From Rubritalea profundi (GTDB taxonomy: Bacteria > Verrucomicrobiota > Verrucomicrobiia > Verrucomicrobiales > Akkermansiaceae), in assembly GCF_002954445.1 (NCBI RefSeq), contig NZ_MQWA01000001.1:1-55888 (forward strand): DNA of 55,888 nt. The letters are read 5' to 3'. This document shows, one piece after another, positions 1 to 55,888 of the stretch. Made by a program: the position numbers and the translations under genes. The notes beneath the pieces were generated by a model. The model saw only the letters and a program-made list of their open reading frames with translations. It had not been told where the DNA came from and searched no databases. The first letter of the stretch is position 1. Every line of letters starts with the position of its first letter.

Positions 1-114
1 AAATACCAACAATTAGACATTTGAATTCATTTCAACAAATAGCGCGCAGCATTAGAAAATGCTAAGGATTGGGTGAATAATTTACTGCGGCAATCTCCAT
101 CTACACCACCATTT
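1..114. other. Left-edge intergenic sequence, nothing identified
   Basis: AT-rich sequence before the first repeat element. It holds a small hairpin (AGCATT, four-base loop, AATGCT near 51-66) but no ORF, RNA gene or recognisable promoter. Confidence 0.4.
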
Positions 115-421
115 ATAGCATTTGAGCGATTAGATTGTCGCGAAAGTTCAGAATCCCAGGATTCTTAAACAAGGCAGCAAGAAAGCGATTTTTAGACCCA
201 GTTAACAAAATTGGGCAGAATTTTTCATGGGTAGCGCAGACCAACGACATCAGACATCATAGTTTCCCGGAAATCGCCGTGAAAAGCTCCAGTTTCGTAG
301 GTTAATTCTGTCCAGCGCCGCAGGCATCAGCCCAAGTCCCCCCCCTCAACGATGCAGCTCTGCAGCTAAAATGAAACCTACAAAGCCATCATTCCGACAA
401 TATAACTGGGGAAATGGCATT
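115..421 (+). repeat. Inverted-repeat element, family B, copy 1 (MITE-like)
   Basis: Non-coding element of about 300 bp whose ends are imperfect inverted repeats: the left arm around 115-150 (TTTGAGCGATTAGATTGTCG) pairs with the right arm around 385-421. Both arms match the reverse complement of the element at 40316-40522: the left arm differs at 1 of 20 bases, and the right arm from about 346 matches over some 60 bases with few changes. The centre is longer than in the other copy and is not clearly related to it. The right tip overlaps the stop codon of the LOG gene (420-422), so the element may supply that stop. No ORF lies inside. A MITE-like mobile repeat is an inference. Confidence 0.72.
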
Positions 422-1541
422 AGCCCCTTTTAGGAGGATGGGTTTCGATAAAGGAAACCACTTCATCTATCTCATCCGTGCAAAATAGGTAATCGCCATA
501 TTCTCGGCCTTCGGCCAATTGCTTTAGACAGGGGTATAGCATTGTATCCTCAATGTATCGCTGCTTACCTAAAAATACCATCGGACTGATTTCATCATAG
601 GTTAGGTAGTGGTTCTGAGTCGCATCCATGAAGATCTCCTGGGTGGTACCCGCACTTCCAGGGGCATAAATCACGCCATGAGTCGCTATTGACAGCAAAC
701 CGTCCTCCCGAATGCTGTTAGAAAAGTACTTCGCTATATGCGTGCTAAATAGATTACTAGGTTCATGCCCATAAAACCAAGTAGGCACCGAGAGGCTGGA
801 CCCACCTTTCGGAATCAGGTCTAGGACTGAAAGAGCCGCCTTCTGATAACCATCCAATGCGAAGTGTGGAGTAGACTTCAATAGATCTAATACTTGATCC
901 ACCATCTCATCCGAAGCATCTACCATCCAAGCGCCAAGGTTTGCAGCCTCCATAATGCCTGGCCCACCTCCTGATGCAACGAAGAAGCCTTTTCTACTGA
1001 GACTTCTGGCCACTCTGACAACTTTTGCATAACTCTCGGAATCTCGCCCTGTGGTATGCCCCCCCATGACACCGACTACTTTCTTCTTTCCGCCCTCTTC
1101 AATCCGGCCTCCGAGTAGATCCCTCACTCCATCATCAATAGCGTGATCGTGAAGCCTTTGAGCTAATGACTCTAATATGTCAGCCTTGCTCTTGCCCTTT
1201 TGGACAAAGTGATCATAGATCATCTTATCGAGACTTCTATCTTGCTGTTTCGTCCAGCCCTTCATTAGCTCTTCTCGCGAATATAAGCGATTGCGGTATG
1301 GGTTGTATGGAAGGCTGGGGAAATTAGGGAAAATAACTGCGCCCTTGTTGAGTAAAAAGTCAGCAGTCACCTCAACGGGAAAATGACATCCTAAGAAAAC
1401 TGCGCCTTGAAAATCTAAGCGGTCCCAATTGATTTCAACATCAGTAAAGTCCAGGCCCTGAACTACAGCACAGTGCAATTGACCTTTCTGTTTCAAGAAA
1501 GCCTCAAGGCTATCCAGTTCTCTCACTACGGCACATTTCAT
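420..1541 (-). CDS. LOG-family Rossmann-fold protein (lysine-decarboxylase-like fold)
   Basis: 373 aa. A Rossmann-type core starts near residue 155. It carries GGGPGIMEAAN at 191-201 and PGSAGTTQE at 294-302, which correspond to the two LOG signature motifs (usually GGGxxGxM and PGGxGTxxE; here the second Gly is Ser). The family acts on nucleotides: cytokinin-activating phosphoribohydrolase or nucleosidase activity is known for some members, and 'lysine decarboxylase' in database names is historical. The first 150 residues are an N-terminal extension typical of the long PpnN-like or uncharacterised LOG forms. ATG start, single gene; the next gene downstream on the same strand starts about 140 bp away. 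Substrate cannot be told from sequence. Confidence 0.8.
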   Translation of the reverse strand: MKCAVVRELDSLEAFLKQKGQLHCAVVQGLDFTDVEINWDRLDFQGAVFLGCHFPVEVTADFLLNKGAVIFPNFPSLPYNPYRNRLYSREELMKGWTKQQDRSLDKMIYDHFVQKGKSKADILESLAQRLHDHAIDDGVRDLLGGRIEEGGKKKVVGVMGGHTTGRDSESYAKVVRVARSLSRKGFFVASGGGPGIMEAANLGAWMVDASDEMVDQVLDLLKSTPHFALDGYQKAALSVLDLIPKGGSSLSVPTWFYGHEPSNLFSTHIAKYFSNSIREDGLLSIATHGVIYAPGSAGTTQEIFMDATQNHYLTYDEISPMVFLGKQRYIEDTMLYPCLKQLAEGREYGDYLFCTDEIDEVVSFIETHPPKRG

Positions 1542-1679
1542 TGCTAATAGCCTAAACCATGACCACTAAATATCTATCAGATTATTTGTAAAACCTGTTA
1601 TTCTGAAGTAAGAGGGAATTTAGTGCTATTTTGATGGCGCGCATCTTGACTCGTGGCTCCGTCAGGCTGAGCCCCCGCT

Positions 1680-2093
1680 CTAGGTATTTTGCCAAACCCA
1701 ATCAATCGGAATCTCAATGTCCCCTCTAAGGCTCTGATGGACTGGGCACGTGAGAGCGGCATTGATAAAGAGATCTTTCAAAGGAGAATCAGCAGGCAGG
1801 GGCATTTCAATACATACGGGCAACTTTGAAATTCGTCTAGGCTGATCATCAGACATGATTTTTTGCACTTTAAGTGTGAGCCCATCGAGAGGGATTTCGC
1901 GACGTTCAGCAACAATACCGATAATAGTGAGCATGCAACTACCCAGCGCTGAGGCCACGAGATCTGTAGGTGAGAATGTCTCACCCTTACCATTATTATC
2001 GACAGGCGCATCAGTTTCTAATGTCATCCCAGATGGACCGTGAGTCGATTTGCAGCGGAGTTGACCTTCATAGCTCGTTGTAATTTCGACCAT
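1680..2093 (-). CDS. OsmC family protein
   Basis: 137 aa from ATG at 2093 (MVEITTSYEGQLRC). An ATG at 2117 would add 8 residues and overlap the kinase gene by 23 bp; neither start has a clear Shine-Dalgarno. The two conserved OsmC/Ohr cysteines are present: one in the helix after FSPTDLVASALGSC and one in LTCPVHQSL. OsmC-like proteins are thiol peroxidases acting on organic hydroperoxides, but many of this short YhfA-like type have no proven substrate. It directly follows the kinase stop codon, so it is probably the last gene of the sigma factor-kinase transcript; whether it is functionally linked is unknown. Confidence 0.85.
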   Translation of the reverse strand: MVEITTSYEGQLRCKSTHGPSGMTLETDAPVDNNGKGETFSPTDLVASALGSCMLTIIGIVAERREIPLDGLTLKVQKIMSDDQPRRISKLPVCIEMPLPADSPLKDLFINAALTCPVHQSLRGDIEIPIDWVWQNT

Positions 2094-2094
2094 A

Positions 2095-4692
2095 TTATTC
2101 TGATTTTTGAGATTCATCTACGAGTATAATTCGGAAGCCGAATTGATTATCACGAAACGACTTTGACATCTGGAAGCGCGACCATACACGGAGATGATTT
2201 TTCGTGAAAGTGGCCCAACTACCACCGCGGACAACTGCGAGTTCGGTACCCTCTTCATAGTCTGTATCTACCCATTCATACACATTGCCACAAAGATCAT
2301 AAAGGCCGTTGGCGCTTGCTGGAAAACTTCCCACTGGAGAGGTTTTTTCAAAGCCATCATTGTAGCCTTCAACTGTGCGGTCCATGGAAACTCCAACAGC
2401 CTTGGCTGCTGTTTCATCGGCGAGATTCGCGACTAGATTACTCGGTGGAAAATCCGCCCCCCAAAAATAGAGGTTCGAGAGTCTTGGGTCATTTTGTGCG
2501 CGGTGATCTCTCTCAGATGGCGATTGCTCAGGCGCCTCCTCGAAGCCAGCTAACTCGCTCCACTCAAGATCAGATGGAATCTTATATCGGTGAGATTCAC
2601 TAATAGTGGCCGATGCTCGCTCTCTAGCAGTAAGCCATTTACAGAAATCGATAGCGTCTGCTCGATTGACCCCAACTACGGGATGATTCGGTTCCTGCCT
2701 GAAGCCTGGACTACGGAAACGTCTATGCTTTGTTTCCTGCATGAACAAATTATAATCCTTAACGCGCGTCTCGAACTCCGAAGCCATCAGACCGTCACGG
2801 ATCGGCACCATAGTTAAGCCTAAACTATTCTTCCACTTAGCACCAAAGATGACCCCGTTATTTTTTTTCAGAATTGCATTTAAAATAAATGCCTCATTGT
2901 CAGCTAAATCGATAGTATACTTATGCTTTTGGTAGCCATCGACACGAAGCTCGATCTGCATTTTCTTAGGACGCAACTGCTCTAATTGGAACGGGGTAGT
3001 CCCTATGAATTCTTCATCAACATAAATACGCGCTCCCTCGGGGTTCGAGTTGAATAGGATCGAGGCATAGGCAATTTTTTTCACCACAGACCGAGTAGGC
3101 AAGACTCCCTTATTGCGATCCACAGCCGTATAATCGGTAGCAGCTAGATCTGGCACCTGCACAAAATCCATCATCTGCCCCTCCTCCAACAGTCCTTCGT
3201 CTCGAGCCTTTGCTTCCAACCAAACTATGTATGCTACTGCCTGCACTTCGGTAAGTAATGCTATCTCAATACTATCCACACTCTCGCTGAATGGGATATA
3301 CTTAGCAGCATGCTTATTTCCGGTATCTTGCAGAAACTGCTTAAAATCGCTAGAGCGAAGAAAGCCAGAAATATGGAATCCGTCGCGTGGCTGATACTCC
3401 ACTCCGAGTGGACCAGTCCAGACATCATCCTCTAGTGGTGGTCGAAAGACACTGAGTTGCTCATTGACCACAAAAATTTCTTGATCCGGGACTGTGTACG
3501 TCTTTTCCAAAACGCCATAGCCATCGAGCTCGAATCGATAGGTTACGACATCGCCTGGCTCAAAATTGCGAAATTCCGTAGGAGTCACCTCATAGAGCAA
3601 TACACCATTCTCAGAGACCTGCGCGTAGGGTGGGCTAGTAATCACCTTGATCGCACAAACTTCATTCTTTGGACTGAGATCTGGATCTGGAACTGGATCT
3701 GGAATATCGACGATAGGAATAGTCACGGACGAATAACTGAAAATAGGCTGAATACGTGACCAAGCTTCCCAATAGAATGCGGCGCTGGCCAACAAACCGA
3801 ACACTAGCAATATGAGAGTATTCTTAAAGAGCGAGGCAGCACGCTTTTTGCGCATTTTCTTTCCCTGCTGCAGCCTACTCACGGTCTCACTAAGCTCTTC
3901 AGCGGTGGTGATAGTACGTTTTGATTGCTTAGGCTCGCAGATATCGCAGATGAGACGATTCATCTCCAACCAAACCTTTCGCTTATCCCCTGAAGGCAAT
4001 TCATCTGGCAACTCAGGAAATTGAAGACGATCCTTACCCGTCATCATTTCGTAGAGTACCTTCCCTAAACTATAGAGATCAGCTTGCGCCGAGCCGGGCC
4101 CCTCAGGAGGAACGAACCCCTCGGTGCCAACAAATGTCCTTTGATCGCGTGGTGCCACTAGTCCAATATCAGCCAATTTTGCCTTCCCCCCCACAAAGAT
4201 CACATTCGACGGCTTCACATCACGGTGCGCTAGGCCGCGCTGATGGAGGTACGACAATGCATTAGCTAGACGCAGTGCCACATCTAAACAAAAATCAAGA
4301 TCCAATGGAGTGCCATCGGCTGTGACTAAATCTGAACGTAGGGTGCGGGCTTCATACTCAACGGCATTGATCTCAACGCCTGTGTGATAGTCATCTCCCA
4401 ACTCCATGACGTAGTAATAGAAGATCTCTTGTCCTTCTTTACTCCGTCCGACGTGGAGGATATTGACCAATCCAGGGTGATCCCTAGAAAGCGGTTCATA
4501 TTGGAGAATTCCGTCAAATTCACGCTCGAAGCCACGTTCGTCATCGAAATCCTCGCGCCAGACAACTTTGACAGCACGCCATGCGCCAGTCACTCCACGA
4601 GCCAGCCACACTTCACCATAAGCACCGCCGCCAATTTTGCGCAGAACTTCGTGATCAGGGATATGGATCTCTAGCCGGGGATTAGTCGTCAT
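2095..4692 (-). CDS. Membrane Ser/Thr protein kinase with PEGA and formylglycine-generating-enzyme-like domains
   Basis: 865 aa. The cytoplasmic Hanks-type kinase domain spans about residues 15-275: Gly loop GGGAYGEV 21-28, Lys42, HRDVKPSN from 156, metal-binding motif DIG at 175-177 in place of DFG, and a PE-rich activation segment (GTEGFVPPEGPG). One membrane helix follows (about 289-308). Outside lie two PEGA-type repeats (about 346-400 and 540-590) and a C-terminal FGE/SUMF1 domain (about 625-860) with DLCGNVYEWV, VRGGSWA and FGFRI. FGE-type domains in such kinases are usually thought to be ligand-binding rather than sulfatase-modifying; that is inference here. The start overlaps the sigma factor gene by 11 bp, so the two are translationally coupled. 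Confidence 0.92.
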   Translation of the reverse strand: MTTNPRLEIHIPDHEVLRKIGGGAYGEVWLARGVTGAWRAVKVVWREDFDDERGFEREFDGILQYEPLSRDHPGLVNILHVGRSKEGQEIFYYYVMELGDDYHTGVEINAVEYEARTLRSDLVTADGTPLDLDFCLDVALRLANALSYLHQRGLAHRDVKPSNVIFVGGKAKLADIGLVAPRDQRTFVGTEGFVPPEGPGSAQADLYSLGKVLYEMMTGKDRLQFPELPDELPSGDKRKVWLEMNRLICDICEPKQSKRTITTAEELSETVSRLQQGKKMRKKRAASLFKNTLILLVFGLLASAAFYWEAWSRIQPIFSYSSVTIPIVDIPDPVPDPDLSPKNEVCAIKVITSPPYAQVSENGVLLYEVTPTEFRNFEPGDVVTYRFELDGYGVLEKTYTVPDQEIFVVNEQLSVFRPPLEDDVWTGPLGVEYQPRDGFHISGFLRSSDFKQFLQDTGNKHAAKYIPFSESVDSIEIALLTEVQAVAYIVWLEAKARDEGLLEEGQMMDFVQVPDLAATDYTAVDRNKGVLPTRSVVKKIAYASILFNSNPEGARIYVDEEFIGTTPFQLEQLRPKKMQIELRVDGYQKHKYTIDLADNEAFILNAILKKNNGVIFGAKWKNSLGLTMVPIRDGLMASEFETRVKDYNLFMQETKHRRFRSPGFRQEPNHPVVGVNRADAIDFCKWLTARERASATISESHRYKIPSDLEWSELAGFEEAPEQSPSERDHRAQNDPRLSNLYFWGADFPPSNLVANLADETAAKAVGVSMDRTVEGYNDGFEKTSPVGSFPASANGLYDLCGNVYEWVDTDYEEGTELAVVRGGSWATFTKNHLRVWSRFQMSKSFRDNQFGFRIILVDESQKSE

Positions 4693-5341
4693 CTTGGTCT
4701 AATTTAGCCAACTCCTTCTTCAGCACTGAGCCAACTCTATGCTTGGCTAGGTATACTTGAGCCATACTGACACCTAGATGATCCTGCACTTTTGAGGCAT
4801 CCCATTGCTTTACTACATAATAGTCAAAAATCTGATATTGCTTGGGTGAGACTTGTGCTTTCACACGCGCTAAAGCCGCGTCAGCCAAGTTCTTTTTCCA
4901 CTCCACTTTCCACAAGCGGTCGAGCACATCACCTTTAGGGTCTTCCACTCGATCAATAATGGCAGTCTTACGATCATCATCGTAAGCGCCACCAATCGTA
5001 GCAGTGTCCTTTTTACGTTTACGGAACTGATCATTGATCCTCCAACGCGTCATATTCATGAGCCAAGTTTTGAAGGAACCTTGAGCTGGATCATACAGCT
5101 TTTTCTTAGACTGCTTAGCGATGGAGAGAATCGTTTCTTGCACACAATCAAATGCCTCTTCAGACCTTAAGCCACTCTTGATGGCAACAGAATAAATCAA
5201 ACGCCAATAGGTTTGATAAAATTCATCCCAAGTCCTCTGATCTTCCCAGTTATCGAGTCGAGCTATCAAACTTTTGCGCGTCTTGGCAAAGCTCTGTTTC
5301 AGCATTTCGTCACGCTCTTTATCTTGTTGCTTCTCGTCCAT
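4682..5341 (-). CDS. ECF-type RNA polymerase sigma factor
   Basis: 219 aa. Region 2 lies around residues 41-80 (FYQTYWRLIYSVA, then AFDCVQETILSIAKQ) and continues into FKTWLMNMTRWRINDQFRKR. Region 4 with a helix-turn-helix is near 170-211 (WDASKVQDHLGVSMAQVYLAKHRV). No anti-sigma gene is adjacent; instead the gene overlaps the Ser/Thr kinase behind it by 11 bp. This pairing is known in Planctomycetes and Verrucomicrobia, where the kinase may control the sigma factor by phosphorylation. ATG start; an inverted repeat with TCCTAA and TTAGGA arms lies about 90 bp upstream in the divergent promoter region. Confidence 0.9.
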   Translation of the reverse strand: MDEKQQDKERDEMLKQSFAKTRKSLIARLDNWEDQRTWDEFYQTYWRLIYSVAIKSGLRSEEAFDCVQETILSIAKQSKKKLYDPAQGSFKTWLMNMTRWRINDQFRKRKKDTATIGGAYDDDRKTAIIDRVEDPKGDVLDRLWKVEWKKNLADAALARVKAQVSPKQYQIFDYYVVKQWDASKVQDHLGVSMAQVYLAKHRVGSVLKKELAKLDQDDD

Positions 5342-5548
5342 CTGTTCTGAGCTTTAGCACATTTCACCTGCTCTGTCTGCTATCGTTGTTAAAAAACGGG
5401 GAATTACAAGCCGAGCTATCAATAAATCCTAATTATTTATTTTAGGACCCAACATATCCACCAAACCCCAACTTTGAGTTTGCTATCGCTAAAAGATGTC
5501 ACTAGATTGACGAAAGCTAATTTCATTCACTGTTACGATTGATCATTT

Positions 5549-6532
5549 ATGACCAAGCACTTTCGACTACTCACCACCCTGCTTTTTTCCTTACTTTTCG
5601 CTAATGCTGCGATGGCTGGGTGGGAGACTGTGAACATCCGTGACAAGCAATACGTGACAGCGCGGAGCTTAAAGTCCTTCTACGCTTTCAAGACTCTCAC
5701 CCGATCCGGCAGGAAAGCCACTCTTGAAAACACGGCAGTCAAAATGGAAATCTCGGCCAATAGCCAAGAATGTATAATGAATAGTGTGAAGTTCATTTTG
5801 AGCTATCCAGTCGTTGAGCACTCTGGCCGCTTGCTTGTCTCTCGGATTGATCTCTCAAAGTTAATCGATCCCGTTCTTCGCCCGTCTTACATTCGAGGCG
5901 CTGGAAATTTCCGCACAGTCATTCTGGATCCCGGCCACGGCGGGAAAGATGCTGGAGCCGTCAATCAATACGGTACCGAGGCTGGCTACAATCTTATCGT
6001 CGGAAGACTGGTTCGCGATATCCTTAAGCGTCACAGCTACAACGTGATCATGACGCGTGAGAGCGATCGCTACCTCTCACTTCAGCAGCGGGTCGCCTTT
6101 GCCAACCGCTACCAAAATGCCATCTTCATCTCGATCCACTTCAACGCTGGTGGTCGCCGTCAAGCCCGCGGTATTGAGACATTTACCCTCTCACCTGTGG
6201 GTATTGCCCATTACGGTCGCTCTGTGAAAGCGTCTGACCACAGAGAGCGCAATGGAAACCACCAAGACTCTGCCAATATCGCATTGGCCACCGCCATCCA
6301 CGGACGCACACTCCAGCGCACCCGCTCGGCCAGCATCCCTGACCGCGGCATCAAGCGCGCTCGCTACAGTGTTCTCACCAGCGTGAAGCACCCCGCGATC
6401 CTGATAGAAGGCGGCTTCCTGAGCCACCCGACCGAGGCGCGTCTCATCCACTCATCTAGTTACCAATTCAACGTGGCAATGGGAATAGCAGAAGGCATCA
6501 TGCGCTACCGTTCGGCTCTCACCAAACGCTAG
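5549..6532 (+). CDS. N-acetylmuramoyl-L-alanine amidase (Amidase_3)
   Basis: 327 aa, exported. A signal peptide of about 23 residues ends in ANAAMA. Residues 30-115 are a small N-terminal domain without a clear name. The catalytic Amidase_3 domain begins at VILDPGHGGKDAG. Zinc ligands are His130, Glu144 (in YGTEAGYN) and His197 (in ISIHFNAG), with the C-terminal catalytic Glu in LIEGGFLSH. The enzyme cuts the amide bond between N-acetylmuramic acid and the stem peptide in the periplasm, as in daughter-cell separation or wall turnover. It stands alone, divergent from the sigma factor gene. A family A repeat follows 45 bp after its stop. Confidence 0.93.
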   Translation: MTKHFRLLTTLLFSLLFANAAMAGWETVNIRDKQYVTARSLKSFYAFKTLTRSGRKATLENTAVKMEISANSQECIMNSVKFILSYPVVEHSGRLLVSRIDLSKLIDPVLRPSYIRGAGNFRTVILDPGHGGKDAGAVNQYGTEAGYNLIVGRLVRDILKRHSYNVIMTRESDRYLSLQQRVAFANRYQNAIFISIHFNAGGRRQARGIETFTLSPVGIAHYGRSVKASDHRERNGNHQDSANIALATAIHGRTLQRTRSASIPDRGIKRARYSVLTSVKHPAILIEGGFLSHPTEARLIHSSSYQFNVAMGIAEGIMRYRSALTKR

Positions 6533-6577
6533 ACCATGCACCCTGACACCCGCCTCATCTGCGGCATTGGTCTACCT

Positions 6578-6780
6578 GTACCACTTAGCATTTCAAAAGA
6601 GACAGATGTTGTTTTTTAGGTTCTAGAATGTTCGCTTCGCGGCAGAATTGAGTGGCTGGGCGCTTTCCATATGATTCGGCGTTTCTCCTCAGTTACGATG
6701 CTCACATCGCTCCTTCGTCGAGCCTTGATTTCTAAAGAAATCACTCCAGCATCAACCTCTTTTGAAACACTAAGTGGTAT
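6578..6780 (-). repeat. Inverted-repeat element, family A, copy 1 (MITE-like)
   Basis: About 200 bp of non-coding DNA. Its first 33 bases (TACCACTTAGCATTTCAAAAG...) are nearly the reverse complement of its last 33, which end ...TAAGTGGTA. The whole element aligns with the reverse complement of 22276-22476, with near-identical blocks GCGTTTCTCCTCAGT and GAAATCACTCCAGCAT. The termini (TAATACCAC) and the lack of an ORF fit a miniature transposable element. The mobilising enzyme is unknown. Confidence 0.8.
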
Positions 6781-7109
6781 TATTACTGGAATTTTAGTTC
6801 TCCGCATCAGCTGGACCTCGCTCACCTTTAAGCAAAATAAGGAACACGCGTACGACTTTCACGATCTTGATCGTTCTATGACGGCAAGCACTGTGCGCTA
6901 AAAGCTTCTTTCGTGGACTCGCTGTGTTTTTACAAGGAAGGACCGAACCCTACGTGGCCCAAGCTTCACTCTACTCGGAGGCCTTTCAGTCATCGCGGTC
7001 GGCATTCTTTTTCTCAATTCGACTCAAAACTGACTGCCCCCTTATTCTTCTCTCAAGATTACTTGATATTTTCAATTGTCGCGCTAGATTACAGCGAACC
7101 AATATAACA
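6781..7109. other. Leader/intergenic region before the BI-1 gene, nothing firm identified
   Basis: About 330 bp between the repeat element and the BI-1 start. Open reading frames run through it in two frames, including one in frame with BI-1, but their composition is not protein-like and they have no ribosome-binding site. No promoter is convincing. Confidence 0.4.
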
Positions 7110-7820
7110 ATGTTAGAATCTACTTCATACGCCTCTCCATACACCGTAGCAGCTCAGCCAGCTGACGTTCGCGCCACTTTCATCAAGAAGACCTATGCTC
7201 ACCTCGGTGGAGCCATCGGGCTTTTCGCGATCCTCGAATATTTTTTCCTGAGATCTCAGACCATGCTCAACCTTGTGCAACCGATGATGGGAAATTGGTG
7301 GATGATTCTCATCGGATTCATGGGAATTTCTTGGCTTGCAAATAAATGGGCAACTAGCAACACATCACTCGCTATGCAATATGCAGGACTAGGACTTTAT
7401 GTCGTAGCGCAAGCTATCATATTTATTCCCCTACTCTATATGGCTATCGCTATCACTGGAAGCACCGCACTCATTGGTCAGGCTGGAATAATAACCGCCG
7501 CTCTCACTGTAGGGGTCACAGCGATAGCCTTTATAACGAAGAAGGACTTTTCCTTCCTCAATAGCTTTTTGATGATTGGTGGTTTTATTGCTCTAGGCTT
7601 GATATTTTCCTCCATGATTTTCGGTTTCAACCTAGGCCTCATCTTCAGCGCGGCAATGGCTATCTTCGCCAGCGTAGCCATCCTACGCGACACGAGTAAT
7701 ATCATCCACAAGTACGGAACTGAGCAATATGTCGCAGCTTCACTCGGTCTTTTTGCCTCAATAGCCCTCCTGTTCTGGTATGTGATTCAGATTCTCATGT
7801 CCCTCGCTGGTCGTGACTAG
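7110..7820 (+). CDS. Bax inhibitor-1 / YccA family membrane protein
   Basis: 236 aa from the ATG at 7110 (MLESTSYASPYTVAAQ). An open frame extends 62 codons further upstream from 6924, but that part is not membrane-like or conserved-looking, so the start at 7110 is preferred. About seven hydrophobic segments follow an N-terminal cytoplasmic stretch (FIKKTYAHLGGAIGLFAI), with the conserved late block ASVAILRDTSNIIH and a C-terminal AASLGLFASIALLFWYVIQIL. Family members are small integral membrane proteins; bacterial YetJ leaks calcium in a pH-dependent way and E. coli YccA modulates FtsH. A strong terminator follows directly, so the transcript ends here. Confidence 0.88.
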   Translation: MLESTSYASPYTVAAQPADVRATFIKKTYAHLGGAIGLFAILEYFFLRSQTMLNLVQPMMGNWWMILIGFMGISWLANKWATSNTSLAMQYAGLGLYVVAQAIIFIPLLYMAIAITGSTALIGQAGIITAALTVGVTAIAFITKKDFSFLNSFLMIGGFIALGLIFSSMIFGFNLGLIFSAAMAIFASVAILRDTSNIIHKYGTEQYVAASLGLFASIALLFWYVIQILMSLAGRD

Positions 7821-7843
7821 AAGGGAAAGCACTCCACCATTTC

Positions 7844-7880
7844 AAAAAGCGTTTCGGGCTTCCCCTCGAAGCGCTTTTTC
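7844..7880 (+). terminator. Rho-independent terminator after BI-1 gene
   Basis: Stem of about 13 bp (AAAAAGCGTTTCG with CGAAGCGCTTTTT, one G-T pair) around a short loop, with an A tract before and a T tract after. It lies 24 bp past the BI-1 stop. Confidence 0.85.
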
Positions 7881-7900
7881 TTTATCTTTCAGGAAGCATT

Positions 7901-8545
7901 ATGGCTAAGCAAAAGACACTACCTGAGCACGTTCAAATCATTGAGTCACTCATGCTCCGCAGTAAGCAGCACAGAGGCATCATGATCCCCACTATGCTGA
8001 TGACTGGAATTGCGTCTTTGGTATTAGGTACCAGCATCACCCTCAAAACTGGACGCGGCATCGACCTCTACACCTACCCGATCAGCGCTGGAGATTGGAT
8101 ATGGACATGGATCTCTGCAGCCTTTTGCGCACTCATCGTAGCACTATTTTTTGCGGGAAAGCAGGCCAAGGCCGATGGACACAAGCTCAACACACCACAA
8201 CTGAAACACGTTTTTAGAAGTCTCCTCCCCTCACTGCTGCTGGGTTTCGTGACTGGAACAGCCCTGAGCTTTCACGACATCAGATTCTTACCGCTTACAG
8301 CATCGCTCTGGATTGCTAGCTATGGAGTCGCTTTATTATCTATTCGGCTCTACACCACAAAATCAGCACGCTTTTTGGGCATTCTGATGCTAGCTCTAGG
8401 CCTCGCCTGCTTTTGGGTAAGCTTGCGCACGCAAGAAGTTATTCACCCGATTCACTTGGCAAACTTCTTCATGTCCATAGCCTTTGGCATGTTCCACTTG
8501 ATCGTAGCATCTGGCTCTATACTTTTTGCTAAAGTCCAAGGCTAA
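7901..8545 (+). CDS. Uncharacterised membrane protein, about six TM helices
   Basis: 214 aa, not recognised. A short basic cytoplasmic N-terminus is followed by about six hydrophobic segments (near residues 27-45, 66-86, 108-125, 130-148, 156-172 and 185-208). The loops carry Lys/Arg in a pattern consistent with an inner membrane protein. The ribosome-binding site AGGA lies 8 bp before the ATG. It sits between a terminator and a convergent gene whose stop overlaps its own by 3 bp, so it is monocistronic. No catalytic motif is visible. Confidence 0.75.
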   Translation: MAKQKTLPEHVQIIESLMLRSKQHRGIMIPTMLMTGIASLVLGTSITLKTGRGIDLYTYPISAGDWIWTWISAAFCALIVALFFAGKQAKADGHKLNTPQLKHVFRSLLPSLLLGFVTGTALSFHDIRFLPLTASLWIASYGVALLSIRLYTTKSARFLGILMLALGLACFWVSLRTQEVIHPIHLANFFMSIAFGMFHLIVASGSILFAKVQG

Positions 8546-8979
8546 TCTAGCGGCTTCATTGAGAGTTTCTCTCGCCGCTTCTCAAGCGCCTCGAAAACTC
8601 GCTTAAGTTCAGACTTGGTGTACGACTTCACGACTAAGTCATCCGTACCGATAAGGTACCGACCATTAGCTGAAGCTGGAGCAATCACTACAATCCGTCG
8701 TTGTGGCGAGCCAATTTTCACCTCCAAACCTAGAGCAATCGGGTAGACCCAAGCCTTGAATTCTCCTGTAAACTTTTGAAACTTGGCTTTTTCTGGGAGG
8801 TTCAAGTCAGATTCGATACCTGGTTCCACGTCGTGTCGAGCCTCAAAGGCAAGATACATTTTCACGGTACGCTCTAGAGCTAATTTATTCTGCATGTAAT
8901 TTGTGAGTTTTTTTTCCGCACAAATACTCTGAAAAGTGAACGATCCAATGAGAGCTAAAATTATCAGAAAACAACGCAT
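8542..8979 (-). CDS. Small exported protein of unknown function
   Basis: 145 aa from the ATG at 8979, which puts a signal peptide (MRCFLIILALIGSFTFQSICA) at the N-terminus; a longer open frame to 9021 would bury it. The mature part of about 120 residues is charged, starts with a helical stretch (KLALERTVKMYLAFEARHD), then has beta-rich IVVIAPASANGRYLIGTDDLVV, and ends in a basic helix. No family recognised. Convergent with the membrane protein gene, overlapping by 3 bp at the stops; no shared function can be inferred from that. Confidence 0.6.
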   Translation of the reverse strand: MRCFLIILALIGSFTFQSICAEKKLTNYMQNKLALERTVKMYLAFEARHDVEPGIESDLNLPEKAKFQKFTGEFKAWVYPIALGLEVKIGSPQRRIVVIAPASANGRYLIGTDDLVVKSYTKSELKRVFEALEKRREKLSMKPLD

Positions 8980-9176
8980 AGACTTACCATAAGACCAAGC
9001 CACAGGGGTTGACAACAGCAATCTAACATATAGCTCATGCCAGAGCTAGATAAGGGTGAAAGAATAATGCTCGAAACCCTTCAAATAGTCAGAAATCTCA
9101 CTTGCTCTTAGAGCGTTGATCCCCTACTCCCAAGTGACACATTTTCCATTTCACGAACTTAACATCACTCATCACA

Positions 9177-12100
9177 ATGCATCGCGTTTTTGTCGAAAAA
9201 CAAACAGAGTTCAACTCTCCAGCTAAGGAGTTGCTCCACGACCTCAGAGAAAATCTGAGTCTCACCAACCTCGAAGGCGTACGCGTGATTCAGCGCTATG
9301 ACATCGATGGCCTCAGCGATGCTGATTTCGCACAAGCGAGCCAGCTGATCCTTTCCGAGCCACAGGTGGAAACAGCTTCCGCTGACCTCAGCGTTGCAGC
9401 AGACGAAACAGCTTTCGCAGTTGAGTTCCTTCCTGGTCAGTTCGACCAACGTGCAGACTCCGCAGCGCAGTGTGTGCAGATCCTTACTCAGCAGGACAAG
9501 CCAATCGTGATTTCAGCCCGCGTCATCATTCTCAAGGGCTGCATCTCCGCTGAGCAACTTGTCGCGATCAAAGGTTACGTGATCAATGCCGTTGATTCAC
9601 GCGAAGCATCGATGGAAGCTCCCGAGTCACTTGCTCAGGAAATCACCACTCCAGCAGACGTAGAGATCCTCGAGTGGTTCATCACATCCTCTGACGAAGA
9701 ACTCACAGCCAAGCGCAACGAGCTAGGACTAGCGATGAGCGCGCAGGACTTCATCTTCACACAGCGTTATTTCCGCGACGAAGAAGGCCGCAACCCGAGC
9801 ATCACAGAGATCAAGATGCTCGACACCTATTGGTCTGATCACTGCCGCCACACGACTTTCGCCACTAAGCTCAACGAAGTTACTTTCGCTGACGGCACAG
9901 AAATGATCAAAGCTGCTTACGTCAAATACCAAGAGACTCGTGAAGAAGTCTACGGTGCAAAGATCGACTCTCGCCCTGAGTGCTTAATGGACATCGCTCT
10001 GATGGGCATGAAAGAGCTTCGCAAGACAGGCGAACTCGACAACGTGGAGGTTTCCGAGGAAATCAACGCAGCTTCTATCGTCATTCCAGTCGACGTCGAT
10101 GGCGTCGATCAAGAGTGGCTGCTCATGTTCAAAAACGAGACACACAACCACCCAACTGAGATCGAGCCATTCGGTGGCGCGGCGACTTGTCTTGGTGGTT
10201 GTATTCGTGACCCACTTTCTGGCCGTTCCTACGTCTATCAGGCAATGCGCGTAACTGGTGCTGCGGACCCACGCACACCATTCGCTGACACAATGGCAGG
10301 CAAGCTGCCACAGCGTAAGATCTGTAAGGGCGCAGCTGACGGCTATTCATCCTACGGCAACCAAATCGGTCTCGCGACTGGTCAGGTAGCTGAAGTGTAC
10401 CACCCGAACTACGTTGCCAAGCGCATGGAAATCGGTGCGGTGGTGGCAGCAGCACCTAAAGAAAACGTCTTCCGCGGCTCACCAGCTGCTGGCGACGTAA
10501 TCCTCCTCATCGGTGGTCGCACTGGCCGCGACGGTGTTGGTGGAGCTACTGGTTCCTCTAAGGAGCACACAGACACAGCCCTCGACAACTCAGCTGAAGT
10601 TCAGAAAGGAAATGCTCCTACTGAACGCAAGGTGCAGCGTCTCTTCCGTAATGGTGAGCTGACTAAGAAAATCAAGATTTGTAACGACTTTGGTGCTGGC
10701 GGAGTTTCTGTCGCTATCGGCGAAATCGCTCCTTCACTGGTGATCAACCTCGATTCCGTGAAGAAGAAGTACGACGGCCTCGACGGCACTGAGCTCGCAA
10801 TTTCCGAGTCACAGGAACGTATGGCAATCTGCGTCGACCCATCCGAGATCGATTACTTCCTCGCTGAGTGCGACAAGGAAAACCTCGAGTGCGTTAAAGT
10901 AGCAGACGTTACTGACTCTGGCCGACTCGTCATTACATGGCGCGGCAAGAAAATCGTGGATTTTTCCCGCGCATTCCTCGACACCAATGGTGTGACTCTC
11001 AGCGCTGACCTCCAAGTCAACGCACCTACAACTGAGACTCCTTTAGGCAAGCCGATGGCTTCTCTCCTTTCTTCTAATTGCTCAGATCTGGAATCTAAAT
11101 TTACAACAGCACTTTCTGACCTCAACTCATGTGGTCAAAAAGGTCTCGGCGAGCAGTTCGATAGCTCAGTCGGTGCTGGCACGGTTCTCAGCCCATTCGG
11201 CGGTAAGTACCAACTCACTCCCACTGACTCAATGGTGGCTAAAATCCCACTCATTGCTGGCAACACCACGACTTGTTCTTACATGTCATGGGGCTTCAAT
11301 CCTAACATCGCTAGCTGGTCACCATACCACGGCGCAGTTTACGCGGTTACTGAGTCAGTCTGTCGTATTGTTTCCGCAGGTGGTCGTCTCAGCGACGTTC
11401 GCCTCACACTTCAGGAATACTTCGAAAAGCTCGGCACTGATCCAGCACGATGGGGCAAGCCATTCGCAGCTCTGCTCGGTGCTTTCACCGTGCAGAACGA
11501 GCTTCGCCTCGCTGCCATCGGCGGCAAGGACTCGATGTCCGGTTCGTTCAATGAAATCGACGTTCCACCGACACTCGTTTCCTTCGCAGTGGCTCCTGGT
11601 AAGACAACTCTCGCAGTTTCTCCTGAATTCAAAGAAGCTGGCAGCGACCTCTACCTCGTGACAACTCCACGTGACGAAAATCACCTTCCAGACTTCAAAA
11701 AGCTGATGGAAATTGCTAAAGCGCTGTACGCTGCTAACGAAGCTGGCGACATCAACGCAATGCACACCCTCGCAGAAGGCGGTCTCGCAGTCGGCATTTC
11801 CAAGATGTCCTTCGGTAACAAGATCGGCGCAGAACTCACACTCGCTGAAGACGCACTCTTCACTGAAGGTTACTTCAACTTCATCCTCGAAGTCAAAGCT
11901 GGAGCAACACTCCCAGCTGAACTCAACGCAGAGAAAATCGGTCAGACAACAGCAGCTCAGAACATCACTGTTGCTGGTGAAACTCTCGATATCGACACAC
12001 TCATCGCAGCTTGGACTAGAACGCTTGAAAGCACTTACCCGTCCAACACTACTGTGGCTCACAGCGAACTAGAGACATTCAGCTACGTAGAAGAAGCTTC

Positions 12101-12971
12101 CAGCCTCTTAGGCGAATCACCTAAGAGCACTTCATCACATAGAACAAAGAGCCTAGAAGGCTCTTCTACGGCTCGCCCAAAGGTAATCATCCCATGTTTC
12201 CCTGGAACAAACTCTGAATACGATTCAGCTAAGATGTTCAACGAAGCGGGTGGAGATGCGCACATCGAAGTGTTCCGCAACATCACTTCAGATCAAGTGA
12301 ACGCGTCACTCGCAGCACTAGCTAAGCAGATTAACGAATCTCAGATCCTCATGCTTCCTGGTGGATTCTCCGCTGGTGATGAGCCCGACGGTTCAGGCAA
12401 GTTCATCGCAACTGTGCTGCGCAACCCAATGGTTCGCGACGCAGTGATGGACCTCATCAAGAACCGCGAAGGACTCGTGCTCGGTATTTGTAACGGCTTC
12501 CAGGCTCTCATCAAAACTGGACTCGTGCCTTACGGTGAAATTCAAGACCCACAGGCAGGCGCACCGACACTCACATTCAACGACATCGGCCGCCACATCG
12601 CTTGCTACGCAACAACACGCATTGCATCCAACAAGTCACCTTGGCTCGCTAACACGCAGGTCGGTGATCTGCACAGCATCCCATTCTCACACGGCGAAGG
12701 CAAGTTCTACGCCACTGAGGAAGAGATCAAGCAGCTCGCTGCAAATGGCCAGATTGCTACCCAATACACGGACCTAGCCGGCGCACCGTCAATGGACATC
12801 GCCCACAACCCGAACGGCTCACTCTTCGCCGTCGAAGGCATCACATCGCCATGTGGACGGGTCTTTGGCAAGATGGGCCACACAGAGCGTCGCGGCCAAG
12901 ACGTAGCCAAGAACATCGCAGGCAACAAGCACCAGCCACTGTTTAAAGCAGGCGTCGCCTACTTTAGTTAA
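9177..12971 (+). CDS. purL: Phosphoribosylformylglycinamidine synthase, single-chain with glutaminase domain
   Basis: 1264 aa. Makes FGAM from FGAR, glutamine and ATP in purine synthesis. All parts are on one chain: N-terminal PurS-like region, then the synthetase halves with YWSDHCRHTTF (about 218-228), NETHNHPTEIEPFGGAATCLGG and a second AIRS-like half with GGKDSMSGSF, and a PurQ-type glutaminase from about residue 1002 with nucleophile Cys1105 in GICNGFQAL. The order and motifs fit the long clostridial/Bacteroides-type PurL (TIGR01857-like) rather than the PurSQL split. The linker before the glutaminase (about 970-1001) is low-complexity and is encoded by two hairpins (separate entry). Monocistronic, followed by a terminator. 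Confidence 0.96.
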   Translation: MHRVFVEKQTEFNSPAKELLHDLRENLSLTNLEGVRVIQRYDIDGLSDADFAQASQLILSEPQVETASADLSVAADETAFAVEFLPGQFDQRADSAAQCVQILTQQDKPIVISARVIILKGCISAEQLVAIKGYVINAVDSREASMEAPESLAQEITTPADVEILEWFITSSDEELTAKRNELGLAMSAQDFIFTQRYFRDEEGRNPSITEIKMLDTYWSDHCRHTTFATKLNEVTFADGTEMIKAAYVKYQETREEVYGAKIDSRPECLMDIALMGMKELRKTGELDNVEVSEEINAASIVIPVDVDGVDQEWLLMFKNETHNHPTEIEPFGGAATCLGGCIRDPLSGRSYVYQAMRVTGAADPRTPFADTMAGKLPQRKICKGAADGYSSYGNQIGLATGQVAEVYHPNYVAKRMEIGAVVAAAPKENVFRGSPAAGDVILLIGGRTGRDGVGGATGSSKEHTDTALDNSAEVQKGNAPTERKVQRLFRNGELTKKIKICNDFGAGGVSVAIGEIAPSLVINLDSVKKKYDGLDGTELAISESQERMAICVDPSEIDYFLAECDKENLECVKVADVTDSGRLVITWRGKKIVDFSRAFLDTNGVTLSADLQVNAPTTETPLGKPMASLLSSNCSDLESKFTTALSDLNSCGQKGLGEQFDSSVGAGTVLSPFGGKYQLTPTDSMVAKIPLIAGNTTTCSYMSWGFNPNIASWSPYHGAVYAVTESVCRIVSAGGRLSDVRLTLQEYFEKLGTDPARWGKPFAALLGAFTVQNELRLAAIGGKDSMSGSFNEIDVPPTLVSFAVAPGKTTLAVSPEFKEAGSDLYLVTTPRDENHLPDFKKLMEIAKALYAANEAGDINAMHTLAEGGLAVGISKMSFGNKIGAELTLAEDALFTEGYFNFILEVKAGATLPAELNAEKIGQTTAAQNITVAGETLDIDTLIAAWTRTLESTYPSNTTVAHSELETFSYVEEASSLLGESPKSTSSHRTKSLEGSSTARPKVIIPCFPGTNSEYDSAKMFNEAGGDAHIEVFRNITSDQVNASLAALAKQINESQILMLPGGFSAGDEPDGSGKFIATVLRNPMVRDAVMDLIKNREGLVLGICNGFQALIKTGLVPYGEIQDPQAGAPTLTFNDIGRHIACYATTRIASNKSPWLANTQVGDLHSIPFSHGEGKFYATEEEIKQLAANGQIATQYTDLAGAPSMDIAHNPNGSLFAVEGITSPCGRVFGKMGHTERRGQDVAKNIAGNKHQPLFKAGVAYFS
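12105..12165 (+). repeat. Two perfect hairpins inside the purL interdomain linker
   Basis: CTCTTAGG and CCTAAGAG form an 8-bp stem with a 7-base loop (12105-12127); AAGAGCC and GGCTCTT form a 7-bp stem with a 5-base loop (12147-12165). Both lie in the low-complexity linker between synthetase and glutaminase domains. Arm sequences of the two hairpins are related. This looks like a small palindromic insertion tolerated in frame; chance cannot be excluded. Confidence 0.45.
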
Positions 12972-13027
12972 TCGTTAATCGATAATAGTTAGCTAGATGC
13001 GCTGGTGCGCATGATAAAAAATATTTC

Positions 13028-13061
13028 AAAGCGCGTCCTAGTAATAGGCCGCCGCTTTTTT
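13028..13061 (+). terminator. Rho-independent terminator after purL
   Basis: Stem AAAGCG-CGTCCTA against TAGGCCGCCGCTTT (one bulge, one mismatch) with a 4-base loop and a run of six T. It lies 57 bp past the purL stop. Confidence 0.7.
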
Positions 13062-13151
13062 GATTTCTAGCTAGAGTTCGTAGAATTTGATACCTCAACC
13101 TCTCAAACAACACTAAACCGCATAAAACCGCATAAAACCAACTAACAGAGT

Positions 13152-14141
13152 ATGCTAAACATCGAACTCCTTAATACTCTTGTCAGACCCTTTGGGATTT
13201 CGGATGCGGACTTAGAGTTCATACAACACTCTCAAAATATTGTCTACCGACAGCTAAATCGGAAGCGTGTTATTCGTATTTCAAAAGAAAGGTATCGAAC
13301 TGAATCCCAAACAAAGGCTGAGTTAGATTGGGTAAACTATCTGGCGAAGCAAAATATCAGTGTGTGCCGCCCAGTTCCCACGGAGAATGGTCAAACTTTT
13401 CTCAGCTGCGTAATTGAAGGTGTGCACTACATTGTTTCGAGCTTCGAACACGCACCAGGTCTACCAGCACTACGCCAAGACGCCGATGAGGTAGTATTCG
13501 AAAAACTAGGAGCCCTGAATGGAAAGATGCACCAAACAGCCAAATCCTTCGCAACAACAGGTCACCCATTAGATCGACTCATGTGCCATGAATCACGTCT
13601 ATTAAATGAAGACTTTTTAGAGTTTAAGCAGTCTATCACCCCCAAGTTTAGAGACAGCATCCTAGACATGATCAGTGAGCTAAACGAAGGCAGAAGAACT
13701 CCTGAGTCATTCGGTCTAACACATGGAGACATCAACTTCGTAAACTTCTACCAAGACAATGGAGAGCTATGGATCTATGACTTCGACAACTGCGAATATG
13801 GCTACCACCTACAAGACCTTGCTACGACCCTCTATGATTCGATCTATTGCAAAGTATTGAACAAATTCGCCGATGAAGGACTAAACTCTCGAATCAAATT
13901 TTTATGGGGACCTCTATTGAAAGGTTACCTAATAAATAGCCCCTCAAAGGCAGTCGACACCTCACGTCTCAAGAAATTCTTTATTCTCAGAGAGGCCATC
14001 ATTTACGTCCACTACCACCGAACTTTGAATGTCGAAGAATTGGGGGATTCGTTCCACAGAGGGCTTGAGGTGATGAGGCTAAATGTGGAGAACCAGACGC
14101 ATCAGGTAGATTTCGCAGCAATCTCCAATCTCAAAAATTAA
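13152..14141 (+). CDS. APH/choline-kinase-fold phosphotransferase, SrkA-like
   Basis: 329 aa. Aminoglycoside-phosphotransferase-type kinase fold: N-lobe strand VIRISKERY, hinge region YIVSSFEHAPG, catalytic loop THGDINFVNF (near 197-206), metal-binding DFDNCEYGYHLQDLA (near 216-230). The spacing and the FDxxxxGxxxxDLA block fit the homoserine-kinase/SrkA-like branch, which phosphorylates small molecules or proteins, rather than antibiotic-modifying APH enzymes. The substrate is unknown. Stands alone between the purL terminator and a pseudogene. A 10-bp direct repeat (GCATAAAACC) occurs twice just before the gene, at about 13120-13139. Confidence 0.85.
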   Translation: MLNIELLNTLVRPFGISDADLEFIQHSQNIVYRQLNRKRVIRISKERYRTESQTKAELDWVNYLAKQNISVCRPVPTENGQTFLSCVIEGVHYIVSSFEHAPGLPALRQDADEVVFEKLGALNGKMHQTAKSFATTGHPLDRLMCHESRLLNEDFLEFKQSITPKFRDSILDMISELNEGRRTPESFGLTHGDINFVNFYQDNGELWIYDFDNCEYGYHLQDLATTLYDSIYCKVLNKFADEGLNSRIKFLWGPLLKGYLINSPSKAVDTSRLKKFFILREAIIYVHYHRTLNVEELGDSFHRGLEVMRLNVENQTHQVDFAAISNLKN

Positions 14142-14170
14142 CTTAAAAGCTGCATCAGTCGCACTTGCTG

Positions 14171-14369
14171 CTAGCTCGTGGAGGACTGCGCCTGCTCGAG
14201 GAACGCTTGGATGTAGTCGACGTCTGCATCCTCTTCGCGGATGCCTAGATAAATTTGCTTCTGCACGCCTTCTTTGCCTAACTTCACAGGGTGGATATCG
14301 TATCGTTCGGGCAAATTCGTTCACTAACCAGCGAGGCAATGCAATCACGCCTACAGCCAAGCCACCATC
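14171..14369 (-). pseudogene. Decayed 3' fragment of a metR-type LysR gene
   Basis: This stretch matches the last 200 bp of the LysR gene at 15100-15999 along its whole length. Readable pieces include IALPRWLVNEFA and, in another frame, KEGVQKQIYLGIREEDADVDYIQAFL followed by a stop at 14171-14173. One extra base after the NEFA codons breaks the frame. The fragment has no start and its 5' side ends exactly where the parE 3' end begins (14370). It is a partial duplication of the neighbouring gene, not a gene in its own right. Confidence 0.85.
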
Positions 14370-14711
14370 TCAAACATGCTCTTCAAGCTCCATATTATCA
14401 TGTAATATTCGAACAAGAAAGATTTTGTTATCTAACTCTTGGTAAACGAGAAAATGTCGAGGATTTTTCACGATCAATCCCTCAACAGGAGCTAACTTTC
14501 TGAAGTGTTTGGTGTGAATCAAGCGAATCTCCCCCATTTCAGGAAAAGGTTCGGAGCCTATAGTAAAAGGATCGTTACAAATCTCCTCCAAGCTCACACT
14601 AAGTAGTTCAGCATAGCGTTCGGTTGCTAACCGACCAAACTTATCTAACGACCATTCTAGGCACGCATTGATGTCATCAATTGCCTTCGACGAGCGATGT
14701 AGAGGCCTCAT
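14370..14711 (-). CDS. parE: ParE/RelE-family toxin
   Basis: 113 aa, slightly longer than the usual 95-100. ParE pattern: an N-terminal amphipathic helix pair (AIDDINACLEWSLDKFGRLATERYAELL), Pro-Phe after the helices, GEIRLIHTKHFRKL, FLVYQELDNKIFLVRILHDNMELEEHV. The last strand plus the His near the end is the family signature (RILHxxMDxxxH). ParE toxins poison DNA gyrase, whereas RelE types cut mRNA; which applies here cannot be told. Its ATG overlaps the antitoxin stop (ATGA), as is usual for these operons. Its stop abuts the LysR fragment. Confidence 0.88.
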   Translation of the reverse strand: MRPLHRSSKAIDDINACLEWSLDKFGRLATERYAELLSVSLEEICNDPFTIGSEPFPEMGEIRLIHTKHFRKLAPVEGLIVKNPRHFLVYQELDNKIFLVRILHDNMELEEHV

Positions 14712-14998
14712 TGAGGATTAGTTTCAGAACCAGCTAGCAAAGAATCCAAAGCTCCACGAATCGAAGATCGAATATCTGCTGAAGAGTTCAATACGTCCCC
14801 TTCAGCAAGAGTATCAATCCCTTTTTGAACCTCAACTTTAAGACGTTCTACTCTGTATCGCCTTTCCTCATCCAGCTTACACATCGCAGACAAAGCGGCC
14901 CGATGCACTTCACTAGCATTATTGAAGTAACCCGATTGAACCTGTTTTTTGACAAAACTATCAAGCACTGATGTTAAGTTTACATTCTGAGTTGGCAT
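14708..14998 (-). CDS. parD: ParD-family antitoxin
   Basis: 96 aa. The N-terminus MPTQNVNLTSVLDSFVKKQV followed by SGYFNNASEVHRAAL is the ParD ribbon-helix-helix signature. The C-terminal part (LKVEVQKGIDTLAEGDVL and on) is the usual toxin-wrapping region. Good ribosome-binding site (CAGGA 6-10 bp before ATG). First gene of the two-gene operon, with an overlapping promoter and inverted repeat upstream that fit autorepression. Confidence 0.9.
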   Translation of the reverse strand: MPTQNVNLTSVLDSFVKKQVQSGYFNNASEVHRAALSAMCKLDEERRYRVERLKVEVQKGIDTLAEGDVLNSSADIRSSIRGALDSLLAGSETNPQ

Positions 14999-15027
14999 AT
15001 TTTTCCTGTATAGATGAACTTACCCTC

Positions 15028-15058
15028 AAATTAGCCCCATTGGCAACGATTGTCAATG
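15028..15058 (-). promoter_or_regulatory. parDE promoter with overlapping operator
   Basis: On the minus strand TTGACA (15056-15051), a 17-bp spacer and TAATTT (15033-15028) form a near-consensus sigma-70 promoter 30 bp before parD. An inverted repeat, CATTGGCA and TGTCAATG around a 5-bp centre (15038-15058, 7 of 8 pairs), covers the -35 box and spacer, where ParD could repress its own operon. Confidence 0.65.
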
Positions 15059-15099
15059 AGTCACAAAATGACAAGCTGAGCCATGGCTAAAACCTCCAA

Positions 15100-15999
15100 T
15101 TAAGTTACAACAGATGGGGACTGTGCTTGATTGAGGAATGCTTGGATGTAATCAACGTCAGCATCCTCTTCGCGGATCCCTAGATAAATTTGTTTCTGCA
15201 CGCCTTCTTTGCCTAACTTCACAGGAAAGATGTCGTAGCTTTCGGCAAATTCGTCCACCAGCCAACGTGGTAGCGCAGTGACTCCTCGCCCGCATGCCAC
15301 CATCTGAATCATGATTTCAGTTGTTTCGATGAGTTTCTGGATTTTTACAGTCCTCCCAACAGGAGTGAGGAAGTTAGAAAAAATATCCAAACGATCAGAA
15401 CAGACAGGATAGGTGAATAAAGTTTCTTCGCTCAAGTCCTTGGGCTCAACATAATCATAGTCTTTGTATGGGTGATCTGCACCCACAACTAAGACTGGCT
15501 CGTAATCAAATACTGGCACAAAAGTGAGTTGTTTCTTTCTCACCGGGTCTGGTGTGACGATAATGTCAATTTCATGTGCTAGCAAAGCCTCCATCGCTGC
15601 AAATTTGAAGCGTTGGATGACATCCAAATCGACCGATGGCCAGTCCTGTAGGTAGGAATTTGTAATGGTTTGAAGCCACTGGTAGCAAGGATGACACTCC
15701 ATCCCGATCCTTAACAAACCTCTCTCACCTCGGCTAAATTGAATCAGCTGGTTTTCGGTGCGAATAAACTGCGGGATTTGCCGCTTAGCAGTCTTGAGTA
15801 AATGTTGCCCAGCTTGAGTTGGCAGCAGCTGTCTCCCCTTTCGCTGCCAAAGCTTAACTCCCAGCTGATCCTCTAGTTTACGTATGCTGTGGCTGAGGGC
15901 CGATTGTGTAAGGTGCAGTGATTCAGCTGCCGCTGTCATGCTTCCTTCTTTTTCGACTGCTAGAATGATCTCCAGATGAATGCGTTCTAAGTAGGTCAT
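15100..15999 (-). CDS. metR: LysR-family regulator, MetR-like
   Basis: 299 aa. N-terminal winged HTH (EKEGSMTAAAESLHLTQSALSHSIRKLEDQLGVKLW) and a C-terminal substrate-binding domain whose blocks follow E. coli MetR closely: IGMECHPCYQWLQ, FDYEPVLVVGADHPY, ETLFTYPVCSDRLDIFSNFLTP, IQMVACGRGVTALPRWLV. MetR senses homocysteine and activates methionine synthase genes. It is divergent from mesX-mesD, which matches that role, and inverted repeats lie in the shared 154-bp promoter region. The 3' third is duplicated as a decayed copy at 14171-14369 beyond the ParDE genes. Confidence 0.88.
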   Translation of the reverse strand: MTYLERIHLEIILAVEKEGSMTAAAESLHLTQSALSHSIRKLEDQLGVKLWQRKGRQLLPTQAGQHLLKTAKRQIPQFIRTENQLIQFSRGERGLLRIGMECHPCYQWLQTITNSYLQDWPSVDLDVIQRFKFAAMEALLAHEIDIIVTPDPVRKKQLTFVPVFDYEPVLVVGADHPYKDYDYVEPKDLSEETLFTYPVCSDRLDIFSNFLTPVGRTVKIQKLIETTEIMIQMVACGRGVTALPRWLVDEFAESYDIFPVKLGKEGVQKQIYLGIREEDADVDYIQAFLNQAQSPSVVT

Positions 16000-16007
16000 A
16001 ATTATGC

Positions 16008-16033
16008 ATGAGCTTTACTCATAGTTCGATGAG
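16008..16033. promoter_or_regulatory. Candidate MetR operator, site 1
   Basis: Three half-sites in a row: ATGAG, five bases, CTCAT, six bases, ATGAG. The first pair contains TGAGCTTTACTCA, which has the 4-5-4 geometry of the E. coli MetR box (TGAA-N5-TTCA). It lies 9 bp before the metR start codon, in a position to give autoregulation. Confidence 0.5.
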
Positions 16034-16097
16034 TAACCACCATTTTTATTCATCGGTCAATCCTGTTATGCTCAAAATATCAAAGCAAACAGAGGCA

Positions 16098-16112
16098 CTC
16101 ATTTCCGATGAG
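16098..16112. promoter_or_regulatory. Candidate MetR operator, site 2
   Basis: CTCAT, five bases (TTCCG), ATGAG, about 40 bp before mesX. It has the same half-sites as site 1, so the region holds repeated ATGAG/CTCAT arms. Assignment to MetR rests on position and on likeness to the known box. Confidence 0.45.
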
Positions 16113-16153
16113 CTGATTGCTTTAAACCGCACTTTAAACATTCAAAAATAACA

Positions 16154-17179
16154 ATGAATACCGTTCAGATTAAATCACAAGAAACAGCAAACCTAGCTAG
16201 AACCCAGAAAGGTTTTGCATACACTATTAAGAAAATTCGCTTCGATGAAAATTACCATCCCTCAGAAAATACCCGCGTCACTACCAACTTTGCCAATTTG
16301 GCGAGGGGAGAAAGCCGCCAAGAGAATTTGGGAAACACATTGAAAATGATAAACAGCCGATTCAACGCTTTAGCTTGTTGGGATAACCCCAAAGGTGATC
16401 GCTACACAGTTGATCTGGAAATCATCTCTGTCGATGTTGATATTGAAGGGAATGGCCAAAATTTCCCATCTATCGAAATTCTGAAGACCAGCATTCTTGA
16501 CCACAAAACCGACAAGCGCATTGATGGTATTGTAGGTAATAACTTCTCCTCTTATGTGCGTGATTATGATTTCAGCATATTACTGCCAGATCACATCAAA
16601 GCTCAGAAGAAGTTCAGTATCCCATCAGACTTTGGCGAGCTTCATGGCAAACTATTCCAGGACTTTATAGCATCTGATACTTACCAAGAAAATTTCGAGA
16701 AACTGCCAGTGATCTGCCTCAGCGTTTCAGATAAGAAAATCTACAGTCGCACACAAAATCAGCACCCAGCGCTAGGTGTCGAATATGAGCCGAACGAATC
16801 TTCTTTGACGGAGCTCTACTTCAAGAAAATGGGCTTAGAGGTACGTTACTTCATGCCTCCTAACAGCGTGGCTCCCCTGGCATTTTATTTCTTTGGTGAC
16901 CTGCTTAGTGATTACTCTTACTTCGAGCTCATCAGCACGATTAGCACGATGGAAACCTTCCAGAAAATCTACCGTCCTGAGATCTATAATGCGAACTCCA
17001 TTGCAGGCAATCAATACCAACCAAGTTTGACACACCCAGATCACTCAATCACTCGAATTGTGTATAACCGTGAGGAACGTAGTCAACTGGCACTCCAGCA
17101 AGGGAAGTTTACAGAGGAAGCCTTTATAAAGCCTTACCGATCATTCCTCCAGCAATGGTCAGATAGTCACGCAGTATAA
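16154..17179 (+). CDS. mesX: DUF1852 protein, MesX partner of methionine synthase MesD
   Basis: 341 aa, soluble, no signal or membrane segment. Recognised as DUF1852 by its conserved blocks: GFAYTIKKIRFDENYHPSE near the start, NTLKMINSRFNALA, YTVDLEIISVDVDIEG, LGVEYEP, and SLTHPDHSITRIVYNREERSQLA near the C-terminus. DUF1852 proteins (MesX) are encoded beside short MetE-like enzymes and are needed, with oxygen, for MesD-type folate-independent methionine synthesis (established by genetics in other bacteria). It is first in the operon, 27 bp ahead of mesD, and divergent from metR. How MesX acts is not known. Confidence 0.85.
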   Translation: MNTVQIKSQETANLARTQKGFAYTIKKIRFDENYHPSENTRVTTNFANLARGESRQENLGNTLKMINSRFNALACWDNPKGDRYTVDLEIISVDVDIEGNGQNFPSIEILKTSILDHKTDKRIDGIVGNNFSSYVRDYDFSILLPDHIKAQKKFSIPSDFGELHGKLFQDFIASDTYQENFEKLPVICLSVSDKKIYSRTQNQHPALGVEYEPNESSLTELYFKKMGLEVRYFMPPNSVAPLAFYFFGDLLSDYSYFELISTISTMETFQKIYRPEIYNANSIAGNQYQPSLTHPDHSITRIVYNREERSQLALQQGKFTEEAFIKPYRSFLQQWSDSHAV

Positions 17180-17206
17180 AGCACTCAAGTATTTAGAAAT
17201 TTTATT

Positions 17207-18247
17207 ATGAAAAAATTATTCCCAACTTCCACAACTGGAAGCTTACCTAAACCATCTTGGATCGCTGAGCCTGAGAAACTTTGGTCGCCCTGGAAATTAC
17301 AAGGCACAGAATTAAATTACGGCAAACTCGACGCTTTGCGTGTGTCTATACAGGAGCAACAAAATGCCGGCATTGATATTATTGGTGATGGTGAGCAAAC
17401 ACGTCAGCACTTTGTGACCACGTTCATCGAGCACCTCGATGGCGTGGACTTCAAAAAGCGTGAGATCGTTAAGATTCGTGACCGCTATGAGGCAAGTGTG
17501 CCGACAGTTGTCGGGCCAGTGAGTCGACCGAGTTCAATATTTGTTGAAGATGCCAGATTCTTACGCCAGCAAACTGATCAGCCGATTAAATGGGCGCTAC
17601 CTGGGCCTATGACAATGGTGGATACTCTCTACGATGCACATTATAAAAGCCGTGAAAAGCTGGCATGGGAATTTGCCAAGATTCTCAACCAAGAGGCGAA
17701 AGAATTAGAGGCCGCCGGTGTTGATATCATTCAATTTGACGAGCCAGCCTTTAACGTCTTTTTTGATGAAGTGAATGAATGGGGTATCGCCTGCTTAGAA
17801 AAAGCAATCGAAGGGCTCAAATGTGAAACCGCAGTCCACATTTGCTACGGCTACGGCATCAAAGCCAATAATGATTGGAAAAAATCGTTAGGCTCTGAGT
17901 GGCGTCAGTATGAAGAGGTTTTCCCTAAGCTACAGCAATCAAACATCGATATCGTCTCACTAGAGTGCCAAAACTCCCGTGTTCCTGTCGAACTGATCGA
18001 GTTGCTTCGAGGTAAAAAGGTCATGGTCGGCGTAATTGATGTCGCTACCGACACGATTGAAACTCCCGAAGATGTGGCAGCGACCATACGAGAAGCGCTC
18101 AAGTATGTAGACGCCGATAAGCTCTACCCGTGCACTAACTGCGGTATGGCTCCGCTCTCACGTGAAGTAGCGAGAGGTAAGCTCAATGCCTTATCTGCTG
18201 GTGCAGAGATAGTCCGACAAGAACTCTCGGCCACATGCACATTCTAG
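17207..18247 (+). CDS. mesD: Folate-independent methionine synthase, MetE-core type (MesD)
   Basis: 346 aa, only the C-terminal catalytic half of a MetE. Zinc ligands are all visible: His211 and Cys213 (HICYGYG), Glu253 (SLECQNSR) and Cys312 (CTNCGM). N-terminal TSTTGSLPKPSW and GDGEQTR are homocysteine-site motifs of the MetE/MetC barrel. It lacks the N-terminal folate-binding half of MetE, so it should use a non-folate methyl donor, as reported for MesD with MesX. The gene follows mesX by 27 bp and is controlled by the neighbouring MetR-like gene, by inference. The actual methyl donor is unknown. Confidence 0.85.
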   Translation: MKKLFPTSTTGSLPKPSWIAEPEKLWSPWKLQGTELNYGKLDALRVSIQEQQNAGIDIIGDGEQTRQHFVTTFIEHLDGVDFKKREIVKIRDRYEASVPTVVGPVSRPSSIFVEDARFLRQQTDQPIKWALPGPMTMVDTLYDAHYKSREKLAWEFAKILNQEAKELEAAGVDIIQFDEPAFNVFFDEVNEWGIACLEKAIEGLKCETAVHICYGYGIKANNDWKKSLGSEWRQYEEVFPKLQQSNIDIVSLECQNSRVPVELIELLRGKKVMVGVIDVATDTIETPEDVAATIREALKYVDADKLYPCTNCGMAPLSREVARGKLNALSAGAEIVRQELSATCTF

Positions 18248-18337
18248 TGGATACTAATCAGCACACAAAAGGGGCCGCAATGCACCATCTTGTTGAGTCT
18301 AAGCTCCCTATCTTTAGTAATAATTAAGTAGTCATTC

Positions 18338-19168
18338 ATGGAAATCATTGAACTCATAACGAACAATATCTCAACGTTTATGGGATTGGTTGCGACGGGG
18401 GTATTCGCTGGTATTTTAGCCGGTTTACTAGGCGTAGGCGGCGGTATCGTCATCGTACCGGTACTCTTTTTTCTATTTCAAAGCTATGGAGTGTCACCAG
18501 AATCGGCCATGGTGGTAGCTACAGCAACCTCACTGGCAACCATAGTGCCGACGTCGATTAGCTCCATTCACTCACATCATCGGAAAGGTAATGTGGACTT
18601 TAGTCTTATAAAGCGCTGGGCTGTATTTATTCTTATAGGTGTTTTGGCTGGCAGCTGGTTAGTGACTCGTGTTGATGGCACTTGGCTTACTGGCTTGTTT
18701 GGTGTGATCGCAACCCTGTCCGCACTTAATATGCTTTTAAGGACTGGGAAACCCGCAATCTTCAAACAATTACCAAGTAGAGCAGGACAAACAGTAATGG
18801 GCGCCACCATTGGCTTCTTCAGCTCTATGATCGGTATTGGCGGCGGCACTATCTCTGTTCCATTACTCACCCTCTATAACTACCCTGCTCATAGGGCTGT
18901 GGGAACAGCCGCAGCCATTGGACTCATCATTTCGTTGCCCGGTGCACTGACTATGTTGGTGTTAGGTAAAGCTCCTATTGATGCTCCAGCTGGCACTTTC
19001 GGCTTAGTCAACCTAGGCGGCTTAATCTGCATTGTGCCGCTAACTGTGTTATTCGCTCCTGTCGGCGCATCACTGGCCGCTAAATTGGATGCCGTAAAGC
19101 TAAAGAAGGTTTTCTCTGTTGTGCTACTTATCACTGGCCTACGCATGCTGGCCCAGCTTTGCTTATAG
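18338..19168 (+). CDS. TauE/SafE family permease
   Basis: 276 aa, about eight membrane segments in two repeats. Each repeat opens with the family glycine motif: GILAGLLGVGGGIVIVPVLFF near residue 27 and GFFSSMIGIGGGTISVPLLTL near 160. Between the halves is PTSISSIHSHHRKGNVD. The family moves sulfite, sulfonates or other small organic anions across the inner membrane. It follows mesD by about 90 bp on the same strand, so it could carry a sulfur compound related to methionine synthesis; that link is context only. Ends 60 bp short of the convergent VWA gene. Confidence 0.87.
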   Translation: MEIIELITNNISTFMGLVATGVFAGILAGLLGVGGGIVIVPVLFFLFQSYGVSPESAMVVATATSLATIVPTSISSIHSHHRKGNVDFSLIKRWAVFILIGVLAGSWLVTRVDGTWLTGLFGVIATLSALNMLLRTGKPAIFKQLPSRAGQTVMGATIGFFSSMIGIGGGTISVPLLTLYNYPAHRAVGTAAAIGLIISLPGALTMLVLGKAPIDAPAGTFGLVNLGGLICIVPLTVLFAPVGASLAAKLDAVKLKKVFSVVLLITGLRMLAQLCL

Positions 19169-19228
19169 TGCTGCGTTCGATAATGGTCCGAGGGTTCTCC
19201 CAACTCTATGAAAAACTGTTTTTGGGGA

Positions 19229-20314
19229 TTACTCGTCTTCCTTGCCCTTGATCAGCACCTTAGTCTTACCAGACTTATCGACCATGGAGAATTGACCACC
19301 AGTAATCTCCGCGAGAGACCCCATGGCATCACGTGCTGACGGGGACATCATTGCGATTGCATTAATTACAATATCTTTTTTCTTCGCTTTTTTTGCTATC
19401 TCCTCCGCAATTTGAGCAGATTTCCCACCGCAACTGCCGTCAGTCATAAAGAAAATTATGTCTGGCTGAGGCTCCATAGCGAGTGCCATTTCCAAAGGTG
19501 CCTGCCAAGCCGTTCCATAAACGAGTTTTGTCTCTTCAATAATTTTAAGTGATTCCTTTAAATTCTTGTTAGTAGCCTTCAACCAGAGTGGGGTAGGTAG
19601 TTTTTCATTTTCTGTACGCCAATCAGTAGCACCCTTTCCGATCCACTCATACTTTTCTCCGTCATACTCCACCACTGCAGCACCTCTGCCATTCATTTGC
19701 AGATCACAGCCAGCAACCCATGCTGGGCCCGCAGAAAAAACGAGTTGGTACTCAATGGAGTCAGGTAGAGATGCAACAGAACGAGCTAGTTCAACCTTAA
19801 GTAATTCGAAACGTTTCCCTCTCATTGAGGCTGAATAATCGATCACGAAACAAATACGCTCAGCTTTGACTTTTTGATTAAAAAAGGAAGCTCCTCCGCC
19901 GCCTCCGCCGCTGCCCCATCCATCGCCATCAGTCCAGCCGTCACCGAAGTCATCGCCATTACCAAAATCTACTGATGGTTCGGTTACTTCGGTGTCAGTT
20001 ACAGGTACCGCTGTTGGTGAAGCTGTATTCGAGGCAATCACCTTCGCCATTGATGAAGATGGTGCCGAGGGCTTACGCTCGACCTGATTTGTCGTCTCAG
20101 GCTTCTCTATTTCCTCTGTTTCATCGACTCCAGCATTATAAGAAATAATCTCAGGCGGCCTTTTCACTTCCACAGTCAAGGCAATGACAAAAAGGATCAA
20201 ACCAATCAAAAACATTGAAAGTACTGAAATAATCAATGCCGAAACGGTAGATGTTCTCTTCGGTGCAGCAAGATTTGCGGCAGCCTCGGGGGTCGTTTTG
20301 GCGTGAAGGCTCAT
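19229..20314 (-). CDS. Membrane-anchored VWA-domain protein (shared-anchor family)
   Basis: 361 aa. A cytoplasmic N-terminus (MSLHAKTTPEAAANLAAPKR) leads to one membrane helix (about 24-47). Next is a Pro/Ser-rich stretch with ERKPSAPSSSMAKVIAS, an acidic Gly-rich linker (FGNGDDFGDGW and a run of glycines, 116-141), and a von Willebrand A domain (about 150-361) with an intact MIDAS start DYSAS at 159-163 and FMTDGS later. The first 130 residues match the three toroid proteins at 36956-41938 closely, yet the head domain is unrelated. VWA heads bind ligands through a metal ion, so it is probably an envelope adhesion or scaffold protein. Function unknown. Confidence 0.85.
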   Translation of the reverse strand: MSLHAKTTPEAAANLAAPKRTSTVSALIISVLSMFLIGLILFVIALTVEVKRPPEIISYNAGVDETEEIEKPETTNQVERKPSAPSSSMAKVIASNTASPTAVPVTDTEVTEPSVDFGNGDDFGDGWTDGDGWGSGGGGGGASFFNQKVKAERICFVIDYSASMRGKRFELLKVELARSVASLPDSIEYQLVFSAGPAWVAGCDLQMNGRGAAVVEYDGEKYEWIGKGATDWRTENEKLPTPLWLKATNKNLKESLKIIEETKLVYGTAWQAPLEMALAMEPQPDIIFFMTDGSCGGKSAQIAEEIAKKAKKKDIVINAIAMMSPSARDAMGSLAEITGGQFSMVDKSGKTKVLIKGKEDE

Positions 20315-20692
20315 ATGTTTGTACGTATTTTTTTTAACGAGGCTCAGTCTTTCACATTCAGTAAATGCTTCAAACTGAGCGATTATTACACCTATTCACC
20401 AAAAAATTTTATTACTTAAAGATCCTGATTTCAAAGATGAAACGATCGAAGCTCTAGTTTCTCCAGGCCGATTGGCAAGACGGTTACTAAGTAATACGTT
20501 AGCGGACTAGAACTCATTTTGCTAAACAGTGGGCCTCATTTTTCAATAGTACCCCCTTTCTCCCCCCTCTCCCCAACAACGTCCTCAGGGACACCCTGAA
20601 TAAGCAAATTCCTAGAAATCAAGAATCGACTTGCGCTAAAATGCTGATTACAAAGTGGTTACAGATATATATAAAGCTCGTTTATTGGCACC
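20315..20692. other. Intergenic region, no gene seen
   Basis: 378 bp between the VWA gene and the transposase remnant. No ORF, RNA gene or copy of the repeat families is recognisable. Contains a short hairpin (CAGGG, ACA, CCCTG, near 20586-20598) without a T tract. Confidence 0.4.
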
Positions 20693-20992
20693 GTGGGTAG
20701 GGCAGAAGATCGTTCTGCACATTATTACGTTGTATCACGCATCGTTGATCAGGATTTCCTGCTAGATAGTAAAGGCAAGGAACAATTTGTCCGCTTCATG
20801 CGGATGTATGAGGCCATCTGCGGGGTTCGTGTGCTGACCTATTGCATCATGAGCAACCATTTCCACATTCTCGGAGAAGTGCCACCAAAGTGTGATCAGC
20901 AGCTCGATAACGCGGCTGTAATTGAGCGTTTATCGATGATTTATTCGAAGGAACACGTGGCGATGGTGAGCGAGCAACAACAAAATATATAG
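20693..20992 (+). pseudogene. Truncated REP-associated tyrosine transposase (Y1/HUH)
   Basis: About 99 codons remain. The family blocks are AEDRSAHYYVVSRIVDQDFLLD, KEQFVRFMRMYEAICGVRVLTYCIMSNHFHILGEVP (the HUH metal site is in MSNHFHIL) and IERLSMIYSKEHV. Full-length enzymes run 200-330 aa; here the catalytic-Tyr region and everything after it are missing. The N-terminus is also broken: the expected lead-in (KARLLAPWVG) is readable just upstream in another frame, and only a GTG is available as a start. It is a dead remnant of a single-strand transposase that in other genomes acts on palindromic repeats. Confidence 0.8.
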
Positions 20993-21421
20993 TCACACAA
21001 TATCTGAGGGAGAACACTACATCCCCTTTGTCTATGAAGGTAACTCTAAAAAATGTTTGAGTCTATGGTGGGCTGTCGTGGGGCGTCCAATTGCAGATTG
21101 AGACCCACGATACTTTCTTCCTATTTGGTGTTGGAGGAGTAGATTAAAAAAATGGCATGTGTTCTGCCTCTAGTCTGGCGAAGTGATGGAGCACATAATG
21201 CTCCTAGCACGAATACTCCTTCAGCATCGTTTAACGAGGGGGACGTAGCTCTCACGTGAATCACTGCAACAGCCATCTATGAAATTTGAGTAATCTGTGG
21301 TTAAAACCAAGCGTCCAACTCTAAAGCGCCATTGGCTCAAGCCTCTGAAAAACTAAAGCCCTGAAACCTAGAGACTTTCCCTTGGTTCAATTTGATCTTA
21401 CTTTTTGCCGTCGATATCTGT
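20993..21421. other. Intergenic region behind the transposase remnant
   Basis: About 430 bp with no continuation of the transposase in any frame and no other gene. A degenerate copy of the ATTCGTG-type 9-mer motif may sit near 21282-21306 (AATCTGTGGTTAAAA). Otherwise nothing is recognised. Confidence 0.4.
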
Positions 21422-21769
21422 TCAGCTCAAGGGCTTTTTCACTCCATCCTCCCCCACATTGACGTAGCTGATGTCGGTGGAGAAAATTGCACCTCGCTCG
21501 GGCTCCTTGCCGGAATAAATATCGATTCGGTAGCTGGCTGATGTGGTCCCCTTCATCTGCAAACTTGCACAAATGCGGATAATTGCGCCATTCTTCACCG
21601 ATTGGAGAAACTCGACCTTTCCCATTCCAATCGTTACAAAGCGGGCCTCGGGGAAATCCTGACTAGCAGCAATGTAGCCAGCCTCGTCAGCCCAGCTCAG
21701 CAAGCGGCCACCAAAAAGAAAGCCATATTGGTTGAGATCTTCAGTCAGTACGAGTCGATGTGTTTCCAT
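21422..21769 (-). CDS. Acyl-CoA thioesterase, hotdog fold
   Basis: 115 aa from the ATG at 21769 (METHRLVLTEDLNQYGFLFGG). An open frame continues upstream inside the jag gene but is only its shadow. Family motifs: NQYGFLFGGRLLSWADEAGYIAA (catalytic Asp in the W-x-D-E block), VTIGMGKVEFLQSVKNGAII and the beta strands TSASYRIDIYSG. This is the YciA/acyl-CoA hydrolase branch, which cleaves acyl-CoA to free acid and CoA. The start is 4 bp past the jag stop, so the two are one transcript. Confidence 0.85.
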   Translation of the reverse strand: METHRLVLTEDLNQYGFLFGGRLLSWADEAGYIAASQDFPEARFVTIGMGKVEFLQSVKNGAIIRICASLQMKGTTSASYRIDIYSGKEPERGAIFSTDISYVNVGEDGVKKPLS

Positions 21770-21773
21770 GGTA

Positions 21774-22223
21774 TTAAGCTGGTGTGATTTCAATCCTCTT
21801 GTAGCGATCATGGCCGCTGGGGGAGGCGGTGTTGACTCCAGTCGTGTCAGCCAGTGCATTGTGGACGATTCTACGGTAGTAGGCATTGAGTGGGCGGGTG
21901 CGGGTAGACTTACCAGTCTCGACCACCTTTTGTGCTAGCTCGCGCGAGCTCTCCACCAAATTGCCTTCTTGCTCGTGGCGGTAATTATCACAGTCGACCT
22001 TGACCCTTGGCGCATCTGGAAAATGTTTATTGAGAATCCGATTCACCAGGTATTGCAAGTCCTCCAGTCGATCACCATTGCGACCAATGATGGTCTTGGT
22101 ATCGTCAACTTTGATCTGCAGACAGAGGCCGTCGTCAGTCGTTATCCTTTCCACCTCAATGGAAAAGCCTAGGTGACCGAGCATCGTTACCAAAATTTTC
22201 TCTGAAGCATCATCCCATTTCAT
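21774..22223 (-). CDS. khpB: KH/R3H RNA-binding protein (Jag/KhpB-like)
   Basis: 149 aa. A middle KH domain (DDTKTIIGRNGDRLEDLQYLVNRIL) and a C-terminal R3H domain (PLNAYYRRIVHNALADTTGV, SGHDRYKRIEI). The Jag N-terminal domain found in Firmicutes is missing; only a short lead (MKWDDASEKILVTMLGHLGFSIEV) precedes KH. Family members bind RNA and act in cell division and elongation. In many genomes the gene follows yidC; here it does not, and it is paired with a thioesterase. A family A repeat lies directly upstream in the promoter region shared with coaC. Confidence 0.87.
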   Translation of the reverse strand: MKWDDASEKILVTMLGHLGFSIEVERITTDDGLCLQIKVDDTKTIIGRNGDRLEDLQYLVNRILNKHFPDAPRVKVDCDNYRHEQEGNLVESSRELAQKVVETGKSTRTRPLNAYYRRIVHNALADTTGVNTASPSGHDRYKRIEITPA

Positions 22224-22275
22224 AGAGACAACCTAAAAACTAACAACACATCCGTCAAACTAGCATTCCAACTAA

Positions 22276-22476
22276 TACCACTCTGAGTTTCGAAAGAACC
22301 TAATGCTGGAGTGATTTCTTGAGAAATCGAGGCGCAACGAAGAAGCGGTTCGAGCACCGTGACTGAGGAGAAACGCTGATTTATCAAGAAAGTGCCCTGT
22401 AACCGCTTCTTCAGCGAAGCGCCATTTCTGAAATCAAAAAAATGACATTGGGTTCTTTTGAAACTCCGAGTTGTAT
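22276..22476 (+). repeat. Inverted-repeat element, family A, copy 2 (MITE-like)
   Basis: 201 bp. The first 31 bases (ATACCACTCTGAGTTTCG...) and the last 31 are imperfect inverted repeats with about five mismatches. Pairing continues inward (GAAGAAGCGGTT against AACCGCTTCTTC), so most of the element could fold as one long hairpin. It aligns with the reverse complement of 6578-6780 throughout. It occupies the divergent region between khpB and coaC. Confidence 0.82.
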
Positions 22477-22489
22477 AATCCGTAAGTAT

Positions 22490-22524
22490 TTCACTTCACA
22501 CTCGCCACTTCGCACTCCACACTT
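22490..22524. repeat. Degenerate heptanucleotide repeat before coaC
   Basis: Five consecutive 7-base units of the form NNCACTY (TTCACTT, CACACTC, GCCACTT, CGCACTC, CACACTT) end 5 bp before the coaC start. The same heptamer grammar occurs before recC. Confidence 0.65.
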
Positions 22525-22529
22525 TGCCT

Positions 22530-23066
22530 ATGGCCACTATCGTCCTCGGCATCACAGGTTCCATTGCCGCCTATAAAACAGCAGACATCGCCTCGGCTCT
22601 CGTCAAAGACGGCCACGAGGTGCACTGTGTGATGACCCAATCAGCCACCGAGTTCATCCCTCCATTCACCCTGCAGATCCTGTCGCGCAACCCAGTGCTG
22701 GTAAGCCTGCAGGATGAAAAACAGTCGTGGAAACCTGGTCACATTGACCTCGCGGATAGTGCTGAGCTGATGGTTATCGTCCCAGCCAGCGCTAATTCCA
22801 TAGGCAACTTCGCCAACGGCCTTGCTCCCGATCCCCTCTCTAGCATCTACCTCGCCACCAAGGCCAAGGTGCTCATTTGCCCTGCGATGAATGGCAAAAT
22901 GTGGGACCACGTCGCCACCCAGCGCAATGTAGAACAACTCAAAGCCGATGGCGTCGAATTCTTCGGCCCCGATGAAAATGGCATGCTCGCCTGCGGTTAC
23001 GAAGGCAAAGGCCGGCTAATGCCAGTCGACTCGATCCTCGAAGAAATCCGCACCCACCTCCCCTAA
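22530..23066 (+). CDS. coaC: Phosphopantothenoylcysteine decarboxylase
   Basis: 178 aa from the ATG at 22530; a TTG two codons earlier is less likely. Flavoprotein of the HFCD family: N-terminal FMN loop GITGSIAAYKTADIASAL, active-site His in GHIDLAD, VPASANSIGNFANGLAPDPL, the substrate-binding PAMNGKMW, and the CGYEGKGR block with the catalytic Cys. It decarboxylates 4'-phospho-N-pantothenoylcysteine to 4'-phosphopantetheine in CoA synthesis. Most bacteria fuse it to CoaB; here the ligase is the next gene, 26 bp downstream, in the same frame order but separate. The leader is a heptamer repeat and has no Shine-Dalgarno. Confidence 0.92.
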   Translation: MATIVLGITGSIAAYKTADIASALVKDGHEVHCVMTQSATEFIPPFTLQILSRNPVLVSLQDEKQSWKPGHIDLADSAELMVIVPASANSIGNFANGLAPDPLSSIYLATKAKVLICPAMNGKMWDHVATQRNVEQLKADGVEFFGPDENGMLACGYEGKGRLMPVDSILEEIRTHLP

Positions 23067-23092
23067 CTTCTCTCTACTCTCTCCTTCCCATT

Positions 23093-23725
23093 GTGGCAAA
23101 ACACTTTCTCATCACCGCTGGCCCGACGCACGAGCCACTTGATCCCGTCCGTTATCTGACCAACCGTTCCTCCGGAAAAATGGGTTACGCCCTCGCCGGA
23201 GCTGCAGCCCACGAAGGCCACCGGGTCACTCTGATTTCAGGTCCCTGCGACCTCGAGGTCCCCGAAGGAGTCGACTACCTGCCAGTGGAAACTGCGGCAG
23301 AAATGTACGAGGCCGTTTCTCGCTACATCGGCAAAGCGCAAATTGCCATCTTCGCCGCCGCCGTTGCTGACTACCGCCCAGTCAATGTGCCAGAACAAAA
23401 GATCAAGAAAACGGGCAACACGCTCACACTCGAGCTGGTCAAAAATCCGGATATTCTAGGATCAGCTAGAGAAGTCTTCGGCTATAAAGGAACATTGATA
23501 GGTTTCGCCGCAGAGACAGAAAATGTCGAAGACAATGCTCGCGGAAAACTCCAGCGTAAAGGATGTGACTTTGTTGTCGCAAACGACGTCTCACGCCAAG
23601 ACATCGGCTTCAATGCCAGCGAGAATGAGGTCAGCCTAGTCTATGCAAACCACACCGAAGCTCTGCCGAAAGATGACAAGTACCAGCTTTCGCTAGAGAT
23701 TATAAAGAAGTCTCTGGAAGTATAG
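23093..23725 (+). CDS. coaB: Phosphopantothenate-cysteine ligase
   Basis: 210 aa, GTG start. DFP/CoaB domain: LITAGPTHEPLDPVRYLTNRSSGKMG at the N-terminus, AAVADYRPVN in the middle, the KIKK substrate loop (QKIKKTGNTLTLELVKNPDIL), and VANDVSRQDIGFNASENEV near the end. It joins 4'-phosphopantothenate to cysteine using a nucleotide triphosphate. It pairs with coaC just upstream as a split version of the usual CoaBC; a pyrimidine-rich 26-bp spacer separates them. Confidence 0.92.
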   Translation: MAKHFLITAGPTHEPLDPVRYLTNRSSGKMGYALAGAAAHEGHRVTLISGPCDLEVPEGVDYLPVETAAEMYEAVSRYIGKAQIAIFAAAVADYRPVNVPEQKIKKTGNTLTLELVKNPDILGSAREVFGYKGTLIGFAAETENVEDNARGKLQRKGCDFVVANDVSRQDIGFNASENEVSLVYANHTEALPKDDKYQLSLEIIKKSLEV

Positions 23726-23910
23726 CTGCTAGCTTCGGGCTTGTTGGACTGTCTCCGACTACACTCAAGACCTGTCCACTCGAAATATTCTAAAACAAGT
23801 TATCCTCCAACAAATTGAATCTGAAGTCATAGAATAACGCGACTTTCAGATCATCGCTATCTTAACGAACATCCTCCCACCCAAAAAAAGAATGTCGTTT
23901 CCCGGTGCCT

Positions 23911-23952
23911 CTCACCTCTCACCTCTCACCTCTCACTTCTCACTTCTCACTT
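23911..23952. repeat. Tandem heptanucleotide repeat abutting recC start
   Basis: Six perfect tandem 7-base units (CTCACCT three times, CTCACTT three times) and one degenerate unit (CTCGTCC) run straight into the recC ATG at 23960. They replace any Shine-Dalgarno site. Unit-number change by slippage would alter the leader but not the coding frame. Confidence 0.85.
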
Positions 23953-23959
23953 CTCGTCC

Positions 23960-26900
23960 ATGCCAAACGCTCAATTCAACCTCCATCATTTCCCGAAACA
24001 AGAAGACCTTGCCGAGTTACTGCTAGAAAACCTTGCTAAAGAAGGAGCTGGTTCGCCTTTTCACAAGTCGACTGTACTCGTGCGGAACCAGGGGATGGCG
24101 ACGTGGTTGCGGCAGCGTATTGCCAAGCAGACTGGGCTGGCGATGTTGGTCGACTTCCCACAGCCCAATAGTTTTCTTCAGGGATTGATTGATGAAAAAT
24201 CGGTCCAGCTCGACGAGCTTAAATGGCCGATCTACGAGCTACTGCCGAGATTGATCGACAGACCTGAGTTTGAAATCCTCAAGACCTACCTTTCCAGCTC
24301 GGTCACTGAGATCGAGGCATCGCTCAAGCGCTACCAACTCTCTAGCCAGATCGCGGCGCTCTACGACAAGTACCTGCTCTACCGACCTGAGTGGATCACC
24401 GCCTGGAATGCAGGCGAGAGTATTTCAGCCTTTAGTTCCCACGAAGCATGGCAACGCATTCTCTGGCAGGAGTTGACTAAAAACGAGATCCAACATTGGT
24501 CGCAAAAGTTGCTGGCGACAGAGCAGTTAGAAATCGATTCCGAACTTCCCAGCGCACTCCACGTTTTCGGAATTTCAAACTTCGCACCGATCTATGTGCG
24601 CTTCCTTTACCTTCTCAGCCAACAGATACCGGTACACATTTACTGGATGAACCCGGTCTCTATCGATGAAGGTTACTGGGAAGATGCGCCGACCAAGCGC
24701 CAATGGACAATGGCTGAGGCCTTTGATGAATCCTCAATTCTCATAGAAGGTAATCCGCTGTTAGCGAGTTTCGGCAGGATGGGCCGCGAGTTCGTCCACA
24801 CGCTCTATGGTGGCGAAACTGGAAACACGGAGATTCACAACTTCCAGCCGCAGGATACCACGCACCCAACAGCTACTAACAGCCTCCAACAGCTACAGCA
24901 CAGTATCTTCGATAGACGCCCGATGAGCGATGATACATCTATCGACTCCTCACTGGCCGTTCACTCCTGCCACACTCCCCTCCGCGAGCTGGAAACTCTC
25001 AAGGACTACCTACTCCAGCTCGCTGAAAAATCTCCGCTCGACACCGGAGACGTGATTGTGCTCTGCCCAGACATTGCAAGCTATGCTCCCTCTATCGAGG
25101 CTGTGTTTGGAGCTCTACAGCGCCAGAAAGAATTCTATCTCCCCTACCGCATCAGCGATAGGTCTGCCCCCGTCAACGAACCTGCCATAGCTGCAGTTGC
25201 ACAACTCTTCGATCTAAACAAAAAGCGTTTCACCAATCGCGAAGCTCTCGACCTACTCTCCGTGCCGGCCATCGCCGAGCACCTCAATCTAAATGAACAA
25301 GACCTCGGTACGATTCGCCAATGGGTCACCCAATCTGGTATCCGATGGGGCTTCGACTTCAAACACATCCGTGAGATCGCTCCCGACTGCAAGGACTCCA
25401 CCTGGACATGGCGTGACGGACTAGACAGGCTACTACTCGGCTACGCCATGCCGTGTAAAGAACTCACGCTTTGGCGAAACATTCTCCCCTACCACGACAT
25501 CGAAGGCAGCTCCACGCGTCTTCTTGGTGCGCTCTGTTCTTTTGTCGAGTGGTGTGCTGCCATTCGCAACCAGCTCAGAGACAAACGAAGTCTGGAAGAT
25601 TGGGTGGCGGCTACAAAGGAATGGATAGATCTCGGGTTTTCAAAATCTCCAGACGCCCAGCAATCTATCCAGCCTTTGCTACAAGTGTTAGAGAAGCTTC
25701 ACGATCAGTCTTCACTGATAGAAGAAACAATTCCGAGCGATGTCTTTGCCGAGCACCTTAAAGATTACCTCAACGACTCATCTCCAGCCTTCGGGTTCCT
25801 CAATGGATCGATAACTTTCTGTGAGACTAAACCAATGCGCGCCATCCCCGCACGGGTGATTTGCCTACTTGGGATGAACCACGATGCGTTCCCACGCAGC
25901 ACGTCCGATGTGCAGTTCGACCTGACCAAGGATTCACGACAAGCGGGTGACCGTTCCACTCGCGATGACGATTGCTATTTTTTCCTCGAGGCCATTCTCT
26001 CTGCCCGTGAAAACCTCTACTTCAGCTATGTGGGAACCTCGATCAAAGACGGAGAGCCACGTCCACCATCGACTGCTCTGCAAACTCTCATCGATACGAC
26101 CCCCGGTCTAGCCAAAGCAGTTGTCAGAGAAAAACTCCACGCCTACGACCCAGCTTATTTCCTAGAAGTGCCCAGTAGCCATGACGCACACCTTATGCAA
26201 GCCGCGGTGACTCTAGGCTCAACCAAAGAATCAAAAGAACCTCGGGCTGAAGTGTCCGTAACTCTCGACGAAAACCCAACACACATCGATCTGGATGACT
26301 TCATTTCTGGCCTGACCAGATCGACATCACATTTTCTAAGAAAGAGCCTCCAAGCGCGGCGCCATTACTATGACGCACCATTGGAAGAAGATGAATCACT
26401 CGAAATCAACGGCCTTGTCGGCTGGGGTCTAAAAAACCAATTACTCAAAAGTCGCCATTTCGATCCAGCTCATGAATCAGCGTGGCGCCAGCAGGGACTC
26501 ATCCCCTCAGGTGAATTTGGCCACCTCCAGTTAGTCAAGCAACTGGGATCTATCGAATCTCTGATCGAGGACTTGCCTGAGCTGGAAATCACTCCCATCG
26601 ATATCAAAGTCAACGGTATCCAAATCACCGGCAATGTTCCGACACACCCTGATGGACGCGTCCTAATCCTCTCTCCCTCAAAAGCACCAAAAGGCCGAGA
26701 CCTGTTGCAGCTCTGGATCTATCAAATCCTAAGGACCCACGCTTCTGAACAAGCCACAGGAGCTGATCATCAACATCGATAAACAGCTCGTTGAAACAAA
26801 CCTCAGCGCTCCTGAATTCACTCAGAACACCCTAAAGTTCCTTCTCCAAATTTACCTAGATAACCTCAAATCCCCCCAAGCTAGTTTCCCCAAAACCAGC

Positions 26901-27143
26901 TACGCAATCAGCCAAGTGACGCGCAAGGAGACAGATGATGAGGATGCTTTTGAACTTAAACAACAATCTGCAGGATTGAAATCATGGTCAGAAAATTCCG
27001 AATTCAAAACTGGAGAAGGACACGATCCAGAGATTGGACTCTTCTTCACCGACAGCGCTCTCAGCAGCGACACCTTCCATGCCATTTATGAAAACATCTG
27101 GCAGCCCCTTTCCCAAGCCATCCTCCCACCAGTAAAAAACTAG
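23960..27143 (+). pseudogene. recC: Exodeoxyribonuclease V subunit gamma RecC, frameshifted near the 3' end
   Basis: The first 940 codons are a recognisable RecC: HHFPKQEDLAELL, TVLVRNQGMATWLRQRIAKQTGLAMLVDFPQPNSFL, later VICLLGMNHDAFPR and DDDCYFFLEAILSARENLYFSYVG. The frame then breaks around 26742 (in GCTTCTGAAC) and ends at 26782. The missing C-terminus continues in the +1 frame from about 26742 to 27143 (NKPQELIINIDKQLVETNLSAPEF and on, ending ILPPVKN), 6 bp before recB. Joined length is near 1060 aa, the normal RecC size. RecC guides the RecBCD helicase-nuclease and reads Chi. The single-base change is either a sequencing error or a real mutation; the rest is under no visible decay. Confidence 0.85.
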
Positions 27144-27149
27144 CGTGTC

Positions 27150-30100
27150 ATGATCACTCAATTTAATCCAGTCAGCTCGCCAATAGAACACGGCCTCACT
27201 TTGTTAGAAGCTGGTGCTGGTACCGGGAAAACCTATTCCTTGGTCCGCATCATCGTGCGCGAACTCGTCGAAAAAGAGCTCGATCCCAGCGAGATCGTGA
27301 CCGTCACCTTCACCCGTGCTGCCACGGCCGAAATCAAAAGTCGTCTTCACGACTTACTCTCAGAGGTTCTCCGCGAGCTCAAATTACCAGCGGATGAAAT
27401 GAACAATGACATTGCAAAGGCGTGGATCAACAAAGGTGAAGAGTGGGTAGAGAATGCCAAGCGTCGTCTGTCGATCGCTCTCTCAGCCTTCGACAGTATC
27501 CCGATCTTCACGATTGATGGGTTCTTCCAGCGCTTGCTCAAGGAATACGCCTTTGAATCAAATGTGCTCTTCTCTATCGAGCTAGAACCGGACGACTCGC
27601 CTCTGATTCATACAGCGCTGCAGGATTACTGGCGCCAGCACGTCTACAATCTCAAGGGCGACGCACTCGCGCTATTCCAGCAAAGTGTCGACTTCAATAA
27701 GGCCAAAAAGTTCCTCAGTGAAGCTCTACGCAGCAGCGAAGTCACCCTTGACCACGCCTATTCTGAATCAGCCGATGCCCTCAATGCTGACTACGCCAAA
27801 GCATGGCATTCTTTTGTCGCAGTTCTCCAACAACACGAAGACACACTCCGCGACTTCATCGACAATCCTACAGCCGGAATCAAGAAGACTGCTGGACCAT
27901 TTAGAAAAGGTGGCGATGTGAAAATCTTTGTAGAGATCGACGCCATCCTCAGTAATCCAAGTGCCGTTTTATCAAGCACGCCACTGATAGACCACCTGCG
28001 TTCTAGTCACTTGCTCACCGAAGCCGCATTTAACAAAAACAAATTCATCGACCTCAGTGGTGAAGCTATCGCTGATTTATTCTTAGCAATTCAGTCATTG
28101 ATTGATGCCCGCCCTAAAAACATCAGCTCAGCCTATTACGGTGAAATCTATCGATTCGTCGAGCAACGTCTGAACGAACTCAAAGCCGACCTCAACACCC
28201 AAAGCTACAACGACGTCACGACCACACTTTCGAACATACTTGTGAGTAATTCAAAGGCGTCGCAAGCGATCAAGTTGGCAATCTACAAGCGCTACAAAGC
28301 AGCCTTGATCGACGAATTCCAAGACACGTCGCCGCAACAATGCAACGTCTTCATCCAGTTGTTTAACCAAGAAAAACGTGAGGCTGAAGACGAGCGCTAC
28401 TTCCACATCATCGGTGACCCGAAGCAATCTATCTATCGCTTCCGTGGTGCTGATGTGTTTTCCTATATCGCTGCGGCAAGCAGGGCTGACCACCACTACA
28501 GCTTGCTGACAAACTATCGATCCAGCCCGAGCATGATCCATGCAGTGAACAAGGTTTTCAGCATTTCAGAAAACTCATTCCTCGTGGAAGGCGGAATCTC
28601 ATTCACTCCCTCACAATGGCCCGAACAAACTGGAAACGTTCCAGACCCAGCACAACCTGCGCTTTGGTTTCAGTCGATAGAAATGGAAAAGTCCACTGCC
28701 GATCAGAAACGTCAACTTTTCTACAACGACATCTGCCGTAATATCCTCGAGTTACTCGACACAGCGTGGAGCGAAATTGATCCTAACTCTGAAAGAACTG
28801 AGCCGGTCCAGCCGTCAGACTTCGCCGTACTTGTGCGCAGTAAGAAGCAGGGTGAATCCCTCAACATACTGCTGAGTGAACACAAAGTACCAGCGACTCT
28901 AAGCACACGCACCTCGCTCATTGCCAGCGCAGAATCCTCTGAAATTCTCACCATCCTTTCCGCCCTGCTCAATCCCCGCAGTACCCCAGCCATTCGTTCA
29001 GCATTGCTCACACCTGCTCTCGGAAGTGGTGTACTGCTAGCGAGCGATGCAGCATTTGATCAAGTTTCTAACGATTTCTCGGAGCTTCATATCCTATGGA
29101 ATGAACATGGGCTGATGCCTATGATGCAGTCCTTCATTGCCCGTTTCTCAGTGCGCAGCAGATTTCTCCAGCTGACACATGGCCAAAGGCGTTTGACTAA
29201 TTTCAACCATCTCGCTGAATTGTTAGACACGAAAGCGCGTGAAGACAAAATGACCCCGTCTGCAACCTTGCAATGGCTAGAAATGGCAATTCAAGGAAGC
29301 ACCTACGACACAGATGCCGAGCAACTTGAGCTCCGTATCGCTACCGATGACGCTGCCGTTCAGATCCTCACTCAGCACACAAGTAAAGGCCTCGAGTACC
29401 CCATCGTGTTTGTGCTCCCATCGTGCGACAGCAAGATCAGCTCGACACGTCTCAGCCACACCTACCACCACCCTAACACTGGTGAGACACTGTTCGCTCC
29501 CTATGGGGACAATTCTCATGAGAGCTTTGAAATCCGTAAAGCCGAAGAGCAAGCTGACTCAGTCCGCCTCAGCTATGTGGCTCTCACCCGGGCGAAACAC
29601 CGTTGCTACTTTTACTACGATCCTCCTGCAAAAAAAACGGCCTACGACCATGCTGTCTATCGGATGTTAGGTGAAATCGACCAGCCAGAGATCGAAGCTC
29701 TCTGTGGAGACTCAGATAACACGATCGTCTACACTCCACTAGATGAAGAAACTCTAGATCTCCAACTGGAGAAATGGACAGCTCAGACGAGCAAGGACGT
29801 CCAAGAACTCAGCATTCGGGACTCCTCTCAGATCCACTTCGTCACCCAAAAACGCACGACTTCATTCACTGGAATCACACGCAATGCCCCAGACATTTTC
29901 CATGATGTCGATGGCACGGTACTCGACTCAATTGGTAGGGTCGAGAAAGGTTTTTGGAGCAAACTGCAAGCCGGTGCGTCGCTTGGATTGGTCTTCCACG
30001 AGATTCTCGAAGAACTCGACTTCCAGGACACCAGCGAGTTACTAAGCCTCGTCGACTCAAAACTCCACAAGTATAGTCCATGGCGCGAGAGGCCGTCTGG

Positions 30101-30695
30101 TACTGAAATTACTGAAATTATTCAAGAAATTGTCCTCAATATTGAGCAACTGCTAAAGCATGAGATTGCTCCCGGTATACAGCTTAATCAACTCAGCCAA
30201 AAACAACGGCTCAACGAAGCTCAGTTCCTTCTATCTGGTTCTAACTTCTCACTTTCAGCACTGTGCGACATTTTGGCAAGTGATCCACCAGAGGGTCTCC
30301 CAGTTGGCTACATCGAGCAACTTCGTGATGTCTCAGCGCTTGCCGTAGAAGGTTTTCTCGATGGTATTATTGACCTCGTATTTGAACATAATGGCCGCTA
30401 CCACATCCTCGATTGGAAATCTAACAAGCTAGCTAGTTCACTCCCAGAAATGATGGCTGACCACCATTATTTCCTCCAGTACCACCTCTACACGTTGGCG
30501 CTCGACCAACTACTGCAGCAGAGACTCGGCGCTCGTTACGACCCAGCTATCCACCTCGGTAGCAGCATCTACGTCTTTCTTCGAGGGGTCGATACTGGCT
30601 CCCCGCACAGCGGAATTTACTCAGACACGCTGAGCCCCGCCCGCCTGATTGCTCTGCGCAATGCCTTCATTAAGCAACCATCTCACCTCTCCTAA
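27150..30695 (+). CDS. recB: Exodeoxyribonuclease V subunit beta RecB
   Basis: 1181 aa, full length compared with E. coli RecB (1180). UvrD/Rep-type helicase: Walker A LLEAGAGTGKTYSLV near residue 18, VTFTRAATAEIKSRL, Walker B LIDEFQDTSPQQ, IGDPKQSIYRFRGAD, TSKGLEYPIVFVLP, SYVALTRAKHRCY. The C-terminal nuclease domain keeps GLVFHEILEELDF, and the catalytic VEGFLDGIIDLVFEHNGRYHILDWKSN (Asp...Asp-x-Lys). Start ATG 6 bp after the recC stop; its own stop is 1 bp before the recD ATG. This is the only intact subunit of the three, which suggests the frameshifts beside it are recent or artefacts. Confidence 0.95.
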   Translation: MITQFNPVSSPIEHGLTLLEAGAGTGKTYSLVRIIVRELVEKELDPSEIVTVTFTRAATAEIKSRLHDLLSEVLRELKLPADEMNNDIAKAWINKGEEWVENAKRRLSIALSAFDSIPIFTIDGFFQRLLKEYAFESNVLFSIELEPDDSPLIHTALQDYWRQHVYNLKGDALALFQQSVDFNKAKKFLSEALRSSEVTLDHAYSESADALNADYAKAWHSFVAVLQQHEDTLRDFIDNPTAGIKKTAGPFRKGGDVKIFVEIDAILSNPSAVLSSTPLIDHLRSSHLLTEAAFNKNKFIDLSGEAIADLFLAIQSLIDARPKNISSAYYGEIYRFVEQRLNELKADLNTQSYNDVTTTLSNILVSNSKASQAIKLAIYKRYKAALIDEFQDTSPQQCNVFIQLFNQEKREAEDERYFHIIGDPKQSIYRFRGADVFSYIAAASRADHHYSLLTNYRSSPSMIHAVNKVFSISENSFLVEGGISFTPSQWPEQTGNVPDPAQPALWFQSIEMEKSTADQKRQLFYNDICRNILELLDTAWSEIDPNSERTEPVQPSDFAVLVRSKKQGESLNILLSEHKVPATLSTRTSLIASAESSEILTILSALLNPRSTPAIRSALLTPALGSGVLLASDAAFDQVSNDFSELHILWNEHGLMPMMQSFIARFSVRSRFLQLTHGQRRLTNFNHLAELLDTKAREDKMTPSATLQWLEMAIQGSTYDTDAEQLELRIATDDAAVQILTQHTSKGLEYPIVFVLPSCDSKISSTRLSHTYHHPNTGETLFAPYGDNSHESFEIRKAEEQADSVRLSYVALTRAKHRCYFYYDPPAKKTAYDHAVYRMLGEIDQPEIEALCGDSDNTIVYTPLDEETLDLQLEKWTAQTSKDVQELSIRDSSQIHFVTQKRTTSFTGITRNAPDIFHDVDGTVLDSIGRVEKGFWSKLQAGASLGLVFHEILEELDFQDTSELLSLVDSKLHKYSPWRERPSGTEITEIIQEIVLNIEQLLKHEIAPGIQLNQLSQKQRLNEAQFLLSGSNFSLSALCDILASDPPEGLPVGYIEQLRDVSALAVEGFLDGIIDLVFEHNGRYHILDWKSNKLASSLPEMMADHHYFLQYHLYTLALDQLLQQRLGARYDPAIHLGSSIYVFLRGVDTGSPHSGIYSDTLSPARLIALRNAFIKQPSHLS

Positions 30696-30696
30696 C

Positions 30697-32351
30697 ATGC
30701 TCGCCAAACATTTCTCCGACTTCATCAGTAAACGCCACCAACCCGCGTCCCGAGACTTTGCCACTTTGGTCGAGCGTCTCAGTGAAGCTGTCGAGGCGGG
30801 ATCATCCTGTCTCGACCTACGTTCCCACAAAAAGCATTCACTCGGGGACTGGAAAACGATACTCGCCTCCGATGCTGAAAACAGCACGGTCTCTAGTCCT
30901 GGCGGAAATTCTCCGCTCATTCTAACGACTGAAGGAAGACTCTACCTCCAGCGCTATTTCCTTCACGAAAAAGGAATTTACGAGAAAGTTCACCAATGGC
31001 TAAGCCAACCTGTAGATAAAGTAAGCTCCCCCACCAAAAAGCTCTATCGGCGCTACTTTCCAACTAGCGAAGGTGACGATCAAGCGCTTGCCGCAATGAC
31101 CGCTCTGCAGCGAAGATTCACCATCATTTCTGGCGGCCCCGGAACGGGTAAGACAACTACCGTCCTCAAAGTTTTACTGCTACTGCGTGAGCAAGGCTAC
31201 TTCAGCGACCCAAGTGATTGCCTCCTTCTTGCCCCCACAGGGAAAGCTGCAGACCGCCTCCGCCAATCGATTCTAGGAGGCATCAGCCAACTAGAAATGC
31301 TACCGATCGACCTCCCCACAGAGGCGGCAACGATTCACCGAGCTCTCGGATACAGGCCCGGCAGCATCGAATTTCGCCATAATGCTAACAATCCGCTTTC
31401 CGCAAAAGTGGTGGTGATCGACGAGTCCTCTATGGTCGACCTACCACTGATGCACCGCCTTCTGGATGCCATTCCCGACGATGCTCGGATTATTTTGTTA
31501 GGAGATAAAAATCAGCTCTCTTCGGTTCAAGTAGGCACCGTCCTTTCCGACTTCATGCTAGCTGCGGAGCAAACTGATAGCTTGCTTTCTAAATCCACAA
31601 TCACCCTCCGGAAGAGCTTCCGCACCCAAGGTCCTATCAATGCGGCTTGTGCTCACATCCGTGATGGCGACGCAGCTCAGCCTGGCAAACTGTACTCGAT
31701 TCACCAAAGGACGTGACTGGCGCGACGGTCTTTCAAAAGCTTCCATCTCGCTTGCGCAATGCGCTCACTCCCTTTGTCGAAACTCATTGGCTTCCAGTCC
31801 TTAAAAATAGTGAACTCAGCGCGGCTGAAAAGCTGACAGGAATCGACAACTTCCGGATTCTAACCCCGACGCATAAAGGGTCATATGGTATCGCCGCCAT
31901 CAACCAGACAGTAGAGCAAATCCTAGCTAGCCACGGTATAGACACCCAACAAGTCTGGTACCCTGGGCGCTCGGTGCTGGTTCAACAAAACGACCACGCT
32001 CTAGGAATTTACAATGGTGACACTGGCCTCACTGGGACAGACGCCGAGGGCAACCCTAGCGTTAGCTTTGCTGGCACTGACGGCACACGCAGCTTCTCAC
32101 CAGCGCGTATTCCCGAGGTGCACACCGCCTGGGCTCTTACTATTCACCGAACTCAAGGCAGTGAGTACGAGCACATTTTGTTGGTCATTCCACCAGTAGA
32201 GGATTCCCCTATTTTAAGTCGCGAACTCCTCTACACCGGACTCAGCCGAGCCAAGAAGTCCGCCACTCTCTGGTGCACCGAGCAAAGCTTCAAGCAAACA
32301 GTCGAGAGCACCGTGCAACGCGCATCGGGACTTAGTGCCATGTTTGAATAG
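30697..32351 (+). pseudogene. recD: Exodeoxyribonuclease V subunit alpha RecD, frameshifted
   Basis: Start ATG at 30697, 1 bp after the recB stop. The N-terminal part to 31716 holds Walker A IISGGPGTGKTTTVLKVL, LAPTGKAADRLRQSI, TIHRALGY, VIDESSMVDLPLM and LLGDKNQLSSVQVG. The frame breaks between about 31690 and 31740 after NAACAHIRDGD, and the C-terminal helicase motifs resume in another frame to 32351 (FRILTPTHKGSYGIAAINQTVEQIL, DHALGIYNGDTGL, TAWALTIHRTQGSEYEH, ELLYTGLSRAKKSATLW). Net shift is -1 (or two separate +1 events, since GRDWRDGLSK is readable in the third frame). Combined length near 550 aa fits RecD. Fast 5'-3' helicase motor of RecBCD. Confidence 0.85.
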
Positions 32352-32499
32352 TTAGTCTATTAGAACGGTCTCGGACTGCTGAAGCTTGATTCAGCTCTTG
32401 CGGATGGCTGTGGCTCGACACATGTGGTGCGGAGCAGCGAATCGCTGGGTGTCTATCTGCACTGGAGACTTACCGACCACGCTCGTCGAGCCGAGCCAG

Positions 32500-32529
32500 C
32501 CGCAGAGCGGTGTCTAGCCGCCGCACTCC
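32500..32529 (-). repeat. Dispersed GGAGTGCG-type palindromic motif, copy 1
   Basis: On the minus strand it reads GGAGTGCGGCGGCTAGACA then CCGCTCTGCGG. The motif recurs at 34779-34806 on the plus strand with a few changes (GGAGTGCGCGTGGCTCGACG). It is GC-rich and partly palindromic (GGCGGC and CCGC arms) and lies between genes, so it resembles a REP-type dispersed repeat. Confidence 0.55.
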
Positions 32530-32645
32530 AAGTCAAAAAAAGTAGGCCGCACGAGTTTCATTGGAGCCGAAGAGCTTGCTATCGTTCCTTTAGGTAAAAA
32601 TACATCAACCTAACCGGACGGTTCGGAGAACCATCCCTACTAGCT

Positions 32646-32672
32646 ATTCGTGAAATTCGTGCGATCCGTGGT
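32646..32672 (+). repeat. Three tandem 9-base units (ATTCGTG motif)
   Basis: ATTCGTGAA, ATTCGTGCG and ATCCGTGGT in tandem, followed by an A run. Short tandem arrays built on A-TTCGTG are scattered in many environmental bacterial genomes; no function is established. Confidence 0.55.
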
Positions 32673-32693
32673 AAAAAAATCACACTGGAAAGA

Positions 32694-33773
32694 CTACTCT
32701 ACAGTCTCAAAAACACCTCCGCCGAGGAGGACACCATTTTCGTAGAACCCACAGATTTGTCCTGGGGTGAGTGCGCGCTGAGGGCGGATGAATTCGACAT
32801 CTAACTTACCGTCATCACGTGGGGTGACCCAGACTGGTTCACCTTTGGCGCGGTAGCGAGGTTGAGCCTCGATCTTGCGCTTGGTGGTCACAGGTTTGTT
32901 GACCCATGAGACTGTGCCGACGACTGATTTGCTGGAGAAAAGTCCTGGAGTCTCAGCTTCATTGTAGCCGACTATGAGTTCGTTTTTCTTAAGATCTTTG
33001 CCAACGACGACATAGGCCACGCCATCACGCGGTGAAGCAACTCCGTGTCCCTTGCGCTGGCCGAGGGTGTAGAGGTGGAGGCCTTTATGGCGGCCCAGGC
33101 GTTTGCCCTCGGTATCTACGATATTGCCGGGACGATCAGGAACATAGTGGCGCAGGAAATCGGTCATCTTGACGTTGCCGATAAAACAAATTCCCTGGCT
33201 GTCCTTTTTCTGGGCAGTGGGAAGGTCGAAGCGCTCAGCGACTTGGCGCACTTCAGGCTTGAGCATTTCTCCACAAGGGAAAAGTGCGTGCTTGGCCTGG
33301 TGTTGCTCCATTAGAGCGAGGAAATAACTTTGGTCCTTGTTGGTATCAGAACCACGTAAAATATCAGCGGTGCCATCGGGGCGCTCACGCTTGCGGGCGT
33401 AGTGGCCAGTGGCAACGTACTCGAAGCCTTGCGCCAAGGCGTAGTCGAGGAAGACGCCAAATTTCATTTCTCGATTACAATAGACATCGGGATTCGGCGT
33501 GATGCCGCTGCGGTAGCCTTCGAGTAGGTAATCAACGATGCGGTCTTGGTATTGGTCTATCAGATCAACCACGCGAAACTCGATACCTAGCTTTTTAGCC
33601 ACAGCATGGGCGTCATCGACATCGTTCTCCCACGGGCAATCGCCGGGGACGTTGTCGGTGTTGATCCAATTTTTCATATAGGCGGCCACGACTTCATGCC
33701 CCTGCTCCACCATCAGAGCAGCAGCCACGCTAGAGTCAACGCCTCCGGAGAGGCCTACCAAAATCTTTGCCAT
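32694..33773 (-). CDS. mnmA: tRNA-specific 2-thiouridylase MnmA
   Basis: 359 aa from the ATG at 33773 (MAKILVGLSGGVDSSVAA); the frame is open for 69 more codons upstream but that part overlaps the divergent gene and is not family sequence. PP-loop SGGVDSS at the N-terminus, catalytic Cys in NPDVYCNREMKFG, the second Cys in DSQGICFIGNVKM, then GLHLYTLGQRKG and the C-terminal beta barrel. It puts sulfur on U34 of tRNA for Lys, Glu and Gln in the cytoplasm. Monocistronic, divergent from the membrane protein gene at 33861. Confidence 0.95.
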   Translation of the reverse strand: MAKILVGLSGGVDSSVAAALMVEQGHEVVAAYMKNWINTDNVPGDCPWENDVDDAHAVAKKLGIEFRVVDLIDQYQDRIVDYLLEGYRSGITPNPDVYCNREMKFGVFLDYALAQGFEYVATGHYARKRERPDGTADILRGSDTNKDQSYFLALMEQHQAKHALFPCGEMLKPEVRQVAERFDLPTAQKKDSQGICFIGNVKMTDFLRHYVPDRPGNIVDTEGKRLGRHKGLHLYTLGQRKGHGVASPRDGVAYVVVGKDLKKNELIVGYNEAETPGLFSSKSVVGTVSWVNKPVTTKRKIEAQPRYRAKGEPVWVTPRDDGKLDVEFIRPQRALTPGQICGFYENGVLLGGGVFETVE

Positions 33774-33860
33774 GCCGACCAGTAGAACACATCGCGCGAA
33801 CTTGCAAACCCGACATTGTTTAAACTTGAAAGTTCCGCCCAGCAAGCGCATCACCACTGC

Positions 33861-34670
33861 ATGTCCACGCCTAATACCGAAGCCACTGGCAAGCCTACTC
33901 CTATCGCTGGCTGCATTATCTTCCTCGTCATTCTCGGCATGGTCGTCTTCCTCGCATGCATCGGCTGGTATTCCTATCACGAGAACAAGGATGCTATAAT
34001 CAGTATTTCTGAACTAGAAAAAGACGTACCGGCACTAGCCTCCACTGAGGATACATCTGCCACAGATGCTCTTGACGCCAAGGTCGACATATTTAGTGAC
34101 GCCGTCAAATCAGGCAAACGTGCTGAGATCACATTCACCGTGGATGAGATGAACTTAGCTATTGCACATTACCCAAAACTTAAAGGGTTCCGCGAGACTC
34201 TCAGTGTCAGCCAAATCACTGACAAATCTATCATCTCAGACATCTGCTTCACTGTCAGAGCCGGTTTTGATGGGCTTCGCTATGTCAATGCTACGATGAC
34301 CGTCGAACCAATGATCGCCATGGGCTCCGTATTTCCCATTGTTTCTGAAATCACTCCTGACAATGGAAACCCAGTACCAGAAAAGTACACCAAAGAATTA
34401 CCGACCTTCCTCTTCTCAGAATACCGTAAAGATAAAGCGCTAGCAGATGTCTATAATAAGCTAAGTAAGGTGACTCTCAGCGATGGAAAAATCACCATAC
34501 TCAGCGATCCTAAGATGCCCATCGAAGGTGCCATTCCCGAGAACGTCGATAGTGAACGAGACAGAGCATTCGCTCTCTTCGGCCTACTCGTCTTCATGCT
34601 AGTCACCACCGTTGCCTTCCTTCTCTGGGTGCGTAAACGCAAGCAAAAGGCGGCTGAGGGAGTGGCGTAG
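33861..34670 (+). CDS. Uncharacterised two-TM envelope protein
   Basis: 269 aa from ATG at 33861 (MSTPNTEATGKPTPIAG); an upstream ATG at 33816 in the same frame would start near the mnmA promoter and add 15 unremarkable residues. One membrane helix near residues 15-35 (IIFLVILGMVVFLACIGWYSYH), a 190-residue soluble part, and a second helix near the C-terminus (FALFGLLVFMLVTTVAFLLWV) followed by a basic tail. The middle has AEITFTVDEMNLAIAHYPKLKGFRETLSV and a beta-rich end (KVTLSDGKITILSDPKMP). No family recognised; the layout suggests a periplasmic domain held between two helices. Confidence 0.65.
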   Translation: MSTPNTEATGKPTPIAGCIIFLVILGMVVFLACIGWYSYHENKDAIISISELEKDVPALASTEDTSATDALDAKVDIFSDAVKSGKRAEITFTVDEMNLAIAHYPKLKGFRETLSVSQITDKSIISDICFTVRAGFDGLRYVNATMTVEPMIAMGSVFPIVSEITPDNGNPVPEKYTKELPTFLFSEYRKDKALADVYNKLSKVTLSDGKITILSDPKMPIEGAIPENVDSERDRAFALFGLLVFMLVTTVAFLLWVRKRKQKAAEGVA

Positions 34671-34778
34671 CTTCTGCACTGCCCCAGATGCCGCGACACT
34701 TTCTTATACAGAATTACTAGAATTTATCAGAATTGACAAAATTTCTCTCTGACGAAAGGACGCATCATTCAGGGATCT

Positions 34779-34806
34779 GGAGTGCGCGTGGCTCGACGCC
34801 GCTTGG
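34779..34806 (+). repeat. Dispersed GGAGTGCG-type palindromic motif, copy 2
   Basis: GGAGTGCGCGTGGCTCGACG then CCGCTTGG, similar to the minus-strand motif at 32500-32529. It lies in the gap between two convergent genes. Confidence 0.5.
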
Positions 34807-34829
34807 AGCGAGTGAGGCTTAAATTAAGT

Positions 34830-35555
34830 TTAGCGCGTTTTCTTCGTTGCCGCCTTCTTCGCCTTCTCAAAATTAAGGTAGGTAATACCAGTCGTTTTGT
34901 TCGACTTCGCATCCACCGTAGAAACGCGCATCGTGCGCAGTGTGTATTCTTTACCTTTACCCACCCGCATGAGCGCTGTGACAAGAAATTTCTTGAGCGG
35001 CATGCCCGCAGCATTGTAGCCGATTAGCTTCATCATGCCGCCATGCTTTTTGTGCACCCAAACATCCACGATCCGGTACTTGCCAGCTGTTTTTGAGGGA
35101 TTATTGAGACGCAACTTATAGCAGAGTTGGCGATCGACCTTCTCTTCGCCTTCCAGCTCTGTGTCCTTCCAGTAAAGAAACCGCATCGAGAGGTCTTCGT
35201 AGCTGACGTCTGTTCCATTGATATTTTGCGAGAGCTTGGCATCGCTAAACCTAGTGGTCTTGCCATCCTTGATTTCTAGCAGGTCGTAGCGATCTTGCTT
35301 GAGTCGCATGTGGAATCGGTTGTCCTTCCCCTTCACCTGATAGGAGAACTGGATGTTCTCATTGCGTAAAAATAAACTCAGTGGCGTGCGCTTGCCATTC
35401 TTCGACATATGGCCATGTAGATCCTGTTGGGTCTGCATCGTCGCGGCGTAGCGTGTCGTCGCTAGTATCTTGTCTGCTTTTGCATCTGCTGAAACTGACA
35501 AGGGAGCCATCATTGCGGCAAAACTACAAAAGAGAGTAACAAAAGAGATTTTCAT
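34830..35555 (-). CDS. Outer-membrane lipoprotein-sorting-like (LolA-fold) protein
   Basis: 241 aa from ATG at 35555, which gives a proper signal peptide (MKISFVTLFCSFAAMMAPLSVSADA); the frame is open to 35624 but starts there would mask it. The body is the half-barrel LolA-like type: RTPLSLFLRNENIQFSYQVKGKDNRFHMRLKQDRYDLLEI, then LSMRFLYWKDTELEGEEKVDRQLCYKLRL and VDVWVHKKHGGMMKLIGYNAAG. Such proteins bind lipid chains in the periplasm, but the Verrucomicrobia/Planctomycetes branch has no tested role. The C-terminus is Lys-rich (EKAKKAATKKTR). Monocistronic; convergent with the two-TM protein gene. Confidence 0.75.
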   Translation of the reverse strand: MKISFVTLFCSFAAMMAPLSVSADAKADKILATTRYAATMQTQQDLHGHMSKNGKRTPLSLFLRNENIQFSYQVKGKDNRFHMRLKQDRYDLLEIKDGKTTRFSDAKLSQNINGTDVSYEDLSMRFLYWKDTELEGEEKVDRQLCYKLRLNNPSKTAGKYRIVDVWVHKKHGGMMKLIGYNAAGMPLKKFLVTALMRVGKGKEYTLRTMRVSTVDAKSNKTTGITYLNFEKAKKAATKKTR

Positions 35556-35734
35556 GCTGGAAAAATAACACTTCATATTCTCTAGGACGGCAAGTGAAAT
35601 CGCGCTATTCAAAGAAATTTCCAAAATTTACTAACAACTCATAACTATTTTAAAAAGATCCGTACTCTAGGCTTGAAGAATTTGTATTTTCCACAGCTTA
35701 TAGTCGCAGCGACACCTTACTCGACTAAATTTTT

Positions 35735-36706
35735 ATGAGCCTGAGAAACCAACTCAACACAGTACTTCCTGACATTCTCCCAGCTTCCCCTAAAGAAGCA
35801 ATCAAGGGTACAGAACTCATCCGCCTAGTGAGGATGCGCCTCGACGGAAATTACTCAGACGCCTCATTGCGCTATCATTTCTCTATCATGTCCTGCGACC
35901 CAGGCTCGGCGATTGCTAAGGTTGAGAAAGGCCAAGGCTACTATCGCCGCACAGCCGCAGTCCCAGCCCTAGCAGGGGCGCAGGAACTCCTATCCATGAC
36001 TCAGGGACGACTCGATGATCTTGGATCAAACCAAGAAGCTGTCGATCTAGCAATGCTTCGTGTCAAAAAGTTTAGAGCCATTGTCCACCGTTGGTGTGAG
36101 ATCAATGGCCGTCAGCCTTTTGTTTTCCGCGAACCCTTCAAAGCGACTTCACCGATGGGAAATCTTTGGAAATTTCCTGAGGTCATGTTAGTCGATTGGG
36201 AAGGAGCTGGCGAAGAAGACTCCCCGAATGCAGTTCTACGCCTCAAGCAAACTCTCAGCCTGCCGCCATTCCACCTCTGCGCAGGACGCCTGCGCATCCA
36301 AGCCAACATCCACACTTTCCGTGAGGATTTCTTCCAAGCTCTCAGCGCATCTGTCTGGGCCAATAGTGGGGAACTCTTCTACGCTATTCGTATCGACGAC
36401 GAAGCTCTCAATGAAGCCTTCCGTAAGCTCAATGCTACTTTTGGACTCGGCGTGACATCGTTCGGACTGAGCTTAGAACAACTCGATGACCTCCCCCGCC
36501 CAGCACACATTCTCAATGCGCACCCACGAGAGACTGAAGCCCTGATGGAGCGCCTAGACATCAATCGAGTTGCGGCGGCACACACCCGTCCACACCTCGA
36601 CTGGGCAGCGCTTGATGCCATCCGTAACGACTCAGAAGAAGTCGACAAACTCTTCAACTGGCTCTCCGAGTCACTCGAATCAGGCATCACTAAGTCTTTT
36701 GAATAG
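35735..36706 (+). CDS. HrgA/COG2958-like protein of unknown function
   Basis: 323 aa. The N-terminus (residues 10-80) looks like a winged-helix module (KEAIKGTELIRLVRMRLDGNYSDASLRYHFSIM ... GYYRR). The C-terminal third resembles the region of HrgA/COG2958 proteins thought to be a restriction-endonuclease-like fold: FPEVMLVDWEGAG, LRLKQTLSL, then FREDFFQALSASVWANSGELFYAI and FRKLNATFGLGVTSFGLSLEQL. The resemblance is by pattern only and the typical catalytic Lys is not certain. Single gene with no methylase or other defence gene beside it, so a defence role is only a guess. Confidence 0.55.
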   Translation: MSLRNQLNTVLPDILPASPKEAIKGTELIRLVRMRLDGNYSDASLRYHFSIMSCDPGSAIAKVEKGQGYYRRTAAVPALAGAQELLSMTQGRLDDLGSNQEAVDLAMLRVKKFRAIVHRWCEINGRQPFVFREPFKATSPMGNLWKFPEVMLVDWEGAGEEDSPNAVLRLKQTLSLPPFHLCAGRLRIQANIHTFREDFFQALSASVWANSGELFYAIRIDDEALNEAFRKLNATFGLGVTSFGLSLEQLDDLPRPAHILNAHPRETEALMERLDINRVAAAHTRPHLDWAALDAIRNDSEEVDKLFNWLSESLESGITKSFE

Positions 36707-36955
36707 ATTCGGTGCACGCACATAGGCTCCTATGGTGTGCTCGCCTTTTCCCAGATTGACAGCCTCCCTCTCTATCGGTAATACACAAACAGCAGAATCA
36801 TTCATATTTCCACTTTTCACAGTCAATGACACCTTGGTGAGCAAGCGTTCTTTGAAATAAATACAAATTAGTTATCCTTGTTTCTAAGAAAACTGACACC
36901 ACCGGAGTTACCCAGTTGAGCTAACACTCTCAGCCCTACACAAAGACCCAACTCT

Positions 36956-38401
36956 ATGAGCCTACACGCACAATTAAGCCCTGAAGCGCAAGCTGCTTTA
37001 GCTGCACAAAAAAGAACCTCGACTATTTCTGCACTGATCATTTCGATCTTATCTTTTGGACTAATCATCCTAATTTTGATGGTCATAGCGCTCACAGTAA
37101 ATATCAAGAGCCCACCAGAAATCATTTCTTATTCATCTGGAGTCACCGAAGATGAGGAAATCGACCGCCCTGAGACGACAAATCAGGTCGAGCGCAAACC
37201 CTCCTCACCTTCCTCCTCCATGGCCAAGGTGATTGCAAGTTCCTCTGCCTCCCCAACAGCAGTTCCTGTACCCATCATGGAAACCTCCGAAGTAGCACTC
37301 GACTTCGGCAATGGTGACGACTTTGGCGACGGCTGGGGAGATGGTGATGGCTCAGGCACTGGCGGTGGCGGATTCGGCAACCTCCCAGCTTCAATCAAGA
37401 AGCGCTGCTCCAAGGCTGACCGTCTTGCACGCCTCACCGCCAACGGCGGCAACAAAAAATGTGAGGAGGCCGTGATGAAATCACTCCGCTGGCTCCAGAA
37501 AACTCAGAACAGTGATGGCAGCTGGATGGAGAAAGACAAATGCGCCATGACCGGTTTCGCCCTCCTCGCCTTCCTCGGTCATTGTGAAACACCAATCTCA
37601 GCTGAATTTGGTGAGACAGTAGAAAAAGCGATCGCTTACCTTGTGAATCTTGGTATGGCAAATGACGGTAGACTCGCAACTTCCGCTGCCACCTCACACC
37701 GCTGGGTCTACCAACATGGCATTGCCACCTACGCCTTAGCAGAAGCCTACACCTTCTGCGACAGCCTCGGATTCGAGATCCCCAACCTCGCAGAGGTCAC
37801 TAAGACTGCCGGTGACATGATCATCGCCGGCCAAACTAGCAGCGGCGGCTGGATCTACAGATACGAATCCGGCGGTGGTGGTGACAACTCCGTAGGATTC
37901 TGGCAAATTCAGGCTCTCAAAGCCTGCAAAAATAGTAAACTATGGAAAGACAGCGCCTTTAAATCCGTCTCCAGCAAAGCTCTCGAGTGGCTAACCGTAG
38001 CACAAGGGGCAAATGGTGCGATCGGTTACAGTCGCAGTTCTTCAAAAAGCCCTGGACTTACTGGCGGTGGTGTACTCGCCTTTCAAATGTGGGGCAAATC
38101 GAAATCCGAAGCGGCGCGCAAAGGTATCAAATATATCCGTGCTAACACTGACTTCAAGTGGGGTGGGCCAAGCTCCGACCTCTACTACCACTACTACAAT
38201 GCCCAAGCCATGATCAATGCTGGTGGGGCAGACTGGAAATTTTACAATGATCTGTTCCGCGACGAACTACTCAAAAACCAAAATGAAGATGGCACCTGGA
38301 AAAACAGAAACAAACACAGTGGAAACCTCCACATGAGCACCTGCTTGTCCACCTTCATGCTCGAAGTTTACTACCGCTTCCTTCCTAGCTCGGCCAAATA
38401 A
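36956..38401 (+). CDS. Membrane-anchored prenyltransferase/squalene-oxidase-repeat protein, copy 1
   Basis: 481 aa. N-terminal anchor: MSLHAQLSPEAQAALAAQKR, one membrane helix (about 22-47), KPSSPSSSMAKVIAS stretch, acidic Gly linker (DFGNGDDFGDGWGDGDG). From about residue 147 an alpha/alpha-toroid domain with QW-like repeats: SLRWLQKTQNSDGSW, AMTGFALLAFLGHCETP, GIATYALAEAYTF, GGWIYRYESGGGGDNSVGFWQIQALKAC, LTGGGVLAFQMWG, SDLYYHYYNAQAMINAGG. The DXDD acid motif of real squalene-hopene cyclases is absent, so the fold is probably structural or protein-binding. The anchor is shared with the VWA protein at 19229. Best-preserved of three tandem copies. Confidence 0.85.
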   Translation: MSLHAQLSPEAQAALAAQKRTSTISALIISILSFGLIILILMVIALTVNIKSPPEIISYSSGVTEDEEIDRPETTNQVERKPSSPSSSMAKVIASSSASPTAVPVPIMETSEVALDFGNGDDFGDGWGDGDGSGTGGGGFGNLPASIKKRCSKADRLARLTANGGNKKCEEAVMKSLRWLQKTQNSDGSWMEKDKCAMTGFALLAFLGHCETPISAEFGETVEKAIAYLVNLGMANDGRLATSAATSHRWVYQHGIATYALAEAYTFCDSLGFEIPNLAEVTKTAGDMIIAGQTSSGGWIYRYESGGGGDNSVGFWQIQALKACKNSKLWKDSAFKSVSSKALEWLTVAQGANGAIGYSRSSSKSPGLTGGGVLAFQMWGKSKSEAARKGIKYIRANTDFKWGGPSSDLYYHYYNAQAMINAGGADWKFYNDLFRDELLKNQNEDGTWKNRNKHSGNLHMSTCLSTFMLEVYYRFLPSSAK

Positions 38402-38424
38402 ACTCGAAACTCATTTCAATTTCC

Positions 38425-38455
38425 AAGCCAACTCGTCAACTAGTTGGCTTTTTTT
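38425..38455 (+). terminator. Terminator after toroid copy 1
   Basis: AAGCCAACT and AGTTGGCTT stem followed by a T run, 24 bp past the stop. The same hairpin follows copies 2 and 3, so it was duplicated with the gene. Confidence 0.8.
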
Positions 38456-38669
38456 GGGCTGATGGATCCGACTGCTCGCAAAAAAATTGCTAGAGCGAAA
38501 GAGCCAGCACCTCTATGAGGCCGACATTAGAGCATGTTGCGAAGTCATGTGTACTTCCAGGCACCCAGCCAATGGCATAAATCCCGAAAGTATGTGCTTT
38601 GAAATAAATAGATATTTGTTATGCATACAGCTAAGAAACCCGACTCCACCGGAGTTACCCCATTGAGCT

Positions 38670-38711
38670 AACACTCTCAGCCCAACACTCTCAGCCCAAC
38701 ACTCTCAGCCC
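38670..38711 (+). repeat. 14-bp tandem repeat in leader of toroid copy 2
   Basis: AACACTCTCAGCCC three times in tandem, ending 18 bp before the ATG. The leaders of copies 1 and 3 hold a single version of it (AACACTCTCAGCCC and AACGCTTTCAGCCC), so the expansion is specific to copy 2. Confidence 0.85.
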
Positions 38712-38729
38712 AACACACGACCCGACTCT

Positions 38730-40187
38730 ATGAGCCTACACGCACAATTAAGCCCTGAAGCACAAGCTGCTTTAGCTGCACAAAAAAGAACCTCGACCAT
38801 TTCAGCACTGATTATTTCGATCTTATCCTTTGGTCTCGTCATCCTAATTTTGATGGTGATAGCGCTCACAATAGACATTAAGAGCCCACCAGAAATCATT
38901 TCTTATTCATCAGGAACCTCCGAAGAGGAGGAAATCGAGCGCCCTGAGACGACAAATCAGGTCGAACGCAAGCCCTCCGCTCCTTCCTCCTCCATGGCCA
39001 AGGTGATTGCAACTTCCTCAGCCTCCCCAACAGCAGTTCCTGTACCCATCATGGAAACCTCCGAAGTCGCGCTCGACTTCGGCAATGGTAACGACTTCGG
39101 TGAAGGCTGGGGTGAAGGTGATGGAGAAGGTTTCGGTGGTGGCGGCTTCGGCAACCTTCCATCCTCAATGAAGAAGCGCTGTTCCAAGTCTGAACGTCTT
39201 AAGCTACTGAAAGAAAATGGAGGAAATAAGAAATGCGAAGACGCCGTGGTGGATGCCCTGCTATGGCTACAGGAGAATCAGGAAGAGGATGGCAGCTGGA
39301 GTCACGAGGCGGGCTCAGAAAAGTACCGCGCCGCCATGACCGGATTCGCCGTACTCGCATTCCTCGGGCATTGTGAGTCACCGAATTCCCCGGTATTTGG
39401 TGAAACAGTAGAAAAAGCGATCGTTTATCTTGTGAATCTCGGCATGAAAAACGACGGCAAGCTCACCACCCCCGGCGCGGGCGGCCATTGGGTTTACGAA
39501 CATGCGATCGTAACCTACGCCCTGGCCGAAGCTTTCACCTTCTGCCAGGGACTGGGCGAAGACATTCCCAACCTCGACATAGTCGCCAAAAAAGCAGGTG
39601 ACATAGTAATGGATGGCCAAGGAAATGCCGGAAGCTGGGCATACAACTACGGCAAGGGAGGAGGTGACAACTCGATAGGATACTGGCAGATTCAGGCGGT
39701 CAAAGCCTGCCACCTGACCGAACTGTGGAGTGAAGATAGCAAATTCAAGAAAGTCTACGCAAGTGCAGAAGTGTGGTTCTCTAAGGTCCAGGGTGCAAAC
39801 GGCACCTTTGGTTACCGCGCTAACCCAGCTCAAAACCCCGGACTGACCGGTGGTGGTGTGCTTTGCCTTCAGGTGATGGGCTTGGGTGATTCGAAGTCAG
39901 CCAAAGCCGGCATTAAATACGTCACTGAAAGCCTCGACGGCCATAAGTTTAGCTTGAGTCACCTCTACTTTCATTACTACAACGCTCAAGCTATGATCAA
40001 CCATGGCGGAAGTGAATGGAAAAAATACAACGAGTTTTTCCGGGATGACCTGCTGAGCCTACAAGAAAAAGACGGCTCGTGGCCAACCGGCGGCGGGCAT
40101 GGTGCGATAAACCCGGTCATGACCACCTGCTTGGCCACCTTCATGCTGGAAGTTTACTACCGCTTCCTTCCTAGCTCATCCAAATAA
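38730..40187 (+). CDS. Membrane-anchored prenyltransferase/squalene-oxidase-repeat protein, copy 2
   Basis: 485 aa. The anchor and linker are almost those of copy 1 (KPSAPSSSMAKVIATSSASPTAVPVPIMETSEVALDFGNG), whereas the toroid head is more divergent: LLWLQENQEEDGSW, AMTGFAVLAFLGHCESP, WAYNYGKGGGDNSIGYWQIQAVKACHL, PGLTGGGVLCLQVMG, LYFHYYNAQAMINHGG. All repeats of the toroid are present. The leader before the gene is repeated from copy 1 with the 14-bp tripled block. No catalytic motif. Same topology: short cytoplasmic tail, single helix, periplasmic head. Confidence 0.85.
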   Translation: MSLHAQLSPEAQAALAAQKRTSTISALIISILSFGLVILILMVIALTIDIKSPPEIISYSSGTSEEEEIERPETTNQVERKPSAPSSSMAKVIATSSASPTAVPVPIMETSEVALDFGNGNDFGEGWGEGDGEGFGGGGFGNLPSSMKKRCSKSERLKLLKENGGNKKCEDAVVDALLWLQENQEEDGSWSHEAGSEKYRAAMTGFAVLAFLGHCESPNSPVFGETVEKAIVYLVNLGMKNDGKLTTPGAGGHWVYEHAIVTYALAEAFTFCQGLGEDIPNLDIVAKKAGDIVMDGQGNAGSWAYNYGKGGGDNSIGYWQIQAVKACHLTELWSEDSKFKKVYASAEVWFSKVQGANGTFGYRANPAQNPGLTGGGVLCLQVMGLGDSKSAKAGIKYVTESLDGHKFSLSHLYFHYYNAQAMINHGGSEWKKYNEFFRDDLLSLQEKDGSWPTGGGHGAINPVMTTCLATFMLEVYYRFLPSSSK

Positions 40188-40210
40188 ACTCGGAGCTCAT
40201 TTCATTTTCC

Positions 40211-40240
40211 AAGCCAACTCGTCAACGAGTTGGCTTTTTC
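40211..40240 (+). terminator. Terminator after toroid copy 2
   Basis: Perfect 11-bp stem, AAGCCAACTCG and CGAGTTGGCTT around TCAA, then T-rich sequence. Matches the terminators of copies 1 and 3. Confidence 0.85.
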
Positions 40241-40315
40241 TTTGCCCAGAAGCATCCAACTACTCACAAAAAATTGCTAGTGCGGAAGAGCCTGCACCAC
40301 TATGTGGCCTACATT

Positions 40316-40522
40316 ATACCATTCTCTCAGGTATCTTGTCGGAATGATGGATTTGTAGGTTTTATTTTAGCAGTAGAGCTGAATCGTTGAAAGGCCCTGT
40401 ACCTTTCAAACTCTAGCCGCGTTACGCGTCAGTCAGATAGCTCGCTAGCTTCCTTTCCTAGCTCCTTGCTAGAGTTCAAGACTATCTGAGTCATTTCGAC
40501 AATCTAACCGCTCAAATGGTAT
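40316..40522 (-). repeat. Inverted-repeat element, family B, copy 2 (MITE-like)
   Basis: About 207 bp inside the gap between toroid copies 2 and 3, where it splits sequence that is continuous in the gap between copies 1 and 2. Ends ATACCATT and AATGGTAT are inverted repeats; CGACAATCTAACCGCTCAAA near the right end is a near-exact reverse complement of the left arm of the element at 115-421. The left arm holds the matching TCATTCCGACA/CCTACAAAT block in reverse. Internal hairpins include GAAAGG...CCTTTC and TCAGATAG...CTATCTGA. It postdates the gene duplication. Confidence 0.78.
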
Positions 40523-40708
40523 TATACGATGTAGCGAAAGCATGCGTATTTCCACGCACTCAGCCAATGACTGAGGTCCCGAAAGTTGCGAGGCCCTTCG
40601 AAATAAATACATCTTTGTTATCATTTTCACTAAGAAACCCGATTCCTCCTGAGTTCCCCCTGTGAGTCAACGCTTTCAGCCCCCCCCAAAAAAACCACAA
40701 CCAACTCC

Positions 40709-41938
40709 ATGAGCCTACACGCACAATTGAGCCCTCAAGCACAAGCTGCTTTAGCCGCGCAAAAAAGAACCTCAACCATTTCTGCACTGATCATTTCGGT
40801 CTTAGCATTTGGCCTTGTCATCCTTATCTTGATGGTCATCGCACTCACGGTAAATATCAAGAGTCCACCAGAAATCATTTCTTATCCACCAGTAAACACT
40901 GATGAGCCTAAAAGAGATCTCCCCGAAATACCCAACGAGGTAATGCGCAAACCATCCTCACCATCCTCACCGTCCTCCTCTATGGCGAAAATGCTTGCCA
41001 GCGCCTCCTCTTCTCCTACTGCTGTTCCAGTCCCCGACATTGAGGTCACTGAACCTTCACTCGACTTTGGTAATGATCACGACTTCGATGACGGCTTGAA
41101 TGACGGTGACGGAAACGATAGTGGCGTTTACTTCAAAAATCTACCCACCACCATTAAAAAACGCTGTTCCAAAGCTGACCGTCTCGCACGCCTCGACGCT
41201 AACGGCGGTAGCGAACAATGTGAGGAAGCCGTGATGAAATCACTCCGCTGGCTCCAGAAAACCCAGAACAGTGATGGCAGCTGGACCAAAGGAAACAAAG
41301 GCGCCATGACCGGTTTCGCCGTCCTCGCCTTACTCGGTCATTGTGAAACACCAATCTCAGCTGAATTTGGTGAAACAGTAGAAAATGCGATCGTTTACCT
41401 TGTGAATCTCGGTATGGAGAGTGACGGCAGGCTAGCAACTGCCGCAGTGGGATCACACCACTGGGTCTACGAACATGGCATTGCCACCTACGCCTTAGCA
41501 GAAGCCTACACCTTCTGCGACAGCCTCGGATTCGAGATCCCCAACCTCGCAGAGGTCACTAAGACTGCCGGCGACATGATCATCGCCGGCCAAACTGACA
41601 GCAGCGGCGTACTCGCCTTTCAAATGTGGGGCAAACCGAATGCTAAAGAAGTACGCCAAGGTGTCAAATACATCCGCGCAAACACCGACTTCAAGTGGGA
41701 TGGGCCAAGCTCCGACCTCTACTACCACTACTACAATGCTCAAGCCATGATCAACCGTGGCGGTGAAGACTGGAAATTCTACAACGACCTGTTCCGCGAC
41801 GAACTACTCACAAACCAAAATCAGAACGGCTCTTGGAAAAATAGTAACAAGCACAGCGGAAACCTCCACATGAGCACCTGCTTGGCCACCTTCATGCTCG
41901 AAGTTTACTACCGCTTCCTTCCTAGCTCATCCAAATAA
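40709..41938 (+). CDS. Membrane-anchored toroid protein, copy 3, with internal deletion
   Basis: 409 aa. Anchor as in copies 1 and 2, but the linker differs (PVNTDEPKRDLPEIPNEVM and PVPDIEVTEPSLDFGND) and resembles the VWA protein linker (DTEVTEPSVDFGNG). The head resembles copy 1 almost base for base in places, yet about 74 residues are lost in frame at about 41606 (AGQT-DSS joins directly to GVLAFQMWG), removing one pair of toroid helices including the GGGGDNSVGFWQIQ repeat. The deletion joins short GGCGG-rich direct repeats present in copy 1. The protein may still fold as an open or smaller toroid or may be non-functional. Confidence 0.83.
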   Translation: MSLHAQLSPQAQAALAAQKRTSTISALIISVLAFGLVILILMVIALTVNIKSPPEIISYPPVNTDEPKRDLPEIPNEVMRKPSSPSSPSSSMAKMLASASSSPTAVPVPDIEVTEPSLDFGNDHDFDDGLNDGDGNDSGVYFKNLPTTIKKRCSKADRLARLDANGGSEQCEEAVMKSLRWLQKTQNSDGSWTKGNKGAMTGFAVLALLGHCETPISAEFGETVENAIVYLVNLGMESDGRLATAAVGSHHWVYEHGIATYALAEAYTFCDSLGFEIPNLAEVTKTAGDMIIAGQTDSSGVLAFQMWGKPNAKEVRQGVKYIRANTDFKWDGPSSDLYYHYYNAQAMINRGGEDWKFYNDLFRDELLTNQNQNGSWKNSNKHSGNLHMSTCLATFMLEVYYRFLPSSSK

Positions 41939-41962
41939 AACTCGAAGCTCATTTCATTTTTA

Positions 41963-41992
41963 AAGCGAACTCGTCAACGAGTTGGCTTTTTA
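41963..41992 (+). terminator. Terminator after toroid copy 3
   Basis: AAGCGAACTCG and CGAGTTGGCTT around TCAA, one mismatch in 11 pairs, then T-rich. Third copy of the duplicated terminator. Confidence 0.78.
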
Positions 41993-42041
41993 TTTGGGTG
42001 GATAGATATCACCCGTTTGCAGAAAATAGAACGAGGGAGAA

Positions 42042-43541
42042 TTATGCGAACTCTAGCGCTTGCTGGAAGGCAGAGAGAATCACTTGCTGTGGTTCTTGTC
42101 CGATAGAAGCTCGGATCAAGTGCGCTGGAACGCCACATCCCGCTGCCCAATCAAGCTCGTCATAATGCGCGAGCAGTGTGTAGGGGCAAGCGAGGCTAAA
42201 ATCAGTACCCAAGCTAGGACCTTTAGAAATTTGTAGAGCATCGAAGACCTTAGCCGAGTTCTTCTCATTCTTTACAGTGAAGGAGATCAAGCCACCAAAG
42301 CCAGCCCCCTCACGCATCACCTGAGCGTAGAATTCTGGCGTACTCAGCGATGGGTACCAAATTTTATCGACCTTTGGGTGAGCCTGAAGCAACTCGACCA
42401 AAGCGAGCGCATTTGCATTCACCGGTGCCATTCTCTCAGGAAATCCTTTAGAGTTTTCATCTAACACAGCTGCATCTGCGGCGTATAGTCGGCTGCCATC
42501 CTCACAATCATCAGTGAAAAACTCCGCTAGATCATCGTAGAAAGGTGACGACTTCACTAGCTGAACACAGCCGGCAAGAACATCCCCTTTGCCAGAAATC
42601 CATTTACTTAAAGAAGTCGTTACAATATCAGCATAGCGTGCAACGTCGACATTGAGCACACTACTAATGGTGTCATCTACAACCAGTGGGACACCGCCAT
42701 CACGGCAAGCTTGATGTACTTTCTTAAGATCGATCGAACGCAATAGTGGATTACTAGGCACCTCACAAAAAACTGCGGCGAATTCACCTTGGCGAATCCG
42801 CTTCAATGCTTCATCAAAAGACTCACCCACACTCTCGTTGAGCAGTACTGCTCCAGCACCAAAGTAGTTCTGAATTTTCAGCACGTCAACGTAGGGGAAA
42901 TCTAACTGTAAGGTCTTTTTACCTGCAAACATACCAGTCACCCCGCGGTGCACGGCATAGACTCCAGACATTCCACTTTCGTAGAGAAAGACATCTTCAG
43001 CACCATAATTACCAAAATTAGCAATTCTAGCACGTAACTCAGAGGTGTCGTACTTCCAAAACCCATCGCCATCTAGGACGTCTAGAGCCTGTCGGCTACT
43101 CACAATCTCGCCAGTGTAGCGCCAGTATTCCATGGCGACTACCGCAGCGGCTTCGGGCACAATCAATGCCTGCATCCCATCGAAACTAACAATGCGGGCA
43201 GCAGCTCCAGTGCGCTTCTCAACAAACCGTAAAGCTCGCTGGGCGGCAGCACGGTGAGGAAAAACAACGACCCGCTCAGACTCAACAGCAAGTTGATCAG
43301 CAGCGGTGCTAAAAAGACGCTCAACTAAAGGGTGCTTGAAAAAACGAGGATAACCACAACGTAATCTCTTGAGAATTTTGTCTCGTCCCTCTTCATAGCC
43401 CAGCACTGCATCCCAGGTAGGTAGGCACACGGAGATCGCATGGCGGTCATCCGGTAAAGGCGCGCCAAGGTCATCGTCAGTCCAAGCTGGGTTTGTAAGG
43501 AGGTCTCTCAACGTGGGTTGAGATACTGTACCATGAGGCAT
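42042..43541 (-). CDS. Cys/Met-metabolism PLP-dependent enzyme, long cystathionine gamma-synthase-like
   Basis: 499 aa from the ATG at 43541 (a TTG two codons upstream is also possible). Fold type I PLP enzyme of the Cys/Met family: VFLYESGMSGVYAVHRG (cofactor phosphate region), FCEVPSNPLLRSIDLKKVHQACRDGGVPLVVDDTISS (Asp that binds the pyridine N), and SLSKWISGKGDVLAG with the Schiff-base Lys. The first 130 residues are extra compared with the 380-400 aa of bacterial MetB and recall the long fungal Str2-type enzymes. A role in trans-sulfuration or homocysteine formation would suit the methionine genes at 16-18 kb, but they are not linked and the substrate is unproven. Confidence 0.8.
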   Translation of the reverse strand: MPHGTVSQPTLRDLLTNPAWTDDDLGAPLPDDRHAISVCLPTWDAVLGYEEGRDKILKRLRCGYPRFFKHPLVERLFSTAADQLAVESERVVVFPHRAAAQRALRFVEKRTGAAARIVSFDGMQALIVPEAAAVVAMEYWRYTGEIVSSRQALDVLDGDGFWKYDTSELRARIANFGNYGAEDVFLYESGMSGVYAVHRGVTGMFAGKKTLQLDFPYVDVLKIQNYFGAGAVLLNESVGESFDEALKRIRQGEFAAVFCEVPSNPLLRSIDLKKVHQACRDGGVPLVVDDTISSVLNVDVARYADIVTTSLSKWISGKGDVLAGCVQLVKSSPFYDDLAEFFTDDCEDGSRLYAADAAVLDENSKGFPERMAPVNANALALVELLQAHPKVDKIWYPSLSTPEFYAQVMREGAGFGGLISFTVKNEKNSAKVFDALQISKGPSLGTDFSLACPYTLLAHYDELDWAAGCGVPAHLIRASIGQEPQQVILSAFQQALEFA

Positions 43542-43621
43542 TTGCAAGAAAGTTGTGCCATCCGAATCTTAAAAAAGGGCTTTTTACTTGGGCTGCCACT
43601 TCACGAGCGTAGTCTGCCAGC

Positions 43622-44305
43622 ATGCGACTCGATCGTTTTTTAAGCCATCAGACCCGTTTAGGTAAAAAGCTAGTCCGCCAAAAAATTGATGCGGGGATGG
43701 TTTCCGTCGACGGCCATGTCGAGTTATTCAACCGCTTCGAGGTCGACCACTTCACCACGGTCGAGATGGACGGCGTAGTGCTTCAAGAAAATGAGGCTAT
43801 TTATCTCATGTTGCATAAGCCAGCAGGCTACCTCAGCGCCACAAGTGACCCTCAGCATCCCACAGTCATCGACCTTATCGATGAGACCTATGCTGCGGAT
43901 CTGCATATTGCGGGAAGGCTCGACCGCGCCTCGACTGGGCTCCTTTTGCTTACCAATGACGGTAGATGGTCGCGATCGCTCACAGAACCAGATAAAAAAG
44001 TCCCTAAAATCTACCGCGTCCAGCTCCGCGACCCGGTCAGAGCCGATTGCGCAGAGATATTTTCGCGAGGAATCTATTTCGCCTTTGAAGACCTAACGAC
44101 AAGTCCGGTAGAGCTGACTATCCTTGGCGAGACCAGCGTAGAAATCACACTCTACGAAGGTCGCTACCACCAGATCAAAAGGATGTTTCACGCCATAGGA
44201 AATAAAGTCGTAGGCCTCCATCGCGCACAAATTGGCGAGCTTACCCTCGGTCAACTACCTGCCGGCTGTTACACCCGAATCAATCAGAATTTAGAAATCA
44301 TCTAG
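43622..44305 (+). CDS. rsuA: 16S rRNA pseudouridine synthase, RsuA family
   Basis: 227 aa. N-terminal S4 RNA-binding domain (MRLDRFLSHQTRLGKKLVRQKIDAGMVSVDG), then the catalytic domain with IYLMLHKPAGYLSAT, HIAGRLDRASTGLLLLTNDG (catalytic Asp in GRLDR), and YEGRYHQIKRMFHAIGNKVVGLHR. RsuA makes pseudouridine 516 in 16S rRNA; the length and the S4 domain fit RsuA better than RluB/E/F, but the exact site is inferred. Divergent from the PLP gene and convergent with folB, overlapping by 4 bp at the stops. Confidence 0.88.
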   Translation: MRLDRFLSHQTRLGKKLVRQKIDAGMVSVDGHVELFNRFEVDHFTTVEMDGVVLQENEAIYLMLHKPAGYLSATSDPQHPTVIDLIDETYAADLHIAGRLDRASTGLLLLTNDGRWSRSLTEPDKKVPKIYRVQLRDPVRADCAEIFSRGIYFAFEDLTTSPVELTILGETSVEITLYEGRYHQIKRMFHAIGNKVVGLHRAQIGELTLGQLPAGCYTRINQNLEII

Positions 44306-44655
44306 ACTCGGCTGCGGCTCATTCTCAATCCGACAAAGTCGGTGTCGGGCAAAATGAATTTTTCGATCTCCAAGACCAATTCAACCACGGCGAACTCACG
44401 CAAGATCATATCAGAAATTTCCTCCGCGAGCGTCTCAATCAGCTTGCGCGGACGTTCAGCTGCGAGCTCTTTCACCCGTAAAGAGACCTCATAGTAGTTC
44501 ACCGTCTTCTCTATGTCGTCATTGAGACCTGAAAACCCATTTTCGGGGACAAGCTCGAGATGGAGTTTTAGAATTTGTGGCTGCTCACGTTCTTCGTCGG
44601 GCACCCCGATGTGGAGTGCTACTTCCAAGCCCTTGACTAAAATCGTATCTTTCAT
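44302..44655 (-). CDS. folB: Dihydroneopterin aldolase
   Basis: 117 aa. FolB pattern: DTILVKGLEVALHIGVPDEEREQPQILKLHLEL at the N-terminus with conserved Gly and Glu, DDIEKTVNYYEVSLRV (Tyr-Tyr-x-x-Val, substrate stacking), RKLIETLAEEISDMIL and the late Lys in IEKFILPD. It splits dihydroneopterin to 6-hydroxymethyldihydropterin in folate synthesis. ATGA overlap of 4 bp with the HAD gene ahead of it, so the two are co-translated. Confidence 0.88.
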   Translation of the reverse strand: MKDTILVKGLEVALHIGVPDEEREQPQILKLHLELVPENGFSGLNDDIEKTVNYYEVSLRVKELAAERPRKLIETLAEEISDMILREFAVVELVLEIEKFILPDTDFVGLRMSRSRV

Positions 44656-45317
44656 GCTTTTACCTCCATCAAACTCTGCAAATTGGTTTCGTCAGTGAGA
44701 ATTGCCTTAAATTCCGCTAAATCTTCTAAAATTAAATTAGGCATAACAGACTCCAATAGCTCGCGGTGGTTATAACCAGTAAGAACTCCAGCAGAGTACA
44801 CACCACCATGGTGGGCAGTCTCAACATCATGTGTCATGTCACCGACAAAAATCGTCTTCTTTGGGTCGAGTCCATTCTCTTTGATAATCTTACCAATCAG
44901 GTCGCGCTTATCCAACACTCCGGCGTAGGTATTCTCAAAATAATGGTTCAGTTTTAGCTCTTCCACTTGCTCAGAAAATGCTATCGCACACATGCTCGTG
45001 AGCACGAACATTCTGTTGTCGCGCTTTTTTAGAAATGCTAGAAAATCCTCAGCGTGCGGTAAGACTGGCACGGCCTCATGAGATTGCGCAAAACCTTGGC
45101 GGAAATGATTTTCTATCTCTTCGAGCTCAACTCCAGGAATGTGCTCACTGTAGAACTTCTCGTAAGGCAAACGGAAGCTCCTGCGGAAGCTCTCACGCTG
45201 CCACTCAGGTTTATCGTAAATCCGCATGACATGATTGGTGGCACAAATCACCAGTGCCAAGTCATCCACTAATGTGCCTGACCAATCAAAGATCCAATTC
45301 CAATCCTGTGTACTCAC
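44652..45317 (-). CDS. HAD-superfamily hydrolase, phosphoglycolate-phosphatase-like
   Basis: 221 aa, GTG start. HAD motifs: I, FDWSGTLVDD near residue 10, with the nucleophile Asp but Ser where the second, acid-base Asp of DxD normally is; II, VLTSM; III, Lys in the DKRDLIGKI region; IV, FVGDMTHDVETA. The cap lies between motif I and II (about 20-95), as in subclass I. A missing second Asp is also seen in phosphonoacetaldehyde hydrolase (DWAGT), so phosphatase activity is not assured. Overlaps folB by 4 bp; a pterin-phosphate substrate is an attractive but unproven idea. Confidence 0.82.
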   Translation of the reverse strand: MSTQDWNWIFDWSGTLVDDLALVICATNHVMRIYDKPEWQRESFRRSFRLPYEKFYSEHIPGVELEEIENHFRQGFAQSHEAVPVLPHAEDFLAFLKKRDNRMFVLTSMCAIAFSEQVEELKLNHYFENTYAGVLDKRDLIGKIIKENGLDPKKTIFVGDMTHDVETAHHGGVYSAGVLTGYNHRELLESVMPNLILEDLAEFKAILTDETNLQSLMEVKA

Positions 45318-45368
45318 GTACTTTTTGTACCTCGCTCTCCGAGAATTTCAAGAATCGATCGAAATTGA

Positions 45369-45776
45369 TTACCCGACCTTGAAACGCACTTGCTTGACGA
45401 CTCCCTCGCCCAGTTCGTCACGGAAGTTTTTAAGCAACTTCCCCTTCATTTGTTCTAAATGAAAGCGCATGGACGGCTGGATCACAGTGAGAACCAACAC
45501 GCCTTTTTTAAGAGATTCAGGCTCAGCATGCTTGGCCACAAAGTCGCCAGCTACCTTCACCCAGGCATTACGGAGCTTTTGTTCATCCATCCCGCCCGAT
45601 ACTCCCAATTTTGAGAGCAGCTTATCGAGATGCTCTGAGGCTTGATGGATATTTCTATTGGGATCCGCAACAGGGTCCCCATGACGCCATTGGCGTAAAG
45701 TAAGCTCCCGCATCCACTTCCTCGTGTGCGGGAGTGCCTTTTTCTTTGAATGAGATGGCTTTTTATTTTGCGCCAT
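45369..45776 (-). CDS. DUF721 protein, DciA-like
   Basis: 135 aa from the ATG at 45776. The basic N-terminus (MAQNKKPSHSKKKALPHTRKWMREL) is followed by a DUF721 domain (about residues 45-135): LDKLLSKLGVSGGMDEQKLRNAWVKVAGDFVAKHAEPESLKKGVLVLTVIQPSMRFHLEQMKGKLLKNF and the closing VRFKVG. DUF721 proteins of the DciA group load or assist the replicative helicase DnaB in bacteria without DnaC, which suits this lineage. The start overlaps the ferredoxin 3' end by 14 bp. Confidence 0.8.
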   Translation of the reverse strand: MAQNKKPSHSKKKALPHTRKWMRELTLRQWRHGDPVADPNRNIHQASEHLDKLLSKLGVSGGMDEQKLRNAWVKVAGDFVAKHAEPESLKKGVLVLTVIQPSMRFHLEQMKGKLLKNFRDELGEGVVKQVRFKVG

Positions 45777-45999
45777 CGTCACCAATTGCCTCAACTGGGC
45801 AACCTTCCATGGCTTCGACACACTGTTCGCGCTCGTCATCATTTTCGGGTTGCTTGTAGAGATAGGAGTAGCCTTCATCATCTTCACGTGTGAAGTTATT
45901 AGGAGCGGTCTCTCGGCAAAGATCACAATCAATGCACTGGCTATCTACGTAGAATGTTCCAGCTACGTTTTCCGGATTTATATCTTCCTTGTCTGCCAT
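45763..45999 (-). CDS. Single-cluster [4Fe-4S] ferredoxin
   Basis: 78 aa from ATG at 45999; starts further upstream would add an unlikely N-terminus. The cluster ligands are CIDCDLC near residue 21 and GCPVEAI near 65, with the acidic residues (EDDEGY, ENDDERE) usual for a small electron carrier. Mononuclear [4Fe-4S] type (COG1141-like). The redox partner is unknown. The 3' end overlaps the DUF721 start. Confidence 0.9.
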   Translation of the reverse strand: MADKEDINPENVAGTFYVDSQCIDCDLCRETAPNNFTREDDEGYSYLYKQPENDDEREQCVEAMEGCPVEAIGDDGAK

Positions 46000-46093
46000 A
46001 AAATTTAAAATTTCTGTGTTCGAATCACTGCTAACTGTCATCGCCCAAATACGCAACAACTTTTGTTTGGCTCTCTGAAATTAAGAGCATTCA

Positions 46094-47455
46094 TTAGAAC
46101 CTCGCTAGTGCGGAAAGTCCAGCCTCCGCCTGACCTACCTTTATTTGAACAATCGACACACTACTGTCCTCTACCAGCACGGGTTCATTCTCCCCATCTA
46201 TGACGAGTAAAACGCAGAGTTGCACTCCACTTGCTGCGAGACGATTTACTAAATGGGCTCGCTCGTCATTCCAGTCGCACAAAACGACAATGCAGGTCGT
46301 CAAGGCATCCGCGTGACTTAAAACCATCTTTCTCAAAGCTTCCCAGTCAGGCTGGCTCTCCATCTCTAATCCAGCCAGCACCTCGAGCATTTTATCCACT
46401 CGCTCCACATTTTTTCCAACAGTAACTACACGAGCCCCCTGCTGAACAAACATGAGATCCAACAAAGCTTGCTCTGTATCGAGGCTACAGACGAATGTTG
46501 CAGCTATCGAAATTGCTTCCTCAAAAATATCTTCTTGCTCGGCCTTCACTGCCGTATCCAATATTAAGCCGTAACGAGGAAAAAAGATGTCCTCATATTC
46601 TTTGATGATAGGCTTCCCAGCCTTCCCCCAGCTCGGCCAATGGATATGTTTCGGTGGATCTCCCGGGCGATACTCACGCAGTGAGACAAACTCGCCACTC
46701 TGACCAGCAAGTGAGGAGGTTGAGTCACCACCAAGCTGATTTCTAGACTGCCCTTGGAAATTCACACCATCAAATGCGTAACGCTTAGGCAAAACGATCA
46801 AGGTGTCTGACTCTTGCTCCGCTCTACTCACCCGCTGAAACACTCCCATAGGATCAGGCAAAATGACCTGCATCCTTTCCATCTGAATCACCCCTCTCCT
46901 CAGAGGTGAAAACTGCAATCTCATTGTACCTTTTGCTCCTACAGCCAATGTCTCACCCATCATTGGCTTAGACTTAAAGAGCAAGCGGCGACGCGTCATC
47001 CACATCCATCGGTAAGCTAAATACCTCCGATCAAAGCCATTCCTCAGCTCTTCACCGGGCTCACGTCCATTTAAAAATAATGGCTTACTTGGCCGCGGAT
47101 CAGGCGCGAGATCCTGCAAATAATAATTCGCGAGGGTAAACCTTCCGGAGTTCGCACACTCCACTGTGTATTCAATGGTTTCACCCACGGTTCCATACGC
47201 TGGCATATGCCGATTAACCCGCAGCTTCGCCCGTCTAGAGAGTGCCGCAAAAAATGCCACAATGATGAGGGCAGCGAGTATCCCAAAAAGCCGGAACAAT
47301 GTATCACGAGGATAGATCAAGCACATGAACCCTACTGAAGGCACCCCCACTAGTAGTAGCCAGCCTAGCGATGACACGCGTTGCTTCGTCGCAAACCCTA
47401 ATAACGAACCAACGCTATAGATATGGAACAATCGCCTCTGTAATTTATCACTCAT
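46094..47455 (-). CDS. DUF58 membrane protein
   Basis: 453 aa. Two membrane helices near the N-terminus (about 30-47 and 53-72), then a beta-rich segment (TVECANSGRFTLANYYLQDLAPDPRP) and the DUF58 block FVSLREYRPGDPPKHIHWPSWGKAGKPIIKEYE (about 255-287), followed by a VWA-like C-terminal part (YGLILDTAVKAE...). DUF58 proteins almost always sit next to a MoxR ATPase, as here (22-bp gap). They are thought to be chaperone clients or partners in building extracytoplasmic complexes. Last gene of the five-gene secretin operon. Confidence 0.88.
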   Translation of the reverse strand: MSDKLQRRLFHIYSVGSLLGFATKQRVSSLGWLLLVGVPSVGFMCLIYPRDTLFRLFGILAALIIVAFFAALSRRAKLRVNRHMPAYGTVGETIEYTVECANSGRFTLANYYLQDLAPDPRPSKPLFLNGREPGEELRNGFDRRYLAYRWMWMTRRRLLFKSKPMMGETLAVGAKGTMRLQFSPLRRGVIQMERMQVILPDPMGVFQRVSRAEQESDTLIVLPKRYAFDGVNFQGQSRNQLGGDSTSSLAGQSGEFVSLREYRPGDPPKHIHWPSWGKAGKPIIKEYEDIFFPRYGLILDTAVKAEQEDIFEEAISIAATFVCSLDTEQALLDLMFVQQGARVVTVGKNVERVDKMLEVLAGLEMESQPDWEALRKMVLSHADALTTCIVVLCDWNDERAHLVNRLAASGVQLCVLLVIDGENEPVLVEDSSVSIVQIKVGQAEAGLSALARF

Positions 47456-47477
47456 CGATAAATCAAAAAATAATTAG

Positions 47478-48434
47478 CTACACCGGCACTGGTAATGTTG
47501 CCAGTAATTCCTCAACCACTGAGCGGCCTGACCTTCCAGAATATTTAGATTCATTTTCTAACACTAGCCTGTGAGCTATCACGTCCACTGCCACCTCTTG
47601 AATCACCTCTGGCGTCACAAAGTCAGTCCCCCTCATCAAACTCATAGCTTGCGCTACCTTCATCAGAGAAATCGACGCCCGCGGACTCGCTGCTAGCTTA
47701 ACCTCCTCCATCGATCGAGTAGCAGCACAGAGACTCACAATGTAATGCTTGAGCTCGTCACTTATTCTCACTTTGGTAATGGCACGTTGCCACTCGATTA
47801 CATCTTCATGGCTAACGACTGGTTCAATATTCTCAACTGGGTGTGACACACCTTGCTGGTCAGTCAGAATGCTAATTTCATCTTCCACTCCCACATACCC
47901 CAGAGAACAAAGCATAGAAAAACGGTCCATCTGGGCTTCGGGTAAAGGATACGTTCCACGAAATTCTACTGGATTCTGAGTGGCTATTACAAAAAATAAT
48001 CCCTCCATAGTGTGGCGAGTCCCTTCGATTGTAGCCTGCTTCTCAGCCATAACCTCTAACAGCGCACTTTGCGTACGTGGCGAGGCTCTATTAATCTCAT
48101 CACCTAACAATATGTTCGCAAATATAGGGCCACGGTGGAATTTAAACTCACCTGATTTAGGGTTCAGTATCGAGACCCCAAGAATATCCGACGGCAACAG
48201 ATCTGGGGTAAACTGGATGCGCTGGAAGTTAGCATCGCCGATAGTCGAAGCCAAAGCTTTCGCTAGAGTCGTTTTCCCAGTACCGGGATAATCTTCTAGC
48301 AAGGCGTGCCCACCGGCTCCTAGACAGCAAACTAAACGACGAATCAATCCATCCTGACCACGAACCACCTTGGCAATAGCTTGCTCAATCTGGTTTCCAA
48401 CCTCCATCACTCCACTACTCACCATTATTGCCAT
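47478..48434 (-). CDS. MoxR-family AAA+ ATPase
   Basis: 318 aa from 48434; ATGs at 48425 and 48407 are equally possible and give less overlap (20, 11 or 0 bp) with the gene ahead. Walker A EDYPGTGKTTLAKALA, NRASPRTQSALLEVMAE (Walker B region LLGDEINR), the MoxR sensor block VIATQNPVEFRGTYPLPEAQMDRF, and the C-terminal lid LAASPRASISLMKVAQA. MoxR ATPases act as chaperones that mature membrane or periplasmic complexes with DUF58/VWA partners. Here the MoxR-DUF58 pair follows a secretin, AsmA-like protein and an unknown exported protein in one transcript. Confidence 0.93.
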   Translation of the reverse strand: MAIMVSSGVMEVGNQIEQAIAKVVRGQDGLIRRLVCCLGAGGHALLEDYPGTGKTTLAKALASTIGDANFQRIQFTPDLLPSDILGVSILNPKSGEFKFHRGPIFANILLGDEINRASPRTQSALLEVMAEKQATIEGTRHTMEGLFFVIATQNPVEFRGTYPLPEAQMDRFSMLCSLGYVGVEDEISILTDQQGVSHPVENIEPVVSHEDVIEWQRAITKVRISDELKHYIVSLCAATRSMEEVKLAASPRASISLMKVAQAMSLMRGTDFVTPEVIQEVAVDVIAHRLVLENESKYSGRSGRSVVEELLATLPVPV

Positions 48435-50382
48435 TTTCTTGTTTTATTTCCTCATTGACCATCAGTGTGAATTTTTTGATCAATTTGAGGTAGATTTGAT
48501 TAAATTCTTTGTCCAAAGATGTTTCCATTTCTTTGAGCATATTTTGATTAGCAATCTTTTCACCACGACCATGCTCATATCTAAAGTAATTTGGAAATAT
48601 CCTATAGCCATGATCGCTGCTACGCACAACGGGACAAGCTATAAAATCTATGCTGGTATTATCTTTATAGGTTTCCTTCAGGATAATGAGGGCTATTTTT
48701 TCCCCCATCAAAACGGAATGCAACTCCGAGTGACTAATTGGACTCTTCCACCGCTTAGCATCTGCCCCCACAGTAGACAATAGAACCTCCGGTTTTTTAC
48801 TTGTATTAGCCATACAACCGAGTGCCTCTTCTAGTTTCTGAGAAGCTATATTTTTGATGAATCCATTATAGAAGGCTATAATCTGAGGACGCTCACTCTC
48901 AGTGAGGGGCATTAGTACCAAGCTCATTCCATCGACAGCTTTCTGAAGAAGCCGTTTATGAAATTTTGATTTAGCGCCCTCTATGTGCTTCCTTAACTCA
49001 GCTAGTTTCTGCTTACTCAAAAGACTGGGATCGTGATCATCCTTGAGTGTGAATTCAGGAACGAGTGTCCATGATGTCTCATTATTGACGATCAGAAGCG
49101 GCTGACTTGATAACACTAATGGAGTTGAGGCCGAATAACGCACAAGATTACACAACACGTAATTATCACCTCTATCTTCATAAAGATATTCTCGTATAGA
49201 GCTCTTTTTGACTGACAATTTTTGCCACAATTCGAAAGCCGATGAGAAGCGCTTATCCAGCTCACCCGAAGACAGCTCTAGACCACCGTCCAGAAAAGAA
49301 ACTTTCCAATCAATCAGTTGGATATAGCTATGGAAATCTTGCTCTGCAGCTACTACTAACAATTTTTCTAGTAGCTCTCGATCTGACTCCACTGAAATTT
49401 TACTCAAGGAATGTAAAATCAATGACTTTACATTCGAAACTCGCTTTCGGTTCAAAGGCTCTAGATGGGCATGCTGCGATAGCCTACTAGGAAAATCCCC
49501 ATCAATACGCGACTTTAGGCTCTCCGGAATTTTGATTACCCAACACCCCTCACTCATAGTGAGTCTAAACTCAAGAATTCCTTGCGATGGTGAACGGTCT
49601 GGGAAGTAAACCCCAACACTCACTACACCATCAATGCCGACATCGGGTAAAATGCTGTAAGTGAAATTTTTCTGAAGAAGCTGTGACCACACTGATTTAT
49701 GACTCAGCACCCCAACTGCTACATTGTACCTGTCGTCTAGCACACAAGCCAGCAAGCCTACAGTATCCTTCTGCTGAGCCATCTGCATGAAATACTCCAC
49801 AGCCTCATCCTTAGTTCCATCACGCAGAGGCATACCCGGCTGCTTGTACTTTGCTAGCTTCTGATCCAATGCTTTCAATAATGTGCGTTCACCTAATTCC
49901 TGAAGCCGCTTAGACTCAATATGAACCCACAGCTCCAAGGCCTCACGATGTTTTTTAGCACCTTTTTGGTAACGGCCAACATCTGTGAGTGAAAATATAC
50001 CAGGTAGAGGTGCAGCTCTCCACTTTTGATTTTTCCAACAAAAACCTAATGAAACAGTTTCATAGAATAAGGGATTTCTAGGATCTTCGACCGCTACAAT
50101 CACCATAGCAAAATCACCAAGCTGCTGAGACGATAGTACGCTAAAACGATATTCCTCAGATAGATTCTTCAACTTGATAGAAGCCAACTTCCTTTCCAAC
50201 CAAACCATACGATCAGGAGGAACCCCCGCAGCAATAATAAAAAGGTCATTGAGCGGACCTGACCTTTGCTGAACTTTAGAGATGTGCTCTAACGCGGTAG
50301 AATTCTTCCACTGCTGAGGCGCTGCCAACAAAGTGGTCGCCATCAGACCAATCAACCAAAATATAAAGCATCCTCGCATCAC
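48415..50382 (-). CDS. Large exported protein of unknown function
   Basis: 655 aa. Signal peptide MMRGCFIFWLIGLMATTLLAA. The mature protein is helical and charged, with repeated weak themes: FIIAAGVPPDRMVWLERKLAS early, a MPLRDGTKDEAVEYFMQMAQQKDTVGLLACVLDD segment, and LESERPQIIAFYNGFIKNIASQ-type helices late. No enzyme motif or named family recognised, and no membrane anchor beyond the signal. It overlaps the AsmA-like gene by 4 bp and the MoxR gene by up to 20 bp, so the three are translated together and it is probably a dedicated periplasmic part of the same system. Confidence 0.65.
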   Translation of the reverse strand: MMRGCFIFWLIGLMATTLLAAPQQWKNSTALEHISKVQQRSGPLNDLFIIAAGVPPDRMVWLERKLASIKLKNLSEEYRFSVLSSQQLGDFAMVIVAVEDPRNPLFYETVSLGFCWKNQKWRAAPLPGIFSLTDVGRYQKGAKKHREALELWVHIESKRLQELGERTLLKALDQKLAKYKQPGMPLRDGTKDEAVEYFMQMAQQKDTVGLLACVLDDRYNVAVGVLSHKSVWSQLLQKNFTYSILPDVGIDGVVSVGVYFPDRSPSQGILEFRLTMSEGCWVIKIPESLKSRIDGDFPSRLSQHAHLEPLNRKRVSNVKSLILHSLSKISVESDRELLEKLLVVAAEQDFHSYIQLIDWKVSFLDGGLELSSGELDKRFSSAFELWQKLSVKKSSIREYLYEDRGDNYVLCNLVRYSASTPLVLSSQPLLIVNNETSWTLVPEFTLKDDHDPSLLSKQKLAELRKHIEGAKSKFHKRLLQKAVDGMSLVLMPLTESERPQIIAFYNGFIKNIASQKLEEALGCMANTSKKPEVLLSTVGADAKRWKSPISHSELHSVLMGEKIALIILKETYKDNTSIDFIACPVVRSSDHGYRIFPNYFRYEHGRGEKIANQNMLKEMETSLDKEFNQIYLKLIKKFTLMVNEEIKQENGNNGE

Positions 50383-51899
50383 TTAGAGATAAGCTGATCG
50401 AAAGCCGCCTCAATCTCCTCCTGGGTTTTAGGAGCTTTATTAAAGATGCTCTTTACGGGTTGATCATGTTGTTGAGCCTGCTGCGTCCCTTTACCTCTTA
50501 GCTTCTCTCTCAAGTCATCTTCTAATGCTCCTAACTTGCCAGTCACATGGACAGTTTCCCACAAATAACCATCACTACTAGAAGAAAACGTCCCTTCTTT
50601 AAAATGCTTCTCCAAAATCACTTTTTCATGTATGGGAATGCCTATTGTAAGCATCCCTTCGACTACATCAGCCTTAGCCCGTAGAGTCCCCCTCAGAGCC
50701 AACATCTTCCTATCGCTAAAGGACAAATCACGGATCATGACTCCATCATTCTCTTTAATGACCTGAAGCTCTCCACTATTTCTAAATTTTGGTCTTCGGT
50801 AATTATTCTTTTGTAAAACATCCGCCAGCACAGCAAAACAATCCAGTCGACCAAGGTTCAGGCTGGGTGCAGTTAGATGAATATCATACAGGGAGCCTGC
50901 TGCGTTAGTTTGCTTAAAAAAGAGCTGCCCATTGTCACCGCTCCAATCGCCAAGAATAAGCAGACCTAGTATATCTCCGAATATCACAGAGGAAGGTAGG
51001 TTCTCTACTTTCAATGCCAATGGAGCGGAATCAATTCCCCCAATGATTCCTTTAACTTCTACTCTTCCTTCTCCATTCCCCTCACTTAATTGTAAAAAAA
51101 ACTCGTTAGAGTCAGGTCGAATTTGAACATAACCTTGCTCTACAACAAAGTCACCAAACTCAGTATCACCCAGTGAACCTCCTGAGAGCTGTAACTGCAT
51201 CGGATTTGCTCCCCACTTAAAATACGCAAAACTCTCCTTAATCAAAAGTCCGCCATCTGCTGAATAAATATTCAAAGCATCACACTTTATTCGGTCTAAC
51301 CCGTATTTTGATTTATAGTCGAAGTGATCCACCTCATCAGCCTCACTAGAGTTACCTCGTTTCAGATAAATATTTCCTAACTGAGCTGAAAGATCTGATC
51401 CATTCCAAGTTCCGCCCAATAGGCCTCCTATAAAATAATGACTTGATACGTTTTCTAAAACCACCCCTCCAAGAGCTCTCTCCTCTTCGTCCCAAGTGTA
51501 CTCAACTTTGCGTGCCGTTGTCAGGGTCGGACTCACGCGCAGTTGACTCAAGCTCACAGTCGCACCAGAACCACTCTCTAAATCAGCAAGTAACTTACCT
51601 CGGAAACTACGGCTATTATGATAGCCTATAGAAAATGTTCCAGCTAAGATTATAGAAAACCCCGAAAGAAAAACTATCAGGACAACATAGAATTGCCTCT
51701 TTCTTAGCTTTAGACTTGCTGACTTATCGGTAGATTTAGAACGATGGTGGCTCCTTCGTATCTTCTCGCTTCCTATGCCTAAGGAACTCGAGCCAGTCAC
51801 ACGTTTCCGAACTCGTCGGCGTCTCACTTCAGGATCGTTTGATCTTGAAGCTGATGCTTCATCGTTGGAATTCGAATTCAAAGAGTTCAAAGAGTTCAA
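50379..51899 (-). CDS. AsmA-like single-TM envelope protein
   Basis: 506 aa. Begins at a TTG codon (51899); no ATG is available before the membrane helix. The N-terminal 65 residues are basic and Ser-rich (LNS repeated, RRRRVRKRVTG, RRSHHRSKSTDKSASLKLRKR), cytoplasmic; one helix follows (about 70-92). The rest is beta-strand rich with the AsmA/DUF3971-like flavour of LPS/phospholipid-transfer proteins: FGDILGLLILGDWSGDNGQLFFKQTNAAGS, GELQVIKENDGVMIRDLSFSDRKMLALRGTLRAKADVVEGMLTIGIP. Assignment is by pattern only. Sits between the secretin (32 bp) and the unknown exported protein (4-bp overlap). Confidence 0.6.
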   Translation of the reverse strand: MNSLNSLNSNSNDEASASRSNDPEVRRRRVRKRVTGSSSLGIGSEKIRRSHHRSKSTDKSASLKLRKRQFYVVLIVFLSGFSIILAGTFSIGYHNSRSFRGKLLADLESGSGATVSLSQLRVSPTLTTARKVEYTWDEEERALGGVVLENVSSHYFIGGLLGGTWNGSDLSAQLGNIYLKRGNSSEADEVDHFDYKSKYGLDRIKCDALNIYSADGGLLIKESFAYFKWGANPMQLQLSGGSLGDTEFGDFVVEQGYVQIRPDSNEFFLQLSEGNGEGRVEVKGIIGGIDSAPLALKVENLPSSVIFGDILGLLILGDWSGDNGQLFFKQTNAAGSLYDIHLTAPSLNLGRLDCFAVLADVLQKNNYRRPKFRNSGELQVIKENDGVMIRDLSFSDRKMLALRGTLRAKADVVEGMLTIGIPIHEKVILEKHFKEGTFSSSSDGYLWETVHVTGKLGALEDDLREKLRGKGTQQAQQHDQPVKSIFNKAPKTQEEIEAAFDQLISK

Positions 51900-51931
51900 A
51901 CTAACTATGCTGAATTTTGAACAAGTAGAAC

Positions 51932-54337
51932 CTAGCGTTCTCTCCAGTTTTTACCAGTTGGATCCTTAAGCTCGACATTAACAAAAATCACTAATGCTCT
52001 ATCAGTCTTCTTTATACCTTCGCTTTTGAAAAAGCGCCCCAGCATAGGAATATCTCCTAACAAAGGAACCTTGTCCTCCACGGTTTCGATTAAACTCTCA
52101 TTTAAGCTAGCAATCACAAAGGTGGCTCCATCCCGCACAGTGACTGCTGTATTTACGTTTTTGACCTTAAAGAATGGCATCAAAATTGCGTTTCTGGTTA
52201 ATTCTATTAGTACAGGATTGCCGAGAGCGTCCAGGGAAGATGAGGTAATTGGTGAGCCGTAGTTTATAAAGCCTTGAAAATCAGACGATTCTAACTCAAC
52301 CTTAACATCGACATAATTATTATTTTCAGAAATAGTCGCTTCAGCTACAAGGTTCACACCTACAAATCTTTGCTCAAATGCTGTCGGATTGGCAGGTACC
52401 ACGGGGAAGACTCCTGATGCATCAGTAGCACCAGCAGAACGAGGAAGCTCTGGTGGCTCATACTCAGTAGCGTAATACATATCCCGTCCGTTAAAAAGTG
52501 TGGCCTTCACACCTGCACCCGCAACGATACTAGGGGTTTCCATACGCTCCGTACTTTTTGCCTGGCTCAAACCACGCATCAAAACGGCGACATCCTCAGT
52601 TCTCAACGCTAGAATGCCTGGCGCTCTATCTGTATTTTGTCTAACGAGTGAAGACCTAGCATCCCCAGTCACAGTTTGATCGAACAAGCGTGTATCAGAC
52701 AGAGAATCACCACTCCTCAAGCCTGAAGTCACTGGCGCTAGACCATCTACCGTCGTAACTAGGTCACTCGTAATATCTTCACCGTTGCCTTGAGTTCCGC
52801 CACTAACAATAGTTTTTCCTTCACTTGCCCCAATTAGCCAATCGAAGCCCAACTCTTCCAAATCACTACGAGCTACATCAATAATAGTAAGCTTCATCAC
52901 GACCTGCACATTCTCAGCTTGTGCGTAGCTCGTCACATACTGTTCAATTAGATCAATATTTTGAAGTGTGTTCGCGACCATCAAAGAGCCTGTACCATGA
53001 ATGTATTTGGCTACTGATCCCTCAGGAAAGGTTACTCCCATTTTTTTAAGAAACTCTTTCGCTGTCACCCGAGGGCTCAGTGCTCCATTGCTACCAGTAT
53101 CCTCAGCAAATGGATCATCATTGCTTGTTGTGGCTTGGCTGGCTGCATCCTGCATAAAGGTAGGAGGCACACGGAAAGTTCGGCGGTGGATTGAGGAATC
53201 AGCTGCGCCACTAGGTGTAACAACTACGACATAATCTTCATAGCGCCATTGTGTTCCAGTCGCTCGGCTCACAAAATCTAAAATATTAGTGAGTGGTACA
53301 TTGCGGAGATTTAAAGTCACGCGCTTCTGACGGATACTTTTGCCCCATTCAGAATCATCAGAACCTATATTAAGGACAAAGTTGACACCTTTCTGAGAAT
53401 CATCGACTGAAGACTGATCATATTCCTTAGACCAGACTCTGATCATGTCATAGGCCTCACCAAGGCTAACATCTTGAAGGTCTACGATTGGCACAAGGAT
53501 TTGTCGGAGCTTATTTGCATAAACCTCCTGAATTCTATTTTCCTCTTCGCCCAATGCCTCACTTGTGCGTAGGTTTTCAATCCTCGGATTGACCTTAGTC
53601 TCCCACTGTCTATCCACCTGCAACAGTATCTCTGCACGAGTCTGATCATAGGCTGTACCCGCATATTCCGACTTGGCACCAGCTACGCGCTCCATGCCTC
53701 GACGAGCGGCACTATTATAGGGGTCTAAGTGGAGAACTTCTTCATAGGCTAAAACAGCGTCATCGAATTTACCTAGATTGAAATAGCCTTCGGCTTTCCG
53801 CAGCCACTGCCCAGCAGACTCGGCATCGCGAGATAATTGTGCTGAGAGAGCTGGGTTCGTACGAATCGGATCATCCAGCTTTCCGAGCATCAGCGTCGCG
53901 CCAGCATGGCCTTTAGCCACACCTGGACGGAGTACATCACTGAGTACCTGCCGGGCTTCGTCATACTGACCAAATCGTGAGAGTGACTTACAATATTCAA
54001 CTGCCGCTTGTGCATAACGCTCTGAAGCGGCCCCCTTGAGATCTTTACTCAAACCTCCAACTGGAATCAGAGAAAAAGCTTGAGCATAAACTGAAACAGC
54101 CTCTTTGTATTCCCCTTTATTGTAGTGAGCATCGCCATTGAGAAGTAATTCTTGTGCTAGCACAACACTCTCAGAACGTTTTGCTATTTCTTGCTGAGCT
54201 AATTGTGAATCATAGCTCTGGGCATAGGCATGTGAGCATAGAACCGCTCCGACGGTGATGCCGAGCAAGCAGGACTGAGCGAGATTTTTACTCACCCAGC
54301 GAATACCTTCGCTGTTTTCAAAAATTGATCTTACCAT
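51932..54337 (-). CDS. Type IV pilus-like secretin, Amuc_1098-like
   Basis: 801 aa from ATG at 54337; a TTG 48 bases upstream is less likely. A signal peptide (hydrophobic stretch LAQSCLLGITVGAVLCSHAYA) is followed by TPR-like helices (about 45-235; SVYAQAFSLIPVGG, EGYFNLGKFDDAVLAYEEVLHLDPYNSAARRGME), an STN/N0-like domain (VDLQDVSLGEAYDMIRVWSKEYDQ), N-domains (VTLNLRNVPLTNILDFVSRATGTQW) and the secretin barrel (MKLTIIDVARSDLEELGFDWLIG through VTVRDGATFVIASLNESLIETVEDKVPLLGDIPMLGRFFKSE). The TPR plus LDDPIRTNPAL layout is that of the Akkermansia Amuc_1098 pilus outer-membrane protein. The usual Amuc_1099-1102 partners are not adjacent. Confidence 0.82.
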   Translation of the reverse strand: MVRSIFENSEGIRWVSKNLAQSCLLGITVGAVLCSHAYAQSYDSQLAQQEIAKRSESVVLAQELLLNGDAHYNKGEYKEAVSVYAQAFSLIPVGGLSKDLKGAASERYAQAAVEYCKSLSRFGQYDEARQVLSDVLRPGVAKGHAGATLMLGKLDDPIRTNPALSAQLSRDAESAGQWLRKAEGYFNLGKFDDAVLAYEEVLHLDPYNSAARRGMERVAGAKSEYAGTAYDQTRAEILLQVDRQWETKVNPRIENLRTSEALGEEENRIQEVYANKLRQILVPIVDLQDVSLGEAYDMIRVWSKEYDQSSVDDSQKGVNFVLNIGSDDSEWGKSIRQKRVTLNLRNVPLTNILDFVSRATGTQWRYEDYVVVVTPSGAADSSIHRRTFRVPPTFMQDAASQATTSNDDPFAEDTGSNGALSPRVTAKEFLKKMGVTFPEGSVAKYIHGTGSLMVANTLQNIDLIEQYVTSYAQAENVQVVMKLTIIDVARSDLEELGFDWLIGASEGKTIVSGGTQGNGEDITSDLVTTVDGLAPVTSGLRSGDSLSDTRLFDQTVTGDARSSLVRQNTDRAPGILALRTEDVAVLMRGLSQAKSTERMETPSIVAGAGVKATLFNGRDMYYATEYEPPELPRSAGATDASGVFPVVPANPTAFEQRFVGVNLVAEATISENNNYVDVKVELESSDFQGFINYGSPITSSSLDALGNPVLIELTRNAILMPFFKVKNVNTAVTVRDGATFVIASLNESLIETVEDKVPLLGDIPMLGRFFKSEGIKKTDRALVIFVNVELKDPTGKNWRER

Positions 54338-54803
54338 AGGTTCGACGGCGTTTATACACAGATCACTACCCCACCGTAAGCTCAAAATGAGAAATTTTAG
54401 AATTCTTACGTAATCAGCACACTCTTTCCTAGAATTAGGCCTAAACAGTTGACAATTATTAGGGCAAACATCCCTCAGCAGCTAGAAACGGCTAACGATT
54501 CGTAGTTTTCCGTGAAACACTAGAGCTTATCTCAAACTCTCTGACCATTCCAAAACTGAATTCCATTTGCTCAACCTGAACTGTTGACTTGCTGTTCGGT
54601 CTCAAATCAGAAAGAATCTCTCTCAGATGCTCCACGGACTGTTGCATAACATTTATTATTGTGTTCATGTGAGCATGATTATTTAATTGGACTCATTCGT
54701 CAACCTCGTATTTGAACAAATCTTTCATCTCCACCATTTTTTGCGTGTCATCTACGTCCAGATTGCTTTGTTAGTGTCTTCACGCGATAGATTTTATAAC
54801 CTA
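54338..54803. other. Divergent region between secretin and pilT
   Basis: 466 bp. It contains the possible 58-codon small ORF at 54492-54668 (separate entry) and a TTGACA at 54448 on the plus strand without a convincing -10 partner. No inverted-repeat element or RNA gene is seen. Confidence 0.4.
54492..54668 (-). CDS. Possible small protein of 58 aa
   Basis: An ATG-started frame of 58 codons (MNTIINVMQQSVEHLREIL ... EMEFSFGMV-like end, closing RKTTNR) on the same strand as the secretin. The predicted peptide is hydrophilic with an amphipathic helix and no membrane segment or signal. It has no clear Shine-Dalgarno. It may be spurious, but the amino-acid make-up is protein-like and it would lie at the head of the secretin operon. 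Confidence 0.3.
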   Translation of the reverse strand: MNTIINVMQQSVEHLREILSDLRPNSKSTVQVEQMEFSFGMVREFEISSSVSRKTTNR

Positions 54804-55886
54804 ATGTCTCAAATCCAAACATACGACAACGTCGACACCTACCTACAGATCGGTATTGAGTTCGATTGTTCAGACATCCACCTAGCTACGACAAGCCGTC
54901 CAACATGGCGTCGGTTTGGTAACCTCCAACCGATTTGGGAAGATGCCGCAACTCTGACAGCACAAGACACAGAGAGCTTGGTAAATTCCTTTCTGCCTAA
55001 AGAACACTGGGAACACCTTAAAGAAAAAGGCGACGTCGACTTTGCCTATCAAACTGATTTTGGACGCTTTCGAGTATCCGTTGTTCGCCAGCGTCTAGGC
55101 TACGATCTTGTATTTCGTATCATTACCACCGAGATCCGCTCTATCGATGACTTGAAGTTGCCGAAAGAACACATCGTCCCTCTCACCCGTTACCACAACG
55201 GCCTTATTCTAGTTACAGGTTCAGTTGGCTCAGGGAAGTCTACTACCATGGCTGCATTGGTAGATTTCATCAATGAAGATCGAGAAGACCACATCTTGAC
55301 ACTGGAAGACCCAATCGAATACGTCTTCAAATCAAAGAACTGCCACATCAACCAGCGTGAAGTACATTCCCACACTGAGTCCTTTCCACGAGCACTACGT
55401 GGTGCGTTACGTGAAGACCCCGATGTCATTGTGGTGGGTGAAATGCGCAATCTTGAGACTATTCAGTTAGCGCTCACTGCCGCCGAAACCGGCCACCTAG
55501 TGATCGCCACTCTTCACACGGGCAATGCCCCACGAACTCTCGACCGAATTCTTGACGTGTTCCCTACCGATCAGCGTTCTCAAATCCGCATCATGGTTGC
55601 CGAGTCACTGAGAGGAGTCATTTCCCAGCAACTCATTCCTAAAGCAGACGGTACTGGCCGCGTAATGGCGCTAGAACTTCTTGTGAACACTGCTCCGGTT
55701 GCTGCCACCATCCGTGATGGTAAAACCTTCATGCTACCAGGCATCATGCAAACAGGTAAAAATGTAGGGATGATCACTATGGATGAATCTATCAAAAACC
55801 TCTATATCGCTGGCGAAATAAGCCAAGAAGAAGCCCACTTTAGATCGGAAGATAAGAAGCTCATGGAGTCTTACTTTAAATCCTAA
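54804..55886 (+). CDS. pilT: Type IV pilus twitching-motility ATPase PilT
   Basis: 360 aa from the ATG at 54804 (MSQIQTYDNVDTYLQIGIEFDCSDIHLATTSRP); the frame is open 39 codons further up but that part is not PilT-like. Walker A VTGSVGSGKSTTMAALV, Asp box LTLEDPIEYVF, Walker B REDPDVIVVGEMRNLETIQLALTAAETGHLVIATLHT with the His box, and C-terminal QQLIPKADGTGRVMALELLVNT. PilT pulls the type IV pilus back in using ATP. Divergent from the secretin operon, so pilus retraction and outer-membrane pore are encoded side by side. The gene ends 2 bp before the window edge. Confidence 0.93.
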   Translation: MSQIQTYDNVDTYLQIGIEFDCSDIHLATTSRPTWRRFGNLQPIWEDAATLTAQDTESLVNSFLPKEHWEHLKEKGDVDFAYQTDFGRFRVSVVRQRLGYDLVFRIITTEIRSIDDLKLPKEHIVPLTRYHNGLILVTGSVGSGKSTTMAALVDFINEDREDHILTLEDPIEYVFKSKNCHINQREVHSHTESFPRALRGALREDPDVIVVGEMRNLETIQLALTAAETGHLVIATLHTGNAPRTLDRILDVFPTDQRSQIRIMVAESLRGVISQQLIPKADGTGRVMALELLVNTAPVAATIRDGKTFMLPGIMQTGKNVGMITMDESIKNLYIAGEISQEEAHFRSEDKKLMESYFKS

Positions 55887-55888
55887 CT

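Follow-up and report, generated by a model that had tools for sequence, protein, structure and literature searches.

The analysed stretch, referred to here as the window, comprises 55,888 nucleotides of the Rubritalea profundi genome and encodes four proteins with a common N-terminus. A VWA-headed protein (361 aa ORF) lies at 19229-20314 on the minus strand. Three toroid-headed proteins lie on the plus strand at 36956-38401 (toroid protein 1, 481 aa), 38730-40187 (toroid protein 2, 485 aa) and 40709-41938 (toroid protein 3, 409 aa, whose toroid lacks about 73 residues from the middle). The N-termini of the four ORFs (about 140 residues) are 63-90% identical. In pairwise comparison the VWA protein and each of the toroid proteins shared 63-70% identity over 139-157 N-terminal residues (E 3e-66 to 1e-47), and the same comparison of the four proteins revealed no comparable similarity between the VWA head and the toroid heads. 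The shared module, termed MSLHA anchor, covers together with its linker residues 1-141 of the VWA-headed protein (19892..20314, minus strand; sequence alignment) and residues 1-144 of toroid protein 1 (36956..37387, plus strand; alignment and AlphaFold2). It extends from 38730 to 39161 in toroid protein 2 and from 40709 to 41146 in toroid protein 3. Alignment of the four N-termini with a fifth member from the same genome, which carries MSIHA in place of MSLHA, yielded 75 invariant columns. These include PPEIISY, most of KPS..PSSSMAK and SPTAVPV, and parts of DFGN..DF. In toroid protein 1, the invariant PPEIISY (residues 53-59; 37112..37132, plus strand) would form a strand just outside the membrane helix, and we propose it, by position only, as a candidate counterpart of the TonB D-box. 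The linker box RKPSSPSSSMAKVIASSSASPTAVPVP of the same protein (residues 80-106; 37193..37273, plus strand) is common to the TonB-like anchors described below, as judged by profile comparison. The common anchor with one helix, these motifs and an acidic Gly linker, as read in the original prediction, is therefore confirmed for all four ORFs.

The heads carried by this anchor are of different kinds, also as predicted: a VWA domain in one protein and a squalene-cyclase-like toroid in three. The VWA head (residues 142-361; 19229..19891, minus strand) matched the Pfam families VWA_3 (1.4e-6) and VWA (5.2e-6), both above cut-off, and contains the DxSxS metal-site motif in the form DYSAS. A motif scan found DxSxS in 40 of 41 VWA heads. 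The toroid head of protein 1 (residues 145-481, stop codon included; 37388..38401, plus strand) matched the Pfam squalene-hopene-cyclase C-terminal domain above cut-off (7.7e-7); for proteins 2 and 3 the match stayed below cut-off, at 0.032 and 2.5e-4. The AlphaFold2 model of toroid protein 1 (mean pLDDT 75.7) consists of a helix (residues 9-47), a stretch of low confidence (49-143) and a helical domain (145-470). With pLDDT values under 50 and a position between helix and globular domain, residues 49-143 have the features of a disordered periplasmic linker. The predicted domain resembles squalene-hopene cyclase (2sqc; Z 25.9, rmsd 2.9, 286 aligned), with sugar epimerases and mannanases ranking next at Z 22-23. 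The head of toroid protein 1 has its fold in common with squalene-hopene cyclase and other alpha/alpha toroids. In contrast to the cyclase, the window head has about 330 residues and is tethered by an N-terminal helix and a linker, and DxDD, the catalytic motif of squalene-hopene cyclase, was found by motif scan in only 5 of 253 toroid heads, at differing positions. A complement-like thioester motif was also considered and occurred in none of the 253. The toroid heads probably bind rather than catalyse. Of 288 genomes sampled from the phylum, 145 gave profile matches to this head.

The distribution of the MSLHA anchor was determined by profile search. It occurs in 147 of 195 genomes and in 14 of 16 genera of the family Akkermansiaceae. 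The sole hit in the class outside the family (G387), with internal stops, was taken as spurious. Five genes of the R. profundi genome carry the full anchor; besides the four of the window, these include a gene for another VWA protein at C1:2655621-2656040 on the minus strand. The search with the anchor as query, which the original prediction had suggested for collecting further heads, added a third type from family genomes, a PA14-like head, to the toroid and the VWA domain. One could assume that the common N-terminus reflects mere gene copying within this cluster. Indeed, the toroid genes form a tandem array, with 68% identity between proteins 1 and 2 and a nearly identical hairpin behind each gene. 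Recent local duplication may hold for this tandem triplet. As a full explanation it is refuted by the spread of the anchor over 147 genomes and by VWA and PA14-like members that lie at separate loci in other genomes, and we regard it as exceedingly improbable. The anchor is therefore not confined to this cluster, and its description as a reusable unit with exchangeable heads holds.

Outside the MSLHA type, the same heads sit on a second anchor. The membrane helix of this anchor carries the Ser-x3-His of TonB/TolA in 39 of 54 cases, and 6 of the 54 have neither His nor Asn. According to PMC12215075, Ser-x3-His is the contact that holds TonB on ExbB. Profile comparison shows the MSLHA and the TonB-like anchor to be homologous, with a score of 69.2 versus a best score of 38.3 among 60 shuffles. 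A second instance of one anchor with several heads comes from a genome outside the family (G326), in which a single TonB-like anchor is common to toroid, VWA and PA14-like heads. There, anchors matched at 94/132 and 95/132 positions across heads, versus 67/131 for a pair of VWA proteins whose heads are related. The anchor in this genome does not follow the head. Ser-x3-His was absent from all 164 MSLHA anchors, the window proteins included, and we have therefore filed the window proteins as derived relatives and not as members of TonB/TolA. None of the 164 has Asp or Glu at positions 26-46, and in 152 the cytoplasmic tail starts with M-x-[L/I/M/R/V]-H.

Next to the TonB-like relatives, motor genes are frequent. 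They were found upstream of 23 of the 34 toroid ORFs of relatives that were read (8 of 14 in genomes without pre-screening); in the remaining 11, ExbD was absent upstream within the stretch read. In many of these relatives the order is ExbB-ExbD-ExbD directly upstream of the transducer. ExbD-ExbD precedes PA14-like heads at two loci (L342 and L343), and in one genome (G019) the motor is followed by a toroid and then by a PA14-like head. A different picture emerged for the MSLHA type. The neighbour survey comprised 22 loci from 12 genera, including the window and a VWA locus, and the 20 MSLHA toroid loci other than the window (12 genera) revealed no conserved motor or partner gene. The toroid cluster itself spans 11 genera, followed by two clusters of 4 genera each. 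Antisense reading frames over the toroid gene make up one of these two, which was discarded. Gfo/Idh/MocA oxidoreductases were discarded as well, being ordinary enzymes of 4 genera only (L094, L097, L099 and L100, the first three scanned). The common ExbB/ExbD-like partner that had been suggested thus stands beside the relatives, for toroid and PA14-like heads alike, and does not stand beside MSLHA toroid genes.

A motor is present elsewhere in these genomes. A variant operon, ExbB-ExbD-ExbD-TPR-unknown, lacking transducer head genes, was found in all eight MSLHA genomes read. Helix 1 of its ExbB carries Asn in 8/8 cases, versus Asp in 22/22 other ExbBs, and its ExbDs retain the helix Asp. The R. 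profundi genome encodes ExbB-ExbD-ExbD at C1:1583383-1584800, in addition to other ExbB/ExbD sets. The Asn-type motor also occurs in two genomes with at most a weak MSLHA match (G004 and G017). Because the MSLHA-type ExbBs all come from one family, Asn may reflect ancestry and not co-adaptation. The unknown protein of about 313 aa was rejected as a motor marker: it is present in 162 of 195 genomes, and in ten of ten MSLHA-free genomes read (14-15 kb each) it stands without an Asn-type motor. Three of these ten have an Asp-type ExbB on the opposite strand. Absence of MSLHA was rechecked for seven of the ten with a broad anchor profile, which also catches TonB-like anchors, and for G107, G130 and G143 it is based on the 195-genome search alone. 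Co-loss of ExbD pairs with MSLHA gave no signal, an adjacent pair being present in 24 of 25 genomes; the exception (G003) is 69% complete.

Taken together, the spread of the anchor and its three heads, the same heads on Ser-x3-His anchors, the motor synteny, the homology of the anchors, the anchor shared across heads in G326 and the variant motor argue that the window proteins are derived members of a TonB/TolA-like family of inner-membrane transducers, in which one N-terminal module carries swappable periplasmic heads. That the MSLHA-type module docks in trans on the variant motor is part of this reading, which we consider rather probable. Against it speak the absence of Ser-x3-His from MSLHA anchors and of conserved motor genes from their toroid loci, the 11 toroid ORFs with no ExbD upstream, the 6 relatives' anchors with neither His nor Asn, and the Asn-type motor of G004 and G017. 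The module would comprise a short cytoplasmic tail, a membrane helix, an outer strand, the conserved linker box and, last, an acidic Gly spacer. For the relatives, docking on a proton-driven ExbB-ExbD-ExbD motor is most likely; force or movement would pass via the linker to the head, and the head would bind a target at the cell wall or the outer membrane. In Akkermansiaceae, the same heads are carried by the His-less MSLHA version away from the motor operon, and in our opinion this version has kept its docking, now in trans, with the variant ExbB-ExbD-ExbD-TPR complex of its own genome as the partner. It is also conceivable that MSLHA proteins, although descended from TonB-like transducers, are no longer coupled to a motor and merely hold their heads at a fixed distance from the inner membrane. 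The missing His in 164/164 anchors, the distance of MSLHA genes from motor genes and the His-type proteins that MSLHA-free related genomes retain by the motor all fit such passive tethers. However, the conservation of the post-helix strand and linker box, and of the tail start, would seem to exceed the needs of a bare tether, and the ExbD Asp of the variant motor is conserved. We give passive tethering a substantial chance, somewhat short of even. Going further, Verrucomicrobiota might possess a general kit of motor-driven transducers with one docking module and at least three unrelated heads, jointly re-wired in Akkermansiaceae onto the His-less anchor and docking in trans on a co-adapted Asn-type ExbB, so that one motor drives several heads. 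We offer this only tentatively and think it unlikely in its full form.

Trees of the heads were also calculated. In the VWA tree, one MSLHA clade was not rejected (p-AU 0.202). In the toroid tree, calculated with 22 of 97 rows left out (10 cut at locus edges, 12 distant), three toroids with TonB-like anchors from the same family fall within the MSLHA toroids (support 98/96), and a single MSLHA clade was likewise not rejected (p-AU 0.166). The trees therefore give no proof of head exchange after the origin of MSLHA.

The linker is not restricted to these proteins. Without the MSLHA part, it occurs in two proteins of the R. profundi genome that adjoin sigma-factor genes, an anti-sigma-like protein beside a sigma-70 region 2/4 gene (L011:7177-8310) and a YfbK protein behind another sigma gene (L012:7267-9543), and in nine further YfbK_C proteins of other genomes. 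A 24-residue match in a 2038-aa alpha-2-macroglobulin (L084) is probably due to chance. Because YfbK-type VWA proteins and an anti-sigma-like protein by ECF-type sigma genes have it too, the linker might mark envelope signalling proteins whose heads act as sensors, perhaps freed by proteolysis. Against this, no sigma gene was seen by the window MSLHA genes when these were inspected by reading, not systematically, and the linker box is also found in motor-operon transducers. We judge this improbable. The YfbK family has a VWA domain in common with the window protein, and the linker is common within this bacterial family; the vWF_A and YfbK_C domains of YfbK proteins were not found by Pfam in the window VWA protein.

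TonB transmits energy from the inner membrane to the outer one. TonB and TolA are each known with one kind of end domain; VWA heads joined the list in 2025. Toroid and PA14-like heads on such anchors, of which we found no published account, would establish head exchange as a rule in these machines and would point to new outer-membrane or glycan-binding functions. As the histories of anchor and head conflict, what the anchor must bind becomes directly testable. Like TonB and TolA, the TonB-like relatives are built in three parts, have ExbB/ExbD genes as neighbours and carry Ser-x3-His, which belongs to the SHLS motif. They differ in the C-terminal domain, which in TonB and TolA is unrelated to these heads (Pfam, fold), and the helix His is absent from the MSLHA anchors. 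The system had been taken as undescribed, which does not apply to its VWA-headed members: in June 2025, Williams-Jones et al. (PMC12204202) described TonB-like transducers with VWA heads from the PVC group, whose genes adjoin a TPR gene, a tolQ-like gene and a pair of tolR-like genes. The main text of that paper mentions neither toroid, PA14 nor Akkermansia. As described there, a first subfamily of these vWA force transducers has an SHLS helix and a second a helix Asp; MSLHA anchors match neither. The relatives of the window proteins have Ser-x3-His and the TPR/tolQ-like/two tolR-like neighbourhood in common with the published transducers. The window protein at 19229-20314 has, like them, one membrane helix, a disordered linker of about 100 residues and a VWA head (Pfam). 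In contrast to them, it has no His and no adjoining motor genes, and it shares its anchor with the toroid proteins.

The N-terminus of about 140 residues that four window ORFs have in common, here called the MSLHA anchor, comprises a predicted cytoplasmic tail, one membrane helix, a PPEIISY strand, a linker box and an acidic Gly spacer. The original prediction of these ORFs and their common N-terminus was confirmed by ORF reading and sequence comparison. In pairwise comparison, the VWA protein (19229-20314, minus strand) was 63-70% identical to toroid proteins 1, 2 and 3 (36956-38401, 38730-40187 and 40709-41938, all plus strand) across 139-157 N-terminal residues, and the VWA and toroid heads were unrelated, as had been proposed. 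An alignment including a fifth, VWA-headed member from elsewhere in the genome contained 75 invariant columns. Pfam detected VWA over cut-off in the VWA protein; for the squalene-hopene-cyclase C-terminal domain, one toroid protein exceeded the cut-off and two fell under it. The structure of toroid protein 1 was modeled from a 23-row alignment (mean pLDDT 75.7). It places a helix at the N-terminus (residues 9-47) ahead of a stretch of low confidence (49-143) and a helical domain (145-470). The head is an alpha/alpha toroid, closest in fold to squalene-hopene cyclase (Z 25.9) and next to sugar epimerases and mannanases (Z 22-23). DxDD is the cyclase motif of squalene-hopene cyclase. Because this pattern was present in only 5/253 toroid heads, binding appears likelier than cyclase catalysis.

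A near-identical terminator-like hairpin, AAGCCAACTCGTCAAC[T/G]AGTTGGCTT, was found 3' of each toroid gene (38425-38450, 40211-40236 and 41968-41983, plus strand), the third being shorter. These look as if gene and terminator had been copied together; shuffling gave, on average, about as many such sites in the region. Toroid protein 3 has lost around 73 residues in frame from the middle of the toroid and may be a decaying copy. Elsewhere in the window, a RecD-like protein (by reading) is apparently split into two overlapping frames of 355 and 212 aa (30649-31716 and 31713-32351, plus strand), which may reflect a frameshift, a true split or a sequence error. The CoaBC halves (by reading) are separate neighboring genes (22524-23066 and 23093-23725, plus strand).

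The anchor profile search suggested with the original prediction showed that the anchor extends far past the window's gene cluster, with matches in 147/195 genomes and 14/16 genera of the family. The genome count is a lower bound, as a broader profile recovered full-length anchors in 4/4 retested genomes of one genus (g3) missed earlier. Class-wide, 38/335 genomes matched, 37 of them from the window's family; the single match outside it looks spurious and contains internal stops.

The same heads were also found on other N-termini. At E <= 1e-15, phylum-wide head profiles detected the toroid in 145/288 genomes, VWA in 14 and the PA14-like head in 59. Non-MSLHA N-termini differ from the MSLHA type and carry a helix, mostly with Ser-x3-His, followed by a short strand, a linker box and a Gly-rich spacer. 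Among 54 distinct anchors taken from toroid and VWA proteins, Ser-x3-His occurred in 39, His with Ser, Ala, Thr or Gly at the same spacing before it in 42, and Ser-x3-Asn in seven, while six fitted no pattern. VWA transducers of family f71 (L264-L266, L272, L273) have Asn at the His position, unlike the toroid proteins of the same family (L249-L251), which keep His. Asn can replace His20 of TonB without loss. Ser-x3-His was found in 0/164 MSLHA anchors. Comparison of profiles from 16 MSLHA and 13 TonB-like anchors gave a probability of 97.1 and a score of 69.2, against at most 38.3 for 60 column shuffles confined to blocks of 30 and 36.8 for the reversed profile. Without the helix the score was 42.6 (controls <= 20.8). 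The linker boxes align (MSLHA MAKVIAS..SPTAVPVP with TonB-like MKKVVST..AIALND); the alignment has a gap inside the helix, where the Ser/His register was read by eye. Judged by these profiles, MSLHA is a derived TonB-like anchor.

In G326, a genome from another family of the order, one TonB-like anchor is common to toroid, VWA and PA14-like proteins (identities: toroid-VWA 94/132, VWA-PA14 95/132, toroid-PA14 83/133). Two VWA proteins of this genome have heads identical at 145/231 positions and anchors at only 67/131. In this genome the anchor does not follow the head, a pattern that exchange or homogenization of a docking part would give. One G326 locus (L271) has tandem PA14-like, VWA and PA14-like genes, the last two with a near-identical TonB-like anchor.

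Heads were counted in 160 distinct ORFs carrying the anchor or the linker. The loci were a non-random set, made up of best matches and selected positions, and locus edges truncate some copies. Of these ORFs, 89 were toroid, 29 PA14-like, 26 VWA (two being YfbK proteins with linker only, L012 and L068) and 16 none of these. The 16 comprised nine YfbK_C proteins with linker only, one anti-sigma-like protein (L011), one alpha-2-macroglobulin, four fragments and L146, in which Pfam found a VWA domain. Thirteen distinct PA14-like proteins were scanned with Pfam, of which ten, with MSLHA or other anchors, came from the census and its follow-up. Five passed the PA14 cut-off (L082, L083, L282, L230, L342), three TonB-like-anchored proteins among them; five stayed under it (L066, L081, one of L108, L130, L271), and three matched the custom profile without any Pfam family (the other of L108, L111, L129). 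With 5/13 over the cut-off, the third head is therefore called PA14-like, an assignment that is firm for part of the group. In one VWA protein of MSLHA-linker type (L085:6904-8478, minus strand), the anchor is preceded by a SAM domain and a run of repeats.

Two further proteins of the Rubritalea profundi genome carry the linker: one judged anti-sigma-like by eye, whose gene adjoins a sigma-70 region 2/4 gene, and a YfbK protein encoded behind a second gene of that kind. The linker may have a common partner, or a spacer may simply have been re-used. The same box lies near the anti-sigma-like N-terminus of YfbK_C proteins at L067, L069-L075 and L079, several of which are 1000-1700 residues long and include TPR or secretin-type N domains.

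The proposed ExbB/ExbD-like partners were found upstream of many relatives' toroid genes and were not conserved beside those with the MSLHA anchor. Of 34 relatives' toroid ORFs in 32 regions, 23 had ExbD upstream on the same strand, and ExbB was in view for 22 of these; a contig end truncates the remaining one. For eighteen of the regions, ExbD results were known at selection or the genome had previously been searched for ExbD; of the remaining 14 genomes, eight had ExbD upstream, and one of the six misses was truncated at a contig end. In G019 and G006 the toroid gene is followed by one for a PA14-like protein with Ser-x3-His; such a gene comes after ExbD-ExbD in two genomes from other families of the class (G232, G234).

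Across 22 loci from 12 genera, no motor gene was conserved beside the MSLHA toroid genes, and the broadest real neighbor cluster was an oxidoreductase (4 genera). An ExbB-ExbD-ExbD cluster was nevertheless present in 12/12 MSLHA genomes searched. In the eight that were read, genes for a TPR-type protein (identified by Pfam in the Rubritalea profundi genome and by BLAST clustering elsewhere) and an unknown protein come after this cluster, which includes none for toroid, VWA or PA14-like proteins. The ExbB of the cluster carries Asn at a helix 1 position occupied by Asp in 22/22 other aligned ExbBs, a count that leaves aside a second ExbB downstream in L284 with neither residue; the helix Asp is retained in the cluster's ExbDs. 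Among MSLHA-free genomes of the same genera, three (G019, G013, G036) have an Asp-type motor grouped with toroid, PA14-like or VWA genes. The Asn-type motor also occurs in G004 and G017, where the MSLHA match is weak at most. Co-occurrence in a few genomes of one family suggests that MSLHA proteins may use the Asn-type motor in trans.

The system had been thought undescribed, which does not hold for the VWA-headed transducers, already published (PMC12204202). The main text of that paper contains none of the terms squalene, toroid, prenyltransferase, terpen-, PA14 or Akkermansia, and search listings returned no published account of toroid- or PA14-headed transducers. Several relatives' loci have the order large TPR protein, second TPR or unknown protein, ExbB, ExbD, ExbD, toroid. 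Williams-Jones et al. (PMC12204202) describe the same arrangement for VWA transducers of the PVC group.
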